Source: Endomicrobiales bacterium (GTDB lineage: Bacteria; Elusimicrobiota; Endomicrobiia; Endomicrobiales; JAFGIL01). From it: a DNA stretch of 64,000 bases. This document shows positions 1 through 64,000 of the stretch, piece after piece. The notes under the pieces are model-generated. The model did not search any database. It saw only the letters and a program-made list of their open reading frames with translations, and was not told where the DNA came from. Made by a program: the position numbers and the translations under genes. Numbering within the stretch: the first letter of the stretch is position 1; every line of letters starts with the position of its first letter. The stretch covers positions 31,622 through 95,621 of the forward strand of contig JAFGIL010000072.1 of the NCBI GenBank assembly GCA_016929635.1. Reading direction: 5' to 3'.

Positions 1-84
1 GCTAAAATAACCGTTCTCATTTAATTTTTTTACCAGATGATTCACAATTTCCGGGTCATCATCAAGGACTAATACCTTTTTCAT
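1..84 (-). CDS. Response regulator receiver domain protein (N-terminal fragment, truncated by window edge)
   Basis: Reverse strand from ATG at 84..82 reads MKKVLVLDDDPEIVNHLVKKLNENGYFS, a typical receiver-domain start with the DDD acidic cluster. The ATG overlaps the TGA of the upstream gene by 1 nt. Confidence 0.75.
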   Translation of the reverse strand, partial: MKKVLVLDDDPEIVNHLVKKLNENGYFS

Positions 85-755
85 CACTTACCCCCCGCCT
101 TTTCTTTCCTTATTAACTTGTTGTCAAGTTTCCAATCTTTATTTTCTTCTAGAAAATTATATACTTTTTTATACATTTCAAGATTAGCGTTATAGTCAAG
201 CAGTTTCCTGAATCCGTTCATTATTTCATCTCTCAGATCGCATCCCTGCTTGTTCAGTTTCGGCAATAATCTTGGCAAGCTTTTAAGGCGTGCTAAAGCA
301 GGCTTAAGCTCTATCAGAGATAGCCCTAAATCCTTTGCTATAAACTCCAATATCCTTATTTCATCATTATCTTCATCATTTTTCTGGACTATATCTACCA
401 GTGAATCCAGACTGAAAAGCAGCATTGGCTCGTATTCCAGCCTTTCTTTTTCAGGTATATTTTCCATTGCCAGTTTAAAATCGTCATGCATTTTATTATT
501 CCAGTAATCTGTTTCAGATGAATAACTTTTTGGATAGACAAAAGCTAAAATCTCATTGTCTGGATCATGATATAAAATAAAACGTTCAGCATAAAATATC
601 TGATGGCACACAGGACAGCTGACCACATTTATTTCACCGGCAACAAGAGCCTCTTTCAGTTCGGGATCTTTCCTTACATCAATGGAGGTCCAAAGCCTTG
701 CCTCAAATACGTTGCTGCACGGGCATTTGACTTCTTCTAATTTTAATAATGACAT
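84..755 (-). CDS. CpXC domain-containing protein
   Basis: N-terminal CPCSNVFEARLWTSIDVRKDPELKEALVAGEINVVSCPVCHQIFYAERFILYHDP resembles the CpXC zinc-binding domain. Confidence 0.75.
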   Translation of the reverse strand: MSLLKLEEVKCPCSNVFEARLWTSIDVRKDPELKEALVAGEINVVSCPVCHQIFYAERFILYHDPDNEILAFVYPKSYSSETDYWNNKMHDDFKLAMENIPEKERLEYEPMLLFSLDSLVDIVQKNDEDNDEIRILEFIAKDLGLSLIELKPALARLKSLPRLLPKLNKQGCDLRDEIMNGFRKLLDYNANLEMYKKVYNFLEENKDWKLDNKLIRKEKAGGK

Positions 756-802
756 ACTTCAATCCAAATTACACATAGAATCTTTACGACTGAATAAAAT
801 TT

Positions 803-831
803 ACTATAGCACATATATATTACAATTTCAA
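803..831 (-). promoter_or_regulatory. Putative sigma70-type promoter for the CpXC/response-regulator genes
   Basis: Minus strand TTGAAA - 17 nt - TATAGT (-35 at 826..831, -10 at 803..808), overlapping the 3' end of the upstream gene. Confidence 0.4.
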
Positions 832-2379
832 CCTTTCAAGCATTACTTTTGTCTCTAAATCGTCCGGATCCAGCATCAAGGTTATCTTCAATTCCTCAAA
901 GGCGTTTAGGATATCTTTTTTATTCAGGTAACACCTTGCAAGGTCCCTGTGGGATTGCGGGTGAAACGGGTTTATCGCAACGGCTTTCTGATAAATATCA
1001 ATAGATTTATCGTAATCTCCGTTTTTAAAATAGAGTTCACCCAGGACTTGATACGGGGTGACGTAGTTCGGATTTTCCTCGATTGCTGTCTTTAGATTAA
1101 TTTCAGCATCTTCCGTTTTTTCCATTTTAATCAAAGTGCGTGCTATTTTTAAAAGAACAACAGGGTTTGCAGGTTCTATTTTTAGAGCTTTGTTATAATT
1201 TATCAGGGCAGCATCAAATCTCGCTATTTGCCTCATTTTATCCCCCAGCCTGATATAACCTTTCAGGTCTGTGCCGATAAATTCATCCTCACTTTTCTTT
1301 TCAAAGAAAACCTCGTTTATAATCACGCCCGGTGATTCGTTTATTTTCATATTTTTCAGGTATTTAATATATTTTTTCTCAAAATTCTTCCAGGATACTC
1401 CCAGAGTTTCTTTAAATGCTGTTTTCTCTTCATAAATATCAAGGTTTTTCAATAATTTAGATACGATATCCGGGTTGTATTCTTTTTTCATGTAAGCTAT
1501 GCAATTGGACACCTGGGCAAATGCGAGCATGATATCATCCTGGCTGTCCAGGTATACCAACGAAGGCGACATCCGGGAAAAAGAAATAAATGAATTTTTT
1601 TCCTGGGCTTCTTTCAGCTTGTTTTTTCCTGCCGGCGTAAGGAATACGGGCTCTTTACTGCTCCAACGTTTTTCGTGGTATCTTGCAATACCTTCATGAA
1701 GCCAGAGCGGGCATTTAGTGCCGCTTAGATTGTTAACTACAAAATGAACGTATTCATGCGCAAGCGTATCCAGCCAGCTGTAACCTAAAGGCAATGCCTG
1801 CGGGGAAATTATCATAAGCCTGTTGAATTTACATATTCCCACGGTTCCTGTTTTATCCAGTATTTCCTCGCTGAGGGTGGATGCCAATGAAAACTCCTTC
1901 TTATTAGGATAGACCTCAACTATTATCCTGTTTTCAGGAAAACAGTTTAAGTCTTTACCTATCTCTTCATATGCTTTTTCCAGGGCATTTAAAGCGTAAG
2001 AATTCAGAATAACATCTAACCCCTTTACCCTTAGAACAAAGTGGGTGCTTTTATACTCATGAAAATCTTCAGTGATATTGTAAACAAAATAGTAATAATT
2101 CCTTATTTGTTCCCATAAAGGTTCCGCATTTTCACAGTCTAATGCCTCTGATATTTCGCTAAACGCTGAACGATAGTCAGCCATATAAAAATGCAGCCTG
2201 CTTAACCAAAAATGTTTTTCCGCAGGTTTTTCCACTTTTTCTATTTTTGCTTTAACCTCATCAAACCTTCCAGCTTCGAGCAACTGATAAAAATCCTCTG
2301 TTTCCTTAATTACAGAAGCAAAAGTAATTACGGACAAACTCATAATAATGATAATTAAACGAAATATATTCTTAAGCAT
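820..2379 (-). CDS. Gluzincin (peptidase MA-like) plus TPR protein, secreted
   Basis: Signal-peptide-like N-terminus, HEYVH motif in LDTLAHEYVHFVVNNLSG with downstream WLHEGIARY, and C-terminal TPR repeats. Confidence 0.75.
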   Translation of the reverse strand: MLKNIFRLIIIIMSLSVITFASVIKETEDFYQLLEAGRFDEVKAKIEKVEKPAEKHFWLSRLHFYMADYRSAFSEISEALDCENAEPLWEQIRNYYYFVYNITEDFHEYKSTHFVLRVKGLDVILNSYALNALEKAYEEIGKDLNCFPENRIIVEVYPNKKEFSLASTLSEEILDKTGTVGICKFNRLMIISPQALPLGYSWLDTLAHEYVHFVVNNLSGTKCPLWLHEGIARYHEKRWSSKEPVFLTPAGKNKLKEAQEKNSFISFSRMSPSLVYLDSQDDIMLAFAQVSNCIAYMKKEYNPDIVSKLLKNLDIYEEKTAFKETLGVSWKNFEKKYIKYLKNMKINESPGVIINEVFFEKKSEDEFIGTDLKGYIRLGDKMRQIARFDAALINYNKALKIEPANPVVLLKIARTLIKMEKTEDAEINLKTAIEENPNYVTPYQVLGELYFKNGDYDKSIDIYQKAVAINPFHPQSHRDLARCYLNKKDILNAFEELKITLMLDPDDLETKVMLERLKL

Positions 2380-2390
2380 TTTTTGCCTAT

Positions 2391-5300
2391 TTATTCAGTC
2401 AGCCTTTTGTAATAATCTTTTATTATCTGTTCATACTGCTTGGGATATTTTTCTTTAAGCGCATCTATTATTTCCTGCCTGAATTCACGCGGCGGCTTGT
2501 ATTCATTTATGTCAGGCAATCTTACAGGCTCCTCTCTGAAACCCATTATACCGTAAGTTTTTGTTTTTATCGGGCTGCTTATGGGTTTTCCCGCATTATT
2601 TTCCTGTCCGGACAAATAATCGGATGCGGATTTTAGGCCACTCTGTCCGTTCTGCAAATATTCGAGTGCTTTTTGCCCCGATTCAAGCGCGTCCTGTGTT
2701 TTTTTATCAGTAATCTGCTGGCTTGCTTTCTTCATTTCTGTTTCAGCATTAAAGAGATTTTGAAAAACCTCCGGTTTCACTGACGTGCTTTGTCTGAAAA
2801 ACTCCTCCAGGGAGTGCCTTAAATCCGTTGTCTTATTCATTATATCATCTTCTTTTTTACTTAAGGATTTTAATGCATTTTTGTCTGTTTCACTGAATAA
2901 TCCAGAATCCCCCGGATTCTTCAATAAATTCAGGATGTCATTTTCTTCCTTGGATAAAAACAGGATATCATCGTGCAGTTCATTATTTGATGTCTTACCC
3001 CTGCTATCCTTCCTCCCGGCAATAATCTTTGCAGACCTGTCTAAATCTTTTATGATGTCTTCCAGATATTTCTGGGAGTTGTAAACCCTCTTTTTCTCAA
3101 ATTCCTCCAGTACTTTTTTCATCAAATTTATGGTTTTATCAAAATTTAAATGATACTCATGGGTTTTAACCGATATTCTCATTGATTTGTCAACCACCGT
3201 TCTCTGCCTTTTTGCTAAATCCTCCAATAACTTTTCCTGTTTCTTAAAGAGATTCTTTCTTCTTACTATATCCATTTCCTCTATTCCCTGATTCAAATCC
3301 TTTTGTTCTGTAATAATCTCGTTGATTGTAGTATTGTATTTATCTACTTTTTTCTGCATCTGGCTGACAGCGCCTTTGGAAAAACCCACATTCTGCCCGA
3401 CTTCATCCAGAGTATTAAGAATATTGGAGAGTTGTTCCTTAAGGGACTCAGCCAATTTTTTTGCTTTCTCCCAGTCGCCTTCTTCTATGGCCTTTGACAA
3501 TTCATCAACAAGGCTCTGGCTTTGCTGCAAATCGATGCTTTCGATTGCAGGTGAGTTAATAAAATCTTCCGGCAGTTCCTTGGGCAGCTTGCTTATCTGT
3601 TTGTTGATTTCCTGCATGAGTTCCTGTATCTTATCCAAGGTCCTATTTAGCTCTTCCGGCCTTGGGGTTCCTGAAAGCTGATCCAGCAGGTCAGAGCCCG
3701 CATTGCTAAGTTCCGTGCCTGAATCTATTAAATCCCTCATTTTTTGATACTGCCATATATCTTCAGCCAAAAGGCTCATCTTTTCCAGACTGGCTATTAT
3801 CTCATCCTGGTTTTTTCCTGCTTTTTCCCAGTCCTTCTTCTCAATTGCTTTTAAAGCTTCTGACATCGGCTCGTCTTTCAGGTATTCCAGGTGTGATTTC
3901 AGCCCGTGATACTCGCTGTAAGTCGAAAAATCAGTATATGGGTCATTTTCCATGGCTGATAAAAGCTTATCCAGCATATTATTAGGAACTTCAACTTTTT
4001 CTTTTATCGATTTCTGTTCCTCTAACAGCTTGTTGTAAGTCGAGCTTGAGAAATTCGTATTTACTTCATTCAATTTCTCCTTTGCCATGGTTTGATCTGC
4101 CAGTATGTTAAGCAATTCCTCGCGGAAACCTTTTAATTCCTTTTCTATTTTTTCATGTTCTACTTCATAATCCGTTGTTTCAATTAAATAGGTGGAAGTA
4201 ACCGAAGATTTTGGGCCATTTACCGTATCATTGTCCCAAGCCTCAAAGTAATAATGCATTTTCTCGGGTGATTTGAGATTCAACTTAGATATTTTCATGG
4301 AATACTCGAATATTTTCTGAAAATTCTCATCTTTACCAAAAGGAATATCGATTTTCTCGTCTTTCCTGTCTTCTATCCTGTAATGCAGGTCGATTCTGGT
4401 TAACCCAAAATCGTCACTTGCCTGAATCACCATGGGTATTACGGAATCATCCGAAACAACAAGGTCTTCCTGCGGTGATATTAATTCAATTCCCGGAAGC
4501 TGGTCTTCTATAACGGATATTATGTACTCTGAAGGCTCAGGGTCATTTATATTGTCATCTGTCTCAAAAAAGAATTTATAGTATCCCGATTTTTTCACCT
4601 CAAAACCGGTTATAATAAAATTCCCTTCATTGGCTTTTTCACTCATTTTTTTGATTTCATTTAATGAAAGAAATTTCCCTGAAGGCCTCGTTTTTCCCAA
4701 AGCCACAGGATAATTTATTTTACCATTTATGCTTAATGTTGCTCTTTTCAGGTTCTTGCTGGCTTTTGCGGAAATGTTGACAACAGTTCCCGATAAAGCT
4801 GAGATATTCGGATTCCCTTTAATCACCTGGGTTGTCAGCCCGGTGTATTCCGGATACCTGTAACTAATCTCAAACTCACCCAGCTGAGGATACATTACAG
4901 GCACAAGCTCAAAAACCTGGGTTTCCAAATCACCCCAGACAACATAATATTGAAGCTTATCTGTCAATTTATCAATCTTATATGCAAATTGTCCGCCTTT
5001 AACTGACACAGGTCCTTTTTCGGCATCCGGCTCATTTCCAGTTTCATAACACAACTGTTTTAAATCCACTTCTTTCCACTTGATATTTTCATTCTTCATA
5101 AAAAGCCTTGGATTTCCTTTTAAACCAATCTTTTTCCCGACCACTACCCTAACAGAGCTTGCATGGGGCAGGTTCTTCGTTCCGGGTTTGACATAAAACC
5201 AGCTTTCCCAGTTTGAAGCAGAAAACGACAATAAAATCCGGTTATATGAGGGTTCCAGCGGGTAAGGAGGCAATAAGTACAAAAATAAAAAAGCTAAACA

Positions 5301-5759
5301 TAGAACAGCAAAATATCTTAAAGGTTTATATAAAACTGCTTTATAATTAATTATCTGATTTGGCGAAAAATGATTTAGTTTATTTTCTACATCATCTATT
5401 AACCTGGATACTAATTCATCCGAAACGCCAACCGGACGGTCAAAATGAAGCTGCCATGAACTAATCAGTTCATCACCCAGTTCTTTAATCCTTTTTTGTA
5501 TTAATAGTATAACTGCCTGATCCTTTAGGTATTTTATGTTCTCTTGGAGGTATCGAAAAATGCAATAAATACCCCAGAGTATAATGAACAAATAAAAAAG
5601 CTTTCTGTAATTAACCCTTAACAAAAAAATATAGTCGCTTATACTCCAAACAAGATACAGCAATAGCGATACACTGAGCCAATAGAGCAAGTATTGAATA
5701 AAAGAAGAGATTAATACGGATAATCTTGCAGAATTTACAAATTCTATTATCTTTTTCAT
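2391..5759 (-). CDS. DUF4175-like large membrane/coiled-coil protein
   Basis: N-terminal TM helices, Ig-like middle (EYTGLTTQVIKGNPNISALSGTVVNISAKASKNLKRA), then a long coiled-coil C-terminus. Sits in a MoxR/VWA gene cluster as DUF4175 proteins often do. Confidence 0.65.
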   Translation of the reverse strand: MKKIIEFVNSARLSVLISSFIQYLLYWLSVSLLLYLVWSISDYIFLLRVNYRKLFYLFIILWGIYCIFRYLQENIKYLKDQAVILLIQKRIKELGDELISSWQLHFDRPVGVSDELVSRLIDDVENKLNHFSPNQIINYKAVLYKPLRYFAVLCLAFLFLYLLPPYPLEPSYNRILLSFSASNWESWFYVKPGTKNLPHASSVRVVVGKKIGLKGNPRLFMKNENIKWKEVDLKQLCYETGNEPDAEKGPVSVKGGQFAYKIDKLTDKLQYYVVWGDLETQVFELVPVMYPQLGEFEISYRYPEYTGLTTQVIKGNPNISALSGTVVNISAKASKNLKRATLSINGKINYPVALGKTRPSGKFLSLNEIKKMSEKANEGNFIITGFEVKKSGYYKFFFETDDNINDPEPSEYIISVIEDQLPGIELISPQEDLVVSDDSVIPMVIQASDDFGLTRIDLHYRIEDRKDEKIDIPFGKDENFQKIFEYSMKISKLNLKSPEKMHYYFEAWDNDTVNGPKSSVTSTYLIETTDYEVEHEKIEKELKGFREELLNILADQTMAKEKLNEVNTNFSSSTYNKLLEEQKSIKEKVEVPNNMLDKLLSAMENDPYTDFSTYSEYHGLKSHLEYLKDEPMSEALKAIEKKDWEKAGKNQDEIIASLEKMSLLAEDIWQYQKMRDLIDSGTELSNAGSDLLDQLSGTPRPEELNRTLDKIQELMQEINKQISKLPKELPEDFINSPAIESIDLQQSQSLVDELSKAIEEGDWEKAKKLAESLKEQLSNILNTLDEVGQNVGFSKGAVSQMQKKVDKYNTTINEIITEQKDLNQGIEEMDIVRRKNLFKKQEKLLEDLAKRQRTVVDKSMRISVKTHEYHLNFDKTINLMKKVLEEFEKKRVYNSQKYLEDIIKDLDRSAKIIAGRKDSRGKTSNNELHDDILFLSKEENDILNLLKNPGDSGLFSETDKNALKSLSKKEDDIMNKTTDLRHSLEEFFRQSTSVKPEVFQNLFNAETEMKKASQQITDKKTQDALESGQKALEYLQNGQSGLKSASDYLSGQENNAGKPISSPIKTKTYGIMGFREEPVRLPDINEYKPPREFRQEIIDALKEKYPKQYEQIIKDYYKRLTE

Positions 5760-7426
5760 TATTCCGGTCTTTTTAAATTGTCAACCAGCTCTTTTAACTT
5801 CTTATATTGAGCCGGATGTTTATCCATCCTGAAAATTAAAATGGAATTTGCCAATATGTCCTCATAAGGGATCTCTTTCAGCCATGAAAATATTTGCTTG
5901 TCATAATAGTACGTTGCCTGGAAATTTGTTGCTGAAACGGCAAAAATTACTTTTTTCATCGAATCAAAATTTATTTCATCACCATCACGGTGGCCTTTCG
6001 CGTTAGGATAGCTTATATTATCGGAAAATCCTATAGGGTAGTACTTTATTCCGTAGTAATGGGGGTCCCCAACGCCGAAATAACATAAGTATATACCCGA
6101 GACCCCCTCTTTTTTTAAATATTTTCCCAGCTGCTTTAAGCCCTGGCCCCAGTCAACGTTTGAATCCGTAAAATATTTGTAGCCATTTGCGGGTGAACCT
6201 ATCAACTCATTAAAGTAACTTAAATGCCACGGATGAATTCTGAAAGTGCCTGCACAGTACCATATCAATAAGCATGCTATACCTAATTTAATAACCTTTT
6301 TATATTTTTCACTATAAATCCCGGACACCCATACTGTCAAGAAAGGGTATATGGGCATTATATGCCTGTGGCCTATCTGCACTTTTGAATAACAACTCAA
6401 AGCAAAATAGAATAATGCGGGCCATAGCAAAAATATTATCTTTTCCCTTGTCCATGAACTTTTCCTGAAAGCAGCAAAAATCAGCAATATTATGAAAGGC
6501 AAAGGTGTCTTTAATAAAAACGCTATCGGAAAATAGTAAACCCATCCGGTTACTGAATGTTTTCCCAATAAAAATGATGACCTTCCGGAAGCCACCCCGC
6601 TTAATACTTTTTTCAAGCCGACAAAATAATATATTTTCAGCGAATTAAACCTGTAGACAACAATTAATATCAAAAGAATTAAAAACGTGACTACAATCAT
6701 CTGTTTGACTATTTCCTTTGCTCCGATGTCTCCCTTCCACAGAAGCCATAAGACAATTATGCCTATTACTCCGAATATCACAATAGCAGAGTACTTTGAT
6801 GCAAGCAGTAACCCCATGCTTATTCCCAGAAAGATAACCGGTTTTAGCCCCGTCGGTTTACCCGGCTTTATTTGTTTCCACCACTTCCATGTAAAATACA
6901 TAGTAGTAAAGTAGAACAAAGTTAAAGCCATATCAGTTGTAACGAGAGTCCCGTGTGCTATAAAAAGCGAAGAAAAAGCCCATAAAAAAAGCGCAAGTAC
7001 TGCCTGCTTTATGCCGAATAACTCTTTTGACCAGAAATAAATGAATAATCCCAGAAATAAAGAAAATACTAATATCATTCTCCTTCCTGAATTAAGGGCC
7101 TTTTCCGGGTCAGTCTTGTTTTTGTACATAAATAAATCTGAAAATGGATACTGATATTTCCATACCTCATTCCAATAAGGATGGTTTATAGGGAAGATAG
7201 GCCTCATAAAGATCAAAGGGATTGCAGCCCACATTTCTGCAAGAGGCGGGTGATCAAATGCATTAAGCCGGTAATCCTTTGTATTCCAGTAGGAGTAGCC
7301 CGCTGTTAAATGTATATGTTCATCATAGGTAGGAGACAGATATGTTATTGTGCTCAAACTAAATACGATATTTATTATAAAAAGCAGCAATACTGCAGCA
7401 AACGTGATATTAAATATCTTTTTCAT
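5759..7426 (-). CDS. Glycosyltransferase family 39 / PMT-like membrane protein
   Basis: Polytopic; YDEHIHLTAGYSYWNTKDYRLNAFDHPPLAEMWAAIP is a GT39/ArnT-like first-loop motif (DE...HPPL). Confidence 0.75.
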   Translation of the reverse strand: MKKIFNITFAAVLLLFIINIVFSLSTITYLSPTYDEHIHLTAGYSYWNTKDYRLNAFDHPPLAEMWAAIPLIFMRPIFPINHPYWNEVWKYQYPFSDLFMYKNKTDPEKALNSGRRMILVFSLFLGLFIYFWSKELFGIKQAVLALFLWAFSSLFIAHGTLVTTDMALTLFYFTTMYFTWKWWKQIKPGKPTGLKPVIFLGISMGLLLASKYSAIVIFGVIGIIVLWLLWKGDIGAKEIVKQMIVVTFLILLILIVVYRFNSLKIYYFVGLKKVLSGVASGRSSFLLGKHSVTGWVYYFPIAFLLKTPLPFIILLIFAAFRKSSWTREKIIFLLWPALFYFALSCYSKVQIGHRHIMPIYPFLTVWVSGIYSEKYKKVIKLGIACLLIWYCAGTFRIHPWHLSYFNELIGSPANGYKYFTDSNVDWGQGLKQLGKYLKKEGVSGIYLCYFGVGDPHYYGIKYYPIGFSDNISYPNAKGHRDGDEINFDSMKKVIFAVSATNFQATYYYDKQIFSWLKEIPYEDILANSILIFRMDKHPAQYKKLKELVDNLKRPE

Positions 7427-7427
7427 T

Positions 7428-9563
7428 TTATTTTCCGATATTTTCTTTTGCTTTCTGAAGGTAATATAATGCCTGTTGGTAGTTTGGGTCTATTTTCAAG
7501 GCGCTTTCAAGCTCACTTATGACCTTTTTCCATTGTTTATTCTTCCAATATATAACAGATTTATTGAAATGTGCGGTTTTCTGCATAGGATATACTTCTA
7601 TGGCATTTTGATAAAACCTTAATCCTTCATCGTCTTCTCCCAGCCTCTCAGAACATACTCCCAATGATGTGTAAACATCCGCAAGTTCCTTTACTATCCC
7701 GTAATATACATCATCCAAAACGTTATAGGCTTTTGCCAGCTCCTGGTATTTTCTGTACTGCCTGACAGCTTTTTGATAGACATTTTTTGCTTCCTTAAAA
7801 TTGCCCTCATTATAAAAAGTAAATCCGATATAGTTATCCGCTATTGGAAAAAGAGGCTTTAAAGATAATGCCTTTTTAAAATTGTAACGGGCTAGTTCAT
7901 AATTATTTGTTCTCATATAATATCTGCCAAGCGCCAAAAATGATTTCGAATATTCTTCAATCAAATCGGGAGTAAAAAACTCCCTGTATTCTTCATAAGA
8001 ATAACTTCCTCTGTAAGGATAAATATGTTGCAAAAGGATATCACCTGATGCAGTAGTAAAAGATTTTGTTATTTTATTGACCAATCCGCACGGCTCCCCG
8101 ACATAACCGCTAATTCCCTGATATTCCACATCTCCGGTAAAGTATATATTCCTTGACTGATTATTTTCGGCAAACTGTTTCCATCCTTCCTTTGATTTCA
8201 ATTCCCCCAAAATAAGGTCTCCATGGATTTTTCCCCATTTGTCCTTGTACCAGAATGAGCCGGATAACCCCTGGCTTATAACAGCTAAATCAGGACGGTC
8301 ACTTTCAACGATATATCTGTTCCACAAAGAGAACAACTGGACATCTTCTTTAAGTACAACAACAGATTTTTCCGGTAGCGACCTTAATACGTTTTTCGAA
8401 TAGTCATATGAAATAAAATTATTCCGTTTGTTCAAATCAGGAAAATGATATACCGTATTTATGCACAACAGGAATGCTCCCATGCCAAAAACCGCGCTTC
8501 TAGCCAAAGTATTTTGTGATAAAAGATTCAGATAATTGAATCCCTCCGCTATCCAGATTATGAATATAAGATTTGGAAGAAGAAAATGTGCTTCAAGTAT
8601 TGCAAGAGCATGAGGATTTGGCGGCATGTTAGCCAGATATATGAAAACCGGTCCGGAAAGCATCCATGCTATTAACGTTGAAAATGCAAGATTTTTATCC
8701 CTTTTAAAAAAGGATAAAAGGCCCAATAAACCCAAGGGTAACCCTATAAAGGCAAAACCCGTATAAAGGTGATTAAAATAAAAGAGTATATCGGAAATAA
8801 AATTTTCACCCTTACCGTAACTGACTGACAGTAAGTCAAGTGTCCCGCCATGGGTTTTTCTTGTCAAAGAGCCCCAGAATCTTGAAAGGTCTGCAGGATG
8901 GTTCCAGTCAAGAAATGGCCCCTGGCCTGACCTAATAGGCATGTACATGTATATTGAAAATCCGACAATAAAAAATAATCCGAATAAAACTATCTGTGAA
9001 AATCCAAACTGCTTCCTTTTAATAAATAAAATCCAGAATAAACCCGGTGCCAAAAGCAGCAAATCCATTCTGTTTCCAAGGCCCACACCGAAAATGAACG
9101 CAAAAAGTGAAACCGTACAAATAATTTCCCTGTATTTCTCCCTGCCATTCAGATTTATCTTGTACAAAATGATATAAATCAGCAGGGCAGCAAAAAGAGT
9201 GTTCAAGGTATACATCTCGGATACAAGAGATAAATACCATTGCAGATAGCTTGATGCAAAAAGTAACGATAAAACCCCTGCTAAAAACCTGCTTGATAAT
9301 AACTTTACAAGGATTTTATAAAGTAACCAGACAGTCACTGCGCTTGCCAGTGCAGATAAAACATTCATTTTATATCCCGCGTTTCCCCACGGGATTAATA
9401 TAAGGAATATTTTCGAGAGGATTGCATAAAACGGATATCCCGGAGGATGCGCTATTCCCAAGGTGTGCGCAACGCTCACCATCTCGCCTGTATCACGGTA
9501 AGGTGCTACCGCTGGAAAAAGGGTGTAGAGATATACTATAAAACTTATTAATAAAACAGCCAT
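7428..9563 (-). CDS. DUF2723 family protein (O-mannosyltransferase-like) with C-terminal TPRs
   Basis: N-terminal YRDTGEMVSVAHTLGIAHPPGYPFYAILSKIF motif, multiple TM helices, TPR C-terminus. Paralog of the 9565 and 14803 ORFs. Confidence 0.75.
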   Translation of the reverse strand: MAVLLISFIVYLYTLFPAVAPYRDTGEMVSVAHTLGIAHPPGYPFYAILSKIFLILIPWGNAGYKMNVLSALASAVTVWLLYKILVKLLSSRFLAGVLSLLFASSYLQWYLSLVSEMYTLNTLFAALLIYIILYKINLNGREKYREIICTVSLFAFIFGVGLGNRMDLLLLAPGLFWILFIKRKQFGFSQIVLFGLFFIVGFSIYMYMPIRSGQGPFLDWNHPADLSRFWGSLTRKTHGGTLDLLSVSYGKGENFISDILFYFNHLYTGFAFIGLPLGLLGLLSFFKRDKNLAFSTLIAWMLSGPVFIYLANMPPNPHALAILEAHFLLPNLIFIIWIAEGFNYLNLLSQNTLARSAVFGMGAFLLCINTVYHFPDLNKRNNFISYDYSKNVLRSLPEKSVVVLKEDVQLFSLWNRYIVESDRPDLAVISQGLSGSFWYKDKWGKIHGDLILGELKSKEGWKQFAENNQSRNIYFTGDVEYQGISGYVGEPCGLVNKITKSFTTASGDILLQHIYPYRGSYSYEEYREFFTPDLIEEYSKSFLALGRYYMRTNNYELARYNFKKALSLKPLFPIADNYIGFTFYNEGNFKEAKNVYQKAVRQYRKYQELAKAYNVLDDVYYGIVKELADVYTSLGVCSERLGEDDEGLRFYQNAIEVYPMQKTAHFNKSVIYWKNKQWKKVISELESALKIDPNYQQALYYLQKAKENIGK

Positions 9564-9564
9564 T

Positions 9565-11661
9565 CTATTTACCCGCTAATCTATTTTCGGCTAACTTTAA
9601 ATATTTCTTCGCATCAGCATGTTCCGGATTTAGCTCTAAAACTATTTTGAGCTCTTCAACCACTTTGTTCCAGTTACTCATATGCCAATACAAAACAGCC
9701 AGATTAAAATGCGTTTGAACGCTCTCATAGTCCAACTGCAATGCTTTCTGATAAAAATCCATTGCCTTGTTTAAATCATTTTTCAACTCATAGATAGCAC
9801 CTAAATTTGTATAAACCTCGGTGTTTGGCCTTGATTTTAAATAGTACGCTTCCGCCATGTTCAACAATCCGTTTTTGTGATATAAGAATCCGACTGTTTG
9901 TGCCCATCTGCGAGATTTATCGTACGAAACAAGGCCTTTGAAGTACAAATCCGCATAAGGCATATCTTTTACAGTAAGGCAGTATTTACCCATCAGATGA
10001 AAATAGGAAAAAAGTAAATTCAGCGATCTTTTATCCATCTGGTTATAATCAGGGATTCTCAATGAATAAATATAAGGATATATATTCTTTTTTTCCGCCT
10101 CACTGTTGTCTACTTTGTATATCAAACCTTCCTGAAAACGCGGTATGTCAATCATCTGAGGTTCAAATGTAGCGTAATATACAGGCCTCCTGGTACCTTG
10201 AATAATAGCCGTCTCGATTTTTTCCCTTATTGCCAGCCTAGGTTTGCCCCATATACGGTAATAATCATCCCCGTAAATACTTCTTGATACTCCTGCATTG
10301 CAGTCAACAAAGCTTATATCAGGACGCTTTCTTTCAGACATATGCAGATAGGCAATTGCAAACTCCATCTCATCAGCCCTGTCGGAAAACATAATTGAGC
10401 CCTGCGGCAGAGTACGCAGGATGTTCTTTCCGTAATCATAAAATATAAACTCATTTCTATGATTCAAAGAGCCTATGTTCTGGAAAAATAAAACCACAGG
10501 AATAACAAAGACAAAATTTGAAACGTATTTAGGCAATTTCTTCAACGCTTTCGATATAATCAGGATAACAAAAATAAACGGCAAAAAGAAAAATCTTTTC
10601 AGGAGAGCACTGCTTGAAGGATCCAATGTAACATTAGCCAGGATTAAAAATCCGGGCCCTGTACCTATAAGTAGCAGCAGCAAAATCAAGCTAGATTGCT
10701 TCGTCACTTCGTTCCTCGCAATGACGGACTTTTTAATGTCATTGCGAGTCCCGCCAAGCGGGACGAAGCAATCTCTTTTCATTAAGTTATTCATTATCTC
10801 TTTTAAGCAAAACCACATCCCCAGAATAAAAAGAAGAATACCTGCCCAGGTAAAATTTTCCTTTATTACCTGCAGGAAAAAATAGAGTTTCTTTAATATA
10901 ACTGGAACCGACAGAGGAGGTGCACCCCCCTGTGCAAGAGCTATACTCCCGTAACGAAGCCTGGCTATCACCTGCCAGAACCTTTTTAATGTCTCGGGGT
11001 CTTCCCAGTCAAAAACAGGCTGTGATTTTGAACGTACATATAAAAATAGTGTTATTGAAAATCCAAGGATACTAAAAAGAACAATATTAGTTAAATGGTA
11101 TTTCCAATTACTTCTTAGTTCAACTTTATATTGACTTAAGAACCACCACAACAACCCCAACCCAAGCAATCCTAAAGTATAATGAGTAGTCAGTGAAATA
11201 AACAGCAGGTAGACAACAAGAATGTATTTATTTTTAATTGGTTTACTATAAATCAACCAGCAAATTATGCATCCCATAAAAGCAGCAAGTCCGTACACTT
11301 CCGTAGTATTAGCCATTGCCCATACAACATTGGAAAACGCATACATCAGACCGGCAGATAAGCTGATTAAAATGTTTTCGGTCATTTCAAGGATTACGCA
11401 AAAAAGAATAACACTGGCCAACGCTATGAAAACGCTTGAAAGCAAATTTATCCTGTATGCGTTATTCCCGAACGGAACTAATGTTACAAACATCTTTCCA
11501 ACAATACTGTACAAAGGGTATCCGGGAGAATGGGCTATGCCCAGCGTTGTACCCACACCTGCCAGCTCCCCTGAATCGTCACCTGTAATACAGGGAACCG
11601 CGGTAAACAAATAAACTGCAAAGGTCAGAAATAGAATTAGTACTGCTATGAATTTATTCAA
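9565..11661 (-). CDS. DUF2723 family protein with C-terminal TPRs, carrying an in-frame palindromic insertion
   Basis: ITGDDSGELAGVGTTLGIAHSPGYPLYSIVGKMF motif and TPRs. Start codon appears to be TTG. Contains the 10693..10774 palindrome. Confidence 0.75.
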   Translation of the reverse strand: MNKFIAVLILFLTFAVYLFTAVPCITGDDSGELAGVGTTLGIAHSPGYPLYSIVGKMFVTLVPFGNNAYRINLLSSVFIALASVILFCVILEMTENILISLSAGLMYAFSNVVWAMANTTEVYGLAAFMGCIICWLIYSKPIKNKYILVVYLLFISLTTHYTLGLLGLGLLWWFLSQYKVELRSNWKYHLTNIVLFSILGFSITLFLYVRSKSQPVFDWEDPETLKRFWQVIARLRYGSIALAQGGAPPLSVPVILKKLYFFLQVIKENFTWAGILLFILGMWFCLKEIMNNLMKRDCFVPLGGTRNDIKKSVIARNEVTKQSSLILLLLLIGTGPGFLILANVTLDPSSSALLKRFFFLPFIFVILIISKALKKLPKYVSNFVFVIPVVLFFQNIGSLNHRNEFIFYDYGKNILRTLPQGSIMFSDRADEMEFAIAYLHMSERKRPDISFVDCNAGVSRSIYGDDYYRIWGKPRLAIREKIETAIIQGTRRPVYYATFEPQMIDIPRFQEGLIYKVDNSEAEKKNIYPYIYSLRIPDYNQMDKRSLNLLFSYFHLMGKYCLTVKDMPYADLYFKGLVSYDKSRRWAQTVGFLYHKNGLLNMAEAYYLKSRPNTEVYTNLGAIYELKNDLNKAMDFYQKALQLDYESVQTHFNLAVLYWHMSNWNKVVEELKIVLELNPEHADAKKYLKLAENRLAGK
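10693..10774. repeat. Imperfect palindromic repeat element within a CDS
   Basis: AGATTGCTTCGTCACTTCGTTCCTCGCAATGACGG / TCATTGCGAGTCCCGCCAAGCGGGACGAAGCAATCT inverted repeat, translated in frame as roughly RDCFVPLGGTRNDIKKSVIARNEVTKQSS. Confidence 0.85.
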
Positions 11662-11701
11662 ATTAAAATACCTTTATCTCGCAAGGATATGTTTAAGAAT
11701 G

Positions 11702-11818
11702 TGTTACAATTGTAGTGTAGGCCTTTATGGCAGTAATAATGAAAAACTTTATCGATATAGTGATATAATATTTTTACGCCCACAAGGGGCTACACTACAA
11801 AAAACATTAATTGTAACA
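11702..11818. repeat. Intergenic inverted-repeat element, copy 1
   Basis: Outer arms TGTTACAATT/AATTGTAACA; inner arms TGTAGTGTAGGCCTTTATGG / CCCACAAGGGGCTACACTACA. Core shared with 39934..40013. Confidence 0.8.
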
Positions 11819-11866
11819 CAGCTTGAAATCCACCCCTGCAAAATCCCAAATGATTCTAGTTAAACA

Positions 11867-14800
11867 TCACTTTATTATTGCGAATTTGCCTGTTGCATTA
11901 TCTGCTTTATTGTCAGGGTTCACAATATAATATAAATAAACACCTGACGCTACTTTTTCATTATCTTCGTTTCGAGTATTCCAGAAATACGTGCCGTTTC
12001 CGCCGGTTTTATTGTATTCCTTGATTAATTCGCCTGCCAGGTTAAATATCTTTAACTGCACGTTCTCGGTAAGGTTTCTAAATACAACCCCTTCCCCAAA
12101 ATCAGATGCGCCATATAACCCATCTGTAGCGGGTTTATAAGGGTTCGGATAAACAAAAACATTATCCAGCTTATTTTCAGGAATCAAAGCACTTGCCAGC
12201 ATATACAAGGAAAAATGCGGAATTTCAACGGAAACAGTCTTATTAGTTCTATCCAGAGTATGTTCACCGGATACAAGAGTCCAGGTGCTGTCCTGCAGAG
12301 TAAATATCCTCAAGGATTCTACTTTGGATACAGGCAGAAAACCATCCACTAAACCGTCATTTTCACTGTCAATATATGGAATAGTCAAAATAAGGTTATC
12401 CTGGAAATCTGTGGTTATTGTAGAACCATAGAGATTATATAAATGTACTTCAATAATCGAGCTTTCAACCAATTTTATTCCTTGCAGGGTTAATTTCCTG
12501 TTCGCAGCTGTTATATCGGCACTTGTAACATCTTTCGGGGAGTTTTCTGCATCGGTGTTTATTATTATATAACCATCCTGGCTGATAGCTCCCTGTGGAA
12601 TCTGAATCCTAATATCTCCCAATACAGAATCATTTGCCGTCTGCTCCTGGGTGACAGTGGAAGTTGAAACCAGTAGTTGTATATCACTTGAGGGAGTCTC
12701 CGGCTTTCCGCTTACCGTAGCACTGCTGGATAAAACATTATCACCGTTGTAGCCGTATATCCCGTAGTAATAAAGCGTTGAATACCTGAGCCCTTCATCC
12801 TTGTAAGTTTCCGATGTCAGATTATGGCTTGAATCTACTATTGTCTCCCAATTAAGGCTATCCGAGGAACGGTCTATCCTGAACCTGCTGGCACCGTTTC
12901 CATTCCAGTCAAGCTGAATAGCGTGCATGCCGTCAGATAAAATTGAAGCGTTCGTTGGAGGATTAGTTAATGTGTATTTAGAAACGTTCCCTAACAAGAA
13001 TTCATCTGAAGCATTATATGATTTAAAATATCTTGTATATTGCGTGTTATTGTTCAAACCGGTTTCTATCCAGTAACTTGTATTAACTGATAGCTCTTTC
13101 AACAACTCATTGGCTGATGAATATATCCTGTATCCCAGAATACTTGAACCTGTGAACGTTCCTGTGGACCAATACCATTCTATCTCTGTTGTAGAAAGTG
13201 CCCTTCCCTCAAAAACAACTTCCAGGTTAAGCGCTCCATTTCCATAAATATTGTCTTTCCCGGAATCTCCAAGGTCTCTGGCCCTAATCATCATTGAATC
13301 TTCCAGCTGGTCTGCACTTAAGGAAGTATCTTCAGACAATAGAAGTGCGGCAGCGCCTGCAACATGGGGAGCAGCAGCAGAAGTACCGTAAAAAGCATCC
13401 GGGCGATAAGAATATGTTTCTACCCCGTCCGGTGCCGAAATATCCGGCTTGGTTCTTGAATCATGAGTCGGCCCCTGAGAACTAAAATACTCCTGCGGGC
13501 CCTCATTGTAATCGGTATATTTAACAGCTGCGACCGTAACAGTTCCCGTAGAATCAGCAGGCGTTGTGATACTCATAGGCTTGACCATATCACCGCTGTT
13601 TGTAATTGAAGCATTATAAAGAAATATTCTTATTTCCGAATCCTTTGTTGTAGAATATTCCTTAACCTTTATTTTATAAGTAGTTTGGCCCGGTGATGTT
13701 AACACGACTGCTTCACTGGGTTCATCGTTACTATCCTGTGTATCAATAGATTTACCTACTTCTATCAGGCTGCTGTTATAAACGTACAAATCATAATCCT
13801 CTGTTGAGGTCAAAGGGAATGCATCCCATGTCAAATAAATATAGAAAACCGTGCCTGCACTCGGAGTCGTTATCTCAAGCTCTTCGTCGCCAACAGAAAA
13901 CTCATGCCAGTTATCAGCATCAACATCCGTGAAAGTCCCTGTCCAGTGGCCTTGTGCCTGGTTGCCTGCTGACACAGTGAAAAATATGTCGTTTTCCCGA
14001 AAATCGTTTGCTGTATCGCATAATGAACCTCTGCCGTCGCAGAAATTTGCATTAAGCCAACCTAGAGACATTGTTGCAACATCTATGGAATTTGAGATGC
14101 AGTAATCCCTGGCACTCGCAAAATCACCGTCATCATCTATTTTTATCAGGTGCAGCTCTGCTTCGGGAGCTATATCGTAAACTATTTCCGCGCATCCGGT
14201 TCCATGAATATCTGTTGCATTAAAGCTGGTGTCCGAATAATTCACTGCTGTTACAACACCCGGCAAATCTCCGTTTATTTGGGCCAAATTGTAGTACAAA
14301 AACCCTGCATCGATAACGGCAACTTTAACGCCGCTTCCTTTATATCCGTTATCATGATAAAGATTTGCCTTAATTAAATCCTTACCTTCTGTTGTGTATG
14401 CCTGGGTAAATGCTTTTTTCGGCAGGTTTATGTAATCGACATAATTCTCCAGCTCTTTAGTCACTGCTTCCAGATATTTTACCGGTATCTTAGCTGATAT
14501 AATGTCCTTTGAGACTCTATATTCTACCCCATACTTGCCCAGCACCTTCAAATCAACGTTATCGCTGTTTTTGTCTTTCGGATAGATTATAACTTTAACT
14601 TTTTCCTCAACCTGAGGCACTTTTTTCATCGACATAAATTTAAGGCCCGTAGCCTTATCTTTCTTATACACCTCTATCAGCTCATCAAGGACGCTGTTTA
14701 AGTGCCTATATTTCTTTTTTCTTTTATTTTCTGCATTTAAGCTGGAAAATAACAGCAAAAGTACAAAAATTATTGGAATTATTGTAAATATTTTCTTCAA
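11867..14800 (-). CDS. Secreted S8 subtilisin-like serine protease with C-terminal FlgD-Ig/T9SS-type sorting-like domain
   Basis: Catalytic motifs VAVIDAGF (D), DIHGTGCAEIV (H), YGTSAAAPHVAGAAALL (S). C-terminus YPNPYKP...LKIFNLAGELIKEYNKTGGNGTYFWNTRNEDNEKVASGVYLYYI. Confidence 0.85.
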   Translation of the reverse strand: MKKIFTIIPIIFVLLLLFSSLNAENKRKKKYRHLNSVLDELIEVYKKDKATGLKFMSMKKVPQVEEKVKVIIYPKDKNSDNVDLKVLGKYGVEYRVSKDIISAKIPVKYLEAVTKELENYVDYINLPKKAFTQAYTTEGKDLIKANLYHDNGYKGSGVKVAVIDAGFLYYNLAQINGDLPGVVTAVNYSDTSFNATDIHGTGCAEIVYDIAPEAELHLIKIDDDGDFASARDYCISNSIDVATMSLGWLNANFCDGRGSLCDTANDFRENDIFFTVSAGNQAQGHWTGTFTDVDADNWHEFSVGDEELEITTPSAGTVFYIYLTWDAFPLTSTEDYDLYVYNSSLIEVGKSIDTQDSNDEPSEAVVLTSPGQTTYKIKVKEYSTTKDSEIRIFLYNASITNSGDMVKPMSITTPADSTGTVTVAAVKYTDYNEGPQEYFSSQGPTHDSRTKPDISAPDGVETYSYRPDAFYGTSAAAPHVAGAAALLLSEDTSLSADQLEDSMMIRARDLGDSGKDNIYGNGALNLEVVFEGRALSTTEIEWYWSTGTFTGSSILGYRIYSSANELLKELSVNTSYWIETGLNNNTQYTRYFKSYNASDEFLLGNVSKYTLTNPPTNASILSDGMHAIQLDWNGNGASRFRIDRSSDSLNWETIVDSSHNLTSETYKDEGLRYSTLYYYGIYGYNGDNVLSSSATVSGKPETPSSDIQLLVSTSTVTQEQTANDSVLGDIRIQIPQGAISQDGYIIINTDAENSPKDVTSADITAANRKLTLQGIKLVESSIIEVHLYNLYGSTITTDFQDNLILTIPYIDSENDGLVDGFLPVSKVESLRIFTLQDSTWTLVSGEHTLDRTNKTVSVEIPHFSLYMLASALIPENKLDNVFVYPNPYKPATDGLYGASDFGEGVVFRNLTENVQLKIFNLAGELIKEYNKTGGNGTYFWNTRNEDNEKVASGVYLYYIVNPDNKADNATGKFAIIK

Positions 14801-14802
14801 AG

Positions 14803-16899
14803 TTACCCCTTTCGTCCAATTTTTTCCTGTGCCTTCTGCAAATAGTATTTCGCACGGGCATCATCAGGTTTTATCTTCAAAATTATATTCAGATTTTTTA
14901 TTACTTCTTCCCAGTTTTCCTCTTTCCAATAGATAACAGCCAAATTAAAGTAAGCGTCCAGGTACTGCGGATTCACTTTCAGCGCCCTGTCATAATATTG
15001 TTTTGCTTTTTCAAGATTGTTTTCCTTCTCTTCTATCACGCCCATGTTGACATAAGAGGATATTTCATCCGGATATAACTCTATTATTTTATTATAAACG
15101 TCTTTTGCTTGGCTTAATAATCCCGCCTGAAAATATTTAAATGCATAATGTATTAATTCGTGCTTTAAATTTGTATTCAGCCATATTACTTCAGGCCAGC
15201 GTTTATGAGCATACTCCCAAAACTCTACTGATTCATCACTGTAATGATATGCTGCAAAATAAGGATAAACCGGAACAAGCGCCCTGCTCCTGTAATCGTA
15301 GTATTCCGCACCCCAGACGCTTCTTAGAGAATATACATGCCATGCGTTAATAGAATCATCCGGTTTATTTTTATCCGGATATATTGCCCTGTACAGCATA
15401 CCGTCAAGTGCAAGATTAATACCGGGCAATATATCTTTATTAAAAGTTGAATAGTACAAAGGTTTTTTGCCCAGGAATTCCTTTTCCACCTGATTTCGCC
15501 TTTTTTCCTTATCTTCCTTGCCTATCCTTCTAAAATCTTCTCCATAAATATTCTTAAATACAAGCCCGCCCCTGTCATGCAGCTCAATGTCTCTGCGGTG
15601 ATTTTCGGCAAAGCAGAGATATGCGGTACTGTAAAAGGTGTCATCCCCCCCATCCATAAAAAACACCGAGTTGGGTTTTAAAGTTCTTAGTATATTTCTA
15701 CCGTAATCATATGCAAGGTAATAGTCTCTCCAGTTTATCGTTGAAAACCTGCCTTTTATTGTAATTACTATAAATAACGAAAATATTGCCAGCAATACAA
15801 CTGACTTTACCTTGCTTTTTGCTATTGAAATAATCCAATCCAGGCTCCAAAAAACAGGGAATATCCAAAATAAATTAATAAGTATAAAAAACCTTTCCAG
15901 TATTCCTTCTGTCTGGCTGTCAAAAGGCATGTTTGCCAGTAAAATGAAACCCGGCCCTGCCAATAGCCATAATAAAAATATAGATCGGGATAACTTATAT
16001 TTTTCCTTTATACCGATAAACCAACCAGCTATACCCAAGAATACTCCCACTGCAGTGTATTGATGCATTAATATGTTAAATAACCGGGTAATTTGTTTTA
16101 TTATAATCGAAATGCTAAAACCCATTTTCTCACCGACAGTTAAAGAAAGGCTGCCGTAGTCAGCACGTGATATAACCCTCCAGATATTCCTGACTGTCTC
16201 CGGATTGCTCCAGTCAAGCGCAGGATTTTTATATGAACGAATAGGCAGGTAAGCATATATCGAAAATCCCAGCATAAAAAAGATTAATAACTTCAGCAAA
16301 TAACCGGCTGAATATAGTCTTTTTCTTATTATTTCCACTATTAACAAAGGCGTTAAGAAAATGAGCGTATGATGATTCCCAAATCCCAGCCCGAACAAAT
16401 AAGAAGCAAGAAGGTAATGTTCTTTATTAACTGATAATAAGATTAAGACTGCAAATAAAGTATTTAAAGTAAAGACTTCAGCACTTATAGAGGATCGCCA
16501 AAAAGCATCCGTGCAGGCGAATAATATCACAACCAAAGCTGCGCCTAAATGCTGGTGCCACCATATGACTGGCTTTTCGATGTCATTGCGAGCTGAAGGC
16601 GAAGCAATCTCATCATTGAATTTCCTATTCATTAAACCAATTAATAAATAATAAAGTATTAAAACAGAAAGCGAGGCCAAAACAGCACTCATTAAATTAA
16701 TCCTGAACGCAAAACTGCCCCATGGTATCAATATGGTCGCTAATTTCCCCATCAGGCAATACAGAGGATATGACGGGCTGTGAGGCAATCCGAGGATAAC
16801 GCTTGATGCACAGAATTCCCCGGAGTCACCTACTGTAATAGAAGGTGCAAGCGTGTAAAGATATAAAACAAATGTCGATAAAAATATTAGCATCTGCAT
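14803..16899 (-). CDS. DUF2723 family protein with C-terminal TPRs
   Basis: ITVGDSGEFCASSVILGLPHSPSYPLYCLMGKLA motif, polytopic, TPR C-terminus. Confidence 0.75.
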   Translation of the reverse strand: MQMLIFLSTFVLYLYTLAPSITVGDSGEFCASSVILGLPHSPSYPLYCLMGKLATILIPWGSFAFRINLMSAVLASLSVLILYYLLIGLMNRKFNDEIASPSARNDIEKPVIWWHQHLGAALVVILFACTDAFWRSSISAEVFTLNTLFAVLILLSVNKEHYLLASYLFGLGFGNHHTLIFLTPLLIVEIIRKRLYSAGYLLKLLIFFMLGFSIYAYLPIRSYKNPALDWSNPETVRNIWRVISRADYGSLSLTVGEKMGFSISIIIKQITRLFNILMHQYTAVGVFLGIAGWFIGIKEKYKLSRSIFLLWLLAGPGFILLANMPFDSQTEGILERFFILINLFWIFPVFWSLDWIISIAKSKVKSVVLLAIFSLFIVITIKGRFSTINWRDYYLAYDYGRNILRTLKPNSVFFMDGGDDTFYSTAYLCFAENHRRDIELHDRGGLVFKNIYGEDFRRIGKEDKEKRRNQVEKEFLGKKPLYYSTFNKDILPGINLALDGMLYRAIYPDKNKPDDSINAWHVYSLRSVWGAEYYDYRSRALVPVYPYFAAYHYSDESVEFWEYAHKRWPEVIWLNTNLKHELIHYAFKYFQAGLLSQAKDVYNKIIELYPDEISSYVNMGVIEEKENNLEKAKQYYDRALKVNPQYLDAYFNLAVIYWKEENWEEVIKNLNIILKIKPDDARAKYYLQKAQEKIGRKG
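16582..16610. repeat. Half-copy of the GTCATTGCGAG...GAAGCAATCT palindromic element inside a CDS
   Basis: GTCATTGCGAGCTGAAGGCGAAGCAATCT, in-frame peptide EIASPSARND. Related to one arm of 10693..10774. Confidence 0.7.
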
Positions 16900-19044
16900 T
16901 TACCACATACCGTTTCTTCTTCTATAGAACCATTCTCCCAGAAAACTTAAAATAATTAACACAAGCCAAAACGTATAATGCCACAATGGAATCTTCTCTG
17001 TTATTATCTTTGAATCAACTTTCTTTAACTTATCCAGTATTTCATCGATTGAAAACCCATCAGCACTAAAATACTCTCCCCCGGAACTTTTTGCTATTTT
17101 ATTTAACATTTGTTCATTTATATTTAAAAACATCTCTTCCTGAATCAGCGAAGGTTCAACATTCACTGTTTTTGTTTTCTTAACAATACTCCTCCCGTTG
17201 TTTTCTGCCAACAGCTGGAACCTGTACGTACCGGGTTTTTCAAAAGTCCCTTTCCCTGTCCATTCATTCCTTCCTTTGTTTGTAAGAGAAATGATGTACT
17301 TGTCGCCTTGAGGGTCATAAACACCCACTTTCAACTTTGATTTTTCCAAATCTTTCCCGTGTCTTGCATTTAACACGAAATCCTGCCCAGAATAATAATT
17401 CGGCCTGTCGAAGACAAGGTGCCATTTATCAGATTCTTCGGAACGGGAAACATACCGGATAACGTTTCTCCAGAATGTGTTATACAGCTCCGGAGTAGGA
17501 TTCTGCAATGCCCATCTCCAGGTTGTGTTTGAACCCAAAGCAACAACCCTCCCTTTTCCTTTTTCCCAGCAGGATAAAACCACCCAGTCGTTCCATGGGT
17601 GCTTTAACAGCGTTTCTGCTCCCTCTCTTTGAAGCAAAGCCTGGCAGCCGTCTAACTTTGGCATACCACGCCATAAACTGTCGTTTCTGGAGTTTTCATC
17701 GTTTAAATTCATGATATCATGCTTTATATCCGTAACTTTAACTTGAAACAATCCTCTGTCATAGCTATCCGATGGTTTATCAAGAACAACGGGCAGGATT
17801 TCCTCCACCGGAGTCCCTCCCCATCCGCCTTTCCCAAAGGCATTTTCTCCTGCTATCATTACGAAACCGCCGCCTTTGCTGATTACCCAATTCCTTATAT
17901 TTTTAAGATACTCATCCGTAAATCCGAATCGCCTATACGTAAAATTTTCCAGAATCATAACATCAAAATCATAAAGGTCCTGCGTAAATATTGTACTCAC
18001 AGGAAAAGGTATTAATGCCAGGTCATTATCCGGCACAAGGGTAATGTTTTCGGGATTCCTGAGTATTACAAAAGATACCAATTCAACCATAGGGTCATTT
18101 TTCAAGTGGTGCCTTAAGAAAGAATATTCCGGACCCGGCTGACCGCAAATGTACAATATCCTTAACTTTTCAAGGATAATATCCAAATCAAACCTTTTTC
18201 TGTTGTTTGCTTTAGTAACTTCTCCCGTACCGGGAACGACCTCAACCTCGTATTTAAACCTTCCGCTTATCTGCGGAGTATAATGCATAACCAGCTCAAT
18301 ATTTTCATTGTCTGTGTTAACATTAATGGTTCTGGTTGTCAGAATACCCGCTCCCGAATCGATCCTTTTAAGATTAACGGTTATTTTTTTATTTTTAAAA
18401 CCAACAGCTGATAGTTCAACAGCTATGTCTAAGGGTATATTTTTAAAGGCAAAATCACTAACCCTTATTGAGTTTATTGCAAGGTCCCTGATTTTTCTTT
18501 TTGAGCCTATGGCAACCGGAAATATAGGTACATTCAGATCTTTTATCCAATCTTCATGCAAGGCTTCTGAATTATGATTTCCATCTGACAGGAGCATTAT
18601 TCCTGTTAATTTCTCGCTGTTTTCCCTGCGTATCTCCCACAAGGACTGATACAAATCAGTGTAATTTTTACCTTCGGTCTCAATTATCCTTGACAGATTG
18701 CCGACCTCATTGGCATTAAACGCAAATGTATACTGTTTTAGTTTAAGCCTGTTCTTAAGTAGTTTTTCATTTTCCTTTATGAACTCCTGCGAAGGCTTTA
18801 TCCTGTCGGAAATATACATGCTTGATGAAACGTCCAATGCAACCGCAACTAACGGCTTTTTGTCTATCGAAAAATTCACCAGAACCGGCTGACAGAGCAA
18901 AAATACCATTAATATAAGCGTTAACATCCGCCAGATTACAACATTCCTTTTTTTCTGCAGGTTCCAGTACAACACAAGAAGAACGACGCTTGTTAACACA
19001 GCGAATGTAAACATCCAATCTAGTTTTGTAAACGTAAAAGTCAT
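16900..19044 (-). CDS. VWA-like / glutamine-amidotransferase-like membrane protein
   Basis: LVAVALDVSSSMYISDRIKPS (VWA MIDAS-type DxSxS), GATase1-like middle (NWVISKGGGFVMIAGENAFG), N- and C-terminal TM helices. Confidence 0.7.
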   Translation of the reverse strand: MTFTFTKLDWMFTFAVLTSVVLLVLYWNLQKKRNVVIWRMLTLILMVFLLCQPVLVNFSIDKKPLVAVALDVSSSMYISDRIKPSQEFIKENEKLLKNRLKLKQYTFAFNANEVGNLSRIIETEGKNYTDLYQSLWEIRRENSEKLTGIMLLSDGNHNSEALHEDWIKDLNVPIFPVAIGSKRKIRDLAINSIRVSDFAFKNIPLDIAVELSAVGFKNKKITVNLKRIDSGAGILTTRTINVNTDNENIELVMHYTPQISGRFKYEVEVVPGTGEVTKANNRKRFDLDIILEKLRILYICGQPGPEYSFLRHHLKNDPMVELVSFVILRNPENITLVPDNDLALIPFPVSTIFTQDLYDFDVMILENFTYRRFGFTDEYLKNIRNWVISKGGGFVMIAGENAFGKGGWGGTPVEEILPVVLDKPSDSYDRGLFQVKVTDIKHDIMNLNDENSRNDSLWRGMPKLDGCQALLQREGAETLLKHPWNDWVVLSCWEKGKGRVVALGSNTTWRWALQNPTPELYNTFWRNVIRYVSRSEESDKWHLVFDRPNYYSGQDFVLNARHGKDLEKSKLKVGVYDPQGDKYIISLTNKGRNEWTGKGTFEKPGTYRFQLLAENNGRSIVKKTKTVNVEPSLIQEEMFLNINEQMLNKIAKSSGGEYFSADGFSIDEILDKLKKVDSKIITEKIPLWHYTFWLVLIILSFLGEWFYRRRNGMW

Positions 19045-19802
19045 TATTTTCTTCTCAGCTTTCTTTCTATATAGGGTTGATGTATTGCATCGCTTTTATA
19101 AGTACCGCAGATAATGTACATAATAAGATTCAAAGTTAATTTCTGTGCCTCGAATCTCTGGTCCTGGCCGCCCGGTACACACTCCCAGAGGTAATTCCCG
19201 AATCTATCCTTAGCCCATGCTCCTATTATGTCATTCTGTGAATAGATCAGTGCAGTCCTTTCTGCGATGTCTATCCCTTCCAAATAGTTATTTGTTAACC
19301 TTCTGCCGCCGACTTTTCTCAATAAATAGTAAGATTTATATAATGGGTGGTCGGCAGGCAGCTTTTCCAGCTTCTTTTCCGGGAATATCCTGGTTATCTC
19401 CTTTCTAAAGGATGCATCAAACTCACTGCCCCTTAGCCCGGAAGAATCCTCTACGAAGATTAAACCTCCGTTTGCAAGGTACTTTCGTATTATTGACCTT
19501 TGCTTATCGCTGAACTCGGGGAACCTCTCGGAACCCAGAATAACTATGTACGGGGAAGAGAACAGCAAATCATCATCTATAGTAACGACACGCCTTTTTG
19601 TTACGGGTTTGATACTTGTTGTAGTAACCAGGAATTCCAAAATATCCTGCCAAGTCTCAGGATAAGGATCCCATTTACCTTCATATTTCAACTGGGTAAA
19701 AACAAATTTATCCTGATGTTGGGCATGAATTTGTAAACTTATTACCAGTAGAAGAACAAAAAATACCGAAAAACCTACAGTTATATACTTTTTTAACAAC
19801 AT
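19044..19802 (-). CDS. DUF4159 domain-containing protein
   Basis: FVFTQLKYEGKWDPYPETWQDILEFLVTTTSI...YIVILGSERFPEFSDKQRSIIRKYLANGGLIFVEDSSG is characteristic; N-terminal signal. Confidence 0.8.
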   Translation of the reverse strand: MLLKKYITVGFSVFFVLLLVISLQIHAQHQDKFVFTQLKYEGKWDPYPETWQDILEFLVTTTSIKPVTKRRVVTIDDDLLFSSPYIVILGSERFPEFSDKQRSIIRKYLANGGLIFVEDSSGLRGSEFDASFRKEITRIFPEKKLEKLPADHPLYKSYYLLRKVGGRRLTNNYLEGIDIAERTALIYSQNDIIGAWAKDRFGNYLWECVPGGQDQRFEAQKLTLNLIMYIICGTYKSDAIHQPYIERKLRRK

Positions 19803-19809
19803 ATTAAAC

Positions 19810-21861
19810 CTACTTTTTAACTAAAGGATTAGCAAGAATCACTTCCAAAAGCAGCAAAAACAGAATAATAATTAGCACATATCTTGTAACATCTTTTCCG
19901 GATAATAATGCAAGAAAGTTTTTGTCCCAGTTTTCCTCATTAAGCACAATTAAAGGACTATTATTGAAATATTCCTTTAAATCTCCGATTTTAGCTGTTT
20001 TTAAATCGCTCTCTTTATAATCTTCATTTAAATTTACGGAGAAGCTGTCAATATACCTTCCTTTTGAGATGACTTTATAAATCCCGGTCTCTTCTGTATT
20101 GGTAAATATCATATCATCGCCCTTTATATCCATTTTATACATTATTCCGCTGGGAGACTTTACCATTAATCCCGGAATCCTCTTATGTTTAAATGTATCT
20201 CCAACGTTCAAAGACGATATGCTTTGATCGAGTAAAGTACCGGAGAGATACTTCACTAGGGACTGTATAAAAGGAGCAAAAACCGGGCGGCTGACCATAT
20301 TGTTCCAATCGTGGTCAGCTGTAGAAGCGCAGACAATCACCCTGCCTTTCCCATAAGAACTCTCTACTAAGTACGGCCATCCGGACGAAAGAGACAGCAG
20401 GACTCTTGAATTCCTTTTTGGCTGAAAGACAAAGCCCTCATTTACCAGAATATTGTTCCATTCAAACTCAGGAAGGGCTATTTCATCTTTTAAAATGTGG
20501 GTTTCATCTGCCCACATAATACCCTGGGAAGCTTGAGCTTTTCCCCTCTCTTCTTCTTTTTGCTGTTCAAATTTTGAACCAATGGTTACCGGCAAATAAT
20601 CTGATTTAAATTCATCAGAATAGTGGTCACCTAAAAAAACCAATATCCCTGCCCCAGAATCAATAAATCCTTTTATTTTTTCGTAGTTTTTCCTTAAATT
20701 TGCCAGTATAACAACATTAGGTTTGTTCTTTTCCAGACTGAATTTGGGTGTATCAACTTCATTTTCAGTTATTACTTCAGCATATGGCAATGCTTTACGT
20801 AAATAAAAGCTTTCTGCGGTTATTCCCCCGAATTTAGGATCCCCGTCAATAATCCATACTTTATATGGCTTTGGCCTTTCTGCATGCAGATAAAATACAT
20901 TATCAACATACAAATTGTCTTTTTCCAGCCTGACTTCTGCCTCAAGGCTTATCCTTTTATCAGGATAATAAAACCTGTTTATTACTCTATCACTACTGCC
21001 CAAGCTGAGCATATCACCGCCCATTTTTTTATTGTCAATAATGTAATCCAAAGGCCAATTTCTTGCAGCACTGAAATTGCTTATTTTAGAGGTAGTTTCT
21101 ATCAGCCAATTTTTCCTTGATTCATCGAACTGTGACTTAACTTCACTGATATAGATATTCTCACCATCTCCGGGCTGAAACAATAATACCTTAACATTTG
21201 TAACTTCTTTCGAGGCATCTTCGCTTAATCGGTTATCAAACCCATTCTTCATCATATCTGACAGTATCACTATGGCCTGGTTAGAATCCGGGCTCTGGTT
21301 TAGAAGTTTTCTCGCAACCGGCCATGCTACACTTATATCTGTAGGGCGATTGGTAATTTTTAATTTATCCAGCATATTAACAAGATATGCTTTATCATTG
21401 CTTAATCCCGGAGTAGCAGTCTCTATCCTGTCAGAATAGGAAATAATACCAATTCTATCTTTTGGCGACAGCATGGAAACTATCTCTTCTGCTATAGCTA
21501 AAAACCTGTCAAAACGTGTTTTCCCGGTTTCAATGTAGCCCATTGAATAAGATGCATCTATTAAAATCACTATTGCCAGCGCCCTTTCTTTTCCTTTTTG
21601 CTGGGACACACTGCCAAATTGAACCATGGGCCTTGCAAAGAAGAGTATCAGTAAAACCAGGATTGAAGTTCTTGTTAAAAGAAGCAGGTACTGTCTTAAC
21701 CTAAATTTATTTTTTACTTTTTCCAGAGCCAGCTTCAGGAATCTTAAATCACTGAACTCTATTTTTTTGGGATTTTTTTTAAAGAAAAAATGCAGGATTA
21801 CAGGCAATAAAGAAACGGGTAAGGCCCACAAAATATTCGTATTTATAAATGAAAGGTTCAT
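19810..21861 (-). CDS. BatA-type VWA domain membrane protein
   Basis: N-terminal NILWALPVSLLPVILHFFFKKNPKKIEFSDLRFLK, VWA motif VILIDASYSMGY, C-terminal TM helix. Confidence 0.8.
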   Translation of the reverse strand: MNLSFINTNILWALPVSLLPVILHFFFKKNPKKIEFSDLRFLKLALEKVKNKFRLRQYLLLLTRTSILVLLILFFARPMVQFGSVSQQKGKERALAIVILIDASYSMGYIETGKTRFDRFLAIAEEIVSMLSPKDRIGIISYSDRIETATPGLSNDKAYLVNMLDKLKITNRPTDISVAWPVARKLLNQSPDSNQAIVILSDMMKNGFDNRLSEDASKEVTNVKVLLFQPGDGENIYISEVKSQFDESRKNWLIETTSKISNFSAARNWPLDYIIDNKKMGGDMLSLGSSDRVINRFYYPDKRISLEAEVRLEKDNLYVDNVFYLHAERPKPYKVWIIDGDPKFGGITAESFYLRKALPYAEVITENEVDTPKFSLEKNKPNVVILANLRKNYEKIKGFIDSGAGILVFLGDHYSDEFKSDYLPVTIGSKFEQQKEEERGKAQASQGIMWADETHILKDEIALPEFEWNNILVNEGFVFQPKRNSRVLLSLSSGWPYLVESSYGKGRVIVCASTADHDWNNMVSRPVFAPFIQSLVKYLSGTLLDQSISSLNVGDTFKHKRIPGLMVKSPSGIMYKMDIKGDDMIFTNTEETGIYKVISKGRYIDSFSVNLNEDYKESDLKTAKIGDLKEYFNNSPLIVLNEENWDKNFLALLSGKDVTRYVLIIILFLLLLEVILANPLVKK

Positions 21862-21912
21862 AAAATCACAACTTTTTAGAGTCTATTCTTTTCTATCGTA
21901 AATATATAACAT

Positions 21913-22788
21913 TTAGGATCTGTGGGTTAAGCAGCGGCCCAAAGCTAACTCAAGCGGAGTATTCGTTGTAATCATATTGTAATCTATACCCACTTTATTA
22001 AATCCGATTTTATATTCATCAATAAACTGATTGAAGAGCCTTTTATATTCGCTGCGGATTGTATCAGAATCCACAAAAAGCTCTTCTTTATTCTCCAAAT
22101 GTATGAAGTTGCTCTCGCCTATGTAATCAAATCTTACTTCCTGCGGGTCCAATATCTGAAAAACTATTATTTCGTGATGCCTGAAGCGAAGGTACTTCAA
22201 TGCGCGCAGGACTTCCCCCGGTTCTGACATTAAATCAGATATGAATATTATTAATCCGCGCCTTTTAAGATGCTGGCTGAAATTCTTAAGGACATCCCCT
22301 ATTTTAGTCTCTCCCCCGCTTACAAGGCTATCTAATTTGTCGAAAAGCAGTGATAGGTGTGACAGCTGATTGCGCGGAGGTATGTAAAATCTGAGTTCTG
22401 AATCAAATACCCCTAATGCAACCGCATCTTCCTGTCGTAAAAGCAGATAAGATATGGCAGCGGAAAGATAAGTCGCATATTCCAGCTTGGTTATGTTTCC
22501 CCTGGATGCAAAATTCATTGAGCCTGAAGCATCTAACAATACATTTGCCCTGAGATTAGTTTCATCCTGGAACTGTTTTACAAAAAACTTATCTGACCGC
22601 CCGAAAACCTTCCAGTCAATATGCCTTAATTCATCCCCATAAGAATACTCCCTGTGCTGGGCAAACTCCAGGGAATGCCCCCTATAAGGGCTGCTGTGCA
22701 AACCCGAAAGCATGCCTTCAACAACATACTTTGCTTTAAGGCGTATATTTGCCAATTTAGCTAATACAACAGGATCGATAAACTTCAA
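21913..22788 (-). CDS. DUF58 domain-containing protein
   Basis: GLHSSPYRGHSLEFAQHREYSYGDELRHIDWKVFGRSDKFFVKQF is a diagnostic DUF58 motif. Confidence 0.9.
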   Translation of the reverse strand: MKFIDPVVLAKLANIRLKAKYVVEGMLSGLHSSPYRGHSLEFAQHREYSYGDELRHIDWKVFGRSDKFFVKQFQDETNLRANVLLDASGSMNFASRGNITKLEYATYLSAAISYLLLRQEDAVALGVFDSELRFYIPPRNQLSHLSLLFDKLDSLVSGGETKIGDVLKNFSQHLKRRGLIIFISDLMSEPGEVLRALKYLRFRHHEIIVFQILDPQEVRFDYIGESNFIHLENKEELFVDSDTIRSEYKRLFNQFIDEYKIGFNKVGIDYNMITTNTPLELALGRCLTHRS

Positions 22789-22806
22789 TTTAGTTATTTT
22801 TTTGCT

Positions 22807-23808
22807 CTATTCCTGAAATTTTTCCAGCAGCCAATCAATAATCTTTTCGGAACTAATGCCTTCTGCTTCTGCATTAAAGTTTATTAAAATACGATGCCGC
22901 AGGCTTGTATATGCCACTGCCCGTATATCTTCTATTGATGCCGCAAACCTTCCGTTCAGTATGGCCCTGGCTTTTGCTCCGAGTATCAAAGACTGTGCGC
23001 CCCTAGGGCCAGCGCCCCAGTTAACAAACTTCTTAACAAAGTCAGGGCAATCCTCTTCCTTTGGCCTTGAAGCCCTTGTTAGTTTTACTGCGTATTCCAC
23101 GATGTAATCAGCCGCAGGGACACGTCTTACTATTTCCTGCAGGTTCAGGATTTCTTTTGCGGTCAGGAGTTTTTTCAGGCTTGGCTTATAGGCGCTTGTT
23201 GTCTGTGTAATGATGGATTTTTCCTCATCCTTTTTGGGATAATCAATATTTATCTGGAAGAAAAAGCGGTCCAGCTGGGCTTCGGGCAGCGGATAAGTTC
23301 CTTCCTGTTCTATCGGATTCTGCGTGGCAAGCACAAAAAACGGCAGTTCCAAAGGGTATGTATGGCCCCCTGCGGTAATTTTATATTCCTGCATTGCCTG
23401 GAGTAAAGCTGCCTGTGTTTTCGGAGGTGTCCTGTTAATTTCATCAGCCAAGATAATCTGGCCGAATAAAGGCCCTTTTACAAACCTGAAAGACCTTTTT
23501 CCTGTTGCCGGGTCCTGCTCTATAACGTCCGTGCCGGTGATATCTGCTGGCATTAGGTCCGGCGTAAACTGTATCCTGTTGAATTCCAGATCCAGGATTT
23601 CAGCAAGGCTTGATATCAGCAGGGTTTTGGCAAGGCCTGGAACACCGACAACCAATACATGCCCTTTTGAAAATAAAGCTATGAGAAGTTTTTCTATAAC
23701 TTCATTCTGCCCCACTATTACCTTGGACAGCTGTTCGCATATGGAGCTATATGCTTCCCGCAGCTTTTCAACTAGAGCCAGATCCTTCTTTTTAATATCT
23801 TCACTCAT
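22807..23808 (-). CDS. MoxR family AAA+ ATPase
   Basis: GVPGLAKTLLISSLA Walker A, ILADEINRTPPKTQAALLQAMQE. The ORF-track start (TTG 23823) overlaps the RBS TTGGAGG; the ATG at 23808 (MSEDIKKKDL) is preferred. Confidence 0.9.
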   Translation of the reverse strand: MSEDIKKKDLALVEKLREAYSSICEQLSKVIVGQNEVIEKLLIALFSKGHVLVVGVPGLAKTLLISSLAEILDLEFNRIQFTPDLMPADITGTDVIEQDPATGKRSFRFVKGPLFGQIILADEINRTPPKTQAALLQAMQEYKITAGGHTYPLELPFFVLATQNPIEQEGTYPLPEAQLDRFFFQINIDYPKKDEEKSIITQTTSAYKPSLKKLLTAKEILNLQEIVRRVPAADYIVEYAVKLTRASRPKEEDCPDFVKKFVNWGAGPRGAQSLILGAKARAILNGRFAASIEDIRAVAYTSLRHRILINFNAEAEGISSEKIIDWLLEKFQE

Positions 23809-23858
23809 TGTTTTAACCTCCAATATAAAATTATTTATTATTGTTTATAGTTATTTAA

Positions 23859-23887
23859 ATTATATCGAATTTTTAGTAATGTTTCAA
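23859..23887 (-). promoter_or_regulatory. Putative sigma70 promoter driving the moxR-DUF58-VWA gene block
   Basis: Minus strand TTGAAA (23882..23887) - 17 nt - TATAAT (23859..23864), with RBS TTGGAGG downstream of it before the ATG. Confidence 0.6.
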
Positions 23888-23913
23888 TGAGGAAAGTTTA
23901 TAATACTCAGGTT

Positions 23914-24798
23914 TTAGCCTCTGGGATGGTACTTTTTGTGTAGTTCTTTTAACCTTTCTTTGTTTACATGCGTGTAGATTTGGGTGGTTGAAATGGAGCT
24001 GTGGCCTAACATCTCCTGGACGAATCTTAAATCCGCCCCGTGTGCCAGCATGTGGGAGGCAAAGGAATGCCTTAAAGTATGCGGGGTTATCCTTTTGGAG
24101 ATGTTCGCCTTTTTTGAGTAATTCTTCAGCTGGCGCCAAAACTCGATTCTCGAAAGGCTTCTTCCAAGCTTGCTGAGAAATAATGCAGAATTATCAATTA
24201 TTTTCTTCCTTTTATTCCTTATTTCCAAGTATTTCTGCAGATACTTTTTTGCAATCTTCCCTAAAGGGACCAATCTCTCTTTGTTGCCTTTTCCTATAAT
24301 CCTTACAAAGCCAAGGTCCAGGTTCAGATTTTGCAGCTTTAAGCCTACAAGCTCCGAAACCCTTAAACCGGTTGCGTAAATAAGTTCAATCATTGCCCTG
24401 TTCCGGATATCTCGTTCCTTTTCCCCTGATATCGCATTTAACAGATGCTCTACCTCATCCTGGGTTAACAGGTTTGGAAGTTTAACCGGGACTCTAGGCA
24501 ATACCACATCAGCCGAAGGGTCCTGGGACACATAGCCTTCTGCGTTCAGGAATTTATGGAACTGCCTTAGCGTTTCTATCATCCTGCAAAGCGAACGCGG
24601 CTTTAATCCGTCAGTTTTTTTCTGCCATAAAAACTCGGTTATGTCCTGATGCTGAATGCTATTTAATCTCTTCTTGATTTTTTTCAGGTATTTAAAGTAG
24701 TGTTTGAGATCAGATTTGTATGAAATGATTGTATTTTTGCTCAGCCCTTTTTCTGCGGTTAAGTATGACGTGAATTCATTTAAGTATGCTTCTTCCAT
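23914..24798 (-). CDS. xerD: Tyrosine recombinase XerC/XerD
   Basis: [55 protein letters not shown], HxxR, H and Y catalytic residues all present. Confidence 0.9.
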
Positions 24799-25452
24799 TT
24801 AGATATTCTCGCCTGTCAAAAATGGATTGTTTTCCAATTCATTCTTGATTGTAGTAGTATCACCATGCCCGGGAAGTACTTTTAAATCAGGATCTAATTT
24901 TTTGTATATCTCCAATGACTTCATTAAGTCCTTTCCGTTGCCGCCCGGAAAATCCCAACGGCCTATGGAGGAACGGAAAAGAGTGTCTCCGGTAAATAAC
25001 AGGTCTTCAACTAATAAATTTATGCCTCCTGGAGTGTGTCCGGGAGTATGAATAATTTTACCCTTCAAACTGCCTACTTCTATAGTCTGGCCGTCTTCAA
25101 GCAACACATCGGCTTCAGGAGATACGAGCGGCGGGCCTACAAGCAGAGAACCATTATATGAAGTATCCCTCAAATACTGCGCATCAGCCTTATGTATGTA
25201 GAGAGGAACTTTATATTTATTTATCATATCCTCGTTTGCACCTATATGGTCTGCATGAGCATGAGTATTTAATATTCCGACTATCTTAAAATTATTTGCT
25301 TCTATCTCCCTGATAATTTCTTCCGGTTCTGCTCCAGGGTCGATTATTAAAGTTTCTTTAGTGTCTGCATCCGCAAGCAAATAACAATTACTGGCAAGCG
25401 GCCCTACAACAATGGATTCTAGTATGTATCTGCTTTTTTTCTTCATTCTCAC
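24799..25452 (-). CDS. MBL-fold metallo-hydrolase (glyoxalase II-like)
   Basis: GILNTHAHADHIGANEDM, IIHTPGHTPGG, LPGHGDTT. Confidence 0.85.
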   Translation of the reverse strand: MRMKKKSRYILESIVVGPLASNCYLLADADTKETLIIDPGAEPEEIIREIEANNFKIVGILNTHAHADHIGANEDMINKYKVPLYIHKADAQYLRDTSYNGSLLVGPPLVSPEADVLLEDGQTIEVGSLKGKIIHTPGHTPGGINLLVEDLLFTGDTLFRSSIGRWDFPGGNGKDLMKSLEIYKKLDPDLKVLPGHGDTTTIKNELENNPFLTGENI

Positions 25453-25457
25453 TTCTA

Positions 25458-25913
25458 TTATACCAGTTTATTTATGTAATAAAATGCATGCAAAACAATA
25501 TTGGCAAAAACTCCTGCCAAAATATCATCTAACATTATACCATAACCGCCTTTAAAGGATTGTACCTTTTTTATAATTAATGGTTTGTATATATCGAAAA
25601 ACCTGAACAAAACTACTGCAGTAAAAAGTATTTCCAGCCTTTTTGGCAAAAACAACATCGTTATCCAGAAACCGACTATTTCGTCTATGATTATACGTTT
25701 ATCATCCTTTATTCCAAAAGCGTTCTCAGCTTTGCTGCAGATTTCAAGCGAAATAACCGCAGTTAATGCTGTAATCGATAAAATTAGCAGGTTATTTTTT
25801 GGGAAGAGGTACCAGTAAATAAAAGCAGATAATAATGTTCCGAGGGTGCCCGGAGCTAAAGGGAAGTATCCAACGCCGAATCCCGAAGCTAATATCTTCG
25901 TCAATAAATTCAT
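25458..25913 (-). CDS. pgpA: Phosphatidylglycerophosphatase A
   Basis: FGVGYFPLAPGTLGTLLS, IIDEIVGFWITM, FFDIYKPLIIKKVQSFKGGYGIMLDDILAG; adjacent to pgsA. Confidence 0.85.
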   Translation of the reverse strand: MNLLTKILASGFGVGYFPLAPGTLGTLLSAFIYWYLFPKNNLLILSITALTAVISLEICSKAENAFGIKDDKRIIIDEIVGFWITMLFLPKRLEILFTAVVLFRFFDIYKPLIIKKVQSFKGGYGIMLDDILAGVFANIVLHAFYYINKLV

Positions 25914-26524
25914 TCTTTTAACAATTCTTTGTGTTTATTTATATAGCTTAACCCGGAATAAATAGTGAGAATTGTGGTTAGAAGCATTAACCAGTAAGGC
26001 ATTTTTATCAGAACCCAGCCAAGAAAATAATTCATGCCGGATGAGGTAAGCAGCTCTTTTGATCTGAAACCGTAAAATTTCCACAATGCAGAATCAACTA
26101 TAAGAATAAGCAATAAGACAATTATCGATATTATCTGTGTTGTTGTCTTAAACTTCCCAGACCTATGCGCAGGGATAACAACGTTTTTTGATGCTGCAAT
26201 TAAACGCAAACCGGTTATAACAAATTCTCTTGAAATAATCAGCACTACCATCCATGCAGGTACATTCAATTCCTTTAACCCGACAAAAGATATTAATACT
26301 GCCGAGATAATTAATTTATCTGCCAGGGGATCAAGAAATATTCCAAGCGTTGTAACTGTATTATTCCTTCTTGCAATGATCCCGTCAAATGTATCTGTAA
26401 GAGCAGCACCGACAAAAAACAGCAAAGCCAGCACTCTTGTCCAGAAATTATCCAGATACATAAATACAATAAGAAATGGTACAACAAATATTCGCGCTAA
26501 AGTCAATTTATTCGCTAAATTCAA
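25910..26524 (-). CDS. pgsA: CDP-diacylglycerol-glycerol-3-phosphate 3-phosphatidyltransferase
   Basis: CDP-alcohol phosphotransferase motif D...DGIIARR...GIFLDPLADKLI. Confidence 0.9.
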   Translation of the reverse strand: MNLANKLTLARIFVVPFLIVFMYLDNFWTRVLALLFFVGAALTDTFDGIIARRNNTVTTLGIFLDPLADKLIISAVLISFVGLKELNVPAWMVVLIISREFVITGLRLIAASKNVVIPAHRSGKFKTTTQIISIIVLLLILIVDSALWKFYGFRSKELLTSSGMNYFLGWVLIKMPYWLMLLTTILTIYSGLSYINKHKELLKE

Positions 26525-26527
26525 AGT

Positions 26528-27838
26528 TTATCTCCTGTCGATTACTTCACCAATCAGGTCATAACCCTTTTGGCCTGTAATTTTTATCCTGCAAAACTCT
26601 CCGGTTTTTGCATCGCCTTTCACAAATATCTTGCTATCCACTTCCGGTGCCTGAAAATAAGAGCGGCCGACAAAATAATTACCTTTTTTTTCATGGTTTT
26701 CAACCAGGACTTCCATAGTCGCGCCAATTCTGCCTTTATTCTTTTTGTTGACTATTTTCCTTTGAAGCAGCATTAACTGCTGCTTTCTTTTATGTTTCAC
26801 ACTGTCTGATACCTGATTGCTTAAACAGTTTGACCTTATTTGAGGATGCGGAGAGTATTCAAAGACACCAAGATGGTCAAACCAACCTTCTGATACAAAA
26901 TCATATAATTCCCTGAACTCGTTCTCTGTTTCCCCCGGAAAACCGACAATAAATGTTGTCCTCAGGGACAAATCAGGAATAGATTTTTTTATATTCTCTA
27001 ATAGCTTTCTGATATCTCCCGGTCTGCCCATAGAGCGCAATACTCTGTTGCTCACATGCTGCAAAGGCAAGTCCAGGTATTTACAGATTTTATCCTCATC
27101 CTTCAATGTTCTAATGAACTCATCATTAACTGATTTAGGATATGAATATAACACTCTAATCAATTTAAGTTTTTTTATCCGGGCTAACTTTTTCAATAAT
27201 TCGGATAATTTAAAAGAACCATACAAATCCTTGCCGTAACTGGTTGTATCCTGGCTGATTAATACCAGCTCCTTAATCCCCTCATCAGCCAACTCCTCGG
27301 CTTCTCTGAGTATGGATTCCATACTTCTGCTTAAATAAGGGCCTCTTAAAGCTGGAATGAGGCAATAACTGCACCTGTGGCTGCATCCTTCCGCTATTCT
27401 TATATAAGTTGTAACAAGATTAGTAGAAAGCAGACGCGGGGAGTTCGACTCCAACAAACCGCCCGGAGAATTAACAACAACTCTCCTTTTTCCTGTTATA
27501 ACATCTTGTATCTGATCCAAATGCCCTGTGCCAATTATGCCATCTACACAAGGGAATTCATTAAAAATATTTTCCCCTTCTTCCTGTGCCATGCATCCCG
27601 AAACAATCAACCTCTGCAATTTACCGCTTTTTTTAAGTTTTGACAGGACGTTAATTACATTCCCGGATTCTTTTTTGGCTTCCGAGATAAACGCACAGGT
27701 ATGCACTAAAACGCAATCAGCTTTATTAATATCTGTGGTTAAATTCCAGTTGTTTTCATTTAGAATCCCTGCCAGAGACTCACCTTCGACAATATTCTTA
27801 GGGCAGCCCAAGGTTATCAGACATATATTATTTGACAT
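26528..27838 (-). CDS. rimO: Ribosomal protein S12 methylthiotransferase RimO
   Basis: LITLGCPKNIVEGE N-terminus, radical-SAM CSHRCSYCLIPALRGPYLSR, C-terminal TRAM-like. Start probably ATG 27838 (MSNNICLI). Confidence 0.9.
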   Translation of the reverse strand: MSNNICLITLGCPKNIVEGESLAGILNENNWNLTTDINKADCVLVHTCAFISEAKKESGNVINVLSKLKKSGKLQRLIVSGCMAQEEGENIFNEFPCVDGIIGTGHLDQIQDVITGKRRVVVNSPGGLLESNSPRLLSTNLVTTYIRIAEGCSHRCSYCLIPALRGPYLSRSMESILREAEELADEGIKELVLISQDTTSYGKDLYGSFKLSELLKKLARIKKLKLIRVLYSYPKSVNDEFIRTLKDEDKICKYLDLPLQHVSNRVLRSMGRPGDIRKLLENIKKSIPDLSLRTTFIVGFPGETENEFRELYDFVSEGWFDHLGVFEYSPHPQIRSNCLSNQVSDSVKHKRKQQLMLLQRKIVNKKNKGRIGATMEVLVENHEKKGNYFVGRSYFQAPEVDSKIFVKGDAKTGEFCRIKITGQKGYDLIGEVIDRR

Positions 27839-28541
27839 GTTCTTCCCGAATGCCATTATCAATCCCCAGATCATCCCTGGTTAATGTTATTTTATTAACT
27901 TCTCCTTTAGCACCTTTGGTTATATCAATTTCTTTACCGTTTAGTGTAACTTTCAAACCCGGCACATAACCGATTGTTAATAAAAACCGCTCATCGGCTA
28001 TCCATTCAGTTTTATTGCCTTTCGGCAATGTACCTTCAAAAACCAACCTGTTATCCGCTTCTACTTTCAACCAGGCTGACTTTACACCTTCCGCAACAAG
28101 TTTTAAACTCTCTACTTTTGGAGCCTCAACAATAGTATTTTGAACAGGTATCCTGTCCTCTTTAATTTTATCCACAAATAACATCAACTCCATAAACCCG
28201 TAACCTGCAACTATAATAAAAAGCGCTAAATAGATTGATACCCTATAGTTTTTCCCGCCTTTTTTCTCCTTAGAATTTAATACACCACCTTTAGAGTTTT
28301 TAATCTTTTGCAAGTTGTAAAAAGATTCAATGAACTCCTCGGCGTTTAAACCCAGATAATTGGCATATTTTCGGATAGTTCCCGTATAGTAAACATCTGC
28401 AGGGAATTGTGACATATCATCTTTTTCAAAAGCCTGCAGGTACTGCTTTGATATGCGGGTCTCTTTATGGACAGTTTCCAAATCTATTTCTTTTTCTTCC
28501 CTTGTTTTCTTAAAAAAAAGTCCTATTTGTTTCATAAGCAA
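27828..28541 (-). CDS. RodZ-like helix-turn-helix membrane protein (HTH_25 + DUF4115)
   Basis: IGLFFKKTREEKEIDLETVHKETRISKQYLQAFEKDD, single TM helix, C-terminal beta-rich DUF4115-like domain. Confidence 0.75.
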   Translation of the reverse strand: MLMKQIGLFFKKTREEKEIDLETVHKETRISKQYLQAFEKDDMSQFPADVYYTGTIRKYANYLGLNAEEFIESFYNLQKIKNSKGGVLNSKEKKGGKNYRVSIYLALFIIVAGYGFMELMLFVDKIKEDRIPVQNTIVEAPKVESLKLVAEGVKSAWLKVEADNRLVFEGTLPKGNKTEWIADERFLLTIGYVPGLKVTLNGKEIDITKGAKGEVNKITLTRDDLGIDNGIREEHVK

Positions 28542-28560
28542 AGTAAACTCCGGCCCTCAT

Positions 28561-29238
28561 TCATGGCATTTCAATGGTTTCGACACCTTTTGGTTTCTTA
28601 AATTCAAACATATTCTTGTTTAGCTCCGGATTAATCTTGTAATCCCGGGTTTTTGTTATTATACTAACATTTTCCCCTTCCAGGCTGACTTTATAAGGCA
28701 CTAAATCTTTAGAATCAATCCACAGTTTCAGCTGCCATTTCTCCGGATTGAACATTTCTTTTGATTTAATGTTCGGCTTTAAAAGAATAATATAAAAATT
28801 TCCTTCACTTCCGATATAACTGAAATCATAATTTTTCTGCAGTTCAGACCAGTCAGAGCTGAAACTTATTATTGAACTGGGCACAAACCCGCTTTTCAGC
28901 CATTTCTTCCAGGAATCTACTACTAATTGGCCGTACTGCGGTGTATAAATCCAAATTTTTTTGCCGTCCGATATAAATATCTGTTCTACGGGCTTGTCCT
29001 GCTTCAAATACAGATTATCAGGTTTTTTAAAAGCTACCTCACCTGTCGTTACCTGTTTTTCCTTGGTGAGCGTATATTGTATTTCCTGATGAAAGCTAAA
29101 CCTAACACTCTCGATTTTTTTGTCTTCATTCTCCAAACGGGACAATATATCATCAATAGATATCTCTTTGGTGTAACTGTAATTCAACGGTGAGATAAAA
29201 AGGAGAACAAAAAATATGATTTGTTTTCTAACTTTCAT
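28561..29238 (-). CDS. lolA: Outer-membrane lipoprotein carrier protein LolA-like
   Basis: Signal peptide, SRLENEDKKIESVRFSFHQEI...GEVAFKKPDNLYLKQDKPVEQIFISDGKKIWIYTPQYGQ. Confidence 0.8.
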   Translation of the reverse strand: MKVRKQIIFFVLLFISPLNYSYTKEISIDDILSRLENEDKKIESVRFSFHQEIQYTLTKEKQVTTGEVAFKKPDNLYLKQDKPVEQIFISDGKKIWIYTPQYGQLVVDSWKKWLKSGFVPSSIISFSSDWSELQKNYDFSYIGSEGNFYIILLKPNIKSKEMFNPEKWQLKLWIDSKDLVPYKVSLEGENVSIITKTRDYKINPELNKNMFEFKKPKGVETIEMP

Positions 29239-31468
29239 TTTTAACCGCAGCGCTTATATATTCTTCAATCTTATCGAAATTTATCTGCCACCTGTTCGTG
29301 CCTTCGGGTTTATTTATAAAACCTTTGGTTTCCAACAGGCTTAAAATATTCGTGGCGCGTGCACTGGAACCAAAATGCGCCTTTAACAAATCCTGCGAAA
29401 CGCGTTTTCTTTCCTGTACAAGATTTAGTGCCTTTACAAGGTCCTTCATGGATTTATCATCTTCATCGTCATGCATTGAAAATCCCTGGGCCTTTGCAAA
29501 CAAATCCTCGTAATACGCCGGAACGTTCTGTTCTTTAATGAATTTAACGACACTTTCCACTTCCTTGGATGAAATCATGCACCCCTGCAGACGTATCTGC
29601 CTTGACTCTCCCGGAGGAATAAAAAGCATATCCCCTTTGCCGAATAGATCTTCTGCCCCTATTGTATCAAGAATAACGCGCGAATCTACCTTTGATGTCG
29701 TCTGGAATGCGATTCTGGCAGGAAAGTTTGCCTTAATTACACCGGTTATTACATCCACTGAGGGCCTTTGTGTTGCAAGTATTAAATGTATCCCCACTGC
29801 CCTTGCCATCTGTGCAAGCCTTTGTATGGAATCCTCAACGTCCTTTGTAGCTATAAGCATTAAATCCGCCAGCTCATCTATAATCACAACAATATAAAAT
29901 TCTTTCTGCCTTCCCGTCTGCATCATCTTTTCATTGTAAGCTTCTATATTCCTAACGGTTTCTTTTGCAAACTTCTCATAACGTTTTTCCATGACCCTGA
30001 CCAGTTTCTTCAAAGATAAAGCAGCTTCTTTCGGCTTGATAATAATATCGACTTCGCCTGCTGTTACGCTTGGATCATATAGATGAGGTATACCCCTGTA
30101 AATAGGCAACTCAAGCCTTTTTGGGTCAATCAGCAGGAATTTTACTTCATCAGGACGAGCTTTATACAGAATTGAACTTATAAGACTGTGAATGCAAACA
30201 CTCTTTCCTGAGCCTGTGGCCCCTGCTATCAATAGATGCGGCATCGGAGCAAGGTCGGTAACATAGGGTGCACCGTCAGTTGTTCTGCCCAAGGCCAGAG
30301 TCAATAATGACTGTGAATCCTGAAACTCGCTGCTTCCTATGACGCTTTTCAGCCCTACCGTCTTGGTTTTACTATTCGGAACCTCGATTCCAACAGCTGA
30401 TTTCTCAGGCACCGATATTATTCTTACCGAGGGAACTTTCATTGCAAGGGCAATGTTGTCGCTCAATGCAGTAACTGCCTGAAGCTTTATTCCGGGTGCC
30501 AGTTCTATGTCATAACGTGTTACAACAGGACCCGGGATTATTTCCTTTACCTTACATGATATATTAAAATGCTCCAGCGTTTTAGTCAGGTTTTCAGCAT
30601 TTGCCAGATGCTGGTCATGGCTATGCTCAACAACGGTTACACTTCTGGATGTTAAAAGATCTAATGCCGGTAGTTTATAATCAAAAGTAATAGGCGGTTT
30701 TTCTTCCTGGGGTATTTGATCAGGTTTCTTATCTTCTTTTGGTTTTTCTTTCTTATCTTTAGGAGTAACACTTGATTTCTGCGCCTTACTGGCAGGCGGT
30801 TCGGGATATACAGGAGTTAATATTTTAGGTTCGGTTTTTACTTCGCTTGGGCGGGGCTGCGGCTGCATCTGTTTTGGGACAGGCTTTTTGTCCGGCTCGG
30901 ATGATTTAATTTTCGGGGGCTGCATCTTCCTGATCTCAGCCCTTGCTTTCTGCCACTGCCTGTAGTCTTCAACCAGCTTTTGCCAAACAAATAAAAGTGT
31001 ATTCTTTAAGGATATCCGCATAATTAGACTTGTAAGATAAACTAAAAGCCCAAACGTAACAATCAAGGATATGTATGCACCAAACAGCCTTCTGAAAAAC
31101 GGCCCAAGTTTTAATCCGAGCCATCCTCCGTAGTTCAGCTTAAAAAACACGTTGCCGGATATCATGAGAAAGCTAGATGCAACGCATAACAGAAGTATCG
31201 CCCATATCAAATCTATTCTCCAATTATATTTGGTCGAGTTTCTTAAAAAAGAGTATCCCCACCATACAATTAGAATGGGAAGTAAATATGCGGCTCTTCC
31301 CAGAAACAGGAATAGAATCCTTGCTATGGATTGTCCGATACTTCCGGATTGAGCCGGCAGCACCAAACAATAAGTCAATAAGAACGAAAATAACAGCAAA
31401 GCCAGACCTCTCAGCTCGCCTTTATGCTTGTTTTTTGCCTTTGATTTTACGTTATAACGAAAATACAT
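29228..31468 (-). CDS. ftsK: DNA translocase FtsK/SpoIIIE
   Basis: N-terminal TM helices, MPHLLIAGATGSGKSVCIHSLISSIL Walker A, VVIIDELADLM, C-terminal gamma winged helix. ATG 31468 preferred because it is preceded by GGAAAGGA. Confidence 0.92.
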   Translation of the reverse strand: MYFRYNVKSKAKNKHKGELRGLALLLFSFLLTYCLVLPAQSGSIGQSIARILFLFLGRAAYLLPILIVWWGYSFLRNSTKYNWRIDLIWAILLLCVASSFLMISGNVFFKLNYGGWLGLKLGPFFRRLFGAYISLIVTFGLLVYLTSLIMRISLKNTLLFVWQKLVEDYRQWQKARAEIRKMQPPKIKSSEPDKKPVPKQMQPQPRPSEVKTEPKILTPVYPEPPASKAQKSSVTPKDKKEKPKEDKKPDQIPQEEKPPITFDYKLPALDLLTSRSVTVVEHSHDQHLANAENLTKTLEHFNISCKVKEIIPGPVVTRYDIELAPGIKLQAVTALSDNIALAMKVPSVRIISVPEKSAVGIEVPNSKTKTVGLKSVIGSSEFQDSQSLLTLALGRTTDGAPYVTDLAPMPHLLIAGATGSGKSVCIHSLISSILYKARPDEVKFLLIDPKRLELPIYRGIPHLYDPSVTAGEVDIIIKPKEAALSLKKLVRVMEKRYEKFAKETVRNIEAYNEKMMQTGRQKEFYIVVIIDELADLMLIATKDVEDSIQRLAQMARAVGIHLILATQRPSVDVITGVIKANFPARIAFQTTSKVDSRVILDTIGAEDLFGKGDMLFIPPGESRQIRLQGCMISSKEVESVVKFIKEQNVPAYYEDLFAKAQGFSMHDDEDDKSMKDLVKALNLVQERKRVSQDLLKAHFGSSARATNILSLLETKGFINKPEGTNRWQINFDKIEEYISAAVKNES

Positions 31469-31484
31469 ATTTATCCTTTCCTGC

Positions 31485-32240
31485 CTATTTTGCAAAAATT
31501 AAAATAATCAATCCCAGGACCCAACAGTAGTAAGCAAAGCTATGAAATTTATTCTTAAAAAGTACTTTAAACAAAAAATAAATGGCAAACAGCCCTGATA
31601 TGAACGCCGTAATAAAACCAGCTACGTATGAAGAAACCGGCAAGCTTGCACTTGAACTGAATTCCTTCAGACCCAGCAACGTTGCGCCTGAAATTGCAGG
31701 AATTGCCAGTAGAAATGAAAATCTTGCGGCCTGTTTCCTTTCCCACCCAAGCAGCATTGCAACAGCGATTGTTGAACCTGCACGGGATATTCCCGGCAAA
31801 ATGGCAAATCCCTGCATAGTGCCTACTATAATCGCATCTGTGATGGAAAAGCCACTTATACCTTTTTTTTCCCTAGCCAAATATTTTGTCAAAAAGAGCA
31901 ATATACCTGTAATTATCAGAAAAAATGCAGACCATTTCACAGAACCGAACGAATGTTCAATTAAATCCTTGCCCAAATAACCGATTAATCCGGTAGGGAT
32001 CGATGCTATAACTATCAGTTTTACTGTTCTTATATCCTTATAAAGTACTATGTCTTTTAAATCTTTTCTAAAATAGTAACATATAGCACAAAGAGTTGAC
32101 GTATGAAGAATAATATCAAACCATATTCCCGGCTCAGCCCAACCCAAGAGAGATTGAAAAAATACCAAATGCCCGCTTGATGAAATCGGCAAAAACTCTG
32201 TAATCCCCTGAACTATACCCAGAATTATCGAATCTATCAT
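31485..32240 (-). CDS. uppP: Undecaprenyl-diphosphatase UppP/BacA
   Basis: GIVQGITEFLPISSSGHLVFFQ and MQGFAILPGISRAGSTIA signatures. Confidence 0.92.
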   Translation of the reverse strand: MIDSIILGIVQGITEFLPISSSGHLVFFQSLLGWAEPGIWFDIILHTSTLCAICYYFRKDLKDIVLYKDIRTVKLIVIASIPTGLIGYLGKDLIEHSFGSVKWSAFFLIITGILLFLTKYLAREKKGISGFSITDAIIVGTMQGFAILPGISRAGSTIAVAMLLGWERKQAARFSFLLAIPAISGATLLGLKEFSSSASLPVSSYVAGFITAFISGLFAIYFLFKVLFKNKFHSFAYYCWVLGLIILIFAK

Positions 32241-32250
32241 AAATGTAAAT

Positions 32251-32745
32251 TTATAGTTTTTCTATTAAAAATAAATCCTGGTCTGAAGTCACCGGTTTCC
32301 CGTTTTCTACCAGTATTTTAAGTATTTTTACTGAATTTTCTGCTTTTATTTCGTTCATAACCTTCATTGCTTCTACAATACAAAGTGTTTTTCCCGGACT
32401 GACAGTATCGCCCTCCTGAATAAAAGCAGGAGATGCAGGGGAAGGAGCTCTATAAAAAGTCCCTATAATAGGTGATTTTATGGTTTCCCCTTTCACTTCG
32501 GGTTTTGAATTCGATACATTGTTAGAATTATTATTTACTCCATTTCCGTTCAATACAGGTAAAACAACGTTTTGATAATTAACCGGGTTATTTTTTACGT
32601 TTTTCCCTTTACGTTTTAGATGAAGGTATAGATCTTTGTTTTTAATCTCTATCTCCTCTAAATTTTCGCTTTTCATCAAATCATAAAGGTCTTTTACATG
32701 TTTGTGGACAGACTTTTCATTCTTTTTAGAGTTTTTTTCGTTCAT
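32251..32745 (-). CDS. accB: Acetyl-CoA carboxylase biotin carboxyl carrier protein
   Basis: KSPIIGTFYRAPSPASPAFIQEGDTVSPGKTLCIVEAMKVMNEIKAE (biotinyl-lysine in EAMKVMNE). Confidence 0.9.
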   Translation of the reverse strand: MNEKNSKKNEKSVHKHVKDLYDLMKSENLEEIEIKNKDLYLHLKRKGKNVKNNPVNYQNVVLPVLNGNGVNNNSNNVSNSKPEVKGETIKSPIIGTFYRAPSPASPAFIQEGDTVSPGKTLCIVEAMKVMNEIKAENSVKILKILVENGKPVTSDQDLFLIEKL

Positions 32746-32792
32746 AAATAAAACACCTCATTAAGATAAACAATATTTGCTTTACTGAATAA

Positions 32793-34874
32793 TTATTCTT
32801 CCAATGTAGCTTTATGGCTTAGGTTGACTCTTCCCTGATTGTCGATCTCAATTACTTTAACCTTAAGCTCATCTCCTTCTGATACGACATCCTGGACTTT
32901 ATTAACACGCTTCTTTGCCAGCTGGGAAATATGCACAAGCCCTTCTTTACCCGGCAATACTTCAACAAATGCGCCGAAATTCATTATCCTTGTGACTCTT
33001 CCATTATAAGTCTTGCCTACCTCAACCTCTGCCGTACATGACTCTACCATAACCTTGCAGCGTTCAACAGCTTCTTTATCGCTGCTTGAAATAAAAACAC
33101 GGCCGTCATCTTCTATTTCGATATCCGCTCCCGTTTCTTCCTGGATCTTGCGTATATTTTTTCCTCCGGGGCCTATTAACTCCCCGATTTTGGTCTGAGG
33201 TATCTGCAAGGTGATAATTCTGGGGGCATACTCTGACAGCTCCGCGCGCGGTTTTGCTATAGCCTGCTCCATATTATCTAAAATCTTCAGCCTTGCAACT
33301 TTTGCCTCCTGCAAAGCATTAGACATAAGCTCCGTGCTTAAACCGGATATTTTTATATCCATCTGTAATGCTGTTATTCCGTCCCTGGTTCCTGCAACTT
33401 TAAAATCCATATCGCCAAGATGGTCTTCCATACCCATAATATCAGTCAGAATTGCATGTTTATCACCCTCTTTAACCAATCCCATAGCAATACCCGCACA
33501 GCTGGATTTAACTGTTACACCTGCATCAAAAAGAGCAAGGGAGCCCCCGCAAACGGAAGCCATAGAGCTGGAACCGTTTGATTCCAGTATATCCGAAACA
33601 ACCCTTATTGTATAAGGAAAATCTGCTTCCTGCGGAAGAAGCGGCAACAGAGAGCGTCTGGCAAGTGCTCCGTGTCCGATCTCTCTGCGGCTAACTCCTC
33701 TTTCAGGCTTAGGTTCGCCGGTTGCAAACCCTGGAAAGTTATAATGCAGCATAAAACGTTCTTTATATTCTTCCTGTAATTCATCTTTAACCTGCATATC
33801 TGCTGCACTTCCCAGTGTAACTGTCGCTAAAGCCTGGGTCTGCCCGCGTGTGAAAACAGCAGAACCGTGAGTGCGGGGCAAAACCCCGATTTTACAATCT
33901 ATGGGCCTTATCTCATTATATTTTCTTCCGTCAGTTCTTATTTTTTTATCCAGTATCAAAGCTCTTGCCTCTTTATATAAAATATCCTCAAGTATACATG
34001 ATATATATGCTTCCTTTTCAGGATATTGCTCGCTATACTTTTCGGTAATTTCTTTTTTTAAATTGTCTAAGATACCTTCGCGTTCGCTTTTTTCAGAAAT
34101 AGTAACAGCTTCTTTAATCTTCGGAGTAGCAAAATCAATTACTCCCTTCTCTAGTTCCTTGATTGATTCTTTCTGGAATAAAGGGATCTTCTCTTTCTGC
34201 TTATATTTTTCCTGAAATAAACACATCTTTTTTATTTCTTCCTGAGCCAGCTTTAATGCTTCCAGCATTTCTTCTTCTTTTAATTCATTAGCTCCGGCTT
34301 CAACCATACATAAAGAATCTTTCTTCCCGCTGACCAGCAAATCCAACTCGCTTTGTTTCTGTTCATTGAACGTAGGATTTACCACAAAGCTTCCGTTTAT
34401 TTTTCCTATCCTTACGCAGGAAATCGGTTCACTGAACGGAATATCAGAAATCCTTAATGCTACAGAAGTTCCAAAAACACTTAAAATATCAGGATCGTTT
34501 TCATCATCGCAAGATAAGACAATAACCGAAACCTGGGTATCATTAATCCATCCTTCCGGAAAATTAGGGCGGATGGTTCTATCAATAATCCTGCTTACCA
34601 GGACTTCGTTATCCCTTGGTTTTCCTTCCCTTTTGAAAAACCCTCCCGGGATTCTTCCTGCTGCATACGTTCTTTCCCTGTAGTTTACCGTCAAAGGAAT
34701 AAAATCCTGCATCTCCTTTCCCTTGTCAGGCTCTTTCTTTGCAACAACAGCTACAAGGACCGCAGTATCTCCTGAACGTACTAAACAGGAACCATTGGAC
34801 TGTTTTGCCATCTCTCCAGTTTCAATAGTTATTTTCTTACCATTAACTTCAATCGAGTTCACTATCTTATTCAC
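32793..34874 (-). CDS. pnp: Polyribonucleotide nucleotidyltransferase
   Basis: Two RNase PH domains, KH domain (IGELIGPGGKNIRKIQEETGADIEIEDDG), S1 domain; upstream neighbour rpsO. Confidence 0.95.
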   Translation of the reverse strand: MNKIVNSIEVNGKKITIETGEMAKQSNGSCLVRSGDTAVLVAVVAKKEPDKGKEMQDFIPLTVNYRERTYAAGRIPGGFFKREGKPRDNEVLVSRIIDRTIRPNFPEGWINDTQVSVIVLSCDDENDPDILSVFGTSVALRISDIPFSEPISCVRIGKINGSFVVNPTFNEQKQSELDLLVSGKKDSLCMVEAGANELKEEEMLEALKLAQEEIKKMCLFQEKYKQKEKIPLFQKESIKELEKGVIDFATPKIKEAVTISEKSEREGILDNLKKEITEKYSEQYPEKEAYISCILEDILYKEARALILDKKIRTDGRKYNEIRPIDCKIGVLPRTHGSAVFTRGQTQALATVTLGSAADMQVKDELQEEYKERFMLHYNFPGFATGEPKPERGVSRREIGHGALARRSLLPLLPQEADFPYTIRVVSDILESNGSSSMASVCGGSLALFDAGVTVKSSCAGIAMGLVKEGDKHAILTDIMGMEDHLGDMDFKVAGTRDGITALQMDIKISGLSTELMSNALQEAKVARLKILDNMEQAIAKPRAELSEYAPRIITLQIPQTKIGELIGPGGKNIRKIQEETGADIEIEDDGRVFISSSDKEAVERCKVMVESCTAEVEVGKTYNGRVTRIMNFGAFVEVLPGKEGLVHISQLAKKRVNKVQDVVSEGDELKVKVIEIDNQGRVNLSHKATLEE

Positions 34875-34951
34875 AAATTTCTCCTTTTAAAACACAAAAC
34901 TACAAACTAAGTAAAATTATAAATACAAAGTCTGATTTGTTAATGCGTTTA

Positions 34952-35212
34952 TTATTTACGTAAATTGAGTTTATCAATAATTTCTTTGTACTTCTGTTGA
35001 TTATGTTTTTTTAAATAATTCAGAAGCCTTCTTCTTTGTCCGATCAGCTTTAAAAATCCGTCCCTCGAGCCAAAATCCTTCGGATTCTTCTTGAAATGGT
35101 CTGACAAATAATTTATACGGTTTGTAAGAAGCGCTACCTGCACTTCAGGCGAACCGGTGTCAGTGGGATGAACTTTAAAGTTTTCAATGATGTTTTTTTT
35201 GCTGTATACCAT
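34952..35212 (-). CDS. rpsO: 30S ribosomal protein S15
   Basis: HPTDTGSPEVQVALLTNRINYLSDHFKKNPKDFGSRDGFLKLIGQRRRLLNYLKK. Confidence 0.97.
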   Translation of the reverse strand: MVYSKKNIIENFKVHPTDTGSPEVQVALLTNRINYLSDHFKKNPKDFGSRDGFLKLIGQRRRLLNYLKKHNQQKYKEIIDKLNLRK

Positions 35213-35249
35213 CTTTCCTCCTTACACCTACATCTCGATGTATATTATT

Positions 35250-37244
35250 TTATTGTTTTGCTGCAACTTCAGCTTCTTTTGCCTTCCTGTAGGCATCTAC
35301 TAAAGGCTGTGCAATCTGTGGAGGAGCTTCTTCATAATGAGAAAATTTCATAGTATATTCTCCGCTCCCCTTGGTTAATGAACGTAATTCTGTCGCATAT
35401 TCAAATATCTCACCCATAGGTATCTGAGCTTTAACCAATTCCTTCTTGCCAACCTTTTCCATTCCCAGAACCCTTCCCCTTCGTGAATTAAGGTCTCCCA
35501 TAATTGTTCCCATATAACCATCAGGAATGGTTACCTCTAAATTCACTATAGGTTCTAAAATTGCCGGTCTGGCCTCGCTTACACCTTTTCTCAATGCCAT
35601 AGCACCGGCTATTTTAAATGCCATATCAGACGAGTCAACTTCGTGGTATGAGCCGTCAAACACGGTCACCTGAACGTCTACTACCGGATATCCTGCAATC
35701 ACTCCCTGATCCATGGCTTCCTTTACGCCTTTTTCTATGGCGGGAATGTAGTTTTTCGGTATAGCTCCACCCACAATTTTATTGATAAATTCAAATCCCT
35801 TGCTCCTGGCAAGTGGTTCAAGTTTCAGCCAGCAATCACCGTACTGCCCGCGGCCGCCTGACTGACGTTTGTACTTCCCCTGTACTTCTGATTTACCGTG
35901 TATGGTTTCCTTATAGGGCACTCTTGGTGAGTGTAATTCAACGTCTACCCCGTATCTGTTCCTTATTTTTTTCATTACTACTTCCAGCTGCAAAGAACCC
36001 ACTCCTGCAAGAATCATCTCTTTGGTCTCTCCATTGAAAAAATAATGGATTGTCGGATTCTCTATTATAACCAGCGCAAGGGCGTTACCCACCTTTTCAG
36101 AGTCTCCTTTGGATTTTGTAACGATAGCTTTTTGATATAAGGTTTCGGGAAATGCAATCTGTTTAATATCCGGCTGATTTTTTTCATCTCCCAAAATATC
36201 ATTTGTCTTTGTATCTTTTAACTTTACTAATGAAACCAAATCCCCGATACTTACGCCTGCTGCGTCGATTCTTTTTTTGCCCTGAACGTAGCATAACTGC
36301 CCTATTCTTTCACGTGTGTTCTTTGTGAAATTGAATATATCCTTGCCTGCTTCCAGGGTTCCTGATATAAGCTTTACAAAATTCAGCTGGCCCATTCCAG
36401 GCTCACTTACTGTTTTATACACCAGTGCCCCTAAATGAGCATTATCATTGGCAACTTCCGGTGCCGGTAAATAGTTAACAATAAAATCGGCTAATTCTTT
36501 TATTCCTATATTTTTAGCAGCGCTTCCGCAAAGCACAGGAAAAACCTTTCTTTCCATTATTGCTTTCGTTAATGCAGCCTTGAGTTCATCTTTGGTAATT
36601 TCCTTACCTTCAAGATATTTTTCCGTAAGCGAGTCATCACTGGAGGATATACTTTCAATCAGCGATTCATTCCATTTAACCGCAGATTCCGGCACGTTAC
36701 CTTCGAATATATTTACTAAAGAGCTGAACCCTTCTCCGGTTTTTTCCGGCAGATTTATAACAGCTACCTGATGATTGAGTTTTTCCTTTATTTCAGCAAT
36801 AATCTGCTCGAAATTTAAGTTCTCTTTATCCAGCTTGTTTAAAAATATTACAGTCGGCATTTTGTGATTTTCCAGGTACCCCCAGAGGTTTTCGCACACA
36901 GGATTAACTCCCGAATCTGCAGAAATAACAAATACCGATGATTCTGCTACTGCCAAAGCCGCGCAAACCTCTCCAATAAAATCTCCGTAACCCGGTGTAT
37001 TTAAAATATTAATTTTACAGTTATTATGCTCGCAGAATGCAACACTTAAACTTATCGAAGTTTTCCTTTCTATTTCATCCTCAGTGTTATCCAAAACAGT
37101 ATTACCTTCATCAATGCTGCCCAACCGATTCGTCACCTTTGCATTAAAAAGCAGAACTTCTCCTAATGATGTCTTACCGTCGCCCTGTGCACCTACCAAA
37201 CAAATATTTCGTAAGTCTTTGGTTTCGTACTTTTTCAAAGCCAT
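35250..37244 (-). CDS. Elongation factor G-like GTPase (EF-G2-type paralog)
   Basis: Full EF-G domain architecture, but G1 is GAQGDGKTS and G3 is NTPGYGDF rather than DTPGHVDF. ATG 37244 preferred, 7 nt after GGAGGG. Confidence 0.85.
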   Translation of the reverse strand: MALKKYETKDLRNICLVGAQGDGKTSLGEVLLFNAKVTNRLGSIDEGNTVLDNTEDEIERKTSISLSVAFCEHNNCKINILNTPGYGDFIGEVCAALAVAESSVFVISADSGVNPVCENLWGYLENHKMPTVIFLNKLDKENLNFEQIIAEIKEKLNHQVAVINLPEKTGEGFSSLVNIFEGNVPESAVKWNESLIESISSSDDSLTEKYLEGKEITKDELKAALTKAIMERKVFPVLCGSAAKNIGIKELADFIVNYLPAPEVANDNAHLGALVYKTVSEPGMGQLNFVKLISGTLEAGKDIFNFTKNTRERIGQLCYVQGKKRIDAAGVSIGDLVSLVKLKDTKTNDILGDEKNQPDIKQIAFPETLYQKAIVTKSKGDSEKVGNALALVIIENPTIHYFFNGETKEMILAGVGSLQLEVVMKKIRNRYGVDVELHSPRVPYKETIHGKSEVQGKYKRQSGGRGQYGDCWLKLEPLARSKGFEFINKIVGGAIPKNYIPAIEKGVKEAMDQGVIAGYPVVDVQVTVFDGSYHEVDSSDMAFKIAGAMALRKGVSEARPAILEPIVNLEVTIPDGYMGTIMGDLNSRRGRVLGMEKVGKKELVKAQIPMGEIFEYATELRSLTKGSGEYTMKFSHYEEAPPQIAQPLVDAYRKAKEAEVAAKQ

Positions 37245-37268
37245 AATCATCCCTCCTTTTTCTGCTTT

Positions 37269-38144
37269 TTATTTTTTTGATGAAAGTATATTCTTGGCTT
37301 TTTTAACATCAAGAGCTATCTGTTTCTTTAATTTATCAACATTAGCAAATTTTTTCTCATCTCTTATTTTTTTATACAAATGCAAAGTAGTTAACTGTTT
37401 TCTCCATTGGCTTTGATAATTTAATAAATGGGCCTCAATTACTAGCCCCCCGGAATACTTCAAAGTAGATTTATATCCTATAAAAACAACACATGGGTAC
37501 TTATTTTTCTTATTATAAACATATCCTGCAAATATCCCATTAGGTAATAGTTTATTCCTGTCAGTTTTTAAATTGACCGTTGGAAATCCGAGTTTTCTGC
37601 CTAATCCCTTGCCTCTTACCGGCATGCCTTCAATTTTATACCTTCTTCCCATCAGTCTGTTTGCTTTATCGATACTTCCTTTACTAACATAATCTCTAAC
37701 AACTGAAGAAGAAACAATATCTCCATTTAATCTAAAATTGTTCAACACACTCAGTTCTACCCCGTTTACCTTTGCTACATTTCTAAGCCAGCTTACATTT
37801 CCTTCCCTGTTACGGCCAAAGGCAAAGTTATTCCCTACAACTAAATGCTTCATATTAAGCTTTCTACACAAATAATTTTCAAAGAACGATTTTGCCTTTT
37901 GCCTGAGAACCTTTCTCAAATTAGGCAAAACAATAATTTTATCTACATTATATTGCCTGAGCAACCTTACTTTTTCTTCTTTTAATGTCAAAACCCCCGG
38001 GACTTTCCTGACCGGTGATGCAAACGTTATTAAAATACTCTTTAACTTCTTTTTTCTGGAAACATTTATCAGCCTTTTTATTAAATACTGATGGCCGCGG
38101 TGCACCCCGTCAAATGTCCCTATTGTTACTATAGAATGTCTCAT
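37269..38144 (-). CDS. ribF: Bifunctional riboflavin kinase/FAD synthetase
   Basis: TIGTFDGVHRGHQYLI, LGRKLGFPTVNL, LPNGIFAGYV. Confidence 0.92.
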   Translation of the reverse strand: MRHSIVTIGTFDGVHRGHQYLIKRLINVSRKKKLKSILITFASPVRKVPGVLTLKEEKVRLLRQYNVDKIIVLPNLRKVLRQKAKSFFENYLCRKLNMKHLVVGNNFAFGRNREGNVSWLRNVAKVNGVELSVLNNFRLNGDIVSSSVVRDYVSKGSIDKANRLMGRRYKIEGMPVRGKGLGRKLGFPTVNLKTDRNKLLPNGIFAGYVYNKKNKYPCVVFIGYKSTLKYSGGLVIEAHLLNYQSQWRKQLTTLHLYKKIRDEKKFANVDKLKKQIALDVKKAKNILSSKK

Positions 38145-38150
38145 ATAACT

Positions 38151-38918
38151 TCAAATTCTAGATAGCAGATGTTGATTAAATAGAGATTTATCATTAGCTA
38201 ATATTGAACATCCAGTATCATTTTTAAAATTAACACTTAATCTCAATAAATCTGCACAATTCAATGTCTCTAGGTTTTTGCCATTAACAGCAGAATCCAG
38301 ATTAAACGGGCCTACGCTTTCCCTGCATAAATATTCAACAGTAGCACCGCATCCCAATGCTTCTCCAATATCTTCTGCCAGTGACCTGATGTAAGTACCG
38401 CTTGAACACTTTATACGCAGTTCAATCGATTTACTACCTATATGTAAAATGTCAATTCTATGTATCGTAACAAATCTTGGAGGACGTTTTATATCCATAT
38501 TTAATCTTGCTAATTTATAGAGCCTTTTTCCATTATACTTAGCCGCAGAATATATCGGAGTCAATTGTTTAATCTCACCTTTAAATCTTTCTAACATACC
38601 CGAAATGTGTTCGTATGAATATTTTTCAACAGGCCTTTCATTGAGCACTTTGCCGGTTATATCCCCCGTATCGGTTTTAACACCTAATGATAACCTGGTT
38701 CTATACGTTTTGCGCATAGACATAAATTGCGACTGAAATTTTGTGGCATTACCGAATAAAACCAACAAAACTCCCTCTGCTATCGGGTCAAGAGTGCCGC
38801 AATGCCCAACTTTTCTTATTTTAAGGATCTTTTTCACTTTATCTACTATCCAATAAGACGTTACCCCGGTCTGTTTGTTTATATTCAATAAACCATTTTC
38901 ATTCATATCCCTGCCCAT
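38151..38918 (-). CDS. truB: tRNA pseudouridine(55) synthase TruB
   Basis: GLLNINKQTGVTSYWIVDKVKKI, VGHCGTLDPIAEGVLLV (catalytic D). Start probably ATG 38918 rather than the track start 39014, which overlaps nrnA. Confidence 0.92.
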   Translation of the reverse strand: MGRDMNENGLLNINKQTGVTSYWIVDKVKKILKIRKVGHCGTLDPIAEGVLLVLFGNATKFQSQFMSMRKTYRTRLSLGVKTDTGDITGKVLNERPVEKYSYEHISGMLERFKGEIKQLTPIYSAAKYNGKRLYKLARLNMDIKRPPRFVTIHRIDILHIGSKSIELRIKCSSGTYIRSLAEDIGEALGCGATVEYLCRESVGPFNLDSAVNGKNLETLNCADLLRLSVNFKNDTGCSILANDKSLFNQHLLSRI

Positions 38919-38920
38919 AC

Positions 38921-39916
38921 CTAAATCGTGTGTATTGTTATCTTTCTCAGCTTTTTTCCCAAATACTTCAGGACTTCTTTTTTTGCCTTTACAATATTCC
39001 CCTTTACGCTGCAACCTGCAGCATTTTTATGCCCGCCGCCGCCAAAATACTGCGCTACCTTATTTACATTAAAACTCCCGCGCGATCGAAAACTTACTTT
39101 TATGTAGCCATTGTCATCGTCTTTCCTGAAAAGAACCCCTACTATGACTTTAGGCATCATCATTGCATAGTTTATTATTCCCTCTGCCTCGCTGGGATTT
39201 GAACGGGTCTTTTTATACATCTGCCTTGTTACTTCCAAATATGCCACCTTGCCCGAACAGCTCAGTTTTAAATTGCACAAGGAATGGCCCAGCAAATTAA
39301 GAGATGAAAGGGATTTATTTGCATATACCGCATCATATATGACGGTGGGTTTCAATCCTACATCAACCAGGGATGCAGCAACATTTAGTGCATATGAGGT
39401 TGTATTGGTCTGCTGGAATTTACCGGTATCAGTAACCAACCCTATGTAAAGGCATTTGGCTTCGTTAATGTTTATTGGCATTTTAAAGAACTTAAATATA
39501 TTATAAACCTGCTCGGAGCTGGAAGATGCTTTGGGGTCAATGTAATTAATGTGCCCGAAATGATTATAGTTTGCATGATGGTCTATGTTAATTACTGTTT
39601 CAACCTGTTCTGAATCTATAATATTGCCCATGCGTTCAAAATCAAGGCATTCAAGGATTATTGCACAGTCAAACTTTTTAACAGTCTTATCAGCAATAAT
39701 TATTTTCTTTGCCCCGGGCGCCGATAATAAATATTCCGGTATCGGTTCTTTAGAGTATATCTCCACTTTATTTTTCAAACGATGGAGCAATGACGCCAGC
39801 GCTAGAGCTGTTCCGACTGTATCTCCGTCAGGTTTAAGATGCCCCGCAATAAAAAACGTTTTGTTTTTCTTTATCGCTTTGAATATTTTCAGCAGTGCCT
39901 TTTTGTTCGCATTCAT
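38921..39916 (-). CDS. nrnA: DHH/DHHA1 phosphoesterase, NrnA-like
   Basis: HLKPDGDTVGTALAL, INIDHHANYNHFG, GGGGHKNAAGCSV. Confidence 0.88.
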   Translation of the reverse strand: MNANKKALLKIFKAIKKNKTFFIAGHLKPDGDTVGTALALASLLHRLKNKVEIYSKEPIPEYLLSAPGAKKIIIADKTVKKFDCAIILECLDFERMGNIIDSEQVETVINIDHHANYNHFGHINYIDPKASSSSEQVYNIFKFFKMPININEAKCLYIGLVTDTGKFQQTNTTSYALNVAASLVDVGLKPTVIYDAVYANKSLSSLNLLGHSLCNLKLSCSGKVAYLEVTRQMYKKTRSNPSEAEGIINYAMMMPKVIVGVLFRKDDDNGYIKVSFRSRGSFNVNKVAQYFGGGGHKNAAGCSVKGNIVKAKKEVLKYLGKKLRKITIHTI

Positions 39917-39933
39917 TTTACTCTAAGGAATTC

Positions 39934-40013
39934 TTTGTATTGTAGGCCTTTACGGGCGTAAAAAATATTTTACTATTACGGCCACAAGGGCCTACACTAC
40001 AAAAAAATACAAA
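39934..40013. repeat. Intergenic inverted-repeat element, copy 2
   Basis: TTTGTATTGTAGGCCTTTACGGGCGTAA ... TTACGGCCACAAGGGCCTACACTACAAAAAAATACAAA, between rbfA and nrnA. Confidence 0.8.
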
Positions 40014-40020
40014 CATCAAA

Positions 40021-40383
40021 CTATGATTCTTCTTTCTTAATTTTTTCCAGTATCTCAAAAATACGACTGGCTTTTGTGGGTGTATCATCAAACTCAAAAA
40101 CCAAAGTTGGAGTATATTTTAAATTAAGCCTCATTGCCAGCCGATGCCTGACCTCGGGTGTTAAATCCTTTAATATCGTATTGCTGTCTGTAATCTCTTT
40201 TTCGGTTCCTATAACCGAATAAAATATCCGAGCAGATTTAAGGTCATCCGTAATCTTGACTCCGGTAATTGTAATAAAACCTAAACCTGGTGCTCTTAGC
40301 TCCTGTACAATCTTCGAAACTTCCTGCTGAATTAACTCAGCCACTCTTACCGATCTCTTATAACTGTAAACCATAATAGACAA
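40021..40383 (-). CDS. rbfA: 30S ribosome-binding factor RbfA
   Basis: YKRSVRVAELIQQEVSKIVQELRAPGLGFITITGVKITDDLKSARIFYSV. The track start is TTG; ATG at 40374 is an alternative. Confidence 0.9.
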   Translation of the reverse strand: MSIMVYSYKRSVRVAELIQQEVSKIVQELRAPGLGFITITGVKITDDLKSARIFYSVIGTEKEITDSNTILKDLTPEVRHRLAMRLNLKYTPTLVFEFDDTPTKASRIFEILEKIKKEES

Positions 40384-40408
40384 CAGACCTCAGACTCTAG
40401 ACAATATA

Positions 40409-42565
40409 TTATTCTTCTAATTTCCTTGCTATCTTCTCAAAAGAGTAAACTTCAAAAATATCGCCTGATTTTACATCAGAAAATTTATCCAGCCCTATCC
40501 CGCATTCATAACCTTTATCTACTTCTTTCACGTCATCTTTAAACCTGCGCAAGGACGAAATGGAACCATCGTATACGATGACATTATCCCTGAGCAACCG
40601 GATTTTACATCCCCTCTGGACTTTTCCTTCCGCAACCTGGCATCCTGCGATGGTACCTACTTTTGACACTTTAAATACCTGCTTCACCTGCACCCTGCCC
40701 AAAACAATCTCCTTAAGCTTCGGCTCTAACAGACCTTCCATCGCGGCGCGTATGTCTTTTGTGACTTCATAAATTATCCTGTAAATCTGAATGCTTACGC
40801 CCTCTTTTTCAGCCATTCTCTGTATAGCCGGCTCCGGCCTTATATTAAAACCAACTATTAAAGCATCGCTTGCAGCTGCCAAAGTTATATCAGATTCATT
40901 GATGGTACCTACACCACCATGCACAACCCTTAAAGTTATCTCTTTTGTTGAAAATTTCTCCAATGAATCCCTTAATGCTTCAAGAGACCCCTGAACATCA
41001 GCCTTTATTATTAATCTCAATTCTTTGACTTTTCCTGAGCTGATATCCTCCAGAGATAAGTGGTGCCTGGGCCTTAAGGCTTCTTCCCTGGCCCTGTTTT
41101 GTCTATTCTGGGCTATCTCTCTTGCATAACGCTCGCTTTCAACTGCAATAAACCTGTCTCCGGAATGAGGTGTTGAACTCACACCCAGAATCTCTACCGG
41201 TGTTACTGGGGGTGCTTCCTGCAGCCGGTGACCATGTTCATCTGTCATAGCCCTTACTTTTCCGCAGGTTGTTCCGACTATATAATTGTCACCTACGCGT
41301 AAAGTCCCTTTCTGCACTAAAACTGTCATCACAGGGCCTTTTCTCTGGTCTAACCTTGCTTCTACAACGACTCCGCGGGCCAGATTATCCGGGTTTGCTT
41401 TCAGTTCCATCATTTCAGCCTTTAAAAGGATCATTTCCAGCAACTGGTCAATATTCACTTTGTTTTTTGCTGATACTTCTACTGTAATGGTATCTCCGCC
41501 CCAATCTTCAGGAACTAGGTTATACTTTGTCAACTCCTGCTTGACCTGGGCAGGATTAGCTCCGGGTACATCTGTTTTATTGATAGCCACAATTATCGGA
41601 ACATTTGCTGCTTTTGCATGGTCAATTGCCTCAACTGTCTGCGGCATAACACCATCATCAGCTGCAACAACAAGCACTACAATGTCTGTAGCCTGAGCTC
41701 CGCGGGCGCGCATGGATGTAAAAGCTTCATGGCCCGGTGTATCTAAAAAATTAATATCTCCGTTCTTGGTTTTTACTTTATATGCACCGATATGCTGGGT
41801 AATTCCCCCTGCTTCACCACCGGCAACGTCAGTTTCCCTTATCGCATCCAGTAAAGAAGTTTTACCGTGGTCAACATGTCCCATAATGGTAACAACCGCA
41901 GATCTCGGCTTGAGTTTTGACTGGTCTTCTTCTTCCTCTTTAATCTCTTCCCCTTCATAGATTGATACATACTTTACTTCATAACTGTATTCATTAGCCA
42001 GAATCTCCACGGTTGATAAATCCAATCTCTGATTTATTGTAACAAGGGTTCCCATCGACAAGAGCTTTTTAATGATATCTCCCGGGTTCAGTTTCATTTT
42101 CTCCGCAATCTCGCGTACGGTTGTAAGCTCATTAACCCTTATTTCACCTTTATACTTTTTAACTGCGGGTTCTTTTACGGTTACCGGGGATTCTTTTTTA
42201 ACTTCTTCCCTATATTCAATCTCCCTATGGATTTCGATTCTTTCTTCTTTTACCTCAGGAACAAGCATTTTAGGGGATTTTTCTTTTTTGGCAACTGCTT
42301 TTTTCTTCTTTTTTGGTTCAGTTTTTTCGGCAGCCTTTTCTTTTACAACGGTTTTCTTCTTTCTCCCGGTTGTTTTTACTTTCTTTACGGCTTCTGTTTC
42401 AGCAGATTTTTTTCTGCCTCTCTTTTTTACTTCTGCAGACTCAGTCTCTTTTTCTTTTGTTTCTAATAACTTTTCTTCGACAGCTTCCAGATCTTTCTTC
42501 TTTTTTGAAGTTTTTTTCTTGGAATCTGTTTTTTTAGCAGTTGGTTTTGTTTTTTTCTGAACCAT
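40409..42565 (-). CDS. infB: Translation initiation factor IF-2
   Basis: Lys/Glu-rich N-terminus, then [39 protein letters not shown]...[22 protein letters not shown]. Confidence 0.97.
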
Positions 42566-42590
42566 TTTTACCTCTTTGAGTGCGAACTTG

Positions 42591-43871
42591 TTAATCCGCT
42601 TTTACTTCTTTTTTATTTGAATTAATCAGTTTTTTTGCCGATTCTATTATTTTCTGGGCTGTTTTCGGGCCTATACCCTGCAATGTTTTAAGTTCATCTT
42701 CGGTTGCATTAGCAAGCTTATTTATATCAGTAAATCCCGCTTTAGCGAGTATTTCCGTGGTCTTCTGCCCGACTCCTTCAAGTTCACCCAGCTTTTCGGA
42801 AACTGCTTCGCTCTTTTCCTTGTGTTCCTGTTTCTTCTGGGATTCGGATTTTATATCAATATGATAACCAACCAGTTTTGCAGCAAGCCTCACATTATGG
42901 CCGTTCTTGCCGATAGCCAGTGAAAGCATATCATCACCAACTATAACCTCTGCCTTTTTTTCTTCTTTTGAGATTATTGCTACACCCTGTGCTTTAGCAG
43001 GCGACAATGACGATGCTATATATTTCATAATATCATCAGAATAAGCAATCAGGTCAATCCTTTCATTATGCAGTTCATCTATAATAGGTTTAACTCTTGC
43101 TCCTTTAACGCCTACACATGCCCCTACTGCATCGACTTTAGGGTTATTGGATCTAACAGATACTTTGGTTCTAAGCCCCGGTTCCCGTACTACATGCAAT
43201 ATCTCAACGATTTTTTCATAAATTTCCGGGACTTCTACTTCAAACAAACGTTTCACTAAATCCGGATGGCTTCTTGAAAGCACGATTACCGGGCCTCTCG
43301 GGCCTTTCTCTACCTTTATTATAATAGCCCTTAAATGCTGCCCCAGATTAAAATGTTCTTTGTGTATTTGTTCGGATATAGGAAGTATTGCTTCTGCTTT
43401 TCCCAAATCAACTATAAGATTACGGTTTGCTATCCTCCATACTACACCGCTTACCATTTGTCCGATCTTGGCTTTGTACTCATCAAACAGGCTTTCTCTT
43501 TCCGACTCCCTTATTTTTTGCACGATTACCTGCTTTGCGGTCTGGGCTGCAATGCGCGAAAAGTCCTGTGTATCCAGGGGTATTCTTATCTCCCCGTTTA
43601 ATTTTGCCTGAGGCTGAATTTCCTTAGCCTCTGCCAGAGTTATCTCCATATTAGGATTTTTGACTTCGGATAAAACCTGTTTTATTACACATGCAGTCAT
43701 TTCTCCGGTTTCAGGGTCTACCTTAGCTTCTACATTCACGTTTTTTCCCACATGTTTCTTATATGCAGAAACCAAAGCATTTTCAATCACCCTTAAAATT
43801 TCATCCTTTTGAATGCCTTTATCCTTTTCGATTTGCTCTAATGCTATTACAATTTCATTTTTTTCCGACAT
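42591..43871 (-). CDS. nusA: Transcription termination/antitermination factor NusA
   Basis: NusA N-terminal domain, S1 and KH domains (VDAVGACVGVKGARVKPIIDELHNERIDLI), C-terminal HhH repeats. Confidence 0.95.
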   Translation of the reverse strand: MSEKNEIVIALEQIEKDKGIQKDEILRVIENALVSAYKKHVGKNVNVEAKVDPETGEMTACVIKQVLSEVKNPNMEITLAEAKEIQPQAKLNGEIRIPLDTQDFSRIAAQTAKQVIVQKIRESERESLFDEYKAKIGQMVSGVVWRIANRNLIVDLGKAEAILPISEQIHKEHFNLGQHLRAIIIKVEKGPRGPVIVLSRSHPDLVKRLFEVEVPEIYEKIVEILHVVREPGLRTKVSVRSNNPKVDAVGACVGVKGARVKPIIDELHNERIDLIAYSDDIMKYIASSLSPAKAQGVAIISKEEKKAEVIVGDDMLSLAIGKNGHNVRLAAKLVGYHIDIKSESQKKQEHKEKSEAVSEKLGELEGVGQKTTEILAKAGFTDINKLANATEDELKTLQGIGPKTAQKIIESAKKLINSNKKEVKAD

Positions 43872-43888
43872 TTTATTTACTCCTCTAT

Positions 43889-44344
43889 TTATATGTCCGG
43901 TTCCAACCGAGCTTTTGATATTTTTTCTATAAAAATGTCTACCGTCTTACCTGTAACATCCGATATTTTAATCTGTCCATTTCCTGCCGAAAGAATTTCA
44001 CCTTTAAAATTCCTCTGCCCGTCCATCGGCTCATGCAAGGTTACTTTTGCCTTTTTTCCTATAAATTTAATAAAATCCTTTTCTTTTTTGAGAACCCTGT
44101 CTAACCCCGGGGAAGATATCTCAAGGATATATGAATCCGAAAGAACACCTGAGTTGTCAAGAAGGGTCCCCACTTTATCGCTCATATGCTCGCAGTCATC
44201 CAAACGCATACCACCATCTTTATCTATAAATAAACGTAAAACCATTTTCCCGTGTTCCCTTACATATTGTATATCCACCAGCTCCATTTTTTCTTCATTT
44301 AACACAGGATTAAGCAGTTTTTCAATATCAGCAACTGAGTTCAT
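43889..44344 (-). CDS. rimP: Ribosome maturation factor RimP
   Basis: LRLFIDKDGGMRLDDCEHMSDKVGTLLD...YILEISSPGLDRVLKKEKDFIKFIGKKAKV; first gene of rimP-nusA-infB. Confidence 0.93.
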   Translation of the reverse strand: MNSVADIEKLLNPVLNEEKMELVDIQYVREHGKMVLRLFIDKDGGMRLDDCEHMSDKVGTLLDNSGVLSDSYILEISSPGLDRVLKKEKDFIKFIGKKAKVTLHEPMDGQRNFKGEILSAGNGQIKISDVTGKTVDIFIEKISKARLEPDI

Positions 44345-44373
44345 GTCAAAATTACCTTCGATTTTCGTTTATG

Positions 44374-44408
44374 AAAACAAAAAGTGGCTTCACCTACTAA
44401 GCCACTTC
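44374..44408 (-). terminator. Hairpin plus U-tract in the rimP leader (putative attenuator/intrinsic terminator)
   Basis: Minus strand AAGTGGCTT-AGTAGGTG-AAGCCACTT followed by TTTGTTTT; 9-bp perfect stem. Confidence 0.7.
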
Positions 44409-44416
44409 TTGTGTTA

Positions 44417-44445
44417 TTCTACAAAATTATAAATTTAAATGCAAG
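44417..44445 (-). promoter_or_regulatory. Putative sigma70 promoter for rimP-nusA-infB
   Basis: Minus strand TTGCAT (44440..44445) - 17 nt - TAGAAT (44417..44422), just upstream of the leader hairpin. Confidence 0.55.
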
Positions 44446-44483
44446 ACTGCGTAAATATTTTTTAAATATTAAAATATATATAA

Positions 44484-47400
44484 TTATGCGGCAGATTCTA
44501 TGGCCTGCTGACCTGCTATCAGTACCGGATTTTTTAATGTCTTCAGTATTTCCAGATTGGATAACTCCCTGCTTGCATTTAGCCAAAGCAGTGCCAACAA
44601 GTCCTCCAGTGCAAATCCTTCGCTATTTGCCAAGACCTTTTCAAGAAGCTCCTCAACGCTTAAACTCGCATACTCATCAGGCAATTGCGGCAGTGCCGGG
44701 GTATAATTCCCTGATCTTATTAGCTCAGGTGTATCAGAACCAGAGTTAATTGCCTGCAGAATATACTGTAAAAACACCGGTTTATACTTTTCATCCATTA
44801 TTGTACCGGATAAATACGCACTCTCAGCAACTGCCAGGCAAATTCCATGCACAAGATTCATGCACATATGTACGGCTTCCTGTTTTGCTTCTAAATTACT
44901 GCTGTTTTCATATCTTTGTTTATATCTTAACACTGCCAGTTTGAATCTTTCCCTTTCTTTCCGGACATCACTTTCTTTTACATTAGCATAATTGAAGCTA
45001 ATATCCATTAAAGCATCTAATGTTTCAATCATCAATGCCTCGTCCCCTACAAAAGCTTCGCTATCTTCTGCATATTTCAATACTCTCTTAACCACTTGTT
45101 TGGCCGCATTATCAAAGACAGGAACCGGGCCACCTTGGAAGTATCTCTGCCCTTTTGATTGCTCCAGCTTCCTTTTTTCAGCTGGGTCTAACTCCTGAAA
45201 TCCTAAAACATCCAGAACAACTTCCATAAAATCAACAGTTGTTATCCTTGCTTCCCTTATCTCTTCAGACATAGCCAAGTCAGCATCCAAAATAACCAGA
45301 GGAACCTTTTGTTCGGAAGCCTGTCTCAGAATGTTTGACAGTGCATTATTTAAATCCATCCTGGACGCAACATCACTGCCAATAAATGATATCCTAAGGG
45401 AGGTATTTGCTCTCATATCGGTATAAGCTGACTCTGCTGAACTGAGAAACCTTTCATCAACCACAGAGATTCCCAACTTACTTGAGATTTCCATAAATTC
45501 ATCATAATTTTGCAACCTTGCCGGGATAGAGATAGTGAGATAACCTGAAGGCAGGTATCTTGAGTCCTGCGCTTCTTTATAAAATTCCAACAGATTTCTA
45601 TTTAAATCTATAACAGATTCTTGATAGTGCTCTCTAATTGATAGCATCATACCTGAAAACCCAATATAGATCGAACCTTTAATTAATCTTTCAAATGTAT
45701 TAACTGAAGCAGCTTCTGTAACAATATTTGAAGGTATAATACCCGTAACACTCTGATTTTTCTCTATTTGTTTTAAAACCCAGAGTGCACAACTGGCCTT
45801 TGCAATATACGTCTTTTTAAACTGGTCTGCAACTTCCCCATAGGGAACATCAGGCATACCTTTGGCCAGCCGCGTAAGCTCGACAACATACTTTTTCTCA
45901 TCTTCAGTAAAACCATCAAAGTATTTTTCCCCTTGTTTCAGCTGTTTTCTGCTTAAGTTCAGATAATCCTCATTTAAAGCCCCGTCTTTAAACAGGCCGT
46001 CTACAATTGTTGAACCTGCATGGCTGGGCCAGTATTTCAAATCCGTTTCGACAACACCCGGTAAATCCAGTATTGTCTTTATCCTTTTCTCTGCTTTTAA
46101 CTCTGCAAGGCCAAACCTTAAAGCCAAAGGCGACCTTGCCATCATTACAGCAGAACTGCTGCGCTGATGTGTCCTGTTTTCTCCCAGGAACATGCCGATG
46201 TTACTTCTTAAAGCCCCTGCCTGCATAACAAGATTGACTCTTTCTGAAGCCAATATATTTTTATTAGCATCACGCAATAAACTCGTTTCCATTTCAGGAT
46301 CCTGGTCGATTTCCGACACAACCATTGCGTTTGCTAATAATTTCTCAGCATTTGCAACATCAGGAAAGCTTATCTCAACCCCGCCAAACAGCCTTTTTGA
46401 CTGAACTCCGGGTATCATTTCCTGATTATCAATAAAAACAACATCGGGGAATGTCTTTTTATTTCTGAATTTCCTTTTTGGCTGGCCTGAAATAAGCATT
46501 TTGTTGACTTTTTTATCGATAAAACCTCTATACATCACCTGGCACGCAATGAAATACAAAGCCTGGGCTTCCTCGTTCTGATCTTTGAACTCAACTCCCT
46601 GAGGTTTGTCGATCAGTATCATGCCAGTTTTAGGATTTTTCCATACTTGCAACCTTTGAAGTTCGCCATTTACCATTACAACAGGACTTACAGGCCCTTC
46701 TTTCTGGATTTCATAACCACGCCCTACCAATCCTGCTGTCGAATAAGGAGCAAATGCAATACCGTGAGCATTTATTCCCATCTTCTTGAGATGTATTAAA
46801 TCCTGTACCTTCGATTCAATATTATTAGGATTTGAGACTATATGGAAAGTATCCCGGTTAACAGCCTCCGGATAGTTATCCATAAGCCATTTCTCATCCT
46901 GTTCAACAAGCAGCTGCTCTATCATATCCTGCGCCAAATCCTGCGGCTTTGCGGTATATCTCGAAAATCTTTTTACAATGTTATTCCAGAAACCAATAGT
47001 AATAACTCTTTCCTGCGGTAAATCTTTTACAGTATAAACAAAACGAAATTGATCATCTTCCCCGGGACGGTCCTCTTTAGGTTTGGCAGTGATAATATCT
47101 GATAGTTGAGCACTGACTTTGTTTTCGTAAAAATTTACACCTCTTTCATTGTCTTTAAAACAATTCAAATAAACAGTATCTATATTATTTTTTTGAGCAA
47201 ACTTAAAAGCTTTCTTCATTAGTTTAATAGAAATATCTGTTCCGAATGCAGACGGATCTGCAGCTATCAGGTCTATATATAATGAACCTGGATATTCAGG
47301 TGAATCTGAAGGTCTAATACTATAAACGATATATCCTGCAATTAATCCATCCCTAATTTCATAATCGATATAGTACTGCGGATTTTTAACATTCGCCAAT

Positions 47401-50400
47401 CTATCTTTCAAAGCCATCATTATTTTGGCATCACGCTTTTTATGTTCAACCGGCCAATATTTTCTTATACCTTGCGTTTCATTGTAATACGAAATATTTG
47501 AATTTATTTGCCTAATTTGAGAATAAAGAACATCAAAATTTGCCGTCCTGTCCGCTATTCCTATCATCCTTAAAATCCAAGCTGACAAATTAATCGCCAT
47601 ATTAGCAAAAAATCCAGGTATCCAGACCAAGACATTGTGAATTAAAGAATATTCCTTTTCTGATTTAACTGCGCTTTCATCAATAACTACTGAATCCTTC
47701 AAATATTTCTCTTTCATCTCCCTTGCCTGAGCATCCAGTCTTTCTATTTGAGATTCTATATTTCTTAAAAATTCATCCAGTTTTGCAAAATCTCCCTTAG
47801 CTTTATATACCTCATTATATAACTCAACGTAACCAATAATTGCAGCTGAACAAGTTCTGGTCCAGTGGCTTAAATCTCCTTCAAAATCTTTTAAACCTAA
47901 AATTATCATCATTACAAAAAGAGGTGTAAGTGAATCCAACAGTTTATAAGATTTGGTATTAATTACTCCCATACAATAATCAATATTCCCTTGTTCCGCA
48001 CTATCCCCTTTTTGAATTTCCGCCCTGATCCTTTGGCATAATGCTATAATTTCTTCTTTATCAGACGCTACCTTGTCAATGAAACCTTCAAACTCCTGCG
48101 CAAGCCTGGCTCTGGAAATTTCAGGGAAATAAACATTCAGTTTTTCTATATCCATAACTCCTAAATCCCTGTCTTCCTTGAGGCACACACTTAAATGATT
48201 TAAAAAGTACCCTTTAGCTTGCCCGGATATCTCCTTATTTTTAAAGGCAGATTCAAATATATTCAGAGCAATATAATCCGGAATTATACCCTGTTCAAAC
48301 TCTTTTTTAAAGCTATCGAAAGCTTTCATCGGGCTGCCGTATCTCTCATCCAACTCGACCGATGTCTTCCCGGAAATATATGAGCTTAGCTCCTCCCATG
48401 GCCTGTGACCGATAATAGTATCCCATAACGCAGCTCTAAAGAATAAAACAATATCTACAAGATGAAGGACAATGAAATCTAATACTTTGCGTAAAACTCC
48501 CCTTTCTCTCCTAGACATTTTTATTTGTTTCGATATGTGGGATAAATAGAACAATCTATCAAACATAAATGAACGATTTAACAGGTTTGGATTAAGAATA
48601 ACCGTATATTCATCTCCCCGTTTCTCATATCTAACAGGGCTGTACCCCCTTTCCTTAACTACTTTTATCTTCACATCTTCAAGCCCTGAGGCATCAAGCT
48701 TCTTCCTTGCCTCATATTCCAGATACTTTTCTCTCACCGTTATCTTATAATGCGCATTTTTTGATGCCCAGAGGCTGCTGGAAATATAAACAAATATAAA
48801 TAACACAGGAATCAAGAATAGGATTCCAAGAACTAAAATTGATGCTTTGAGTATTAAACCCAGCCCCAAAAGCAGCAGCCCTGCAAACAAAGTTGAGATT
48901 AAGGTATTAACAAGCGTATATTTCTGTGCTTTCTCAACCTCAACAATCCGGTCAGTTTCGGGCGATACTGCTGATTCTTGCTCTTCAATTTTTAACAGTT
49001 CAGGCAGGCCCTGTTTTTCAAGGGTCATATTTGCCCATTTAATTAAGGCAGGATGCCATGTTTTGTGAGCCCACTTATCCTTGCTGTATCTTTCAAACCT
49101 GATTTTATAAAGCAGTGCTTGTGCAGGTGTAACATTAAAATCGAAGTAATCCGGTTTAACGGGCCTGTTATAACGGATATCCCAGTATAGACTTCTTGCT
49201 TCTTCAGGTGTTTCAGCCGAGGCAACAATAGCTTCCAATACTTCCGGGTGTTTATCCAATGCATCAAGCCATTGCCTGAACCTGCTTAATGCCTGCTCAG
49301 GGCTGTCTGAATATTTTATAATCCTTGCTATAAAATCCGTAGTGAAAACAGGAAACGTTTTTTGTATATTCCTTAACGCCTGCTTATGTATATCTCTCTG
49401 ATGAATGCTATAGAAACTCATAATCCTTATACATGTTCCATAATCAGATATATCCGAGGATCCTGCATATAAATCTTCCAGGCCCAGCATCTTAGCAGGT
49501 TTTTTGTCTATTTTAACTGTGTCAGTCTCGCCGTAAGGATAAGGTTTTTCCAGCTCTTGCTTTAACTCATCAGGATCGCTCGGAGGCTCTTCCGGAATCA
49601 CAACACTCTGTTCATCTGTCTGTTTATCATCAGCTTTTCTGCTTAATCTAAGTTTTGGCCACTTTTTTAAGAATTTTACTTGATTATCAATCAGGACATT
49701 GTAATATATGTGCCAGGAAAAGCTGATTACTGCTCCTGCTATTAAAGATGCGACTTTTACCTGCACAAAATAATCACTTACTCCAAATGGCACCCAGATA
49801 ACAACCATTGATGCAATAAATCTTTTGACAACATTACCTAATAAGTGAAATAGCTTTCCAAATGCAGTTTTTTTCCGGTATTCTTCATTCTGTCTGAGAT
49901 TATATATATCAGTTATAATATGTATCAACGCAAAAACACCCAATGCAAGCATCCTTGTTACAGGATCCTGTATAAACGCAAAAACAACACCTAACGCAAT
50001 CGTCTCAAATAACTCGCTCCAGAACGGCACATTAAACAATCTCAGCGTTGTTTCAGGTTTTACTTCTTCATGAGCATCCGATTCCAACTGAATTGCGTCT
50101 TTTGGCAAGGTTATTCTTGCGATTGTTCTATGCTTTTTGCCGCTTTTATCATCCTCTACTTTTTCAGAGATATATTCAAACGTTCCTCCATGAAGTTGCA
50201 CTAACAATTGGCACCAGATAATACCAACACCTTGTGAACTGTAAAGATGATCTCTCCTGCACTCTCCTACAGGAGTATTTGAGACAATCCTGATACTTCC
50301 ATTCTCTCTTTTTCCTATCGTTTCAAGGCCAATCCCATAATCTATAAAATCTATTGTAACATTTTCACCTGCTTGTGATAAGGAAACTTCTATCGGGCCT

Positions 50401-53400
50401 TCATCGTTCAAACGAGTGTAAGCATCGCATGCGTTTTTATATAACTCCCATAATATGAAATCAAAATCTCTGGACATAGTATTCCCAGCTAATCCTTCAT
50501 GAGAATACTGAACCTGTTCATTTTCCAACAACCAGTCAATTCTTCTTGCGGTTACCATTCTTAGCAGTTCATCGTTTTCCGAAGTTATAGAATCCATGTC
50601 GACTTCTGCAGCCCATCTAAAATTCAGGTCCTTTGTTGCTTTCATATATTTCTGTATTCTGTTACGTTGCCATTTATAGTCATCTATATCTACTGATTTC
50701 TTGAAATCAATAGTATAAACAAATCCTTCGGAAGGTGTGCCCTCTGACCGCGTATCACCGGCAGTAAGTATATCATGCACAGGCTCCATTGTTTCGATAC
50801 TCCGCATAGCACGATCCAGATATTCAGGGCCTAATAATTTTCTCCCAACCAGGAAATCAACTATTCTGAAGTATAGAAGCCTTGCGTTTCGCGTAACCTG
50901 AGCATTTCTCGGGTCTATATCAGGATTATCCCAATCCGTGTACGGATAACTAATCCCTAAATTTGCATCATAACTATCTATATTTCTTCCAAGAAATACA
51001 AGCAGCGGAGTATTAATTCTTTGATAAGTAATATCAAAACCAATCATATAATCCATTGTCTCCAATACATATTCAGGACTATGTAATTCATGTAATATAT
51101 GCAGTGCCATCTTCCGTTTTAACTCATCAACTACATCTATTTGGGTATTTGTTGCATCCAGCTCCTCAGCCCACTCCACTAATACAGTGATGAAGGAAAC
51201 CATAGATTCGCCCGAAAATATATGGTCAGTGAAAACAGTCCTTTCCGGCCTGTTTATAATTGAAATTGGGTCTAAATCTAAACCTGAAAGGTATTGTCTA
51301 TATCTTAATACTTGTTCTCTACCGGGATGTTCTTTGTCTTTTTCAACCAACCTTGCATTGCGTTTGTGCCATCTTCCGGAGAATGCCACATATTCGAATC
51401 TGTCTGAATCCCATTCAAGCAACCTTGCCGTCTCTACAATCCATACAGGAGTCCTGCCTATTGCCACAATCCTTTCGGTTGGATATGCCTTTGCTAGTTT
51501 CCTGGATGTATCAACTAATGTTTCCACGGAAGAATCTTCTAATAGAGGGCAACTTACATCTTTTAAAGGCTTGAATGCTTTTCTAAATCTATTTCTGTAT
51601 CTCCGGAGTTTTGCAGGTCCTTTTTTAAGCAGTTTTCCCGCTTTTCTGCGCCATTCCCCCGTTACAAGTTCATCAATTAACAGGTTTTTGGATAAACTCT
51701 GAGCTGAATCAACGGTTGAACCCAGCATGCCTTCCGTACTTGCATTTTCCACATAATTCGGCATATCATCCGCAAATGCAACCTCTTCAGGAGTCAAACC
51801 GGTCTCCTGCAATATGTGTGCAAAATACTCCTGATCGCTTTTTGTATGGCCTTCCTGCCAGGAAACAAACTGTCTTTCAAATAATTCTTCAGGATTGCCT
51901 AATGCAGCAGTTAATGCTTCATTAACACTCTGTGTTTCACTCCAATTGCTGCCATCCGTGTGCTGGTCAGAAACAGTTGCCAGTCTGAAATTTCCAGCTA
52001 ATCTATTTAATGCACTTACTGTTCTCCGGTCAGATTTCCATGGTTTCTTGAAAAGATTGGCAAAATCCAGCGGCGTCAATCTTATAGGTATATCTCTGCC
52101 GGCCAAATAACTATTAAACAAATCCACATAGGCATCAAAAGAAACTTCAGAATCGCCTTCTTTATTCCTTCTGTATTCTATGCCACTTCCGTTTCTAAAT
52201 TTAGTATAGATATCCAGGAGTTCAGACTCAGATGTATATTCTGCAAACCCCAACTCATTAAAATACTTTTTAAATCTTGCTCCAGCAGCATGTAAGTCCG
52301 GCTGTATAACAACTCCCCCCACATCTAATAATACTGCCTTTACACCATCCAGCCTTTTAATATAAAACTCAGCCAGTTCTCTGGCTCTTTCATATTCCTG
52401 CTGATTTTTAGGCGATTCCAGGACTTCCAAAATAGAATCTGCAAAATCAGGGAATGAACGCAGCTTTATCATATCAACTTTATCCTGCATTGACTCAAGA
52501 TTCGCAGGAATTATTTCTAAAACCCGCTTTAAAACTTTAACATCTTTAGTTTTTAAAAATAAATTAGTATAACCAAAAATCGGAGTAAAGGGAGTTCTTC
52601 CCCAATGAATAAACAACAATTTAAAATATTCTAATTTATTACTTAAAGCAACTACTTCTTCCTCTAATGCAAATAGTAGTTGAACCTGTATGACTATATT
52701 ATCAAAATCTTGGTTGATTATTTCAAAATCTGCATCGTCTTTTCTCTGCAGCTCTTTTTCAATATTTCTGCATAAATCTTCAATGATTTTCTTTGAAGTA
52801 CCTATTTGAGCTGAAAATTCATTGAATTTAACCAGTAATCCTCTTGCTTTATTTTTGGATAACATATCTGATAAAAACCGTGTTGAATGCAGTATTTGGT
52901 TGCCATAAGCAATAAATTCAAGAGCTGTCCAGCGGTGGGTATTTTCGTGATACTGAATAATGCTTCTTCTTAGGTAATCCGGAAGGAATGAAAACGCTAA
53001 GTAATCTATATAAATTATACCGTCTTTAGCGGCTGCTATATCCGGCCTTGCTATTTCCAACTCATCAATTGTTATTTCTACTTCTTCAAACTTTAAACCT
53101 TTGCAATTTTCTTCAAGCCATGCTTTTACTTCTTCCTCTCTCACTCTTTTAATAGGGCCGGCCCTTATTTTATTAGCTTCCATTTGCGCCTGATGAATCA
53201 ACTGTTTCTGATTTTTCATTAACAAGATGCCTGTAAACGGTGCTAATAGTACAGAACCTGCTTCCAGTATTGCAACGAATACTCCTAAAATCCCTTGGGG
53301 TTTCTGTTTAACTGAACGTGAAATAATATATAATGCACCGCCGGATATTATGGTTACTCCTACCGCTATAGAGACTGCCCAAATTAAAGCTGGCAGATTA

Positions 53401-56400
53401 AAGATAATACCTACGGTAACCAATGTTACTGCCCCCGCTGCCTCAACTCCTGCTATTACTGATGCTGCTGCTCCTGCTTTCTTTGTACCTGATATACTTA
53501 CTTTTTCAAATTTATCTTCTATATCTTCATCCTCAGTAGATGATATTTTGCTTTTCTTTCTTAATGATAACTTCAAGTAGACAAGACTAGGCAGAGTCAT
53601 TAGATAAATAACACTCATAGCAGCAAGTGCATAATTCGATATAAATGAAGTATTTCCTACAAATAATAAACCCAATCCCAATAAAACAGCAACAAAACTT
53701 AAAATCAGCGTACTAACAATAAAACTCAGGCTGGCTCCTTTAAGCATTGAACTGCTTTCTTTTGTATAAGTAGTAATTATCTTACTGGCCTTAATTAATC
53801 CTCTTTTAAACAAATTTGTTTCTTTTTCTTCTTCGGTAAGAGGTACCGCAGGGCTGCTTACGCCTCTTAAAATATCAATAAATCTTGAGATCTGATATGC
53901 TGCAAAAAATACCAATAGCTCAAAAATAGGTATAGCAAGTATGGCAACTATTGTCTGAACATCCCCATGCAATACTCTTGTGATGGTATCTGGCATTATC
54001 AATCCATAGTAAGGGTCCTGGAACTTTACTATGGAATAATCTCCGGGTATGGATAATAACCAGGACCACGTGGTTACTGCAATTCCTATTGAGAAGAATA
54101 TCAGCTTTTTAAATGTGATATTTTCTTTATTAACCTCTCTCATACCTTCTCTGAAAATAAGCATACCTAGAGTAGCATCAAACAGATTTCCAACCCAACG
54201 CAAAAAGAAATAAGTGAAAGTCATGTAGTACAGTTCATCCATATTTGGGGTTGTGGTATGAGGAAATCCTACCCTGACTTCCAGACCGGCACTAATCCCT
54301 GTTAATAGTTTATATGAAATAAGTTTTAGGAATTGCCTTACATACGCATGGAACGGGTATAGAAAATAAAAACTTAAAGAACCAACCAACGTAACTATCA
54401 GCATTCTCACATTAGGCCTTCCCGAAAAGCGCTCGTCAACTTTCTTAATCCAATCGTCAAATGCTACCTGTTTCACCAAAGGCATGAAAACAATTGCCAA
54501 TCCTGCATAAAGGCCTACCTTGGCAGCACTTACTAAATCAGAGATGCCCAGATAAAGGAAATATTGCTGTAGAATTGCAGAAAGCATCAATCCAACTAAC
54601 GTACCAAAAAGTACTCTCCCCTGTCTGTGTAAAGCATACTGAATGATTATTCTAAGGCCGCGTACTTCCCCTATCGAAACGATGACTTGTTCTGCAAAAG
54701 GTATGGTAGTCAAGACACTAAATACACTTTTAAGCAGTAAAGAATAAAAATTGTACTCAGTTGACTGGGTCTGCTGTTTAAACCAGACACTAATCCTGTC
54801 ATGCTGCAGGAACTGTACCTTCAGTTCATCATCAAGAGAGACAAACAATGCGGGGTTTATCTCAAAAAATATCTTGCCGGAATCTCTTACGACCCTGCTT
54901 GGAACGTATTTCTCATTAATTGTTCTTATCTCAATTCCATTTTCAACAAGCTCTTCATAATAACCAGGCCTTGCATAATTCAAGATATCTCTTAAAATAT
55001 AAGATGGTTCCTCAGCTGAATCACGGTTTTCAACCAGTTTTGAAGCTCTCCATATGCCAAAAGCCTGCTGGCCATAGTATATAGCAGCGCGAATCCCAAA
55101 AATCGAACTTAGAATAACCATAACAATGATGCTTCCCTGCACACCGGCAATACCATATAATAGACTTGTAGGAGATAAGTAATAATATAATGTATATATT
55201 GCCACCAACGGAGAAAGCACAGACAAAGCGCTCATAATAACTCTGAGTGTAATGCCTGAGCTTATATTACGAAAACTTTTCAGAACCGGTTGTTTAAATT
55301 GGGAAAGCCTGGAATCCGTGTCAATTTGTGTGTCTTTATTTTTCATCAACCAGGAAACAAATAGAAGTGTGGTTACTATGTTAAATGCTCTGTGGATTGC
55401 TATGTTTACTGCTTCTCTGTGGAAGGGTATCAAATACCATGCTGCTGCCATTACTGATATGCCTGCTACCCGCAATACGCTCTGTATAGGCCAGAATACT
55501 ACTCCTATCCAGCCTAACACTGTGGTTGGCTTTGCATAGTGACCGATGAAAAATCCCCATACACCGTACCAGAAATCCCTGCTAAACGGGCTGTTTGAGA
55601 ATATATCCGCTATTTCACTATGTTCCACTACAGGCGCATAGCTCCATGATGCCCATACGCGCACCGCGGTGTTTATCCATACTTTCCTGTACCACTTCTC
55701 GCTATGATACATCCTTTCCCAGTCCGGTGACTTATAATGTTCATCCTGCAGGTATCTCTCAAAGGTAGATAACCTCATCAACCCGCCAGCCCCGCCCGGT
55801 TTCTTCACTGGTGTGACATCAATAGTAGCCGTATCTCTGGGTATATATCTTCGATGATAAAGATTTTCAACATTTTCAATATCGTAATTGAATCTTAAGG
55901 GGCCAGGATCTTCAGCTCTCTTTCGTATTTCAATAATTAAATAATTTGAATGATCTCTGTTAAAATAAAAAGTATCTTCATAAAACTCAGCTTCTATCTC
56001 GGGAGTCACTTCCATTAAAGGTTCTCCTCTTCTCCATGTCCCCTCGTCTGTTTTTACCCATCTTAGATGACTTAAATTGTCTATTACACAAAGCCGTATA
56101 TCATAACCTGCTTGTTGAAGACGTTTTATCTCACTGAAAATAGGCACACCTTCCAAATATACGCTTCCCAGAAACTGATCTTTATCTTCTAATAAATCTG
56201 TCTCAAAAGCTTCCATAGCTTCTGCGTAAGTCTCTTCATTCATAAGACTTAGAACAGCACTTGCTTTGCCATTTACTTTTAATATACGATATAATTCTTC
56301 AATACCCCTTAAGGGATCATACATATATTCAATTGATCGCGTAGCTAATGCAAGGGTAGCTGTTTCATCTTCATAAGGAAGATCCTCTCCTGTCTCTCCA

Positions 56401-59400
56401 AAACTCCACTCTACTGCTTGATAATAAGAATCATCTCTTTTACTTCTTCTTTCTTGTTCTTTTTCAACTTCTTCCCTAAACTCATTAACTTCAAATGCCA
56501 GAGACCTAAAACGGGTTTCTTTCATTTCAGGAAAAATAGATGCAAAAAATCCATCTGTTTCTTCTAATAAGTCTCTTGAAACAAATCCATAACCAGCACC
56601 TATATCTGCAACCACAAACTCAGCTAAAGAATTTGATTCCTGTGCTAAATCAACAGTATCAGAATGGGTAAAGGAAAATCCATGTAGTTCCTGTATACTT
56701 TCATATGCACCACCAAGGTACCTACTATTTAATCTTCTTCTCCGTTTCATTCCTACTGCTTTTGCAGAGTACTCACTTATTTGAGTCTTTAATCCCTCCC
56801 TTGTAAGACCACTAAAAATGATTTCCTCACTATGTAAATCAGACTGTGGTTCTGGTTTTTCTTCGTCAGGTTCTATAGGTGCAACTTCTTGAGGTATATC
56901 TGGCTCAACAGATGCTTCAGGTTTTACTTCCGACTTATAGTCAACAGTGTTTATACTTTGTGGATATGAGGTTTTTGAGATTGCTATTGAAACCAGTATG
57001 ATAAAGACAATAGTGCCAACCAAACAAACAATAACGTCCATCCAGTCAAAAGTGCCTGTTAATCCAAATTTCCCTTCCAATACCTCATGCCCGGAAATAC
57101 TTAACGCGTTAAATAGTGCAGCCCATATAAATCCGTACTTCAATGATTTCTGATACTCAGTGTTTTTACCAGAAAATATATATTTTTGTAGAATGGGAAT
57201 TACAAACCTGATACCCAGTGTCGCAACGATAAATGAAAACAGCGGATTTAGGAGAACAAAATGTGTATACAATATTACATATGCAAAACTAATCGCAACT
57301 GCTAAAGAAGCAATCATCTTAGTAACTGTAAATGCTTTTGAGATATTTTTTTCTTTTCTTGAAGTAGGTTGTTCTATCTTATAACTGCTGAATAATGCAT
57401 AGTTCGCACAGAGTATTGCAGGTATAATCAAAGCGTCATTAAGATACCAACGTATATATATACCCAATCTGCCTTGGGTTGAGGATATCAGCATCGACCT
57501 TACAATTACCTCTCCAACAGCAGTCAGTTTTATTGCGGAAAATAAATGCAAGATGTAACCCCAAAGATAAGTAGCAAAACCTGTATAAAATAGTATTGCT
57601 GGAATAATAAGAGATATGCATACAAGCAAATATCGTTTCAAATTGCGATTTATTAATGGAGGTTTCTTTTCTTTTACATCTCCAGACTGTGTTGTGTCAA
57701 TTCCTTCCTGATCATAATCAGCTTTTACCAGTGATTTTGAAAACCTGTCTCTAAAATATAGCCCAATAGAAACAGGACTTAGAGGTGCAATGATAAAAGA
57801 ATATATAACGATTATTATCCAACTTCCCAGAATAAGCTGTTTAGCTTGGTCACTTCCTATCATTTCTGCAAATACATTAATGAATCTTGGATAATAATCG
57901 GAAAAACCTAGAAAAAACGTAACATAGGATGCCGAAAGTATTACCAATACCAATACTATCCGTACTAATGTTGGAATATATCTGTCATATACCAAACCTA
58001 TTCTTTCTTTACCTGTTTTTGGAAATACTCTGGCTATCAATGATACTATGGGAGTTCTAAACCAGCCAACAATATCTTCAAAATATCGTGTGTCCAATGA
58101 ACCCGGCTTACTTAAAGAAGCATCAGCCTTTAACGAATCATAATCTCTACCTTGTATGAATTTCTTAATAATTGTCACAACAGTATTTATCCCCATATGC
58201 AGCCATACAGCAAGTGGCGACAGGGGTGAGAGTTTAAAAATTATTCCCGTAAAACCTATTAATGCAGGAAAAATCATATTAAGGCTTGGCGGTGCAATCT
58301 TCTTTCCGGGTTTTACAAAATCTATGGCGTAATCCAATAAATGAAGAGCAATAAAAAGCACCCAAGCAATTATTACATTTCCGCCGAAAAATGTATTGGC
58401 GATTACAGTAACTAAAATATTTTCAATAAACGGCGCTACTATTACATCATAAACACTGTTAAAGCTCTCCTGTCTGACTTCCGGGAAAATTCTTGAAAAT
58501 ACACCCCACATAATGGCTCTCAACCAGTTCCAGACACCCCCTCTATAAGTTTTGCCTTCCGCTGGTGCAGCGAATCTATCATCTGCCTTTTCTATAGTAA
58601 AGATAAAATCACCGCACTTGCTAATAAATCTATAGAAACTGCCGAATGTTTCCTGAATTTGTTCTTCATCTAATATATCAACTTCGCCTCTTTGCCATCT
58701 TACAATATATTCCAACACTTTAGCCCGCATTTCCGGATTTTCAGGCAAAAATCCTTTTCTTATGTAAAAGAAAATTGTTTTCCAATCGGTCAACTGATAT
58801 TTCATCACTCTAAACTTTGTAATCCCGTATCTGTTTTTTAATACATTCAACTTCATATAAAAAAGTATCTTCATATGCGGCGATTCAACAAAATTCACGT
58901 TAAGATTATATCCCATTCCCATCCTGGCTTCATCTCTTCTTTCTATATGAAATTGAGTAAATCCATGTGCTACATCTTTATTGCCAACAGTGTAATGTTC
59001 CGGGTCCAGTGAAAGACCGCTAATACTCTCCCACCACTCATACTGGTATTCAACGCCATCAACTCCCAATGCAACTGCATTGTACGTATCGGGGCCGCTC
59101 TTCTCGCTAAGCCGCCCGTCAAGTTCATCAATTTCATTACTACACCTTTGCATAAATTCATCTAAAACTTGCTCATCATATTTTGCTGGTGAAGGCTGCT
59201 CAGAGGCTTCCTGCAGGCTAAAAACTAGATCACCGCAAGTTCCAAGGAAAGTAAAATAATCCCCAAATATCTCTTTTATTTCATCGTATTTTAGTCTATC
59301 CACCGTTCCGGTCTTCCAGAGGCTAAGATAAGTCAATACTTTATCTCTTGCTAAGGGATCAACAGGCATGAATCCTTTCCGGATATAGAAGAAAAAGGTA

Positions 59401-62400
59401 TTCCAATCTTTAAATTGACTGTTTGGCACAATAAATCCTTCAGTACCATATCTGTTTTTTAATACATTAAGCTTCATTTCAAATAGTATCTTCATATGGG
59501 TCGATCCGATATCTTCCATTCCCGGATTATAACCCATTCTTATTAAAGCTCCATCTTCATGTAAATTAGTGAATCCATGAGCTACCATAACATTATCGAC
59601 ATAAAAGAACTCAATAAAATTATTGCGCTCGAGATTAGTTTCCCATCTATAACGGTATTTAACGCCATCTATCTCTAAATCAGCAAAATTAATTATGTCC
59701 AGCTCATAACTGGATATTTTAAGACGTCCATCTAATTCGGCAATCTCGCTTGTCCGCTGTTCTATAAGGCTTCTAACAACTTGATCTTTACGTACTTTAT
59801 CACTCATCAACCAGGAGGCAAAAAGAGGTGTGGTTACAACGTTGAATGCTCTGTGGATTGCTATATTTACTGCTTCTCTGTGGAAAGGTATTAAATACCA
59901 TGCTGCTGCCATTACTGATATGCCTGCTACTCTCAATATGCTCTGTATCGGCCAGAATACTACCCCTAGCCAACCCAATACCGTGGTCGGCTTTGCATAG
60001 TGCCCGATGAAAAAGCCCCATACTCCATACCAGAAATCCCTGCTAAACGGACTGTTTGATAATATATCCGCTATTTCACTATGTTCCACTACAGGCGCAT
60101 AGCTCCAGGATGCCCATACGCGCACCGCGGTGTTTATCCATACTTTCTTGTACCACTTCTCGCTATGATACATCCTTTCCCAGTCCGGTGACTTATAATG
60201 TTCATCCTGCAGGTATCTCTCAAAGGTTGATACCCTCATCAACCCGCCAGCCCCGCCCGGTTTCACCTTTGATGTTTCATCGGATACTGTTGCAGCCCCT
60301 TGCTCAATAACTGCTTCTAAAAAGAAGATAAGCTCATCAAAGCGGTCTGTATATCTACTTAAATCACTAATTCGCCTTTGTACATTATCATTTTCTCGAA
60401 TCAATTGAGTTGCTATCGTTATAATTCCAATTCTATTACTAACATAATGTTTTAATGAACTTATAACATTTGGATTGTAGTATATAGACCTGAATATTTC
60501 ATCTATTCCTGCAATCTCAGGTAAAATATCTGCATATCTGATAGAATACTTTTTTCTTGATTCTGCAATAATTTCTTCTATTAAATGTATATACTCTTGT
60601 TTTTTTGCTTTTATAAATGTTGTTAGGGCTTTTAACTGATCAATAGAAACATCCCTTAATATATCATCAATATCCATTTGAGATATCACTCCTGTTGCGT
60701 TACTATATAAGACGGCAGGTTTTTTCTTAACAAAAGCTAATAATCCCACATTAACATTGCTAGAATCAACCTCTATGTCCGGCCTCGTTTTTGCAAATCT
60801 TGCAGCTATGTCCCTAAGTTTTTCTTCATTAAAAGCACCCTCCTCTATATGAGGTGTAATCGACGATAAATCTGCAACACCTTCATCAAATGGAACTGAT
60901 ATCATAACGCCATGGTTACATGCTTCAAGCCAGGTTTCAATATATCTAGCTATACCATCAAAGGTTTCAATCCCTTCCAGGTGTTCCAGAACATGGTTCA
61001 GTACTATAAAATCAGCAGGTGAACCGAAACTGTTAATTGAAAAAATTTTCAAATCATCGCTTGAATTTATACTTTCCGGATTTGCAGTTATAAATTTTAT
61101 ATTATCAGCCTCTGGAGCATATGACTTTGCACCATACTCTATTATGTCTTCCTGTACATCAGTCCCAAGTAATCTTGCAGATTCGATGCTTTTATCTGCA
61201 CTGAATATAAAAGATCCTAAACCGGTCCCTAAATCATGAATTATAGGTCTTTCCAAGCCTCTCTGCATAGAAATCTTTTGAATCATTTCTATTTCACGAT
61301 GGTATAACCAACCAAAGTGAGCTGTATGCAAGTAATTGTCAGAATTTAGAAGATTTTTACTTGGGTCATATACATCTCCATGTCTATATCTTCCAATTGT
61401 TTCATCAAAAACCTTTTGTGTCTGTCTGGTAACTATTCCCAACCTTTCCCCATGAGTTATCCGGCCTGCAGAAAACCTTTCCACTGCCTGTACAAGCCTT
61501 ACAATATTTACATTTAATTCTTTATTGAAAAAATACTCATTTAACTCTTTACGCCTATACCAAAAATGATCTTTCTGCAAATTATCACCAAATTTTGGAA
61601 TGATAAGGAATACAGTTTTGCCTTTTTCAATCATAGTATAGACATCGAACCATTTGCCGTTCAATTCGATTATTCCGCCTCTTCTCTCAATATCCTCACG
61701 TTCCTTATCATATGCGAAATAAAAGCCTTCCATTTCATCACGGTTTTTATAAATGTCATCAAAATCGCTCCATTTAACTATTGCCGCCTGGAATGAATCA
61801 ATCCTACCTTTTGAACTAAGCAGCAGTCTGTCTATCCACTCTTTCAACCCGCGTTTAGCAGCTGAAAGTGCCACGTATTTGTCTACATATACCATTACAC
61901 TGGGATGTTTTTGAAGTGCTGTTGAAGGAATTGATGGGGTTACAGGCCCATACAATGTGTCGCTTAAAACTTTGCCAAAAGCCTGGCGGTCGGTCTGGCT
62001 TCTTTTTTCACAGGCAAGATTCCATAAAATATGCTGTGCGCTTAAAATTGTACCTATTCCCATGGTCAAAGCCTGCACGCGCATATCTGAAAGATCATCA
62101 TAGAAGCGAGAGTTATCCAAAATTGTTGTTACAGCCAAATCTACCACATGAGTTTTAGATTCCAGAAGATTCGTCTCATTTGCTAAATTTAAGTTATGTC
62201 TGGAGAATCGCTCATTTATGCCAATTATTCTTTCCGGACCAGTTTTAAAATACTCATCACTTACATAAACTATTAATCTTTGAGCTCGTATTTCATCAGC
62301 CAATCTGTCTATACCAGGTTTTTCCTGGTATTCCTCGCCTTTTTCCTCTGCTCTTCTCCTGAATTCATCTCTTAAGTAATCCTGGATTTTATCTCGTTGT

Positions 62401-63992
62401 CTTTCTCTTGCTTCAGTTAAAGACTGCAATGCCTTTTCATACCGTTCTGCAGGAACTTTCAGAACAAACTCGTTAAAATCGCGCACCTTAGCAAGTGTTT
62501 CAGCATCATTTTGAACAAGCTTCTGAAGAAACTCTTCATCTACCTCAATAGCCGGCTCATTAAATGCCACATGTCCGTTACTGCCAGCCCCTGCAAACTG
62601 CAGGAATATTCCTGTATTTCTTAAGATTTCTTCATACTCTCTGCATTCTCTAGTTAAATCCGGTGCTATCCCGTTCAAAAAGTGAATATTATTGGGGTCA
62701 AAACCTGACTCTTTTATATGCTTAAACACATTTTCCCACATATAGTGGACATAGCTCTGTTCTTCTTGGGTAAGGTCTCCTCCGTATCTTTGCAGGATGT
62801 ACTCACCGTCATATACATGTTCATCCAGATTTGAGGTTTGTACTCTTGACCAATCTACAGCTGCCCTGAATACAGTTGTTAGAGCATTATATATAGGTAT
62901 AGGCGTACTTCCTGTCTGCCAGCCGGTTAAAACAGTTTCATCTGCTCCTAACCTTTCTAATTCCTGATTTATCATAGATACCCATCTCTCTGCTGCTCTA
63001 CGGCCCATTTCATCATGGGTATCTGAGACCGAGATGTCAAAGTTCCCTCTTTCTACTGTGCGGTTTAATACATACTCCATTGCCTCGCTTGGTATAAACC
63101 TTGCCTGGCACACTCTTTGAGCCATGAACTCAGGCAATGCAATACCTAAGAAAAGCACAAAAACTCCAAACCACGTCTTCATCCATCTTACTACCCCTAC
63201 TGTACCGCCAGGTTTATCTTTTGTTTCTCCTGCACCTAACTCCAATGGAATCAAGCCAAGCGCGGGTACAATAATGGCGTTATATATAAAATGAAGGATA
63301 GCACTTATGACAGCTGAACTTAATAAAGACTGGCCTAAATTTTGTATTAATACCTGATTTATTCCTAAAGGAAGGAATGCATAATTGAACGGCAGCCATA
63401 CTACAACTGCCGCTGCTAAAACAAATCCTCCTATAACTCCTGTCATCTTGAGTAAACGCCTAAACAAAGGAGTATCTTCTCTTGAAATATCTATGCATTT
63501 TTTAATTATCTGCGGTATGTGGAGTGCTGCAAAAACTAAGGTTATTGCACCCCATATTAAAGGTGTAGGTGTCAGAATGGAATATACTACTGCAAGACCT
63601 ATTGTCTCTGTAAACGCTGCTGACAATGGATGGCTTATTACCCAGGCCAGCCACTGCCACCATTTGAGAACCCCTCCCTGCCTTGATCTTGTTTTATTTA
63701 TCCAATCATGTAACGGCTGTAAAAGGTTTAATCCCATATCGGATTTTTCGAATCTACCTTCTATCGCAGAACGAAGCTTTGAGGGTTGCCAGAATTTATA
63801 TTGTGTCCAGAATTCTAAAAGCAGGCTCTTGAGATGAAAAATATCACTAATCTGTCCCAGTAATCCATCATAGGTCTTTTCTAGATCAGGTCTCTTAAAT
63901 GGATCGTTCAAAAAATCCTTGCTCAATAATCTGGAATCTTGTTCTGAATAGTATTTAATAAGATCTTCCAGTTTTTCATATAATATTCCCAC
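44484..63992 (-). CDS. Giant multidomain polytopic membrane protein (at least 6502 aa, 5' end probably outside the window)
   Basis: Single uninterrupted reading frame. The first possible start in the window is GTG at 63992, but the frame stays open to the window edge. Many TM segments and numerous enzyme-like domains. Confidence 0.9.
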   Translation of the reverse strand: MGILYEKLEDLIKYYSEQDSRLLSKDFLNDPFKRPDLEKTYDGLLGQISDIFHLKSLLLEFWTQYKFWQPSKLRSAIEGRFEKSDMGLNLLQPLHDWINKTRSRQGGVLKWWQWLAWVISHPLSAAFTETIGLAVVYSILTPTPLIWGAITLVFAALHIPQIIKKCIDISREDTPLFRRLLKMTGVIGGFVLAAAVVVWLPFNYAFLPLGINQVLIQNLGQSLLSSAVISAILHFIYNAIIVPALGLIPLELGAGETKDKPGGTVGVVRWMKTWFGVFVLFLGIALPEFMAQRVCQARFIPSEAMEYVLNRTVERGNFDISVSDTHDEMGRRAAERWVSMINQELERLGADETVLTGWQTGSTPIPIYNALTTVFRAAVDWSRVQTSNLDEHVYDGEYILQRYGGDLTQEEQSYVHYMWENVFKHIKESGFDPNNIHFLNGIAPDLTRECREYEEILRNTGIFLQFAGAGSNGHVAFNEPAIEVDEEFLQKLVQNDAETLAKVRDFNEFVLKVPAERYEKALQSLTEARERQRDKIQDYLRDEFRRRAEEKGEEYQEKPGIDRLADEIRAQRLIVYVSDEYFKTGPERIIGINERFSRHNLNLANETNLLESKTHVVDLAVTTILDNSRFYDDLSDMRVQALTMGIGTILSAQHILWNLACEKRSQTDRQAFGKVLSDTLYGPVTPSIPSTALQKHPSVMVYVDKYVALSAAKRGLKEWIDRLLLSSKGRIDSFQAAIVKWSDFDDIYKNRDEMEGFYFAYDKEREDIERRGGIIELNGKWFDVYTMIEKGKTVFLIIPKFGDNLQKDHFWYRRKELNEYFFNKELNVNIVRLVQAVERFSAGRITHGERLGIVTRQTQKVFDETIGRYRHGDVYDPSKNLLNSDNYLHTAHFGWLYHREIEMIQKISMQRGLERPIIHDLGTGLGSFIFSADKSIESARLLGTDVQEDIIEYGAKSYAPEADNIKFITANPESINSSDDLKIFSINSFGSPADFIVLNHVLEHLEGIETFDGIARYIETWLEACNHGVMISVPFDEGVADLSSITPHIEEGAFNEEKLRDIAARFAKTRPDIEVDSSNVNVGLLAFVKKKPAVLYSNATGVISQMDIDDILRDVSIDQLKALTTFIKAKKQEYIHLIEEIIAESRKKYSIRYADILPEIAGIDEIFRSIYYNPNVISSLKHYVSNRIGIITIATQLIRENDNVQRRISDLSRYTDRFDELIFFLEAVIEQGAATVSDETSKVKPGGAGGLMRVSTFERYLQDEHYKSPDWERMYHSEKWYKKVWINTAVRVWASWSYAPVVEHSEIADILSNSPFSRDFWYGVWGFFIGHYAKPTTVLGWLGVVFWPIQSILRVAGISVMAAAWYLIPFHREAVNIAIHRAFNVVTTPLFASWLMSDKVRKDQVVRSLIEQRTSEIAELDGRLKISSYELDIINFADLEIDGVKYRYRWETNLERNNFIEFFYVDNVMVAHGFTNLHEDGALIRMGYNPGMEDIGSTHMKILFEMKLNVLKNRYGTEGFIVPNSQFKDWNTFFFYIRKGFMPVDPLARDKVLTYLSLWKTGTVDRLKYDEIKEIFGDYFTFLGTCGDLVFSLQEASEQPSPAKYDEQVLDEFMQRCSNEIDELDGRLSEKSGPDTYNAVALGVDGVEYQYEWWESISGLSLDPEHYTVGNKDVAHGFTQFHIERRDEARMGMGYNLNVNFVESPHMKILFYMKLNVLKNRYGITKFRVMKYQLTDWKTIFFYIRKGFLPENPEMRAKVLEYIVRWQRGEVDILDEEQIQETFGSFYRFISKCGDFIFTIEKADDRFAAPAEGKTYRGGVWNWLRAIMWGVFSRIFPEVRQESFNSVYDVIVAPFIENILVTVIANTFFGGNVIIAWVLFIALHLLDYAIDFVKPGKKIAPPSLNMIFPALIGFTGIIFKLSPLSPLAVWLHMGINTVVTIIKKFIQGRDYDSLKADASLSKPGSLDTRYFEDIVGWFRTPIVSLIARVFPKTGKERIGLVYDRYIPTLVRIVLVLVILSASYVTFFLGFSDYYPRFINVFAEMIGSDQAKQLILGSWIIIVIYSFIIAPLSPVSIGLYFRDRFSKSLVKADYDQEGIDTTQSGDVKEKKPPLINRNLKRYLLVCISLIIPAILFYTGFATYLWGYILHLFSAIKLTAVGEVIVRSMLISSTQGRLGIYIRWYLNDALIIPAILCANYALFSSYKIEQPTSRKEKNISKAFTVTKMIASLAVAISFAYVILYTHFVLLNPLFSFIVATLGIRFVIPILQKYIFSGKNTEYQKSLKYGFIWAALFNALSISGHEVLEGKFGLTGTFDWMDVIVCLVGTIVFIILVSIAISKTSYPQSINTVDYKSEVKPEASVEPDIPQEVAPIEPDEEKPEPQSDLHSEEIIFSGLTREGLKTQISEYSAKAVGMKRRRRLNSRYLGGAYESIQELHGFSFTHSDTVDLAQESNSLAEFVVADIGAGYGFVSRDLLEETDGFFASIFPEMKETRFRSLAFEVNEFREEVEKEQERRSKRDDSYYQAVEWSFGETGEDLPYEDETATLALATRSIEYMYDPLRGIEELYRILKVNGKASAVLSLMNEETYAEAMEAFETDLLEDKDQFLGSVYLEGVPIFSEIKRLQQAGYDIRLCVIDNLSHLRWVKTDEGTWRRGEPLMEVTPEIEAEFYEDTFYFNRDHSNYLIIEIRKRAEDPGPLRFNYDIENVENLYHRRYIPRDTATIDVTPVKKPGGAGGLMRLSTFERYLQDEHYKSPDWERMYHSEKWYRKVWINTAVRVWASWSYAPVVEHSEIADIFSNSPFSRDFWYGVWGFFIGHYAKPTTVLGWIGVVFWPIQSVLRVAGISVMAAAWYLIPFHREAVNIAIHRAFNIVTTLLFVSWLMKNKDTQIDTDSRLSQFKQPVLKSFRNISSGITLRVIMSALSVLSPLVAIYTLYYYLSPTSLLYGIAGVQGSIIVMVILSSIFGIRAAIYYGQQAFGIWRASKLVENRDSAEEPSYILRDILNYARPGYYEELVENGIEIRTINEKYVPSRVVRDSGKIFFEINPALFVSLDDELKVQFLQHDRISVWFKQQTQSTEYNFYSLLLKSVFSVLTTIPFAEQVIVSIGEVRGLRIIIQYALHRQGRVLFGTLVGLMLSAILQQYFLYLGISDLVSAAKVGLYAGLAIVFMPLVKQVAFDDWIKKVDERFSGRPNVRMLIVTLVGSLSFYFLYPFHAYVRQFLKLISYKLLTGISAGLEVRVGFPHTTTPNMDELYYMTFTYFFLRWVGNLFDATLGMLIFREGMREVNKENITFKKLIFFSIGIAVTTWSWLLSIPGDYSIVKFQDPYYGLIMPDTITRVLHGDVQTIVAILAIPIFELLVFFAAYQISRFIDILRGVSSPAVPLTEEEKETNLFKRGLIKASKIITTYTKESSSMLKGASLSFIVSTLILSFVAVLLGLGLLFVGNTSFISNYALAAMSVIYLMTLPSLVYLKLSLRKKSKISSTEDEDIEDKFEKVSISGTKKAGAAASVIAGVEAAGAVTLVTVGIIFNLPALIWAVSIAVGVTIISGGALYIISRSVKQKPQGILGVFVAILEAGSVLLAPFTGILLMKNQKQLIHQAQMEANKIRAGPIKRVREEEVKAWLEENCKGLKFEEVEITIDELEIARPDIAAAKDGIIYIDYLAFSFLPDYLRRSIIQYHENTHRWTALEFIAYGNQILHSTRFLSDMLSKNKARGLLVKFNEFSAQIGTSKKIIEDLCRNIEKELQRKDDADFEIINQDFDNIVIQVQLLFALEEEVVALSNKLEYFKLLFIHWGRTPFTPIFGYTNLFLKTKDVKVLKRVLEIIPANLESMQDKVDMIKLRSFPDFADSILEVLESPKNQQEYERARELAEFYIKRLDGVKAVLLDVGGVVIQPDLHAAGARFKKYFNELGFAEYTSESELLDIYTKFRNGSGIEYRRNKEGDSEVSFDAYVDLFNSYLAGRDIPIRLTPLDFANLFKKPWKSDRRTVSALNRLAGNFRLATVSDQHTDGSNWSETQSVNEALTAALGNPEELFERQFVSWQEGHTKSDQEYFAHILQETGLTPEEVAFADDMPNYVENASTEGMLGSTVDSAQSLSKNLLIDELVTGEWRRKAGKLLKKGPAKLRRYRNRFRKAFKPLKDVSCPLLEDSSVETLVDTSRKLAKAYPTERIVAIGRTPVWIVETARLLEWDSDRFEYVAFSGRWHKRNARLVEKDKEHPGREQVLRYRQYLSGLDLDPISIINRPERTVFTDHIFSGESMVSFITVLVEWAEELDATNTQIDVVDELKRKMALHILHELHSPEYVLETMDYMIGFDITYQRINTPLLVFLGRNIDSYDANLGISYPYTDWDNPDIDPRNAQVTRNARLLYFRIVDFLVGRKLLGPEYLDRAMRSIETMEPVHDILTAGDTRSEGTPSEGFVYTIDFKKSVDIDDYKWQRNRIQKYMKATKDLNFRWAAEVDMDSITSENDELLRMVTARRIDWLLENEQVQYSHEGLAGNTMSRDFDFILWELYKNACDAYTRLNDEGPIEVSLSQAGENVTIDFIDYGIGLETIGKRENGSIRIVSNTPVGECRRDHLYSSQGVGIIWCQLLVQLHGGTFEYISEKVEDDKSGKKHRTIARITLPKDAIQLESDAHEEVKPETTLRLFNVPFWSELFETIALGVVFAFIQDPVTRMLALGVFALIHIITDIYNLRQNEEYRKKTAFGKLFHLLGNVVKRFIASMVVIWVPFGVSDYFVQVKVASLIAGAVISFSWHIYYNVLIDNQVKFLKKWPKLRLSRKADDKQTDEQSVVIPEEPPSDPDELKQELEKPYPYGETDTVKIDKKPAKMLGLEDLYAGSSDISDYGTCIRIMSFYSIHQRDIHKQALRNIQKTFPVFTTDFIARIIKYSDSPEQALSRFRQWLDALDKHPEVLEAIVASAETPEEARSLYWDIRYNRPVKPDYFDFNVTPAQALLYKIRFERYSKDKWAHKTWHPALIKWANMTLEKQGLPELLKIEEQESAVSPETDRIVEVEKAQKYTLVNTLISTLFAGLLLLGLGLILKASILVLGILFLIPVLFIFVYISSSLWASKNAHYKITVREKYLEYEARKKLDASGLEDVKIKVVKERGYSPVRYEKRGDEYTVILNPNLLNRSFMFDRLFYLSHISKQIKMSRRERGVLRKVLDFIVLHLVDIVLFFRAALWDTIIGHRPWEELSSYISGKTSVELDERYGSPMKAFDSFKKEFEQGIIPDYIALNIFESAFKNKEISGQAKGYFLNHLSVCLKEDRDLGVMDIEKLNVYFPEISRARLAQEFEGFIDKVASDKEEIIALCQRIRAEIQKGDSAEQGNIDYCMGVINTKSYKLLDSLTPLFVMMIILGLKDFEGDLSHWTRTCSAAIIGYVELYNEVYKAKGDFAKLDEFLRNIESQIERLDAQAREMKEKYLKDSVVIDESAVKSEKEYSLIHNVLVWIPGFFANMAINLSAWILRMIGIADRTANFDVLYSQIRQINSNISYYNETQGIRKYWPVEHKKRDAKIMMALKDRLANVKNPQYYIDYEIRDGLIAGYIVYSIRPSDSPEYPGSLYIDLIAADPSAFGTDISIKLMKKAFKFAQKNNIDTVYLNCFKDNERGVNFYENKVSAQLSDIITAKPKEDRPGEDDQFRFVYTVKDLPQERVITIGFWNNIVKRFSRYTAKPQDLAQDMIEQLLVEQDEKWLMDNYPEAVNRDTFHIVSNPNNIESKVQDLIHLKKMGINAHGIAFAPYSTAGLVGRGYEIQKEGPVSPVVMVNGELQRLQVWKNPKTGMILIDKPQGVEFKDQNEEAQALYFIACQVMYRGFIDKKVNKMLISGQPKRKFRNKKTFPDVVFIDNQEMIPGVQSKRLFGGVEISFPDVANAEKLLANAMVVSEIDQDPEMETSLLRDANKNILASERVNLVMQAGALRSNIGMFLGENRTHQRSSSAVMMARSPLALRFGLAELKAEKRIKTILDLPGVVETDLKYWPSHAGSTIVDGLFKDGALNEDYLNLSRKQLKQGEKYFDGFTEDEKKYVVELTRLAKGMPDVPYGEVADQFKKTYIAKASCALWVLKQIEKNQSVTGIIPSNIVTEAASVNTFERLIKGSIYIGFSGMMLSIREHYQESVIDLNRNLLEFYKEAQDSRYLPSGYLTISIPARLQNYDEFMEISSKLGISVVDERFLSSAESAYTDMRANTSLRISFIGSDVASRMDLNNALSNILRQASEQKVPLVILDADLAMSEEIREARITTVDFMEVVLDVLGFQELDPAEKRKLEQSKGQRYFQGGPVPVFDNAAKQVVKRVLKYAEDSEAFVGDEALMIETLDALMDISFNYANVKESDVRKERERFKLAVLRYKQRYENSSNLEAKQEAVHMCMNLVHGICLAVAESAYLSGTIMDEKYKPVFLQYILQAINSGSDTPELIRSGNYTPALPQLPDEYASLSVEELLEKVLANSEGFALEDLLALLWLNASRELSNLEILKTLKNPVLIAGQQAIESAA
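47100..47385 (-). other. GNAT acetyltransferase-like domain in the giant protein
   Basis: YYIDYEIRDGLIAGYIVYSI ... LYIDLIAADPSAFGTDISIKLMKKAFKFAQKNNIDTVYLNCFKDNERGVNFYENKV. Confidence 0.65.
50100..50490 (-). other. HATPase_c (GHKL ATPase) domain in the giant protein
   Basis: N-box LWELYKNACDAY, G1 IDYGIGL, G2 SSQGVGIIWCQLLVQLHGGTFEY. Confidence 0.75.
51140..51560 (-). other. Phosphoribosyltransferase-like domain in the giant protein
   Basis: RIVAIGRTPVWIVETARLL ... RTVFTDHIFSGESMVSFITVL resembles the PRPP-binding loop of type I PRTases. Confidence 0.45.
51680..52355 (-). other. HAD-superfamily hydrolase domain in the giant protein
   Basis: VKAVLLDVGGVVIQPDL, GHTKSDQEYFAHILQETGLTPEEVAFADDMPNYVENASTEGMLG. 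Confidence 0.75.
52450..52640 (-). other. Degenerate HisKA (dimerisation/phosphoacceptor)-like segment
   Basis: FIHWGRTPFTPIFGYTNLFLKTKDVKVLKRVLEIIPANLESMQDKVDMIK resembles HELRTPLT.I.GY..LL; His codon at 52605..52607. Confidence 0.5.
52840..53150 (-). other. HExxH metallopeptidase-like module in the giant protein
   Basis: IIYIDYLAFSFLPDYLRRSIIQYHENTHRWTALEF; HENTH at 52935..52949. Confidence 0.5.
55343..55803 (-). repeat. 461-bp direct repeat copy 2 (KPGGAGGLM...SWLM membrane module)
   Basis: Same length and near-identical DNA to 59804..60264, same reading frame. Confidence 0.95.
55880..56760 (-). other. SAM-dependent methyltransferase-like domain 2 in the giant protein
   Basis: FVVADIGAGYGFVSRDLLEE ... 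LALATRSIEYMYDPLRGIEELYRILKVNGKASAVLSL. Confidence 0.65.
58570..59795 (-). other. Tandem duplicated GNAT-like domains (about 59195..59795 and 58570..59175)
   Basis: Both share E(I)xELDGRL, VAHGFT, HMKILFxMKLNVLKNRYG, DWxTxFFYIRKGFxP and CGDxxF in order. Confidence 0.7.
59804..60264 (-). repeat. 461-bp direct repeat copy 1 (KPGGAGGLM...SWLM membrane module)
   Basis: Translates to 153 aa differing from 55343..55803 at 8 positions by manual alignment. Confidence 0.95.
60715..61320 (-). other. SAM-dependent methyltransferase-like domain 1 in the giant protein
   Basis: PIIHDLGTGLGSFIFSADKSIESARLLGTDVQEDIIEYG ... ADFIVLNHVLEHLEG. Confidence 0.7.
61870..63070 (-). other. NagB-like (glucosamine-6-phosphate deaminase-type) domain inside the giant protein
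   Basis: TGSTPIPIYNAL, NLDEHVYDGE, FLQFAGAGSNGHVAFNEPA, ALTMGIGTIL, HPSVMVYVDKY occur in NagB order. Confidence 0.7.
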
Positions 63993-64000
63993 CCTCTGCA

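Follow-up and report, generated by a model that had tools for sequence, protein, structure and literature searches.

Palindromic repeats of the CGTC type (CGTC-REPs) were defined by Di Nocera et al. (2013; PMC3733652), who described them for Neisseria, Azospirillum lipoferum, Sinorhizobium and Sphingobium and assigned the Rickettsia repeats RPE-4 and RPE-6 and the Neisseria repeat dRS3 to them. Copies located within genes encode 20-30 residues. The same survey stated that CGTC-REPs 'apparently lack a dedicated transposase': they were never found beside RAYTs, and the few found beside other transposases were considered fortuitous. REPs of the GTAG type are linked to RAYTs (PMC3733652). The most relevant of the later papers citing this survey name no enzyme for CGTC-REPs. 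The GIY-YIG domain is characteristic of homing endonucleases, and the 2006 survey of this domain (PMC1564403) makes no mention of palindromes.

Analysis of the window (the whole 64,000-nucleotide stretch of DNA examined here) revealed an 82 bp element, AGATTGCTTCGTC...GACGAAGCAATCT, between 10693 and 10774 that consisted of two repeat units forming a nearly perfect inverted pair. The first unit (10693-10725, minus strand; AGATTGCTTCGTCACTTCGTTCCTCGCAATGAC in reverse orientation) forms one hairpin arm and is followed by a 12 nt spacer, GGACTTTTTAAT (10726-10737). The second unit (10738-10774, plus strand) reads GTCATTGCGAG-TCCCGC/CAA/GCGGGA-CGAAGCAATCT and contains its own inner hairpin. The folding energy of the element was -42 kcal/mol, with a z-score of -7.7 on one strand and -6.7 on the other, and none of 200 shuffled sequences equalled it. 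The sequence matched the preliminary description, which had reported an inverted repeat of approximately 82 bp translated in frame.

The element lies within an ORF on the minus strand (9565-11661) whose translation and profile matches identified it as a TMEM260-like/DUF2723 membrane protein of 698 amino acids with C-terminal TPRs. It is read as RDCFVPLGGTRNDIKKSVIARNEVTKQSS, residues 296-324, between two transmembrane helices. This protein and its paralog encoded between 14803 and 16899 (minus strand; identified in the same way) belong to Pfam family PF11028, now named TMEM260-like. Profile matches of the 9565-11661 protein to its homologs were interrupted exactly at the element peptide. None of the 30 homologs in the alignment had this peptide; those from 15 other genomes and the two in-window paralogs could be aligned through the region without it. 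The preliminary description had proposed a clean protein-level insertion that orthologs carrying the same peptide would contradict; the alignment bore out the insertion and contained no such ortholog. Relative to the nearest ortholog (G001, approximately 51-55% identical) the net gain was about 30 residues, and two homologs (G086 and G089) had longer loops of unrelated sequence at this position. The in-window paralogs (7428, 14803), said at the outset to be without the stretch, do lack it at that place, but the 14803 paralog has a truncated in-frame copy of its own (16565-16610) at a different place. This second copy comprises one complete unit (16582-16610) and what is left of its partner (16565-16569), and its peptide, EIASPSARNDIEKPVI, starts at residue 97. 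The window therefore contains two members of one gene family, each with an in-frame copy of the element. A third probable in-frame unit pair, open on both sides, was located in another ORF (L002, G000:C58, 539-609 and about 780-860); the same ORF also has a different in-frame direct repeat (ACGAGATACGAAATACGC-like). In a DUF2723 homolog (L044, in G096), the loop that bears the insertion in the 14803 paralog contains a repeat-like insert of another kind, PKSEVRSQTTRHWTLDIGHW, which suggests that this loop tolerates inserts.

Each repeat unit had the form GTC-ATTGC-GAG-(inner hairpin)-CGAA-GCAAT-CT. An exact-pattern count across the genome, one of the checks proposed with the preliminary description, gave 28 units in 2.23 Mb, mostly intergenic, and further copies of the element were also recovered by BLAST. 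The reversed control pattern gave zero matches in all 100 genomes. As regards the in-frame share, there were two clear cases and one likely case (L002), the remainder being intergenic or at ORF edges. The outer stem, ATTGC/GCAAT, was invariant in 16 aligned units. An alignment of 38-nt units from two related genomes, G019 and G057, showed that each of the five inner-stem pairs had, in some of the sequences, changed at both of its positions. Of the inner hairpin cells, 99.4% were paired, with 22 compensatory double-change cells compared to 5.3 in shuffles. Sliding the partner positions abolished this signal. The units kept 4.4 of six reading frames open compared to 4.0 in shuffles, which is not strong evidence that they are built for tolerance within ORFs. 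As this excess is slight, in-frame survival probably reflects selection among random insertions.

The GTC tag was present in every unit, and in 28 tag-outside pairs it was preceded by C (54%) or T (39%). Over all loci, 28 pairs had their tags outside (HH type) and 10 had them inside (TT type). The focal pair is of the TT type, as are about half of the pairs in the window genome, and spacers resembling GGACTTTTTAAT were found in other tag-inside copies (window 16570-16581, L002 and L005). In G001, the abutting units between two tandem nuclease cassettes, described below (L091, 2051-2119), form a tag-inside pair resembling the focal element, hinting that such pairs may arise as cassette junctions. 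Target-site duplications, a mark of classical MITEs that the preliminary description had also suggested looking for, were not detected: the 28 + 10 elements showed neither a duplication nor a target motif, and direct repeats at their ends did not exceed chance in this small sample. The window gave no match to Rfam, and no NCBIfam family matched the repeat peptide. A second, unrelated palindrome family, TTGTAGTGTAGGCC...GGGGCTACACTACAA, is present in the window at 11705-11806 and 39928-40010 (z -5.8 and -7.8).

The window genome contained one intact cassette in which such units surround a small GIY-YIG ORF (L007, G000:C3:20045-20332; region 20.0-20.4 kb). The encoded protein, of roughly 96 amino acids, matched PF01541 with 59 bits (cut-off 22.6), and its nearest solved structure by sequence was UPF0213 protein BH0048 (1zg2); NCBIfam has no model for the subfamily. 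The catalytic positions were almost invariant among 166 sequences (E66 in 166/166, Y19 in 164/165, R29 in 164/166 and N85 in 164/164), indicating that the gene has been kept functional. Related genomes had the same cassette architecture, two in tandem in G001 (L091) and one each in G053, G037 and G007, and simple cassettes measured 358-546 bp.

Querying the GTDB collection with eight of the partner proteins returned 80 loci from many phyla. These were scored for GTCATTGCGA heads within 300 bp of the gene, allowing one mismatch and requiring plus orientation upstream and minus orientation downstream. Correctly oriented heads were found upstream at 62 loci, downstream at 63 and on both sides at 58 of the 80. 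The density of heads was 5.6/kb near the gene and 0.33/kb far from it at the same loci, a 17-fold difference. Many flanking REPs that were visible by eye escaped a strict hairpin detector, which was set aside for a motif-free test, in which the upstream sequence was compared with the reverse complement of the downstream sequence, with displaced stretches as the control and the 98th percentile as the threshold. This test was passed by 50 of 82 loci in the GTDB set, 18 of 28 in alphaproteobacteria, 9 of 11 on plasmids, and 14/21 and 11/16 within the same phylum. YhbQ-type GIY-YIG control genes passed in 0/10 and 1/6 cases, and about one third of the nuclease loci fell below this strict inverted-repeat threshold. 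The GIY-YIG subfamily is bracketed by inverted units across at least 14 phyla. At one locus, on a Planktothrix agardhii plasmid (L229), the GIY-YIG gene was flanked on one side by a gene for a type IIL restriction enzyme and on the other by drmA, which encodes the DISARM helicase.

A tblastn search of plasmid records revealed GIY-YIG genes in Neisseria, Azospirillum lipoferum, Sinorhizobium and Sphingobium. The same enzyme lies here between copies of the CGTC-REP form native to the host: CGTCATCCCCGCGAAGGCGGGGATCCAG in Azospirillum, CGTCATCCTCGGGCTTGACCCGAGGATCCA in Shinella and Sinorhizobium, CGTCACCCCGGGCTTGACCCGGGGTCCC in Sphingobium, and CGTCATTCCCGC...GCGGGAATCC in Neisseria and Aeromonas. 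The Novosphingobium enzyme was likewise bracketed by another CGTC-REP stem. A clear bracketing pair was absent from two of the 12 loci inspected, those of Rhizobium K1/93 and Photobacterium. Further stems, nearly all starting GTCAT, were found in the phylum of the window itself. When stem type (ATTGC or other) was mapped on the enzyme tree, 10 changes were required, compared to a mean of 28.8 and a minimum of 23 with shuffled labels. The ATTGC hosts on this tree belong to 14 named phyla, many of them represented by metagenome bins, and the small number of stem changes in spite of this spread argues that enzyme and palindrome travel together.

Units and nuclease also co-occurred between genomes. 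Units were present in 23 of 35 genomes with the nuclease and 15 of 65 without it (Mann-Whitney on unit number, 100 genomes, p = 1.3e-6, kinship ignored); with one genus of small genomes excluded, the figures were 23/27 and 13/31 (p = 0.001, kinship again ignored). Twelve nuclease-bearing genomes had no ATTGC unit, some of which have other stems. G057 contained 94 units in dense mixed REP clusters and no nuclease of this clade; as its assembly is 86% complete, the gene has either been lost or lies in the missing part. As REPs cluster in hypervariable intergenic regions, some of the co-location could reflect shared residence.

Comparison of related plasmids showed that the cassette is present at some sites and absent from the same sites elsewhere. 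In A. lipoferum it is located between sufB and sufC, a position at which A. ramasamyi, A. oryzae and strain B510 (approximately 96% identity) lack it. The corresponding sufB-sufC gap of Shinella PSBB067 is occupied by a cassette that is independent of this one. Two Shinella plasmids carry a cassette that three related plasmids with conserved flanks do not. The whole cassette was missing in the empty-site alignments (Azospirillum, Sinorhizobium and Shinella), whose intergenic flanks were too diverged for boundaries to be placed at the level of single bases, and the empty site of Sinorhizobium K101 itself contains a REP.

The best reading of the focal 82 bp insert is that it is a non-autonomous derivative of a mobile cassette driven by the GIY-YIG nuclease. 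In our judgement the insert, a pair of CGTC-tagged REP-type units, is probably non-autonomous, its autonomous form being the nuclease cassette of about 360-550 bp. The comparisons show the association of units and nuclease gene; we infer recognition of the units by the nuclease, the position of the cut, the completion of insertion and the catalysis of movement. The nuclease would recognise the GTC-tagged hairpin in extruded or single-stranded form, for instance while the lagging strand is being synthesised, and would cut at the foot of the unit hairpin. Either a unit pair, once released or copied, or the entire cassette might then be placed elsewhere by break repair or strand transfer, with pairs lacking the gene being mobilised in trans. 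Within genes, only those copies would persist that are in frame and lie where an insert is tolerated, for example in a loop between transmembrane helices.

The palindromes might instead owe their movement to a tyrosine transposase of the RAYT/IS200 type or to some other transposase unrelated to the nuclease, the GIY-YIG gene being a passenger in REP-rich DNA or having been captured once between units. In MITEs, passenger genes are often present between the repeats, and the genome encodes seven Y1 transposases. A driver of this kind would also fit the link between GTAG-type REPs and RAYTs. We nevertheless regard it as unlikely: none of the five Y1 loci examined in the genome had units nearby, leaving a Y1/RAYT driver there without support, and in the 2013 survey CGTC repeats were found beside no RAYT and only fortuitously, in a few cases, beside other transposases (PMC3733652). 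Moreover, the same GIY-YIG subfamily, and not the YhbQ type, is bracketed by different stems in many phyla, which repeated capture of a passenger does not explain. It is similarly improbable, if not slightly more so, that the nuclease is a self-spreading homing-type or repair enzyme whose palindromes are regulatory or protective ends (terminators or mRNA stabilisers), with the solitary pairs being relics of deletion. The strong folding of the units and the frequent occurrence of GIY-YIG domains in homing endonucleases (PMC1564403) agree with such a role, and solitary pairs could be cassettes without their gene; however, solitary units greatly exceed nuclease genes (28 to 1 in the window genome and 383 to 1 in G007). 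The tag-inside pairs also share a common spacer that is absent between cassette units, which gives them the appearance of a separate replicating form. That 10693-10774 is an ancestral membrane-protein loop, palindromic by chance, would fit its reading frame and its plausible inter-helix position but has a negligible probability and is refuted by the ortholog alignment, since the stretch is absent from 30 homologs, its unit occurs at 28 places in the genome and the reversed pattern was found in none of 100 genomes.

The observation that is new is a distinct GIY-YIG subfamily bracketed by CGTC-type units. A literature search linking GIY-YIG with REP, dRS3, palindromic elements or inverted repeats, its scope excluding most subscription journals and preprints, found no earlier report; this does not prove priority. 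Searching the literature for the repeat sequence itself yielded nothing informative. Palindromes of the CGTC type occur dispersed in genomes from Neisseria to Rickettsia, where they add peptides to proteins, and a compact, conserved nuclease located between such units in many phyla is a concrete, testable candidate for their enzyme. On balance we favour, with less assurance than our reading of the insert, the wider proposal that this nuclease is the dedicated enzyme long missing for the CGTC-REP superfamily as a whole, with dRS3 and RPE-4/6 included; these repeats would then be bacteria-wide miniature mobile elements moved without any known transposase fold. If so, the system would parallel RAYT/REP systems while having been assembled independently, with GIY-YIG chemistry used for mobility without introns or reverse transcriptase, and it would make it simple to annotate many hypothetical peptides that lack an explanation, as well as many genes labelled 'GIY-YIG nuclease family'.

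Among described systems, RPE-1 and other in-frame inserts resemble the focal element in being palindromic inserts read as a tolerated peptide, although RPE-1 is found in a different host and has a different, shorter sequence. The RPE-like palindromic insertion originally suspected was supported, and the likeness goes further than first proposed, the unit having the GTC tag and the AT-starting stem of CGTC-REPs; its link to Rickettsia RPE-4 and RPE-6 extends no further than the CGTC superfamily in which PMC3733652 places them, and the unit is not itself a Rickettsia element. RAYT/REP cassettes (REPtrons) and REPINs share the arrangement of one small nuclease gene between inverted palindromes, with many pairs lacking the gene elsewhere. 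They differ in having a GTAG tag and a tyrosine (HUH) transposase where CGTC and a GIY-YIG nuclease are found here; the window unit has neither the GTAG tag nor the adjoining RAYT gene by which RAYT-linked REPs are recognised, its tag being GTC. The partner nuclease shares the GIY-YIG fold and catalytic residues with GIY-YIG homing endonucleases and with small UPF0213/YhbQ-type proteins, but it differs from the YhbQ type in forming a distinct subfamily (GFTK.Y / REKQ.K / W.DLY) with a single GIY-YIG domain and in being bracketed by REP units. CGTC-REPs are recognised by a CGTC (or TGTC/CCTC) tag at one end of the palindrome, as is present in the window unit. Both have GTC at one end, usually preceded by C or T, a stem starting AT, inverted dimers and some copies inside ORFs, where they encode 20-30 residues. 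Families 1-4 of the CGTC-REPs have an 8-9 bp stem and a 4-5 nt loop, whereas the window unit has a 5-bp outer stem and a separate inner hairpin that varies freely with compensating changes; the unit is therefore similar to CGTC-REPs in form and working, yet falls outside the four families described. CGTC-REP dimers mostly have their tags outside (HH), whereas the focal copy is of the TT type described as rare. Finally, a dedicated enzyme was reported to be lacking for the CGTC-REPs of the 2013 survey, whereas the repeats of the type found in the window are linked to one.

Follow-up and report, generated by a model that had tools for sequence, protein, structure and literature searches.

The window, the whole 64,000-nucleotide stretch of DNA that was analysed, is occupied at its high end by one minus-strand reading frame of 6,504 codons, which ends in a stop codon, contains no internal stop, and has rimP-nusA-infB directly downstream (Table 1). 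The frame is still open at base 63998 and its earliest GTG is at 63992 (6,502 aa), values that reproduce those of a first-pass annotation made from the letters, which had described a stop-free 19.5-kb minus-strand frame of at least 6,502 codons, open at the window edge. Because that edge coincides with the end of contig C21 (95,621 bp), the true start of the gene is not recoverable.

Coding status of the giant frame

From base composition, ~488 stops would be expected in the giant frame (log10 P = −220), and the five alternative frames across the same region contain 224–601. Codon usage correlates with that of the neighbouring housekeeping genes at 0.85–0.91 along the entire frame and falls to 0.68–0.76 upon a shift of one base. 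Two internal diverged repeats carry mostly synonymous differences (dN/dS 0.19 and 0.15), which favours translation and disfavours an assembler duplicate. The 6,504-codon gene is confirmed as genuine and reads as coding throughout. An assembly chimera, or a pseudogene read through by luck, is extremely unlikely: the contig, which derives from a metagenome-assembled genome (MAG), does end inside the gene and holds a ~470-bp repeat of 93% identity, but codon usage, the repeat dN/dS of 0.19, the housekeeping neighbourhood, and the similarly built paralogues and relatives in many independent assemblies all stand against such an origin.

Domains and modules of the window giant

The chain contains 30 hydrophobic TM-like segments in a Kyte-Doolittle scan, in agreement with the many TM helices noted in the first-pass annotation, and most of the enzyme-like motifs listed there were recovered as domains. 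Both methyltransferases, the GNAT domain, and HATPase_c exceed their Pfam cut-offs, and the HAD-like call is supported at a score just below its own. The NagB-like call also has support, at 149 bits against an NCBIfam cut-off of 237 bits; identification as a NagB glucosamine-6-phosphate deaminase was rejected given this score, the insertion, and an active-site motif altered from the usual NDGH. The HExxH motif at residue 3684 belongs to a genuine module, as its recurrence in paralogues shows, with two homologues in G1_C3 and one in giant C63 of the same MAG, all of which keep HExxH. The proposed HisKA segment was reduced to a sub-threshold match, and the proposed PRTase found no Pfam or NCBIfam support. 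The two CPBP-like modules keep E, FxxxH, and HxxxN and have lost the canonical EExxxR, and repeat A has a 47% identical copy within a 12,027-aa frame of G001. Judging from their motifs, some modules look catalytically damaged (NagB, the degenerate HExxH). The description of the gene as a membrane-anchored collection of intracellular metabolic and signalling folds held, in that it encodes a giant membrane protein with intracellular enzyme folds.

Table 1. Features of the giant gene in the window; residue r starts at base 63998 − 3(r − 1).
Feature	Residues	Coordinates	Strand	Evidence
Giant ORF (≥6,504 codons), truncated 5′ at the contig end		44484..63998	-	frame and codon-usage analysis
CPBP-like (CAAX protease-type) 4-TM module 1, E / FAALH / HFIYN	127-252	63243..63620	-	module HMM E 2e-21
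NagB-like domain, ~115-aa insertion, GAGSNGH	325-712	61863..63026	-	TIGR00502 1.4e-43; PDB 2ri0 7e-23
SAM methyltransferase-like domain 1	915-1014	60957..61256	-	PF08242 1.3e-9, over cut-off
Diverged repeat A, possible degenerate CPBP motifs EHSEI/FFIGH/HRAFN	1231-1401	59796..60308	-	
Tandem GNAT-like units, 45% identical	1405-1814	58557..59786	-	GNAT call by eye
Multi-TM block	1849-2340	56979..58454	-	
SAM methyltransferase-like domain 2, DIGAGYG	~2460-2601	56196..56621	-	PF08241 2.1e-8
Diverged repeat B, 88% aa identity to repeat A	2719-2888	55335..55844	-	
Multi-TM block	2920-3588	53235..55241	-	
HExxH zincin-like module, preceded by TM helices	~3590-3710	52869..53231	-	
HAD-like domain	3886-4081	51756..52343	-	just below cut-offs
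HATPase_c domain, N/G1/G2 box-like motifs	4513-4633	50100..50462	-	over Pfam cut-off
CPBP-like 4-TM module 2, FETIA / FALIH / HIYYN	4658-4781	49656..50027	-	module HMM
TM pair with a seemingly degenerate copy of an HExxH module seen in own C16	5032-5170	48489..48905	-	
HisKA-like segment	5371-5427	47718..47888	-	E 1e-3, below cut-off
GNAT acetyltransferase domain	5532-5625	47124..47405	-	PF00583 1.3e-7, over cut-off
C-terminal region common to own giants C63, C66, C10	5679-6420	44739..46964	-	
C-terminal tail ..QQAIESAA, family-type terminus		44487..44516	-	

A family of giants in Endomicrobiales

The MAG that contains the window holds 14 frames with a conserved N-terminal domain of ~560 aa (the N-domain), which together with the window gene and one further truncated giant make up ~8% of the genome. 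Across the phylum, 70 of the 342 genomes searched carry the N-domain, with frames reaching ~12,000 aa, and in a GTDB-wide scan every one of the best 80 matches (63 weaker ones besides) bore the title of an Elusimicrobia, an Endomicrobia, or a named Endomicrobiales genome. L076 and G010 denote one and the same contig, from Candidatus Ruminimicrobiellum bubulum, which is placed in the window genome's order. The first-pass annotation had named Omnitrophota as a lineage with giant ORFs; the related genomes are instead Elusimicrobiota of the order Endomicrobiales.

Intact relatives begin with a signal peptide followed by the unannotated N-domain, and directly upstream there is usually a gene for a small, conserved, hydrophobic-ended protein, the HMM of which matched 40 of the 85 ORFs ending at giant starts versus only 4 of ~2,200 other nearby ORFs. 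The N-domain has an invariant His/Glu/His pattern, and the best sensible Foldseek match of its structure model is the erythromycin esterase EreC (6xcq; probability 0.47–0.57, E 0.05). We rejected an erythromycin esterase-like identity at this E value and a probability of at best 0.57, EreC being absent from the N-domain's sequence matches; the modelled resemblance weakly suggests an EreC-like fold and serves as a lead, not an assignment. At the other end, a tail of A[AG] closes 29 of 35 complete N-domain ORFs versus 1 of 434 background ORFs, even between C-terminal domains that lack detectable homology, and [LI]xAA/AAG terminates nearly all chains. A single conserved C-terminal domain was considered and discarded, given that there are several groups with homology undetectable between them save for one weak link; for one group, the models predict a TIM-barrel-like fold that has a helical end and is followed by a disordered tail.

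The stretch between these ends is variable and strings together CPBP-type 4-TM and HExxH modules, further TM blocks, and domains of metabolic or signalling type. The enzyme domains differ from giant to giant, and some members have no TM segment beyond the N-domain. HExxH occurs 58 times in the family versus 2.3 expected from shuffling. CPBP modules occur in 20 ORFs, of which the gut copies carry the EExxxR/FxxxH/HxxxN of CPBP/CAAX (Rce1-like) proteases (PF02517), here as repeated modules within giant chains; one module, that of C63, passes the Pfam cut-off. This strong enrichment of protease-type modules, along with catalytic motifs kept in several enzyme domains (the TASHNP loop of PGM and most PGI motifs in the L076 giant, the HATPase boxes in the window), would suit a self-processing polyprotein, in which the embedded CPBP and HExxH proteases release separate membrane and soluble enzymes and the gene amounts to an operon without stops. 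We consider this unlikely, as cleavage sites were not identified, many of the modules have a degenerate look, and some of the enzymes repeat functions that the genome encodes elsewhere; almost every genome of the order, for example, has a standalone PGI. Flanks rich in K+R were counted at 63 of 73 TM hairpins, a count biased by loop length, and hint that the long soluble loops may lie inside, whereas the signal peptide would put the N-domain outside.

Since its N-terminus and partner position are off the contig, the membership of the window giant rests on its C-terminal region (38% identical to C63 over 250 aa and 25% to C66, both of which bear the N-domain, with C10 also homologous), on its terminal AIESAA, which fits the family tail, and on its CPBP and HExxH modules, which are frequent though not universal in the family. 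We regard its membership in the Endomicrobiales family as highly probable. A first contig scan with its C-terminus gave no match, and C54, an orphan N-terminal fragment from the same genome, ends without an overlap linking it to the window giant. The family, previously unnamed, is defined by the same ends, a small partner gene, recurring membrane-protease modules, and enzyme-like domains that differ per copy. The N-domain, partner gene, C-terminal tail, and protease modules could not be recognised from the window alone, since the N-terminus lies beyond the contig end and the other features emerge only from comparison. A non-standard architecture had been claimed for the gene; this stands relative to known families and fails within the lineage, where conserved ends and interchangeable interiors are the rule.

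Our literature search found no description of this family. A published survey lists Elusimicrobiota as one of the bacterial phyla most enriched in proteins of >5,000 aa, none of which were assigned a COG there (PLoS Comput Biol 2024, PMC11573180). The passages of that survey that concern these proteins of the same phylum define no family; their enrichment was already known, and the new part is the family definition, with its conserved ends, partner gene, modules, and distribution.

Selection and possible function

A search of related genomes for the same domain order, as the first-pass annotation had proposed, found no strict orthologue (61 genomes for the C-terminal half, 85 for the N-terminal half), modules alone being held in common. 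Along with the altered NagB motif and a pgi copy that adjoins a PGI-carrying giant, this would be expected of a tolerant scaffold that passively accumulates in-frame gene copies and whose interior has little function. We hold such a domain graveyard to be decidedly unlikely: the HExxH and CPBP motifs are preserved, and dN/dS is 0.11–0.37 along full lengths, interiors included, in eight pairs of relatives, by which measure whole chains of intact relatives are shown to be under purifying selection.

The role proposed for Omnitrophota giants, that of a surface adhesin or depolymerase used on host or prey cells, is very unlikely here. The signal peptide, the TM segments, and the fast-changing multi-copy family accord with it, as does the increase of a giant of Velamenicoccus archaeovorus in attached cells (PMC10066038), but no adhesion or glycoside-depolymerase domain was found in the window giant or, save for one weak GH71 match, in the scanned members, and their domains are mostly intracellular in type. 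The Omnitrophota giants, such as the 39,678-aa protein of V. archaeovorus (PMC10066038), are likewise very long, multi-TM, poorly annotated, and spread over many genomes of a candidate-type phylum; they differ in phylum and in having few domains or adhesion domains, and the best 80 of the N-domain matches have titles of Elusimicrobia type only.

We instead infer an envelope-anchored modular megaprotein. The signal peptide would bring the chain to Sec, TM blocks would anchor the chain in the inner membrane, and the two constant parts, N-domain and C-tail, may serve as shared targeting, partner, or protease handles; protease-like modules would cleave or regulate the chain or adjacent envelope proteins, enzyme domains would be binding or catalytic units on display along the scaffold, and new copies would diversify via in-frame module gain, duplication, and decay. 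As a mechanism this is tentative, and we put it at somewhat under an even chance. The whole proposition, mechanism included, is evenly balanced: the ORF would make up at least the 3′ two-thirds of a gene from a multi-copy family of giant envelope proteins that is specific to this lineage of Elusimicrobiota. A more specific version, which would be a new kind of bacterial system, is doubtful: a two-gene unit of small membrane partner and Sec-targeted megaprotein, with fixed ends that include an AA tail read by a protease or sorting factor and an evolvable interior in which membrane proteases and functional metabolic or signalling enzymes gather, would form a self-processing, membrane-bound enzyme array across ~8% of the genome.

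Polymorphic toxins are exported, multi-copy proteins with a constant part and a variable part, the latter being a C-terminal toxin. The giant family broadly shares export, multiple copies, and the constant-plus-variable plan; it differs in that its variable part is internal and metabolic, and neither an immunity gene nor a toxin domain was identified. Known anti-phage defence proteins gave no PADLOC match, and a search for a plasmid or phage origin of the N-domain gave none either.

Huge bacterial proteins that had formed an anonymous class can now be defined as a family with testable parts: one N-domain, one partner, one C-terminal tail, and protease modules that recur. The phylum concerned counts gut symbionts of ruminants and termites among its members. 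The family's domain models could extend annotation to many thousands of residues in each genome that are now hypothetical protein. Should the interior enzymes prove active, or the chain prove to be processed, these giants would represent an unusual route by which multi-enzyme membrane assemblies are built and evolve.

Capture of genes from the neighbourhood was tested over all flanks and rejected as a general rule, the sole instances being pgi, in L076 and its relatives, and a tandem case in L032. One symbiont copy of the family is broken.

Reading frame and domain content of the window giant

As the first-pass annotation had stated, the giant frame lies on the minus strand, ends at a stop at 44484 and is open to 63998, with a GTG at 63992; the end of the window is also the end of its contig, C21, in a 2.23-Mb metagenome-assembled genome (MAG) of 77 contigs that is 90% complete. 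About 488 stops would be expected by chance in the frame and no internal stop was seen, codon usage is that of coding sequence along its full length, and the frame cannot be a product of chance. It contains a direct repeat of ~470 bp (93% identity) and a tandem repeat of ~200 aa, and since both pairs differ mostly at synonymous sites (dN/dS of 0.19 and 0.15), an assembler artefact is disfavoured as their source. The chromosomal context is ordinary: rimP, nusA, infB, a DHH phosphoesterase gene, truB, ribF, an EF-G-type gene and pnp follow downstream on the same strand.

Most of the enzyme-like motifs first read in the frame were backed as domains, namely NagB, methyltransferase (twice), HAD, HATPase and GNAT, and the HExxH motif falls in a zincin-like module. 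A match was also located for the HisKA-like motif, albeit a weak one, and the proposed PRTase-like motif found support in no library. The activity of the NagB-like domain is doubtful because it reads GAGSNGH at the active-site motif, where active NagB enzymes carry NDGH. The transmembrane (TM) blocks are not random and fall into module families, including a CAAX-protease-type (CPBP) module of four TM segments; unless credited to Pfam, module E-values come from profiles built on the giant family.

Domains and modules of the window giant, in residues counted from base 63998 on the minus strand
Feature	Residues	Support
CPBP-like module family member	127-252	module profile
NagB-like domain with insertion	325-712	supported
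Methyltransferase 1	915-1014	supported
TM-containing module copy, possible E/FxxxH/HxxxN remnants	1231-1401	
Methyltransferase 2	about 2460-2601	supported
TM-containing module copy, possible E/FxxxH/HxxxN remnants	2719-2888	
HExxH module	about 3590-3710	
HAD domain	3886-4081	supported
HATPase_c domain	4513-4633	supported
CPBP-like module family member	4658-4781	module profile
Seemingly degenerate copy of a different HExxH module	5032-5170	comparison with C16 giant, same genome
HisKA segment	5371-5427	weak
GNAT domain	5532-5625	supported

A family of giants in the source genome

Searching with the C-terminal half of the window giant recovered further giants in the same genome, on contigs C63 (7,386 aa), C66 (7,846 aa), C16 (7,461 aa) and C10 (at least 3,073 aa). 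The complete ones have in common an N-terminal domain of ~560 aa (N-domain; 48-53% identical), which starts with a signal-peptide-like segment (MNxKKIIAxLTxxCFIFSFIxSQPLxA) and carries the motifs NIQDLHCHPEVQRN, VYIEGA and VLITGGFHTxG. No Pfam family over the cut-off spans it, and EreC, to which its modelled fold bears a weak resemblance, was absent from its sequence matches. By its C-terminal region, tail and modules, the window giant appears to be one member of this family, its own N-terminus and upstream partner gene being absent from the assembly.

A single-genome search found 14 N-domain frames. Together with the window giant and the C10 giant, they encode about 58,800 aa and occupy about 176 kb, some 8% of the assembly; this is a rough estimate in which stop-to-stop frames were counted and some fragments may be parts of one gene. 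N-domain frames on C2, C14, C19 and C58 are split or lie at contig ends; the giant genes therefore seem often to break the assembly, and the number of proteins counted in this MAG is probably an underestimate. Contig C54, 4.3 kb long, carries a partner gene together with the opening 1,239 codons of a giant that is truncated by the contig end; it could be the missing start of the window giant or another truncated giant, and no overlap links the two. A separate ORF of at least 3,144 aa on C10 (L022:10567-19998, plus strand) adjoins the truncated giant there; its highly similar repeats resemble discoidin-type and fibronectin-type units, and it looks like a giant of the classical adhesin-like type, distinct from the N-domain family.

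Conserved ends, variable interiors and an upstream partner

When 17 complete members were aligned, the invariant columns fell in the N-domain and at the last residues (L and the final A). An A[AG] terminus occurs in 29 of 35 complete N-domain ORFs versus 1 of 434 nearby ORFs, and LxAA in 22 versus none. Because giants share this tail even where the domains before it form several groups lacking detectable homology, apart from one weak link (A16-C5), it has the look of a short signal. It may resemble the ssrA degron or substrates of tail-specific proteases. One modelled C-terminal domain has a disordered tail (pLDDT below 50) and a body whose TIM-barrel likeness (E 0.05) is suggestive only.

Between these ends, domain sets differ from giant to giant: GT5/phosphorylase-like, HEAT and RpiB in C63; TPR in C66; cNMP-binding, M20 and Asp/Glu racemase in C16; methyltransferase, HD and DUF218 in C10; adenosine deaminase and kinase in G1_C3; two DnaJ and a NUDIX-like domain in G1_C14; and PGM, PGI, PPDK, UDPGP, HD and CofD in gut members. 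Twenty ORFs contain CPBP modules, several of which have the complete EExxxR/FxxxH/HxxxN set, and HExxH in giants was observed 58 times versus 2.3 expected. Along the length of intact relatives dN/dS is 0.11-0.37.

Nearly all Endomicrobiales genomes have a standalone PGI gene, and several carry a second PGI inside a giant. At L076:7648-19798 and in G010, G011, G059, G023 and G019, the standalone pgi adjoins the giant containing this second, 45% identical copy, which in L076 keeps most active-site motifs. Capture of neighbouring genes as a general rule was rejected, the PGI pattern not being general.

The great majority of the giants inspected have an ORF of 160-220 aa with hydrophobic ends directly upstream, as a rule no more than about 100 nt away. 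It closes with an LLPRGxID-type motif in the copies of the source genome and of the related genome G001 and in several others, and in G1_C3 it is fused to the giant. An HMM built from the source-genome and G001 copies matched 40 of 85 ORFs upstream of giants, and among about 2,200 other ORFs nearby it matched only 4; the protein has no Pfam match over the cut-off.

Alongside the signal-peptide-like targeting signal, conserved ends, modules, selection and partner linkage that the family displays, we propose that the chain would be Sec-targeted and anchored in the inner membrane, and that the C-terminal tail and N-domain would offer the partner, or a protease, a handle. Processing or regulation may fall to the protease-like modules, enzyme domains may be displayed as binding or catalytic units, and copies would diversify through module gain, duplication and decay.

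Distribution in the phylum

An alignment-based search found the N-domain in 70 of 342 phylum genomes (41 of 193 good genomes), usually in several copies and in frames of up to 11,814 aa; a module 47% identical to one in the window giant sits in a further frame, of 12,027 aa, in G001. With each GTDB species represented by a single genome, a scan yielded 143 relatives; the titles of the 80 best name Elusimicrobia, Endomicrobia or an Endomicrobiales genus in every case. One of these relatives, L076, comes from Candidatus Ruminimicrobiellum bubulum (order Endomicrobiales), and its contig coordinates match those of G010, which was assigned to the same order as the source genome. These titles and this placement make the lineage Endomicrobiales rather than Omnitrophota, with which the first-pass annotation had drawn its comparison. 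Omnitrophota giants have been published, their function unknown (PMC10066038), and another study reports Elusimicrobiota as enriched in proteins over 5,000 aa (PMC11573180). No description of the present family was found in the open literature searched, and its novelty is provisional.

Genomes of genus g7 are mostly reduced, and the N-domain is absent from many. In Candidatus Endomicrobiellum cryptotermitis (L066:11384-14728) the giant gene is disrupted and spread over several frames; most pieces share 76-94% identity with intact relatives, and L053 and L054 contain close ones. Tandem giants occur at L093, L100, L102 and L108, where a second long frame with an AA tail lies just upstream of the N-domain giant.

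Follow-up and report, generated by a model that had tools for sequence, protein, structure and literature searches.

The window, a stretch of 64,000 nucleotides from an Endomicrobiales bacterium (phylum Elusimicrobiota) that was analysed as a whole, raises the question of what a NagB-like domain is doing inside a giant membrane protein, and whether it can still work as an enzyme there. The initial annotation located this domain at 61870-63070, and these coordinates cover it to within about 30 bp. Its embedding in a giant membrane protein is likewise borne out, as the open reading frame (ORF) has at least 6504 aa and about 30 hydrophobic segments in a simple hydropathy scan, and all five motifs that had been noticed lie in NagB order in a single frame of the minus strand. 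The phylum is borne out by the NagB of G275, a genome listed in the same phylum as the window, which is 100% identical to the NagB of Candidatus Obscuribacterium magneticum, placed by NCBI in Elusimicrobiota; Omnitrophota, which the giant ORF had suggested, was given up on this evidence. No 16S rRNA was found in the genome of the window. The features are collected in Table 1.

Table 1. Features of the giant ORF and of its NagB-like domain (positions in the window)
Feature	Position	Strand	Remark
Giant ORF	44484..63998	-	at least 6504 aa; N-terminally incomplete
Hydrophobic segment (aa 275-293) immediately preceding the NagB domain	63120..63176	-	simple hydropathy; fourth and last in the N-terminal portion present
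NagB-like domain including insertion (P0002, 415 aa)	61854..63098	-	profile, PDB and structure matches
Motif TGSTPIPIYNAL	62880-62915	-	
Motif NLDEHVYDG	62805-62831	-	
Asp, equivalent of E. coli NagB Asp72, kept	62823..62825	-	57/57 in homologues
His at E. coli Tyr74 position	62817..62819	-	Tyr in 57/57 homologues
Motif GAGSNGHVAFNEPA	62550-62591	-	
Asn at E. coli Asp141 position	62577..62579	-	commonest residue among homologues examined
His, His143 equivalent, kept	62571..62573	-	57/57 in homologues
Glu, Glu148 equivalent, kept	62556..62558	-	57/57 in homologues
Mostly helical insertion of ~125 aa, directly after FNEPA	62175..62549	-	between FNEPA and LESKTHVV
Arg, Arg172 equivalent, kept	62106..62108	-	Arg172 in 49/57 homologues
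Motif MGIGTIL	62043-62063	-	
Arg at E. coli Lys208 position, then 8-aa insertion	62001..62003	-	Lys in 57/57 homologues
Motif HPSVMVYVDKY	61875-61907	-	
Methyltransferase-like domain, in the soluble stretch of the NagB domain	60957..61235	-	motif DLGTGLG read directly; Pfam score just below cut-off
Transmembrane module, first copy (KPGGAGGLMR...)	59802..60347	-	common to the G001 giant
Second methyltransferase-like domain	56196..56609	-	motif DIGAGYG read directly
Transmembrane module, second copy	55329..55838	-	95% identical over 152 aa searched
HAD-type hydrolase domain	51756..52343	-	catalytic motifs DVGGV, S, K, DD read directly
HATPase_c-type ATP-binding domain	50100..50462	-	Pfam
GNAT acetyltransferase-like domain	47124..47405	-	Pfam

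The segment is a member of the PF01182 superfamily, but it fails the nagB equivalog test TIGR00502, since its match to this profile (E = 1.1e-45) reaches 156 bits against a cut-off of 236.9. The PF01182 profile (Glucosamine_iso) is itself only just reached, with 28.3 bits against a curated cut-off of 27 on P0001, and its match is absent from the scans of the 1499-aa ORF piece and of the whole genome, perhaps because the insertion splits it. The best PDB matches of the domain were 2ri0 (E = 2e-25) and 1cd5 (E = 4e-25), and chance can be dismissed as the source of such similarity. The structure check that had been proposed for the fold gave the NagB-type, Rossmann-like fold: the AlphaFold2 model has a mean pLDDT of 81.6, with most core blocks above 90, and Foldseek aligned it to the 20 leading NagB chains with target-normalised TM-scores of 0.77-0.91, the highest of which belonged to B. 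subtilis NagB 2bkv (rmsd 2.4).

The mapping of the active site in the initial annotation also stands, as the equivalents of Asp72, His143 and Glu148 are kept and the Asp141 position (P0002 residue 174) is Asn; what does not stand is the view that this Asn marks an altered or binding-only domain. It can be observed that B. subtilis NagB reads GRNGHIGFNEP and that S. mutans NagB aligns as GRNAHIGFNEP, both with Asn at 141, and these two enzymes represent the monomeric version of GlcN6P deaminase (PMC4281351). Asn also occupies the position in 42 of the 42 free-standing NagB homologues from the phylum of the window whose motif was read, a set retrieved with the whole window domain and not with the 141 motif. 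Among 57 diverse homologues (alignment A2), 44 had Asn, 12 had Asp and one had Thr, a ratio biased towards Asn because an NGH pattern served to retrieve part of these sequences, whereas the phylum set is free of this bias. Judged by these alignments, Asn is the usual residue of the family at 141, and since it is usual in working enzymes and homologues alike, the change gives no ground for supposing that function is lost, and the reading of it as a mark of inactivation was rejected. A wrong argument for inactivation is thereby removed and a testable case is put in its place. A binding-only domain is possible on other grounds, which are Tyr74 to His, Lys208 to Arg, the insertion and the general drift of the domain, none of them remarked on in the initial annotation.

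With respect to this drift, the tree placed the window domain in the clade of B. subtilis NagB (99/94), apart from the E. coli-type group, a placement that is unsure because the branches are long; its terminal branch measures 1.95 against a median of 0.44. Compared with the 57 homologues, the window domain retains the common residue at 46 of the 66 columns that are at least 80% conserved; free enzymes retain it at 52-65 of 65-69, and by this measure the window domain has drifted further than they have. The 20 departures include Tyr74 to His, Lys208 to Arg, Phe to Tyr and Pro to Arg, at columns that are invariant in all 57 homologues. The reading of Lys208 as Arg is somewhat less certain than the others, because a one-residue shift (EKR) beside the 8-aa insertion could match a Lys. 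In E. coli NagB, Lys208 contacts the phosphate of the substrate, and Arg could do likewise. At the allosteric site, the equivalents of Ser151, Ser152, Arg158 and Lys160 are Asn, Leu, His and Val, which is not the E. coli type.

The ~125-aa insertion adjoins the catalytic Glu and is modelled as mostly helical by AlphaFold2, its final third being predicted at very low confidence. It was absent from the aligned free NagBs and from the three other giant-borne NagB domains described below. When the phylum was searched for sequences related to the insertion, nothing better than marginal hits came up (E 0.003 at best); we ascribe these to chance or to the resemblance of low-complexity helices and did not accept them as relatives. 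Among these weak hits are further giant ORFs from the same order, G015:C43 (7511 aa) and G025:C15 (5516 aa). Single-sequence scans of genome contigs and viral contigs disclosed no relatives of the exact window domain.

The long branch, the losses at conserved columns and the several insertions would all suit a passenger, that is, a fused enzyme gene retained as a folded spacer or surface and left to drift. Such decay would also agree with the giant of genome G001, which belongs to the same family as the window yet shares only the transmembrane module, in a genome with no detectable NagB, and with the more degraded NagB copy of G002. Nevertheless, the catalytic residues are kept while 30% of the conserved columns have changed (20 of 66), which suggests constraint on the site, and catalytic motifs are still recognisable in the methyltransferase and HAD domains of the same protein. 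On this balance we regard a structural or decaying role as unlikely.

Since a fusion of this kind might be produced by the assembly, the integrity of the giant ORF has to be weighed as well. Contig C21 and the window stop at the same point, which leaves the ORF open at its 5' end, and both this contig end and the division of the assembly into 77 contigs would be compatible with an assembly or frame artefact that joined separate genes. However, the frame runs through 6504 codons without a stop, with a uniform codon-position G+C pattern along its entire length, and independent genomes carry ORFs of 5228, 7856 and 12,027 aa. Huge proteins are moreover reported as typical of Elusimicrobiota (PMC11573180), and they occur in related phyla too, with functions that are unknown or ascribed to adhesion or carbohydrate degradation (PMC10066038, PMC12057145); with its at least 6504 aa, the protein lies above the 5000 aa of these huge Elusimicrobiota proteins. 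An artefact is thus very improbable. Directly downstream of the giant gene and on the same strand lie rimP, nusA and infB, followed by genes for a DHH phosphoesterase, truB, ribF, an EF-G-like gene and pnp, the whole group spanning 32793-44344.

Within the giant, the fourth hydrophobic segment, flanked by two Lys/Arg on each side, leads directly into a soluble stretch of 1060 aa that is opened by the NagB domain. The transmembrane module of ~180 aa occurs twice in the window giant and again in the G001 giant. Both window copies start with KPGGAGGLMR, and a similar KPGG precedes the membrane segment ahead of the NagB domain. The motifs of the methyltransferase-like domains and of the HAD domain look intact. 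The C-terminal 1314 aa (44487-48428) form a long soluble stretch whose only Pfam match is the GNAT-like domain.

Taking these observations together, the explanation we favour, at about an even chance of being right, is that the domain is a captured, monomeric, B. subtilis-type NagB-fold module of the membrane giant, which has diverged, probably binds sugar phosphates and may turn them over. It would still bind an aminohexose phosphate or a related sugar phosphate, with the Arg at the Lys208 site replacing Lys as phosphate ligand, and may deaminate or isomerise this ligand at a modified rate or specificity. The flanking membrane segments would keep it at the membrane beside the methyltransferase, HAD phosphatase, HATPase and GNAT domains, and the ~125-aa insertion could serve as a lid extension or a docking element. 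Counted against this explanation are the missed equivalog cut-off, the change of two invariant active-site residues, the long branch and the greater losses of the G002 copy. A further point against it is that the genome of the window contains glmS and no detectable nagA, which leaves the domain without a usual route of amino-sugar breakdown to act in and speaks against such a role.

The same two substitutions, together with the insertion beside the active site, could instead point to a ligand sensor, a domain that no longer catalyses but still binds a sugar phosphate and thereby changes the state of the giant membrane protein. The initial annotation had suggested sensing, possibly of cell-wall precursors, but had rested it on the change at Asp141. 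Sensors with this fold exist, and Foldseek weakly returned the effector-binding domains of CggR and LsrR (E about 0.01); a HATPase_c-type ATPase domain is present in the same protein. Still, a pure sensor would not need the catalytic Asp72, His143 and Glu148, all of which are kept; the argument from Asp141 is void; and the Pfam scan found neither HAMP, HisKA or GGDEF-type signalling domains nor a DNA-binding domain in the giant. We therefore hold sensing to be a distinctly less probable role than that of a diverged, captured NagB module, though a somewhat better candidate than decay.

The window is not the only place where NagB has entered a giant, as NagB-like domains in large ORFs were found in four genomes of the phylum, belonging to four families (the window, G002, G152 and G278). 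The ORF of G002, from the same order as the window, has 5228 aa and a degraded NagB site, with Thr at 141, FDEP, and no aligned Arg172 equivalent; since this copy has lost more, catalysis need not be what such giants retain. That of G152 (2773 aa, cut by the contig end) has Glu at 141 and LDN in place of LDE. By comparison, the 7856-aa ORF G278:C90 carries a canonical NagB of 284 bits, above the TIGR00502 cut-off; other domains of this giant are an RNB exonuclease, iPGM_N (phosphoglycerate mutase), a metalloenzyme and an adenosine deaminase. In the tree, from which G002 was left out, the domains of the window, G278 and G152 group together without support, and a single origin of the giant-borne NagB domains is neither shown nor rejected by it. 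No other clear NagB was found in these four genomes, apart from one weak ORF of 37.9 bits in G278, and no nagA over the cut-off, absences that are not proof because the genomes are 79-96% complete. The G001 giant (G001:C12:50638-86718, 12,027 aa) harbors PPDK_N (258 bits), PEP-utilizers, Lipase_3, GT1, APH, an M20 peptidase and an LMWPc-like domain, and BLAST between it and the window giant found nothing in common beyond the transmembrane module.

Giants of Elusimicrobiota are abundant and almost unannotated, and several of those seen here have recognisable cytoplasmic-enzyme domains, one of them a canonical NagB. A wider reading, which we offer tentatively and consider rather doubtful, is that these giants are membrane-bound poly-enzymes, which arose as domains of housekeeping enzymes were captured again and again onto transmembrane modules that were being shuffled, the captured domain being in some lineages the only copy of its family in the cell, as with NagB in the four genomes here. 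If this were true, a metabolic step that is normally soluble would have been transferred to one giant polypeptide of the membrane, and if such domains are active, the giants would be membrane-tethered multi-enzymes, unlike their usual interpretation as adhesins or surface weapons.

A non-exhaustive literature search, which left most subscription journals and bioRxiv outside, brought up no account of a huge protein that contains a NagB domain. The huge proteins (>5000 aa) described from Elusimicrobiota and Omnitrophota (PMC11573180, PMC10066038) resemble the window giant in their length, many transmembrane segments and uncertain function, but they are mainly read as adhesion or carbohydrate-degrading surface proteins, while the recognisable domains of the window giant are of cytoplasmic-enzyme type. 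With the NagB domain of G278, the window domain shares its place in a giant ORF and the Asn at 141; the G278 copy, however, is canonical, full-length and insertion-free, whereas that of the window lies below the cut-off and contains an insertion. The effector domains of CggR (2okg) and LsrR (4l4y) have a related fold and ligands of sugar-phosphate type, but their structural similarity is marginal (E about 0.01) and the window giant has no Pfam DNA-binding domain. Hexameric E. coli NagB (1cd5/1dea) has the superfamily and the catalytic Asp72, His143 and Glu148 in common with the window domain, and differs from it in that Asp141 is Asn in the window, Ser152, Arg158 and Lys160 are not kept, and the two fall in different tree groups. 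Comparatively, the monomeric NagBs of B. subtilis (2bkv/2bkx) and S. mutans (2ri0/2ri1) share with the window domain the fold, the motif order, the Asn at 141, the equivalents of Asp72, His143, Glu148 and Arg172, and the lack of conservation of the E. coli-type allosteric residues. On the other hand, the window domain departs from them in Tyr74 to His, Lys208 to Arg and the insertions of ~11 and ~125 aa, and it lies inside a giant membrane protein, whereas theirs is a free enzyme of ~240 aa.
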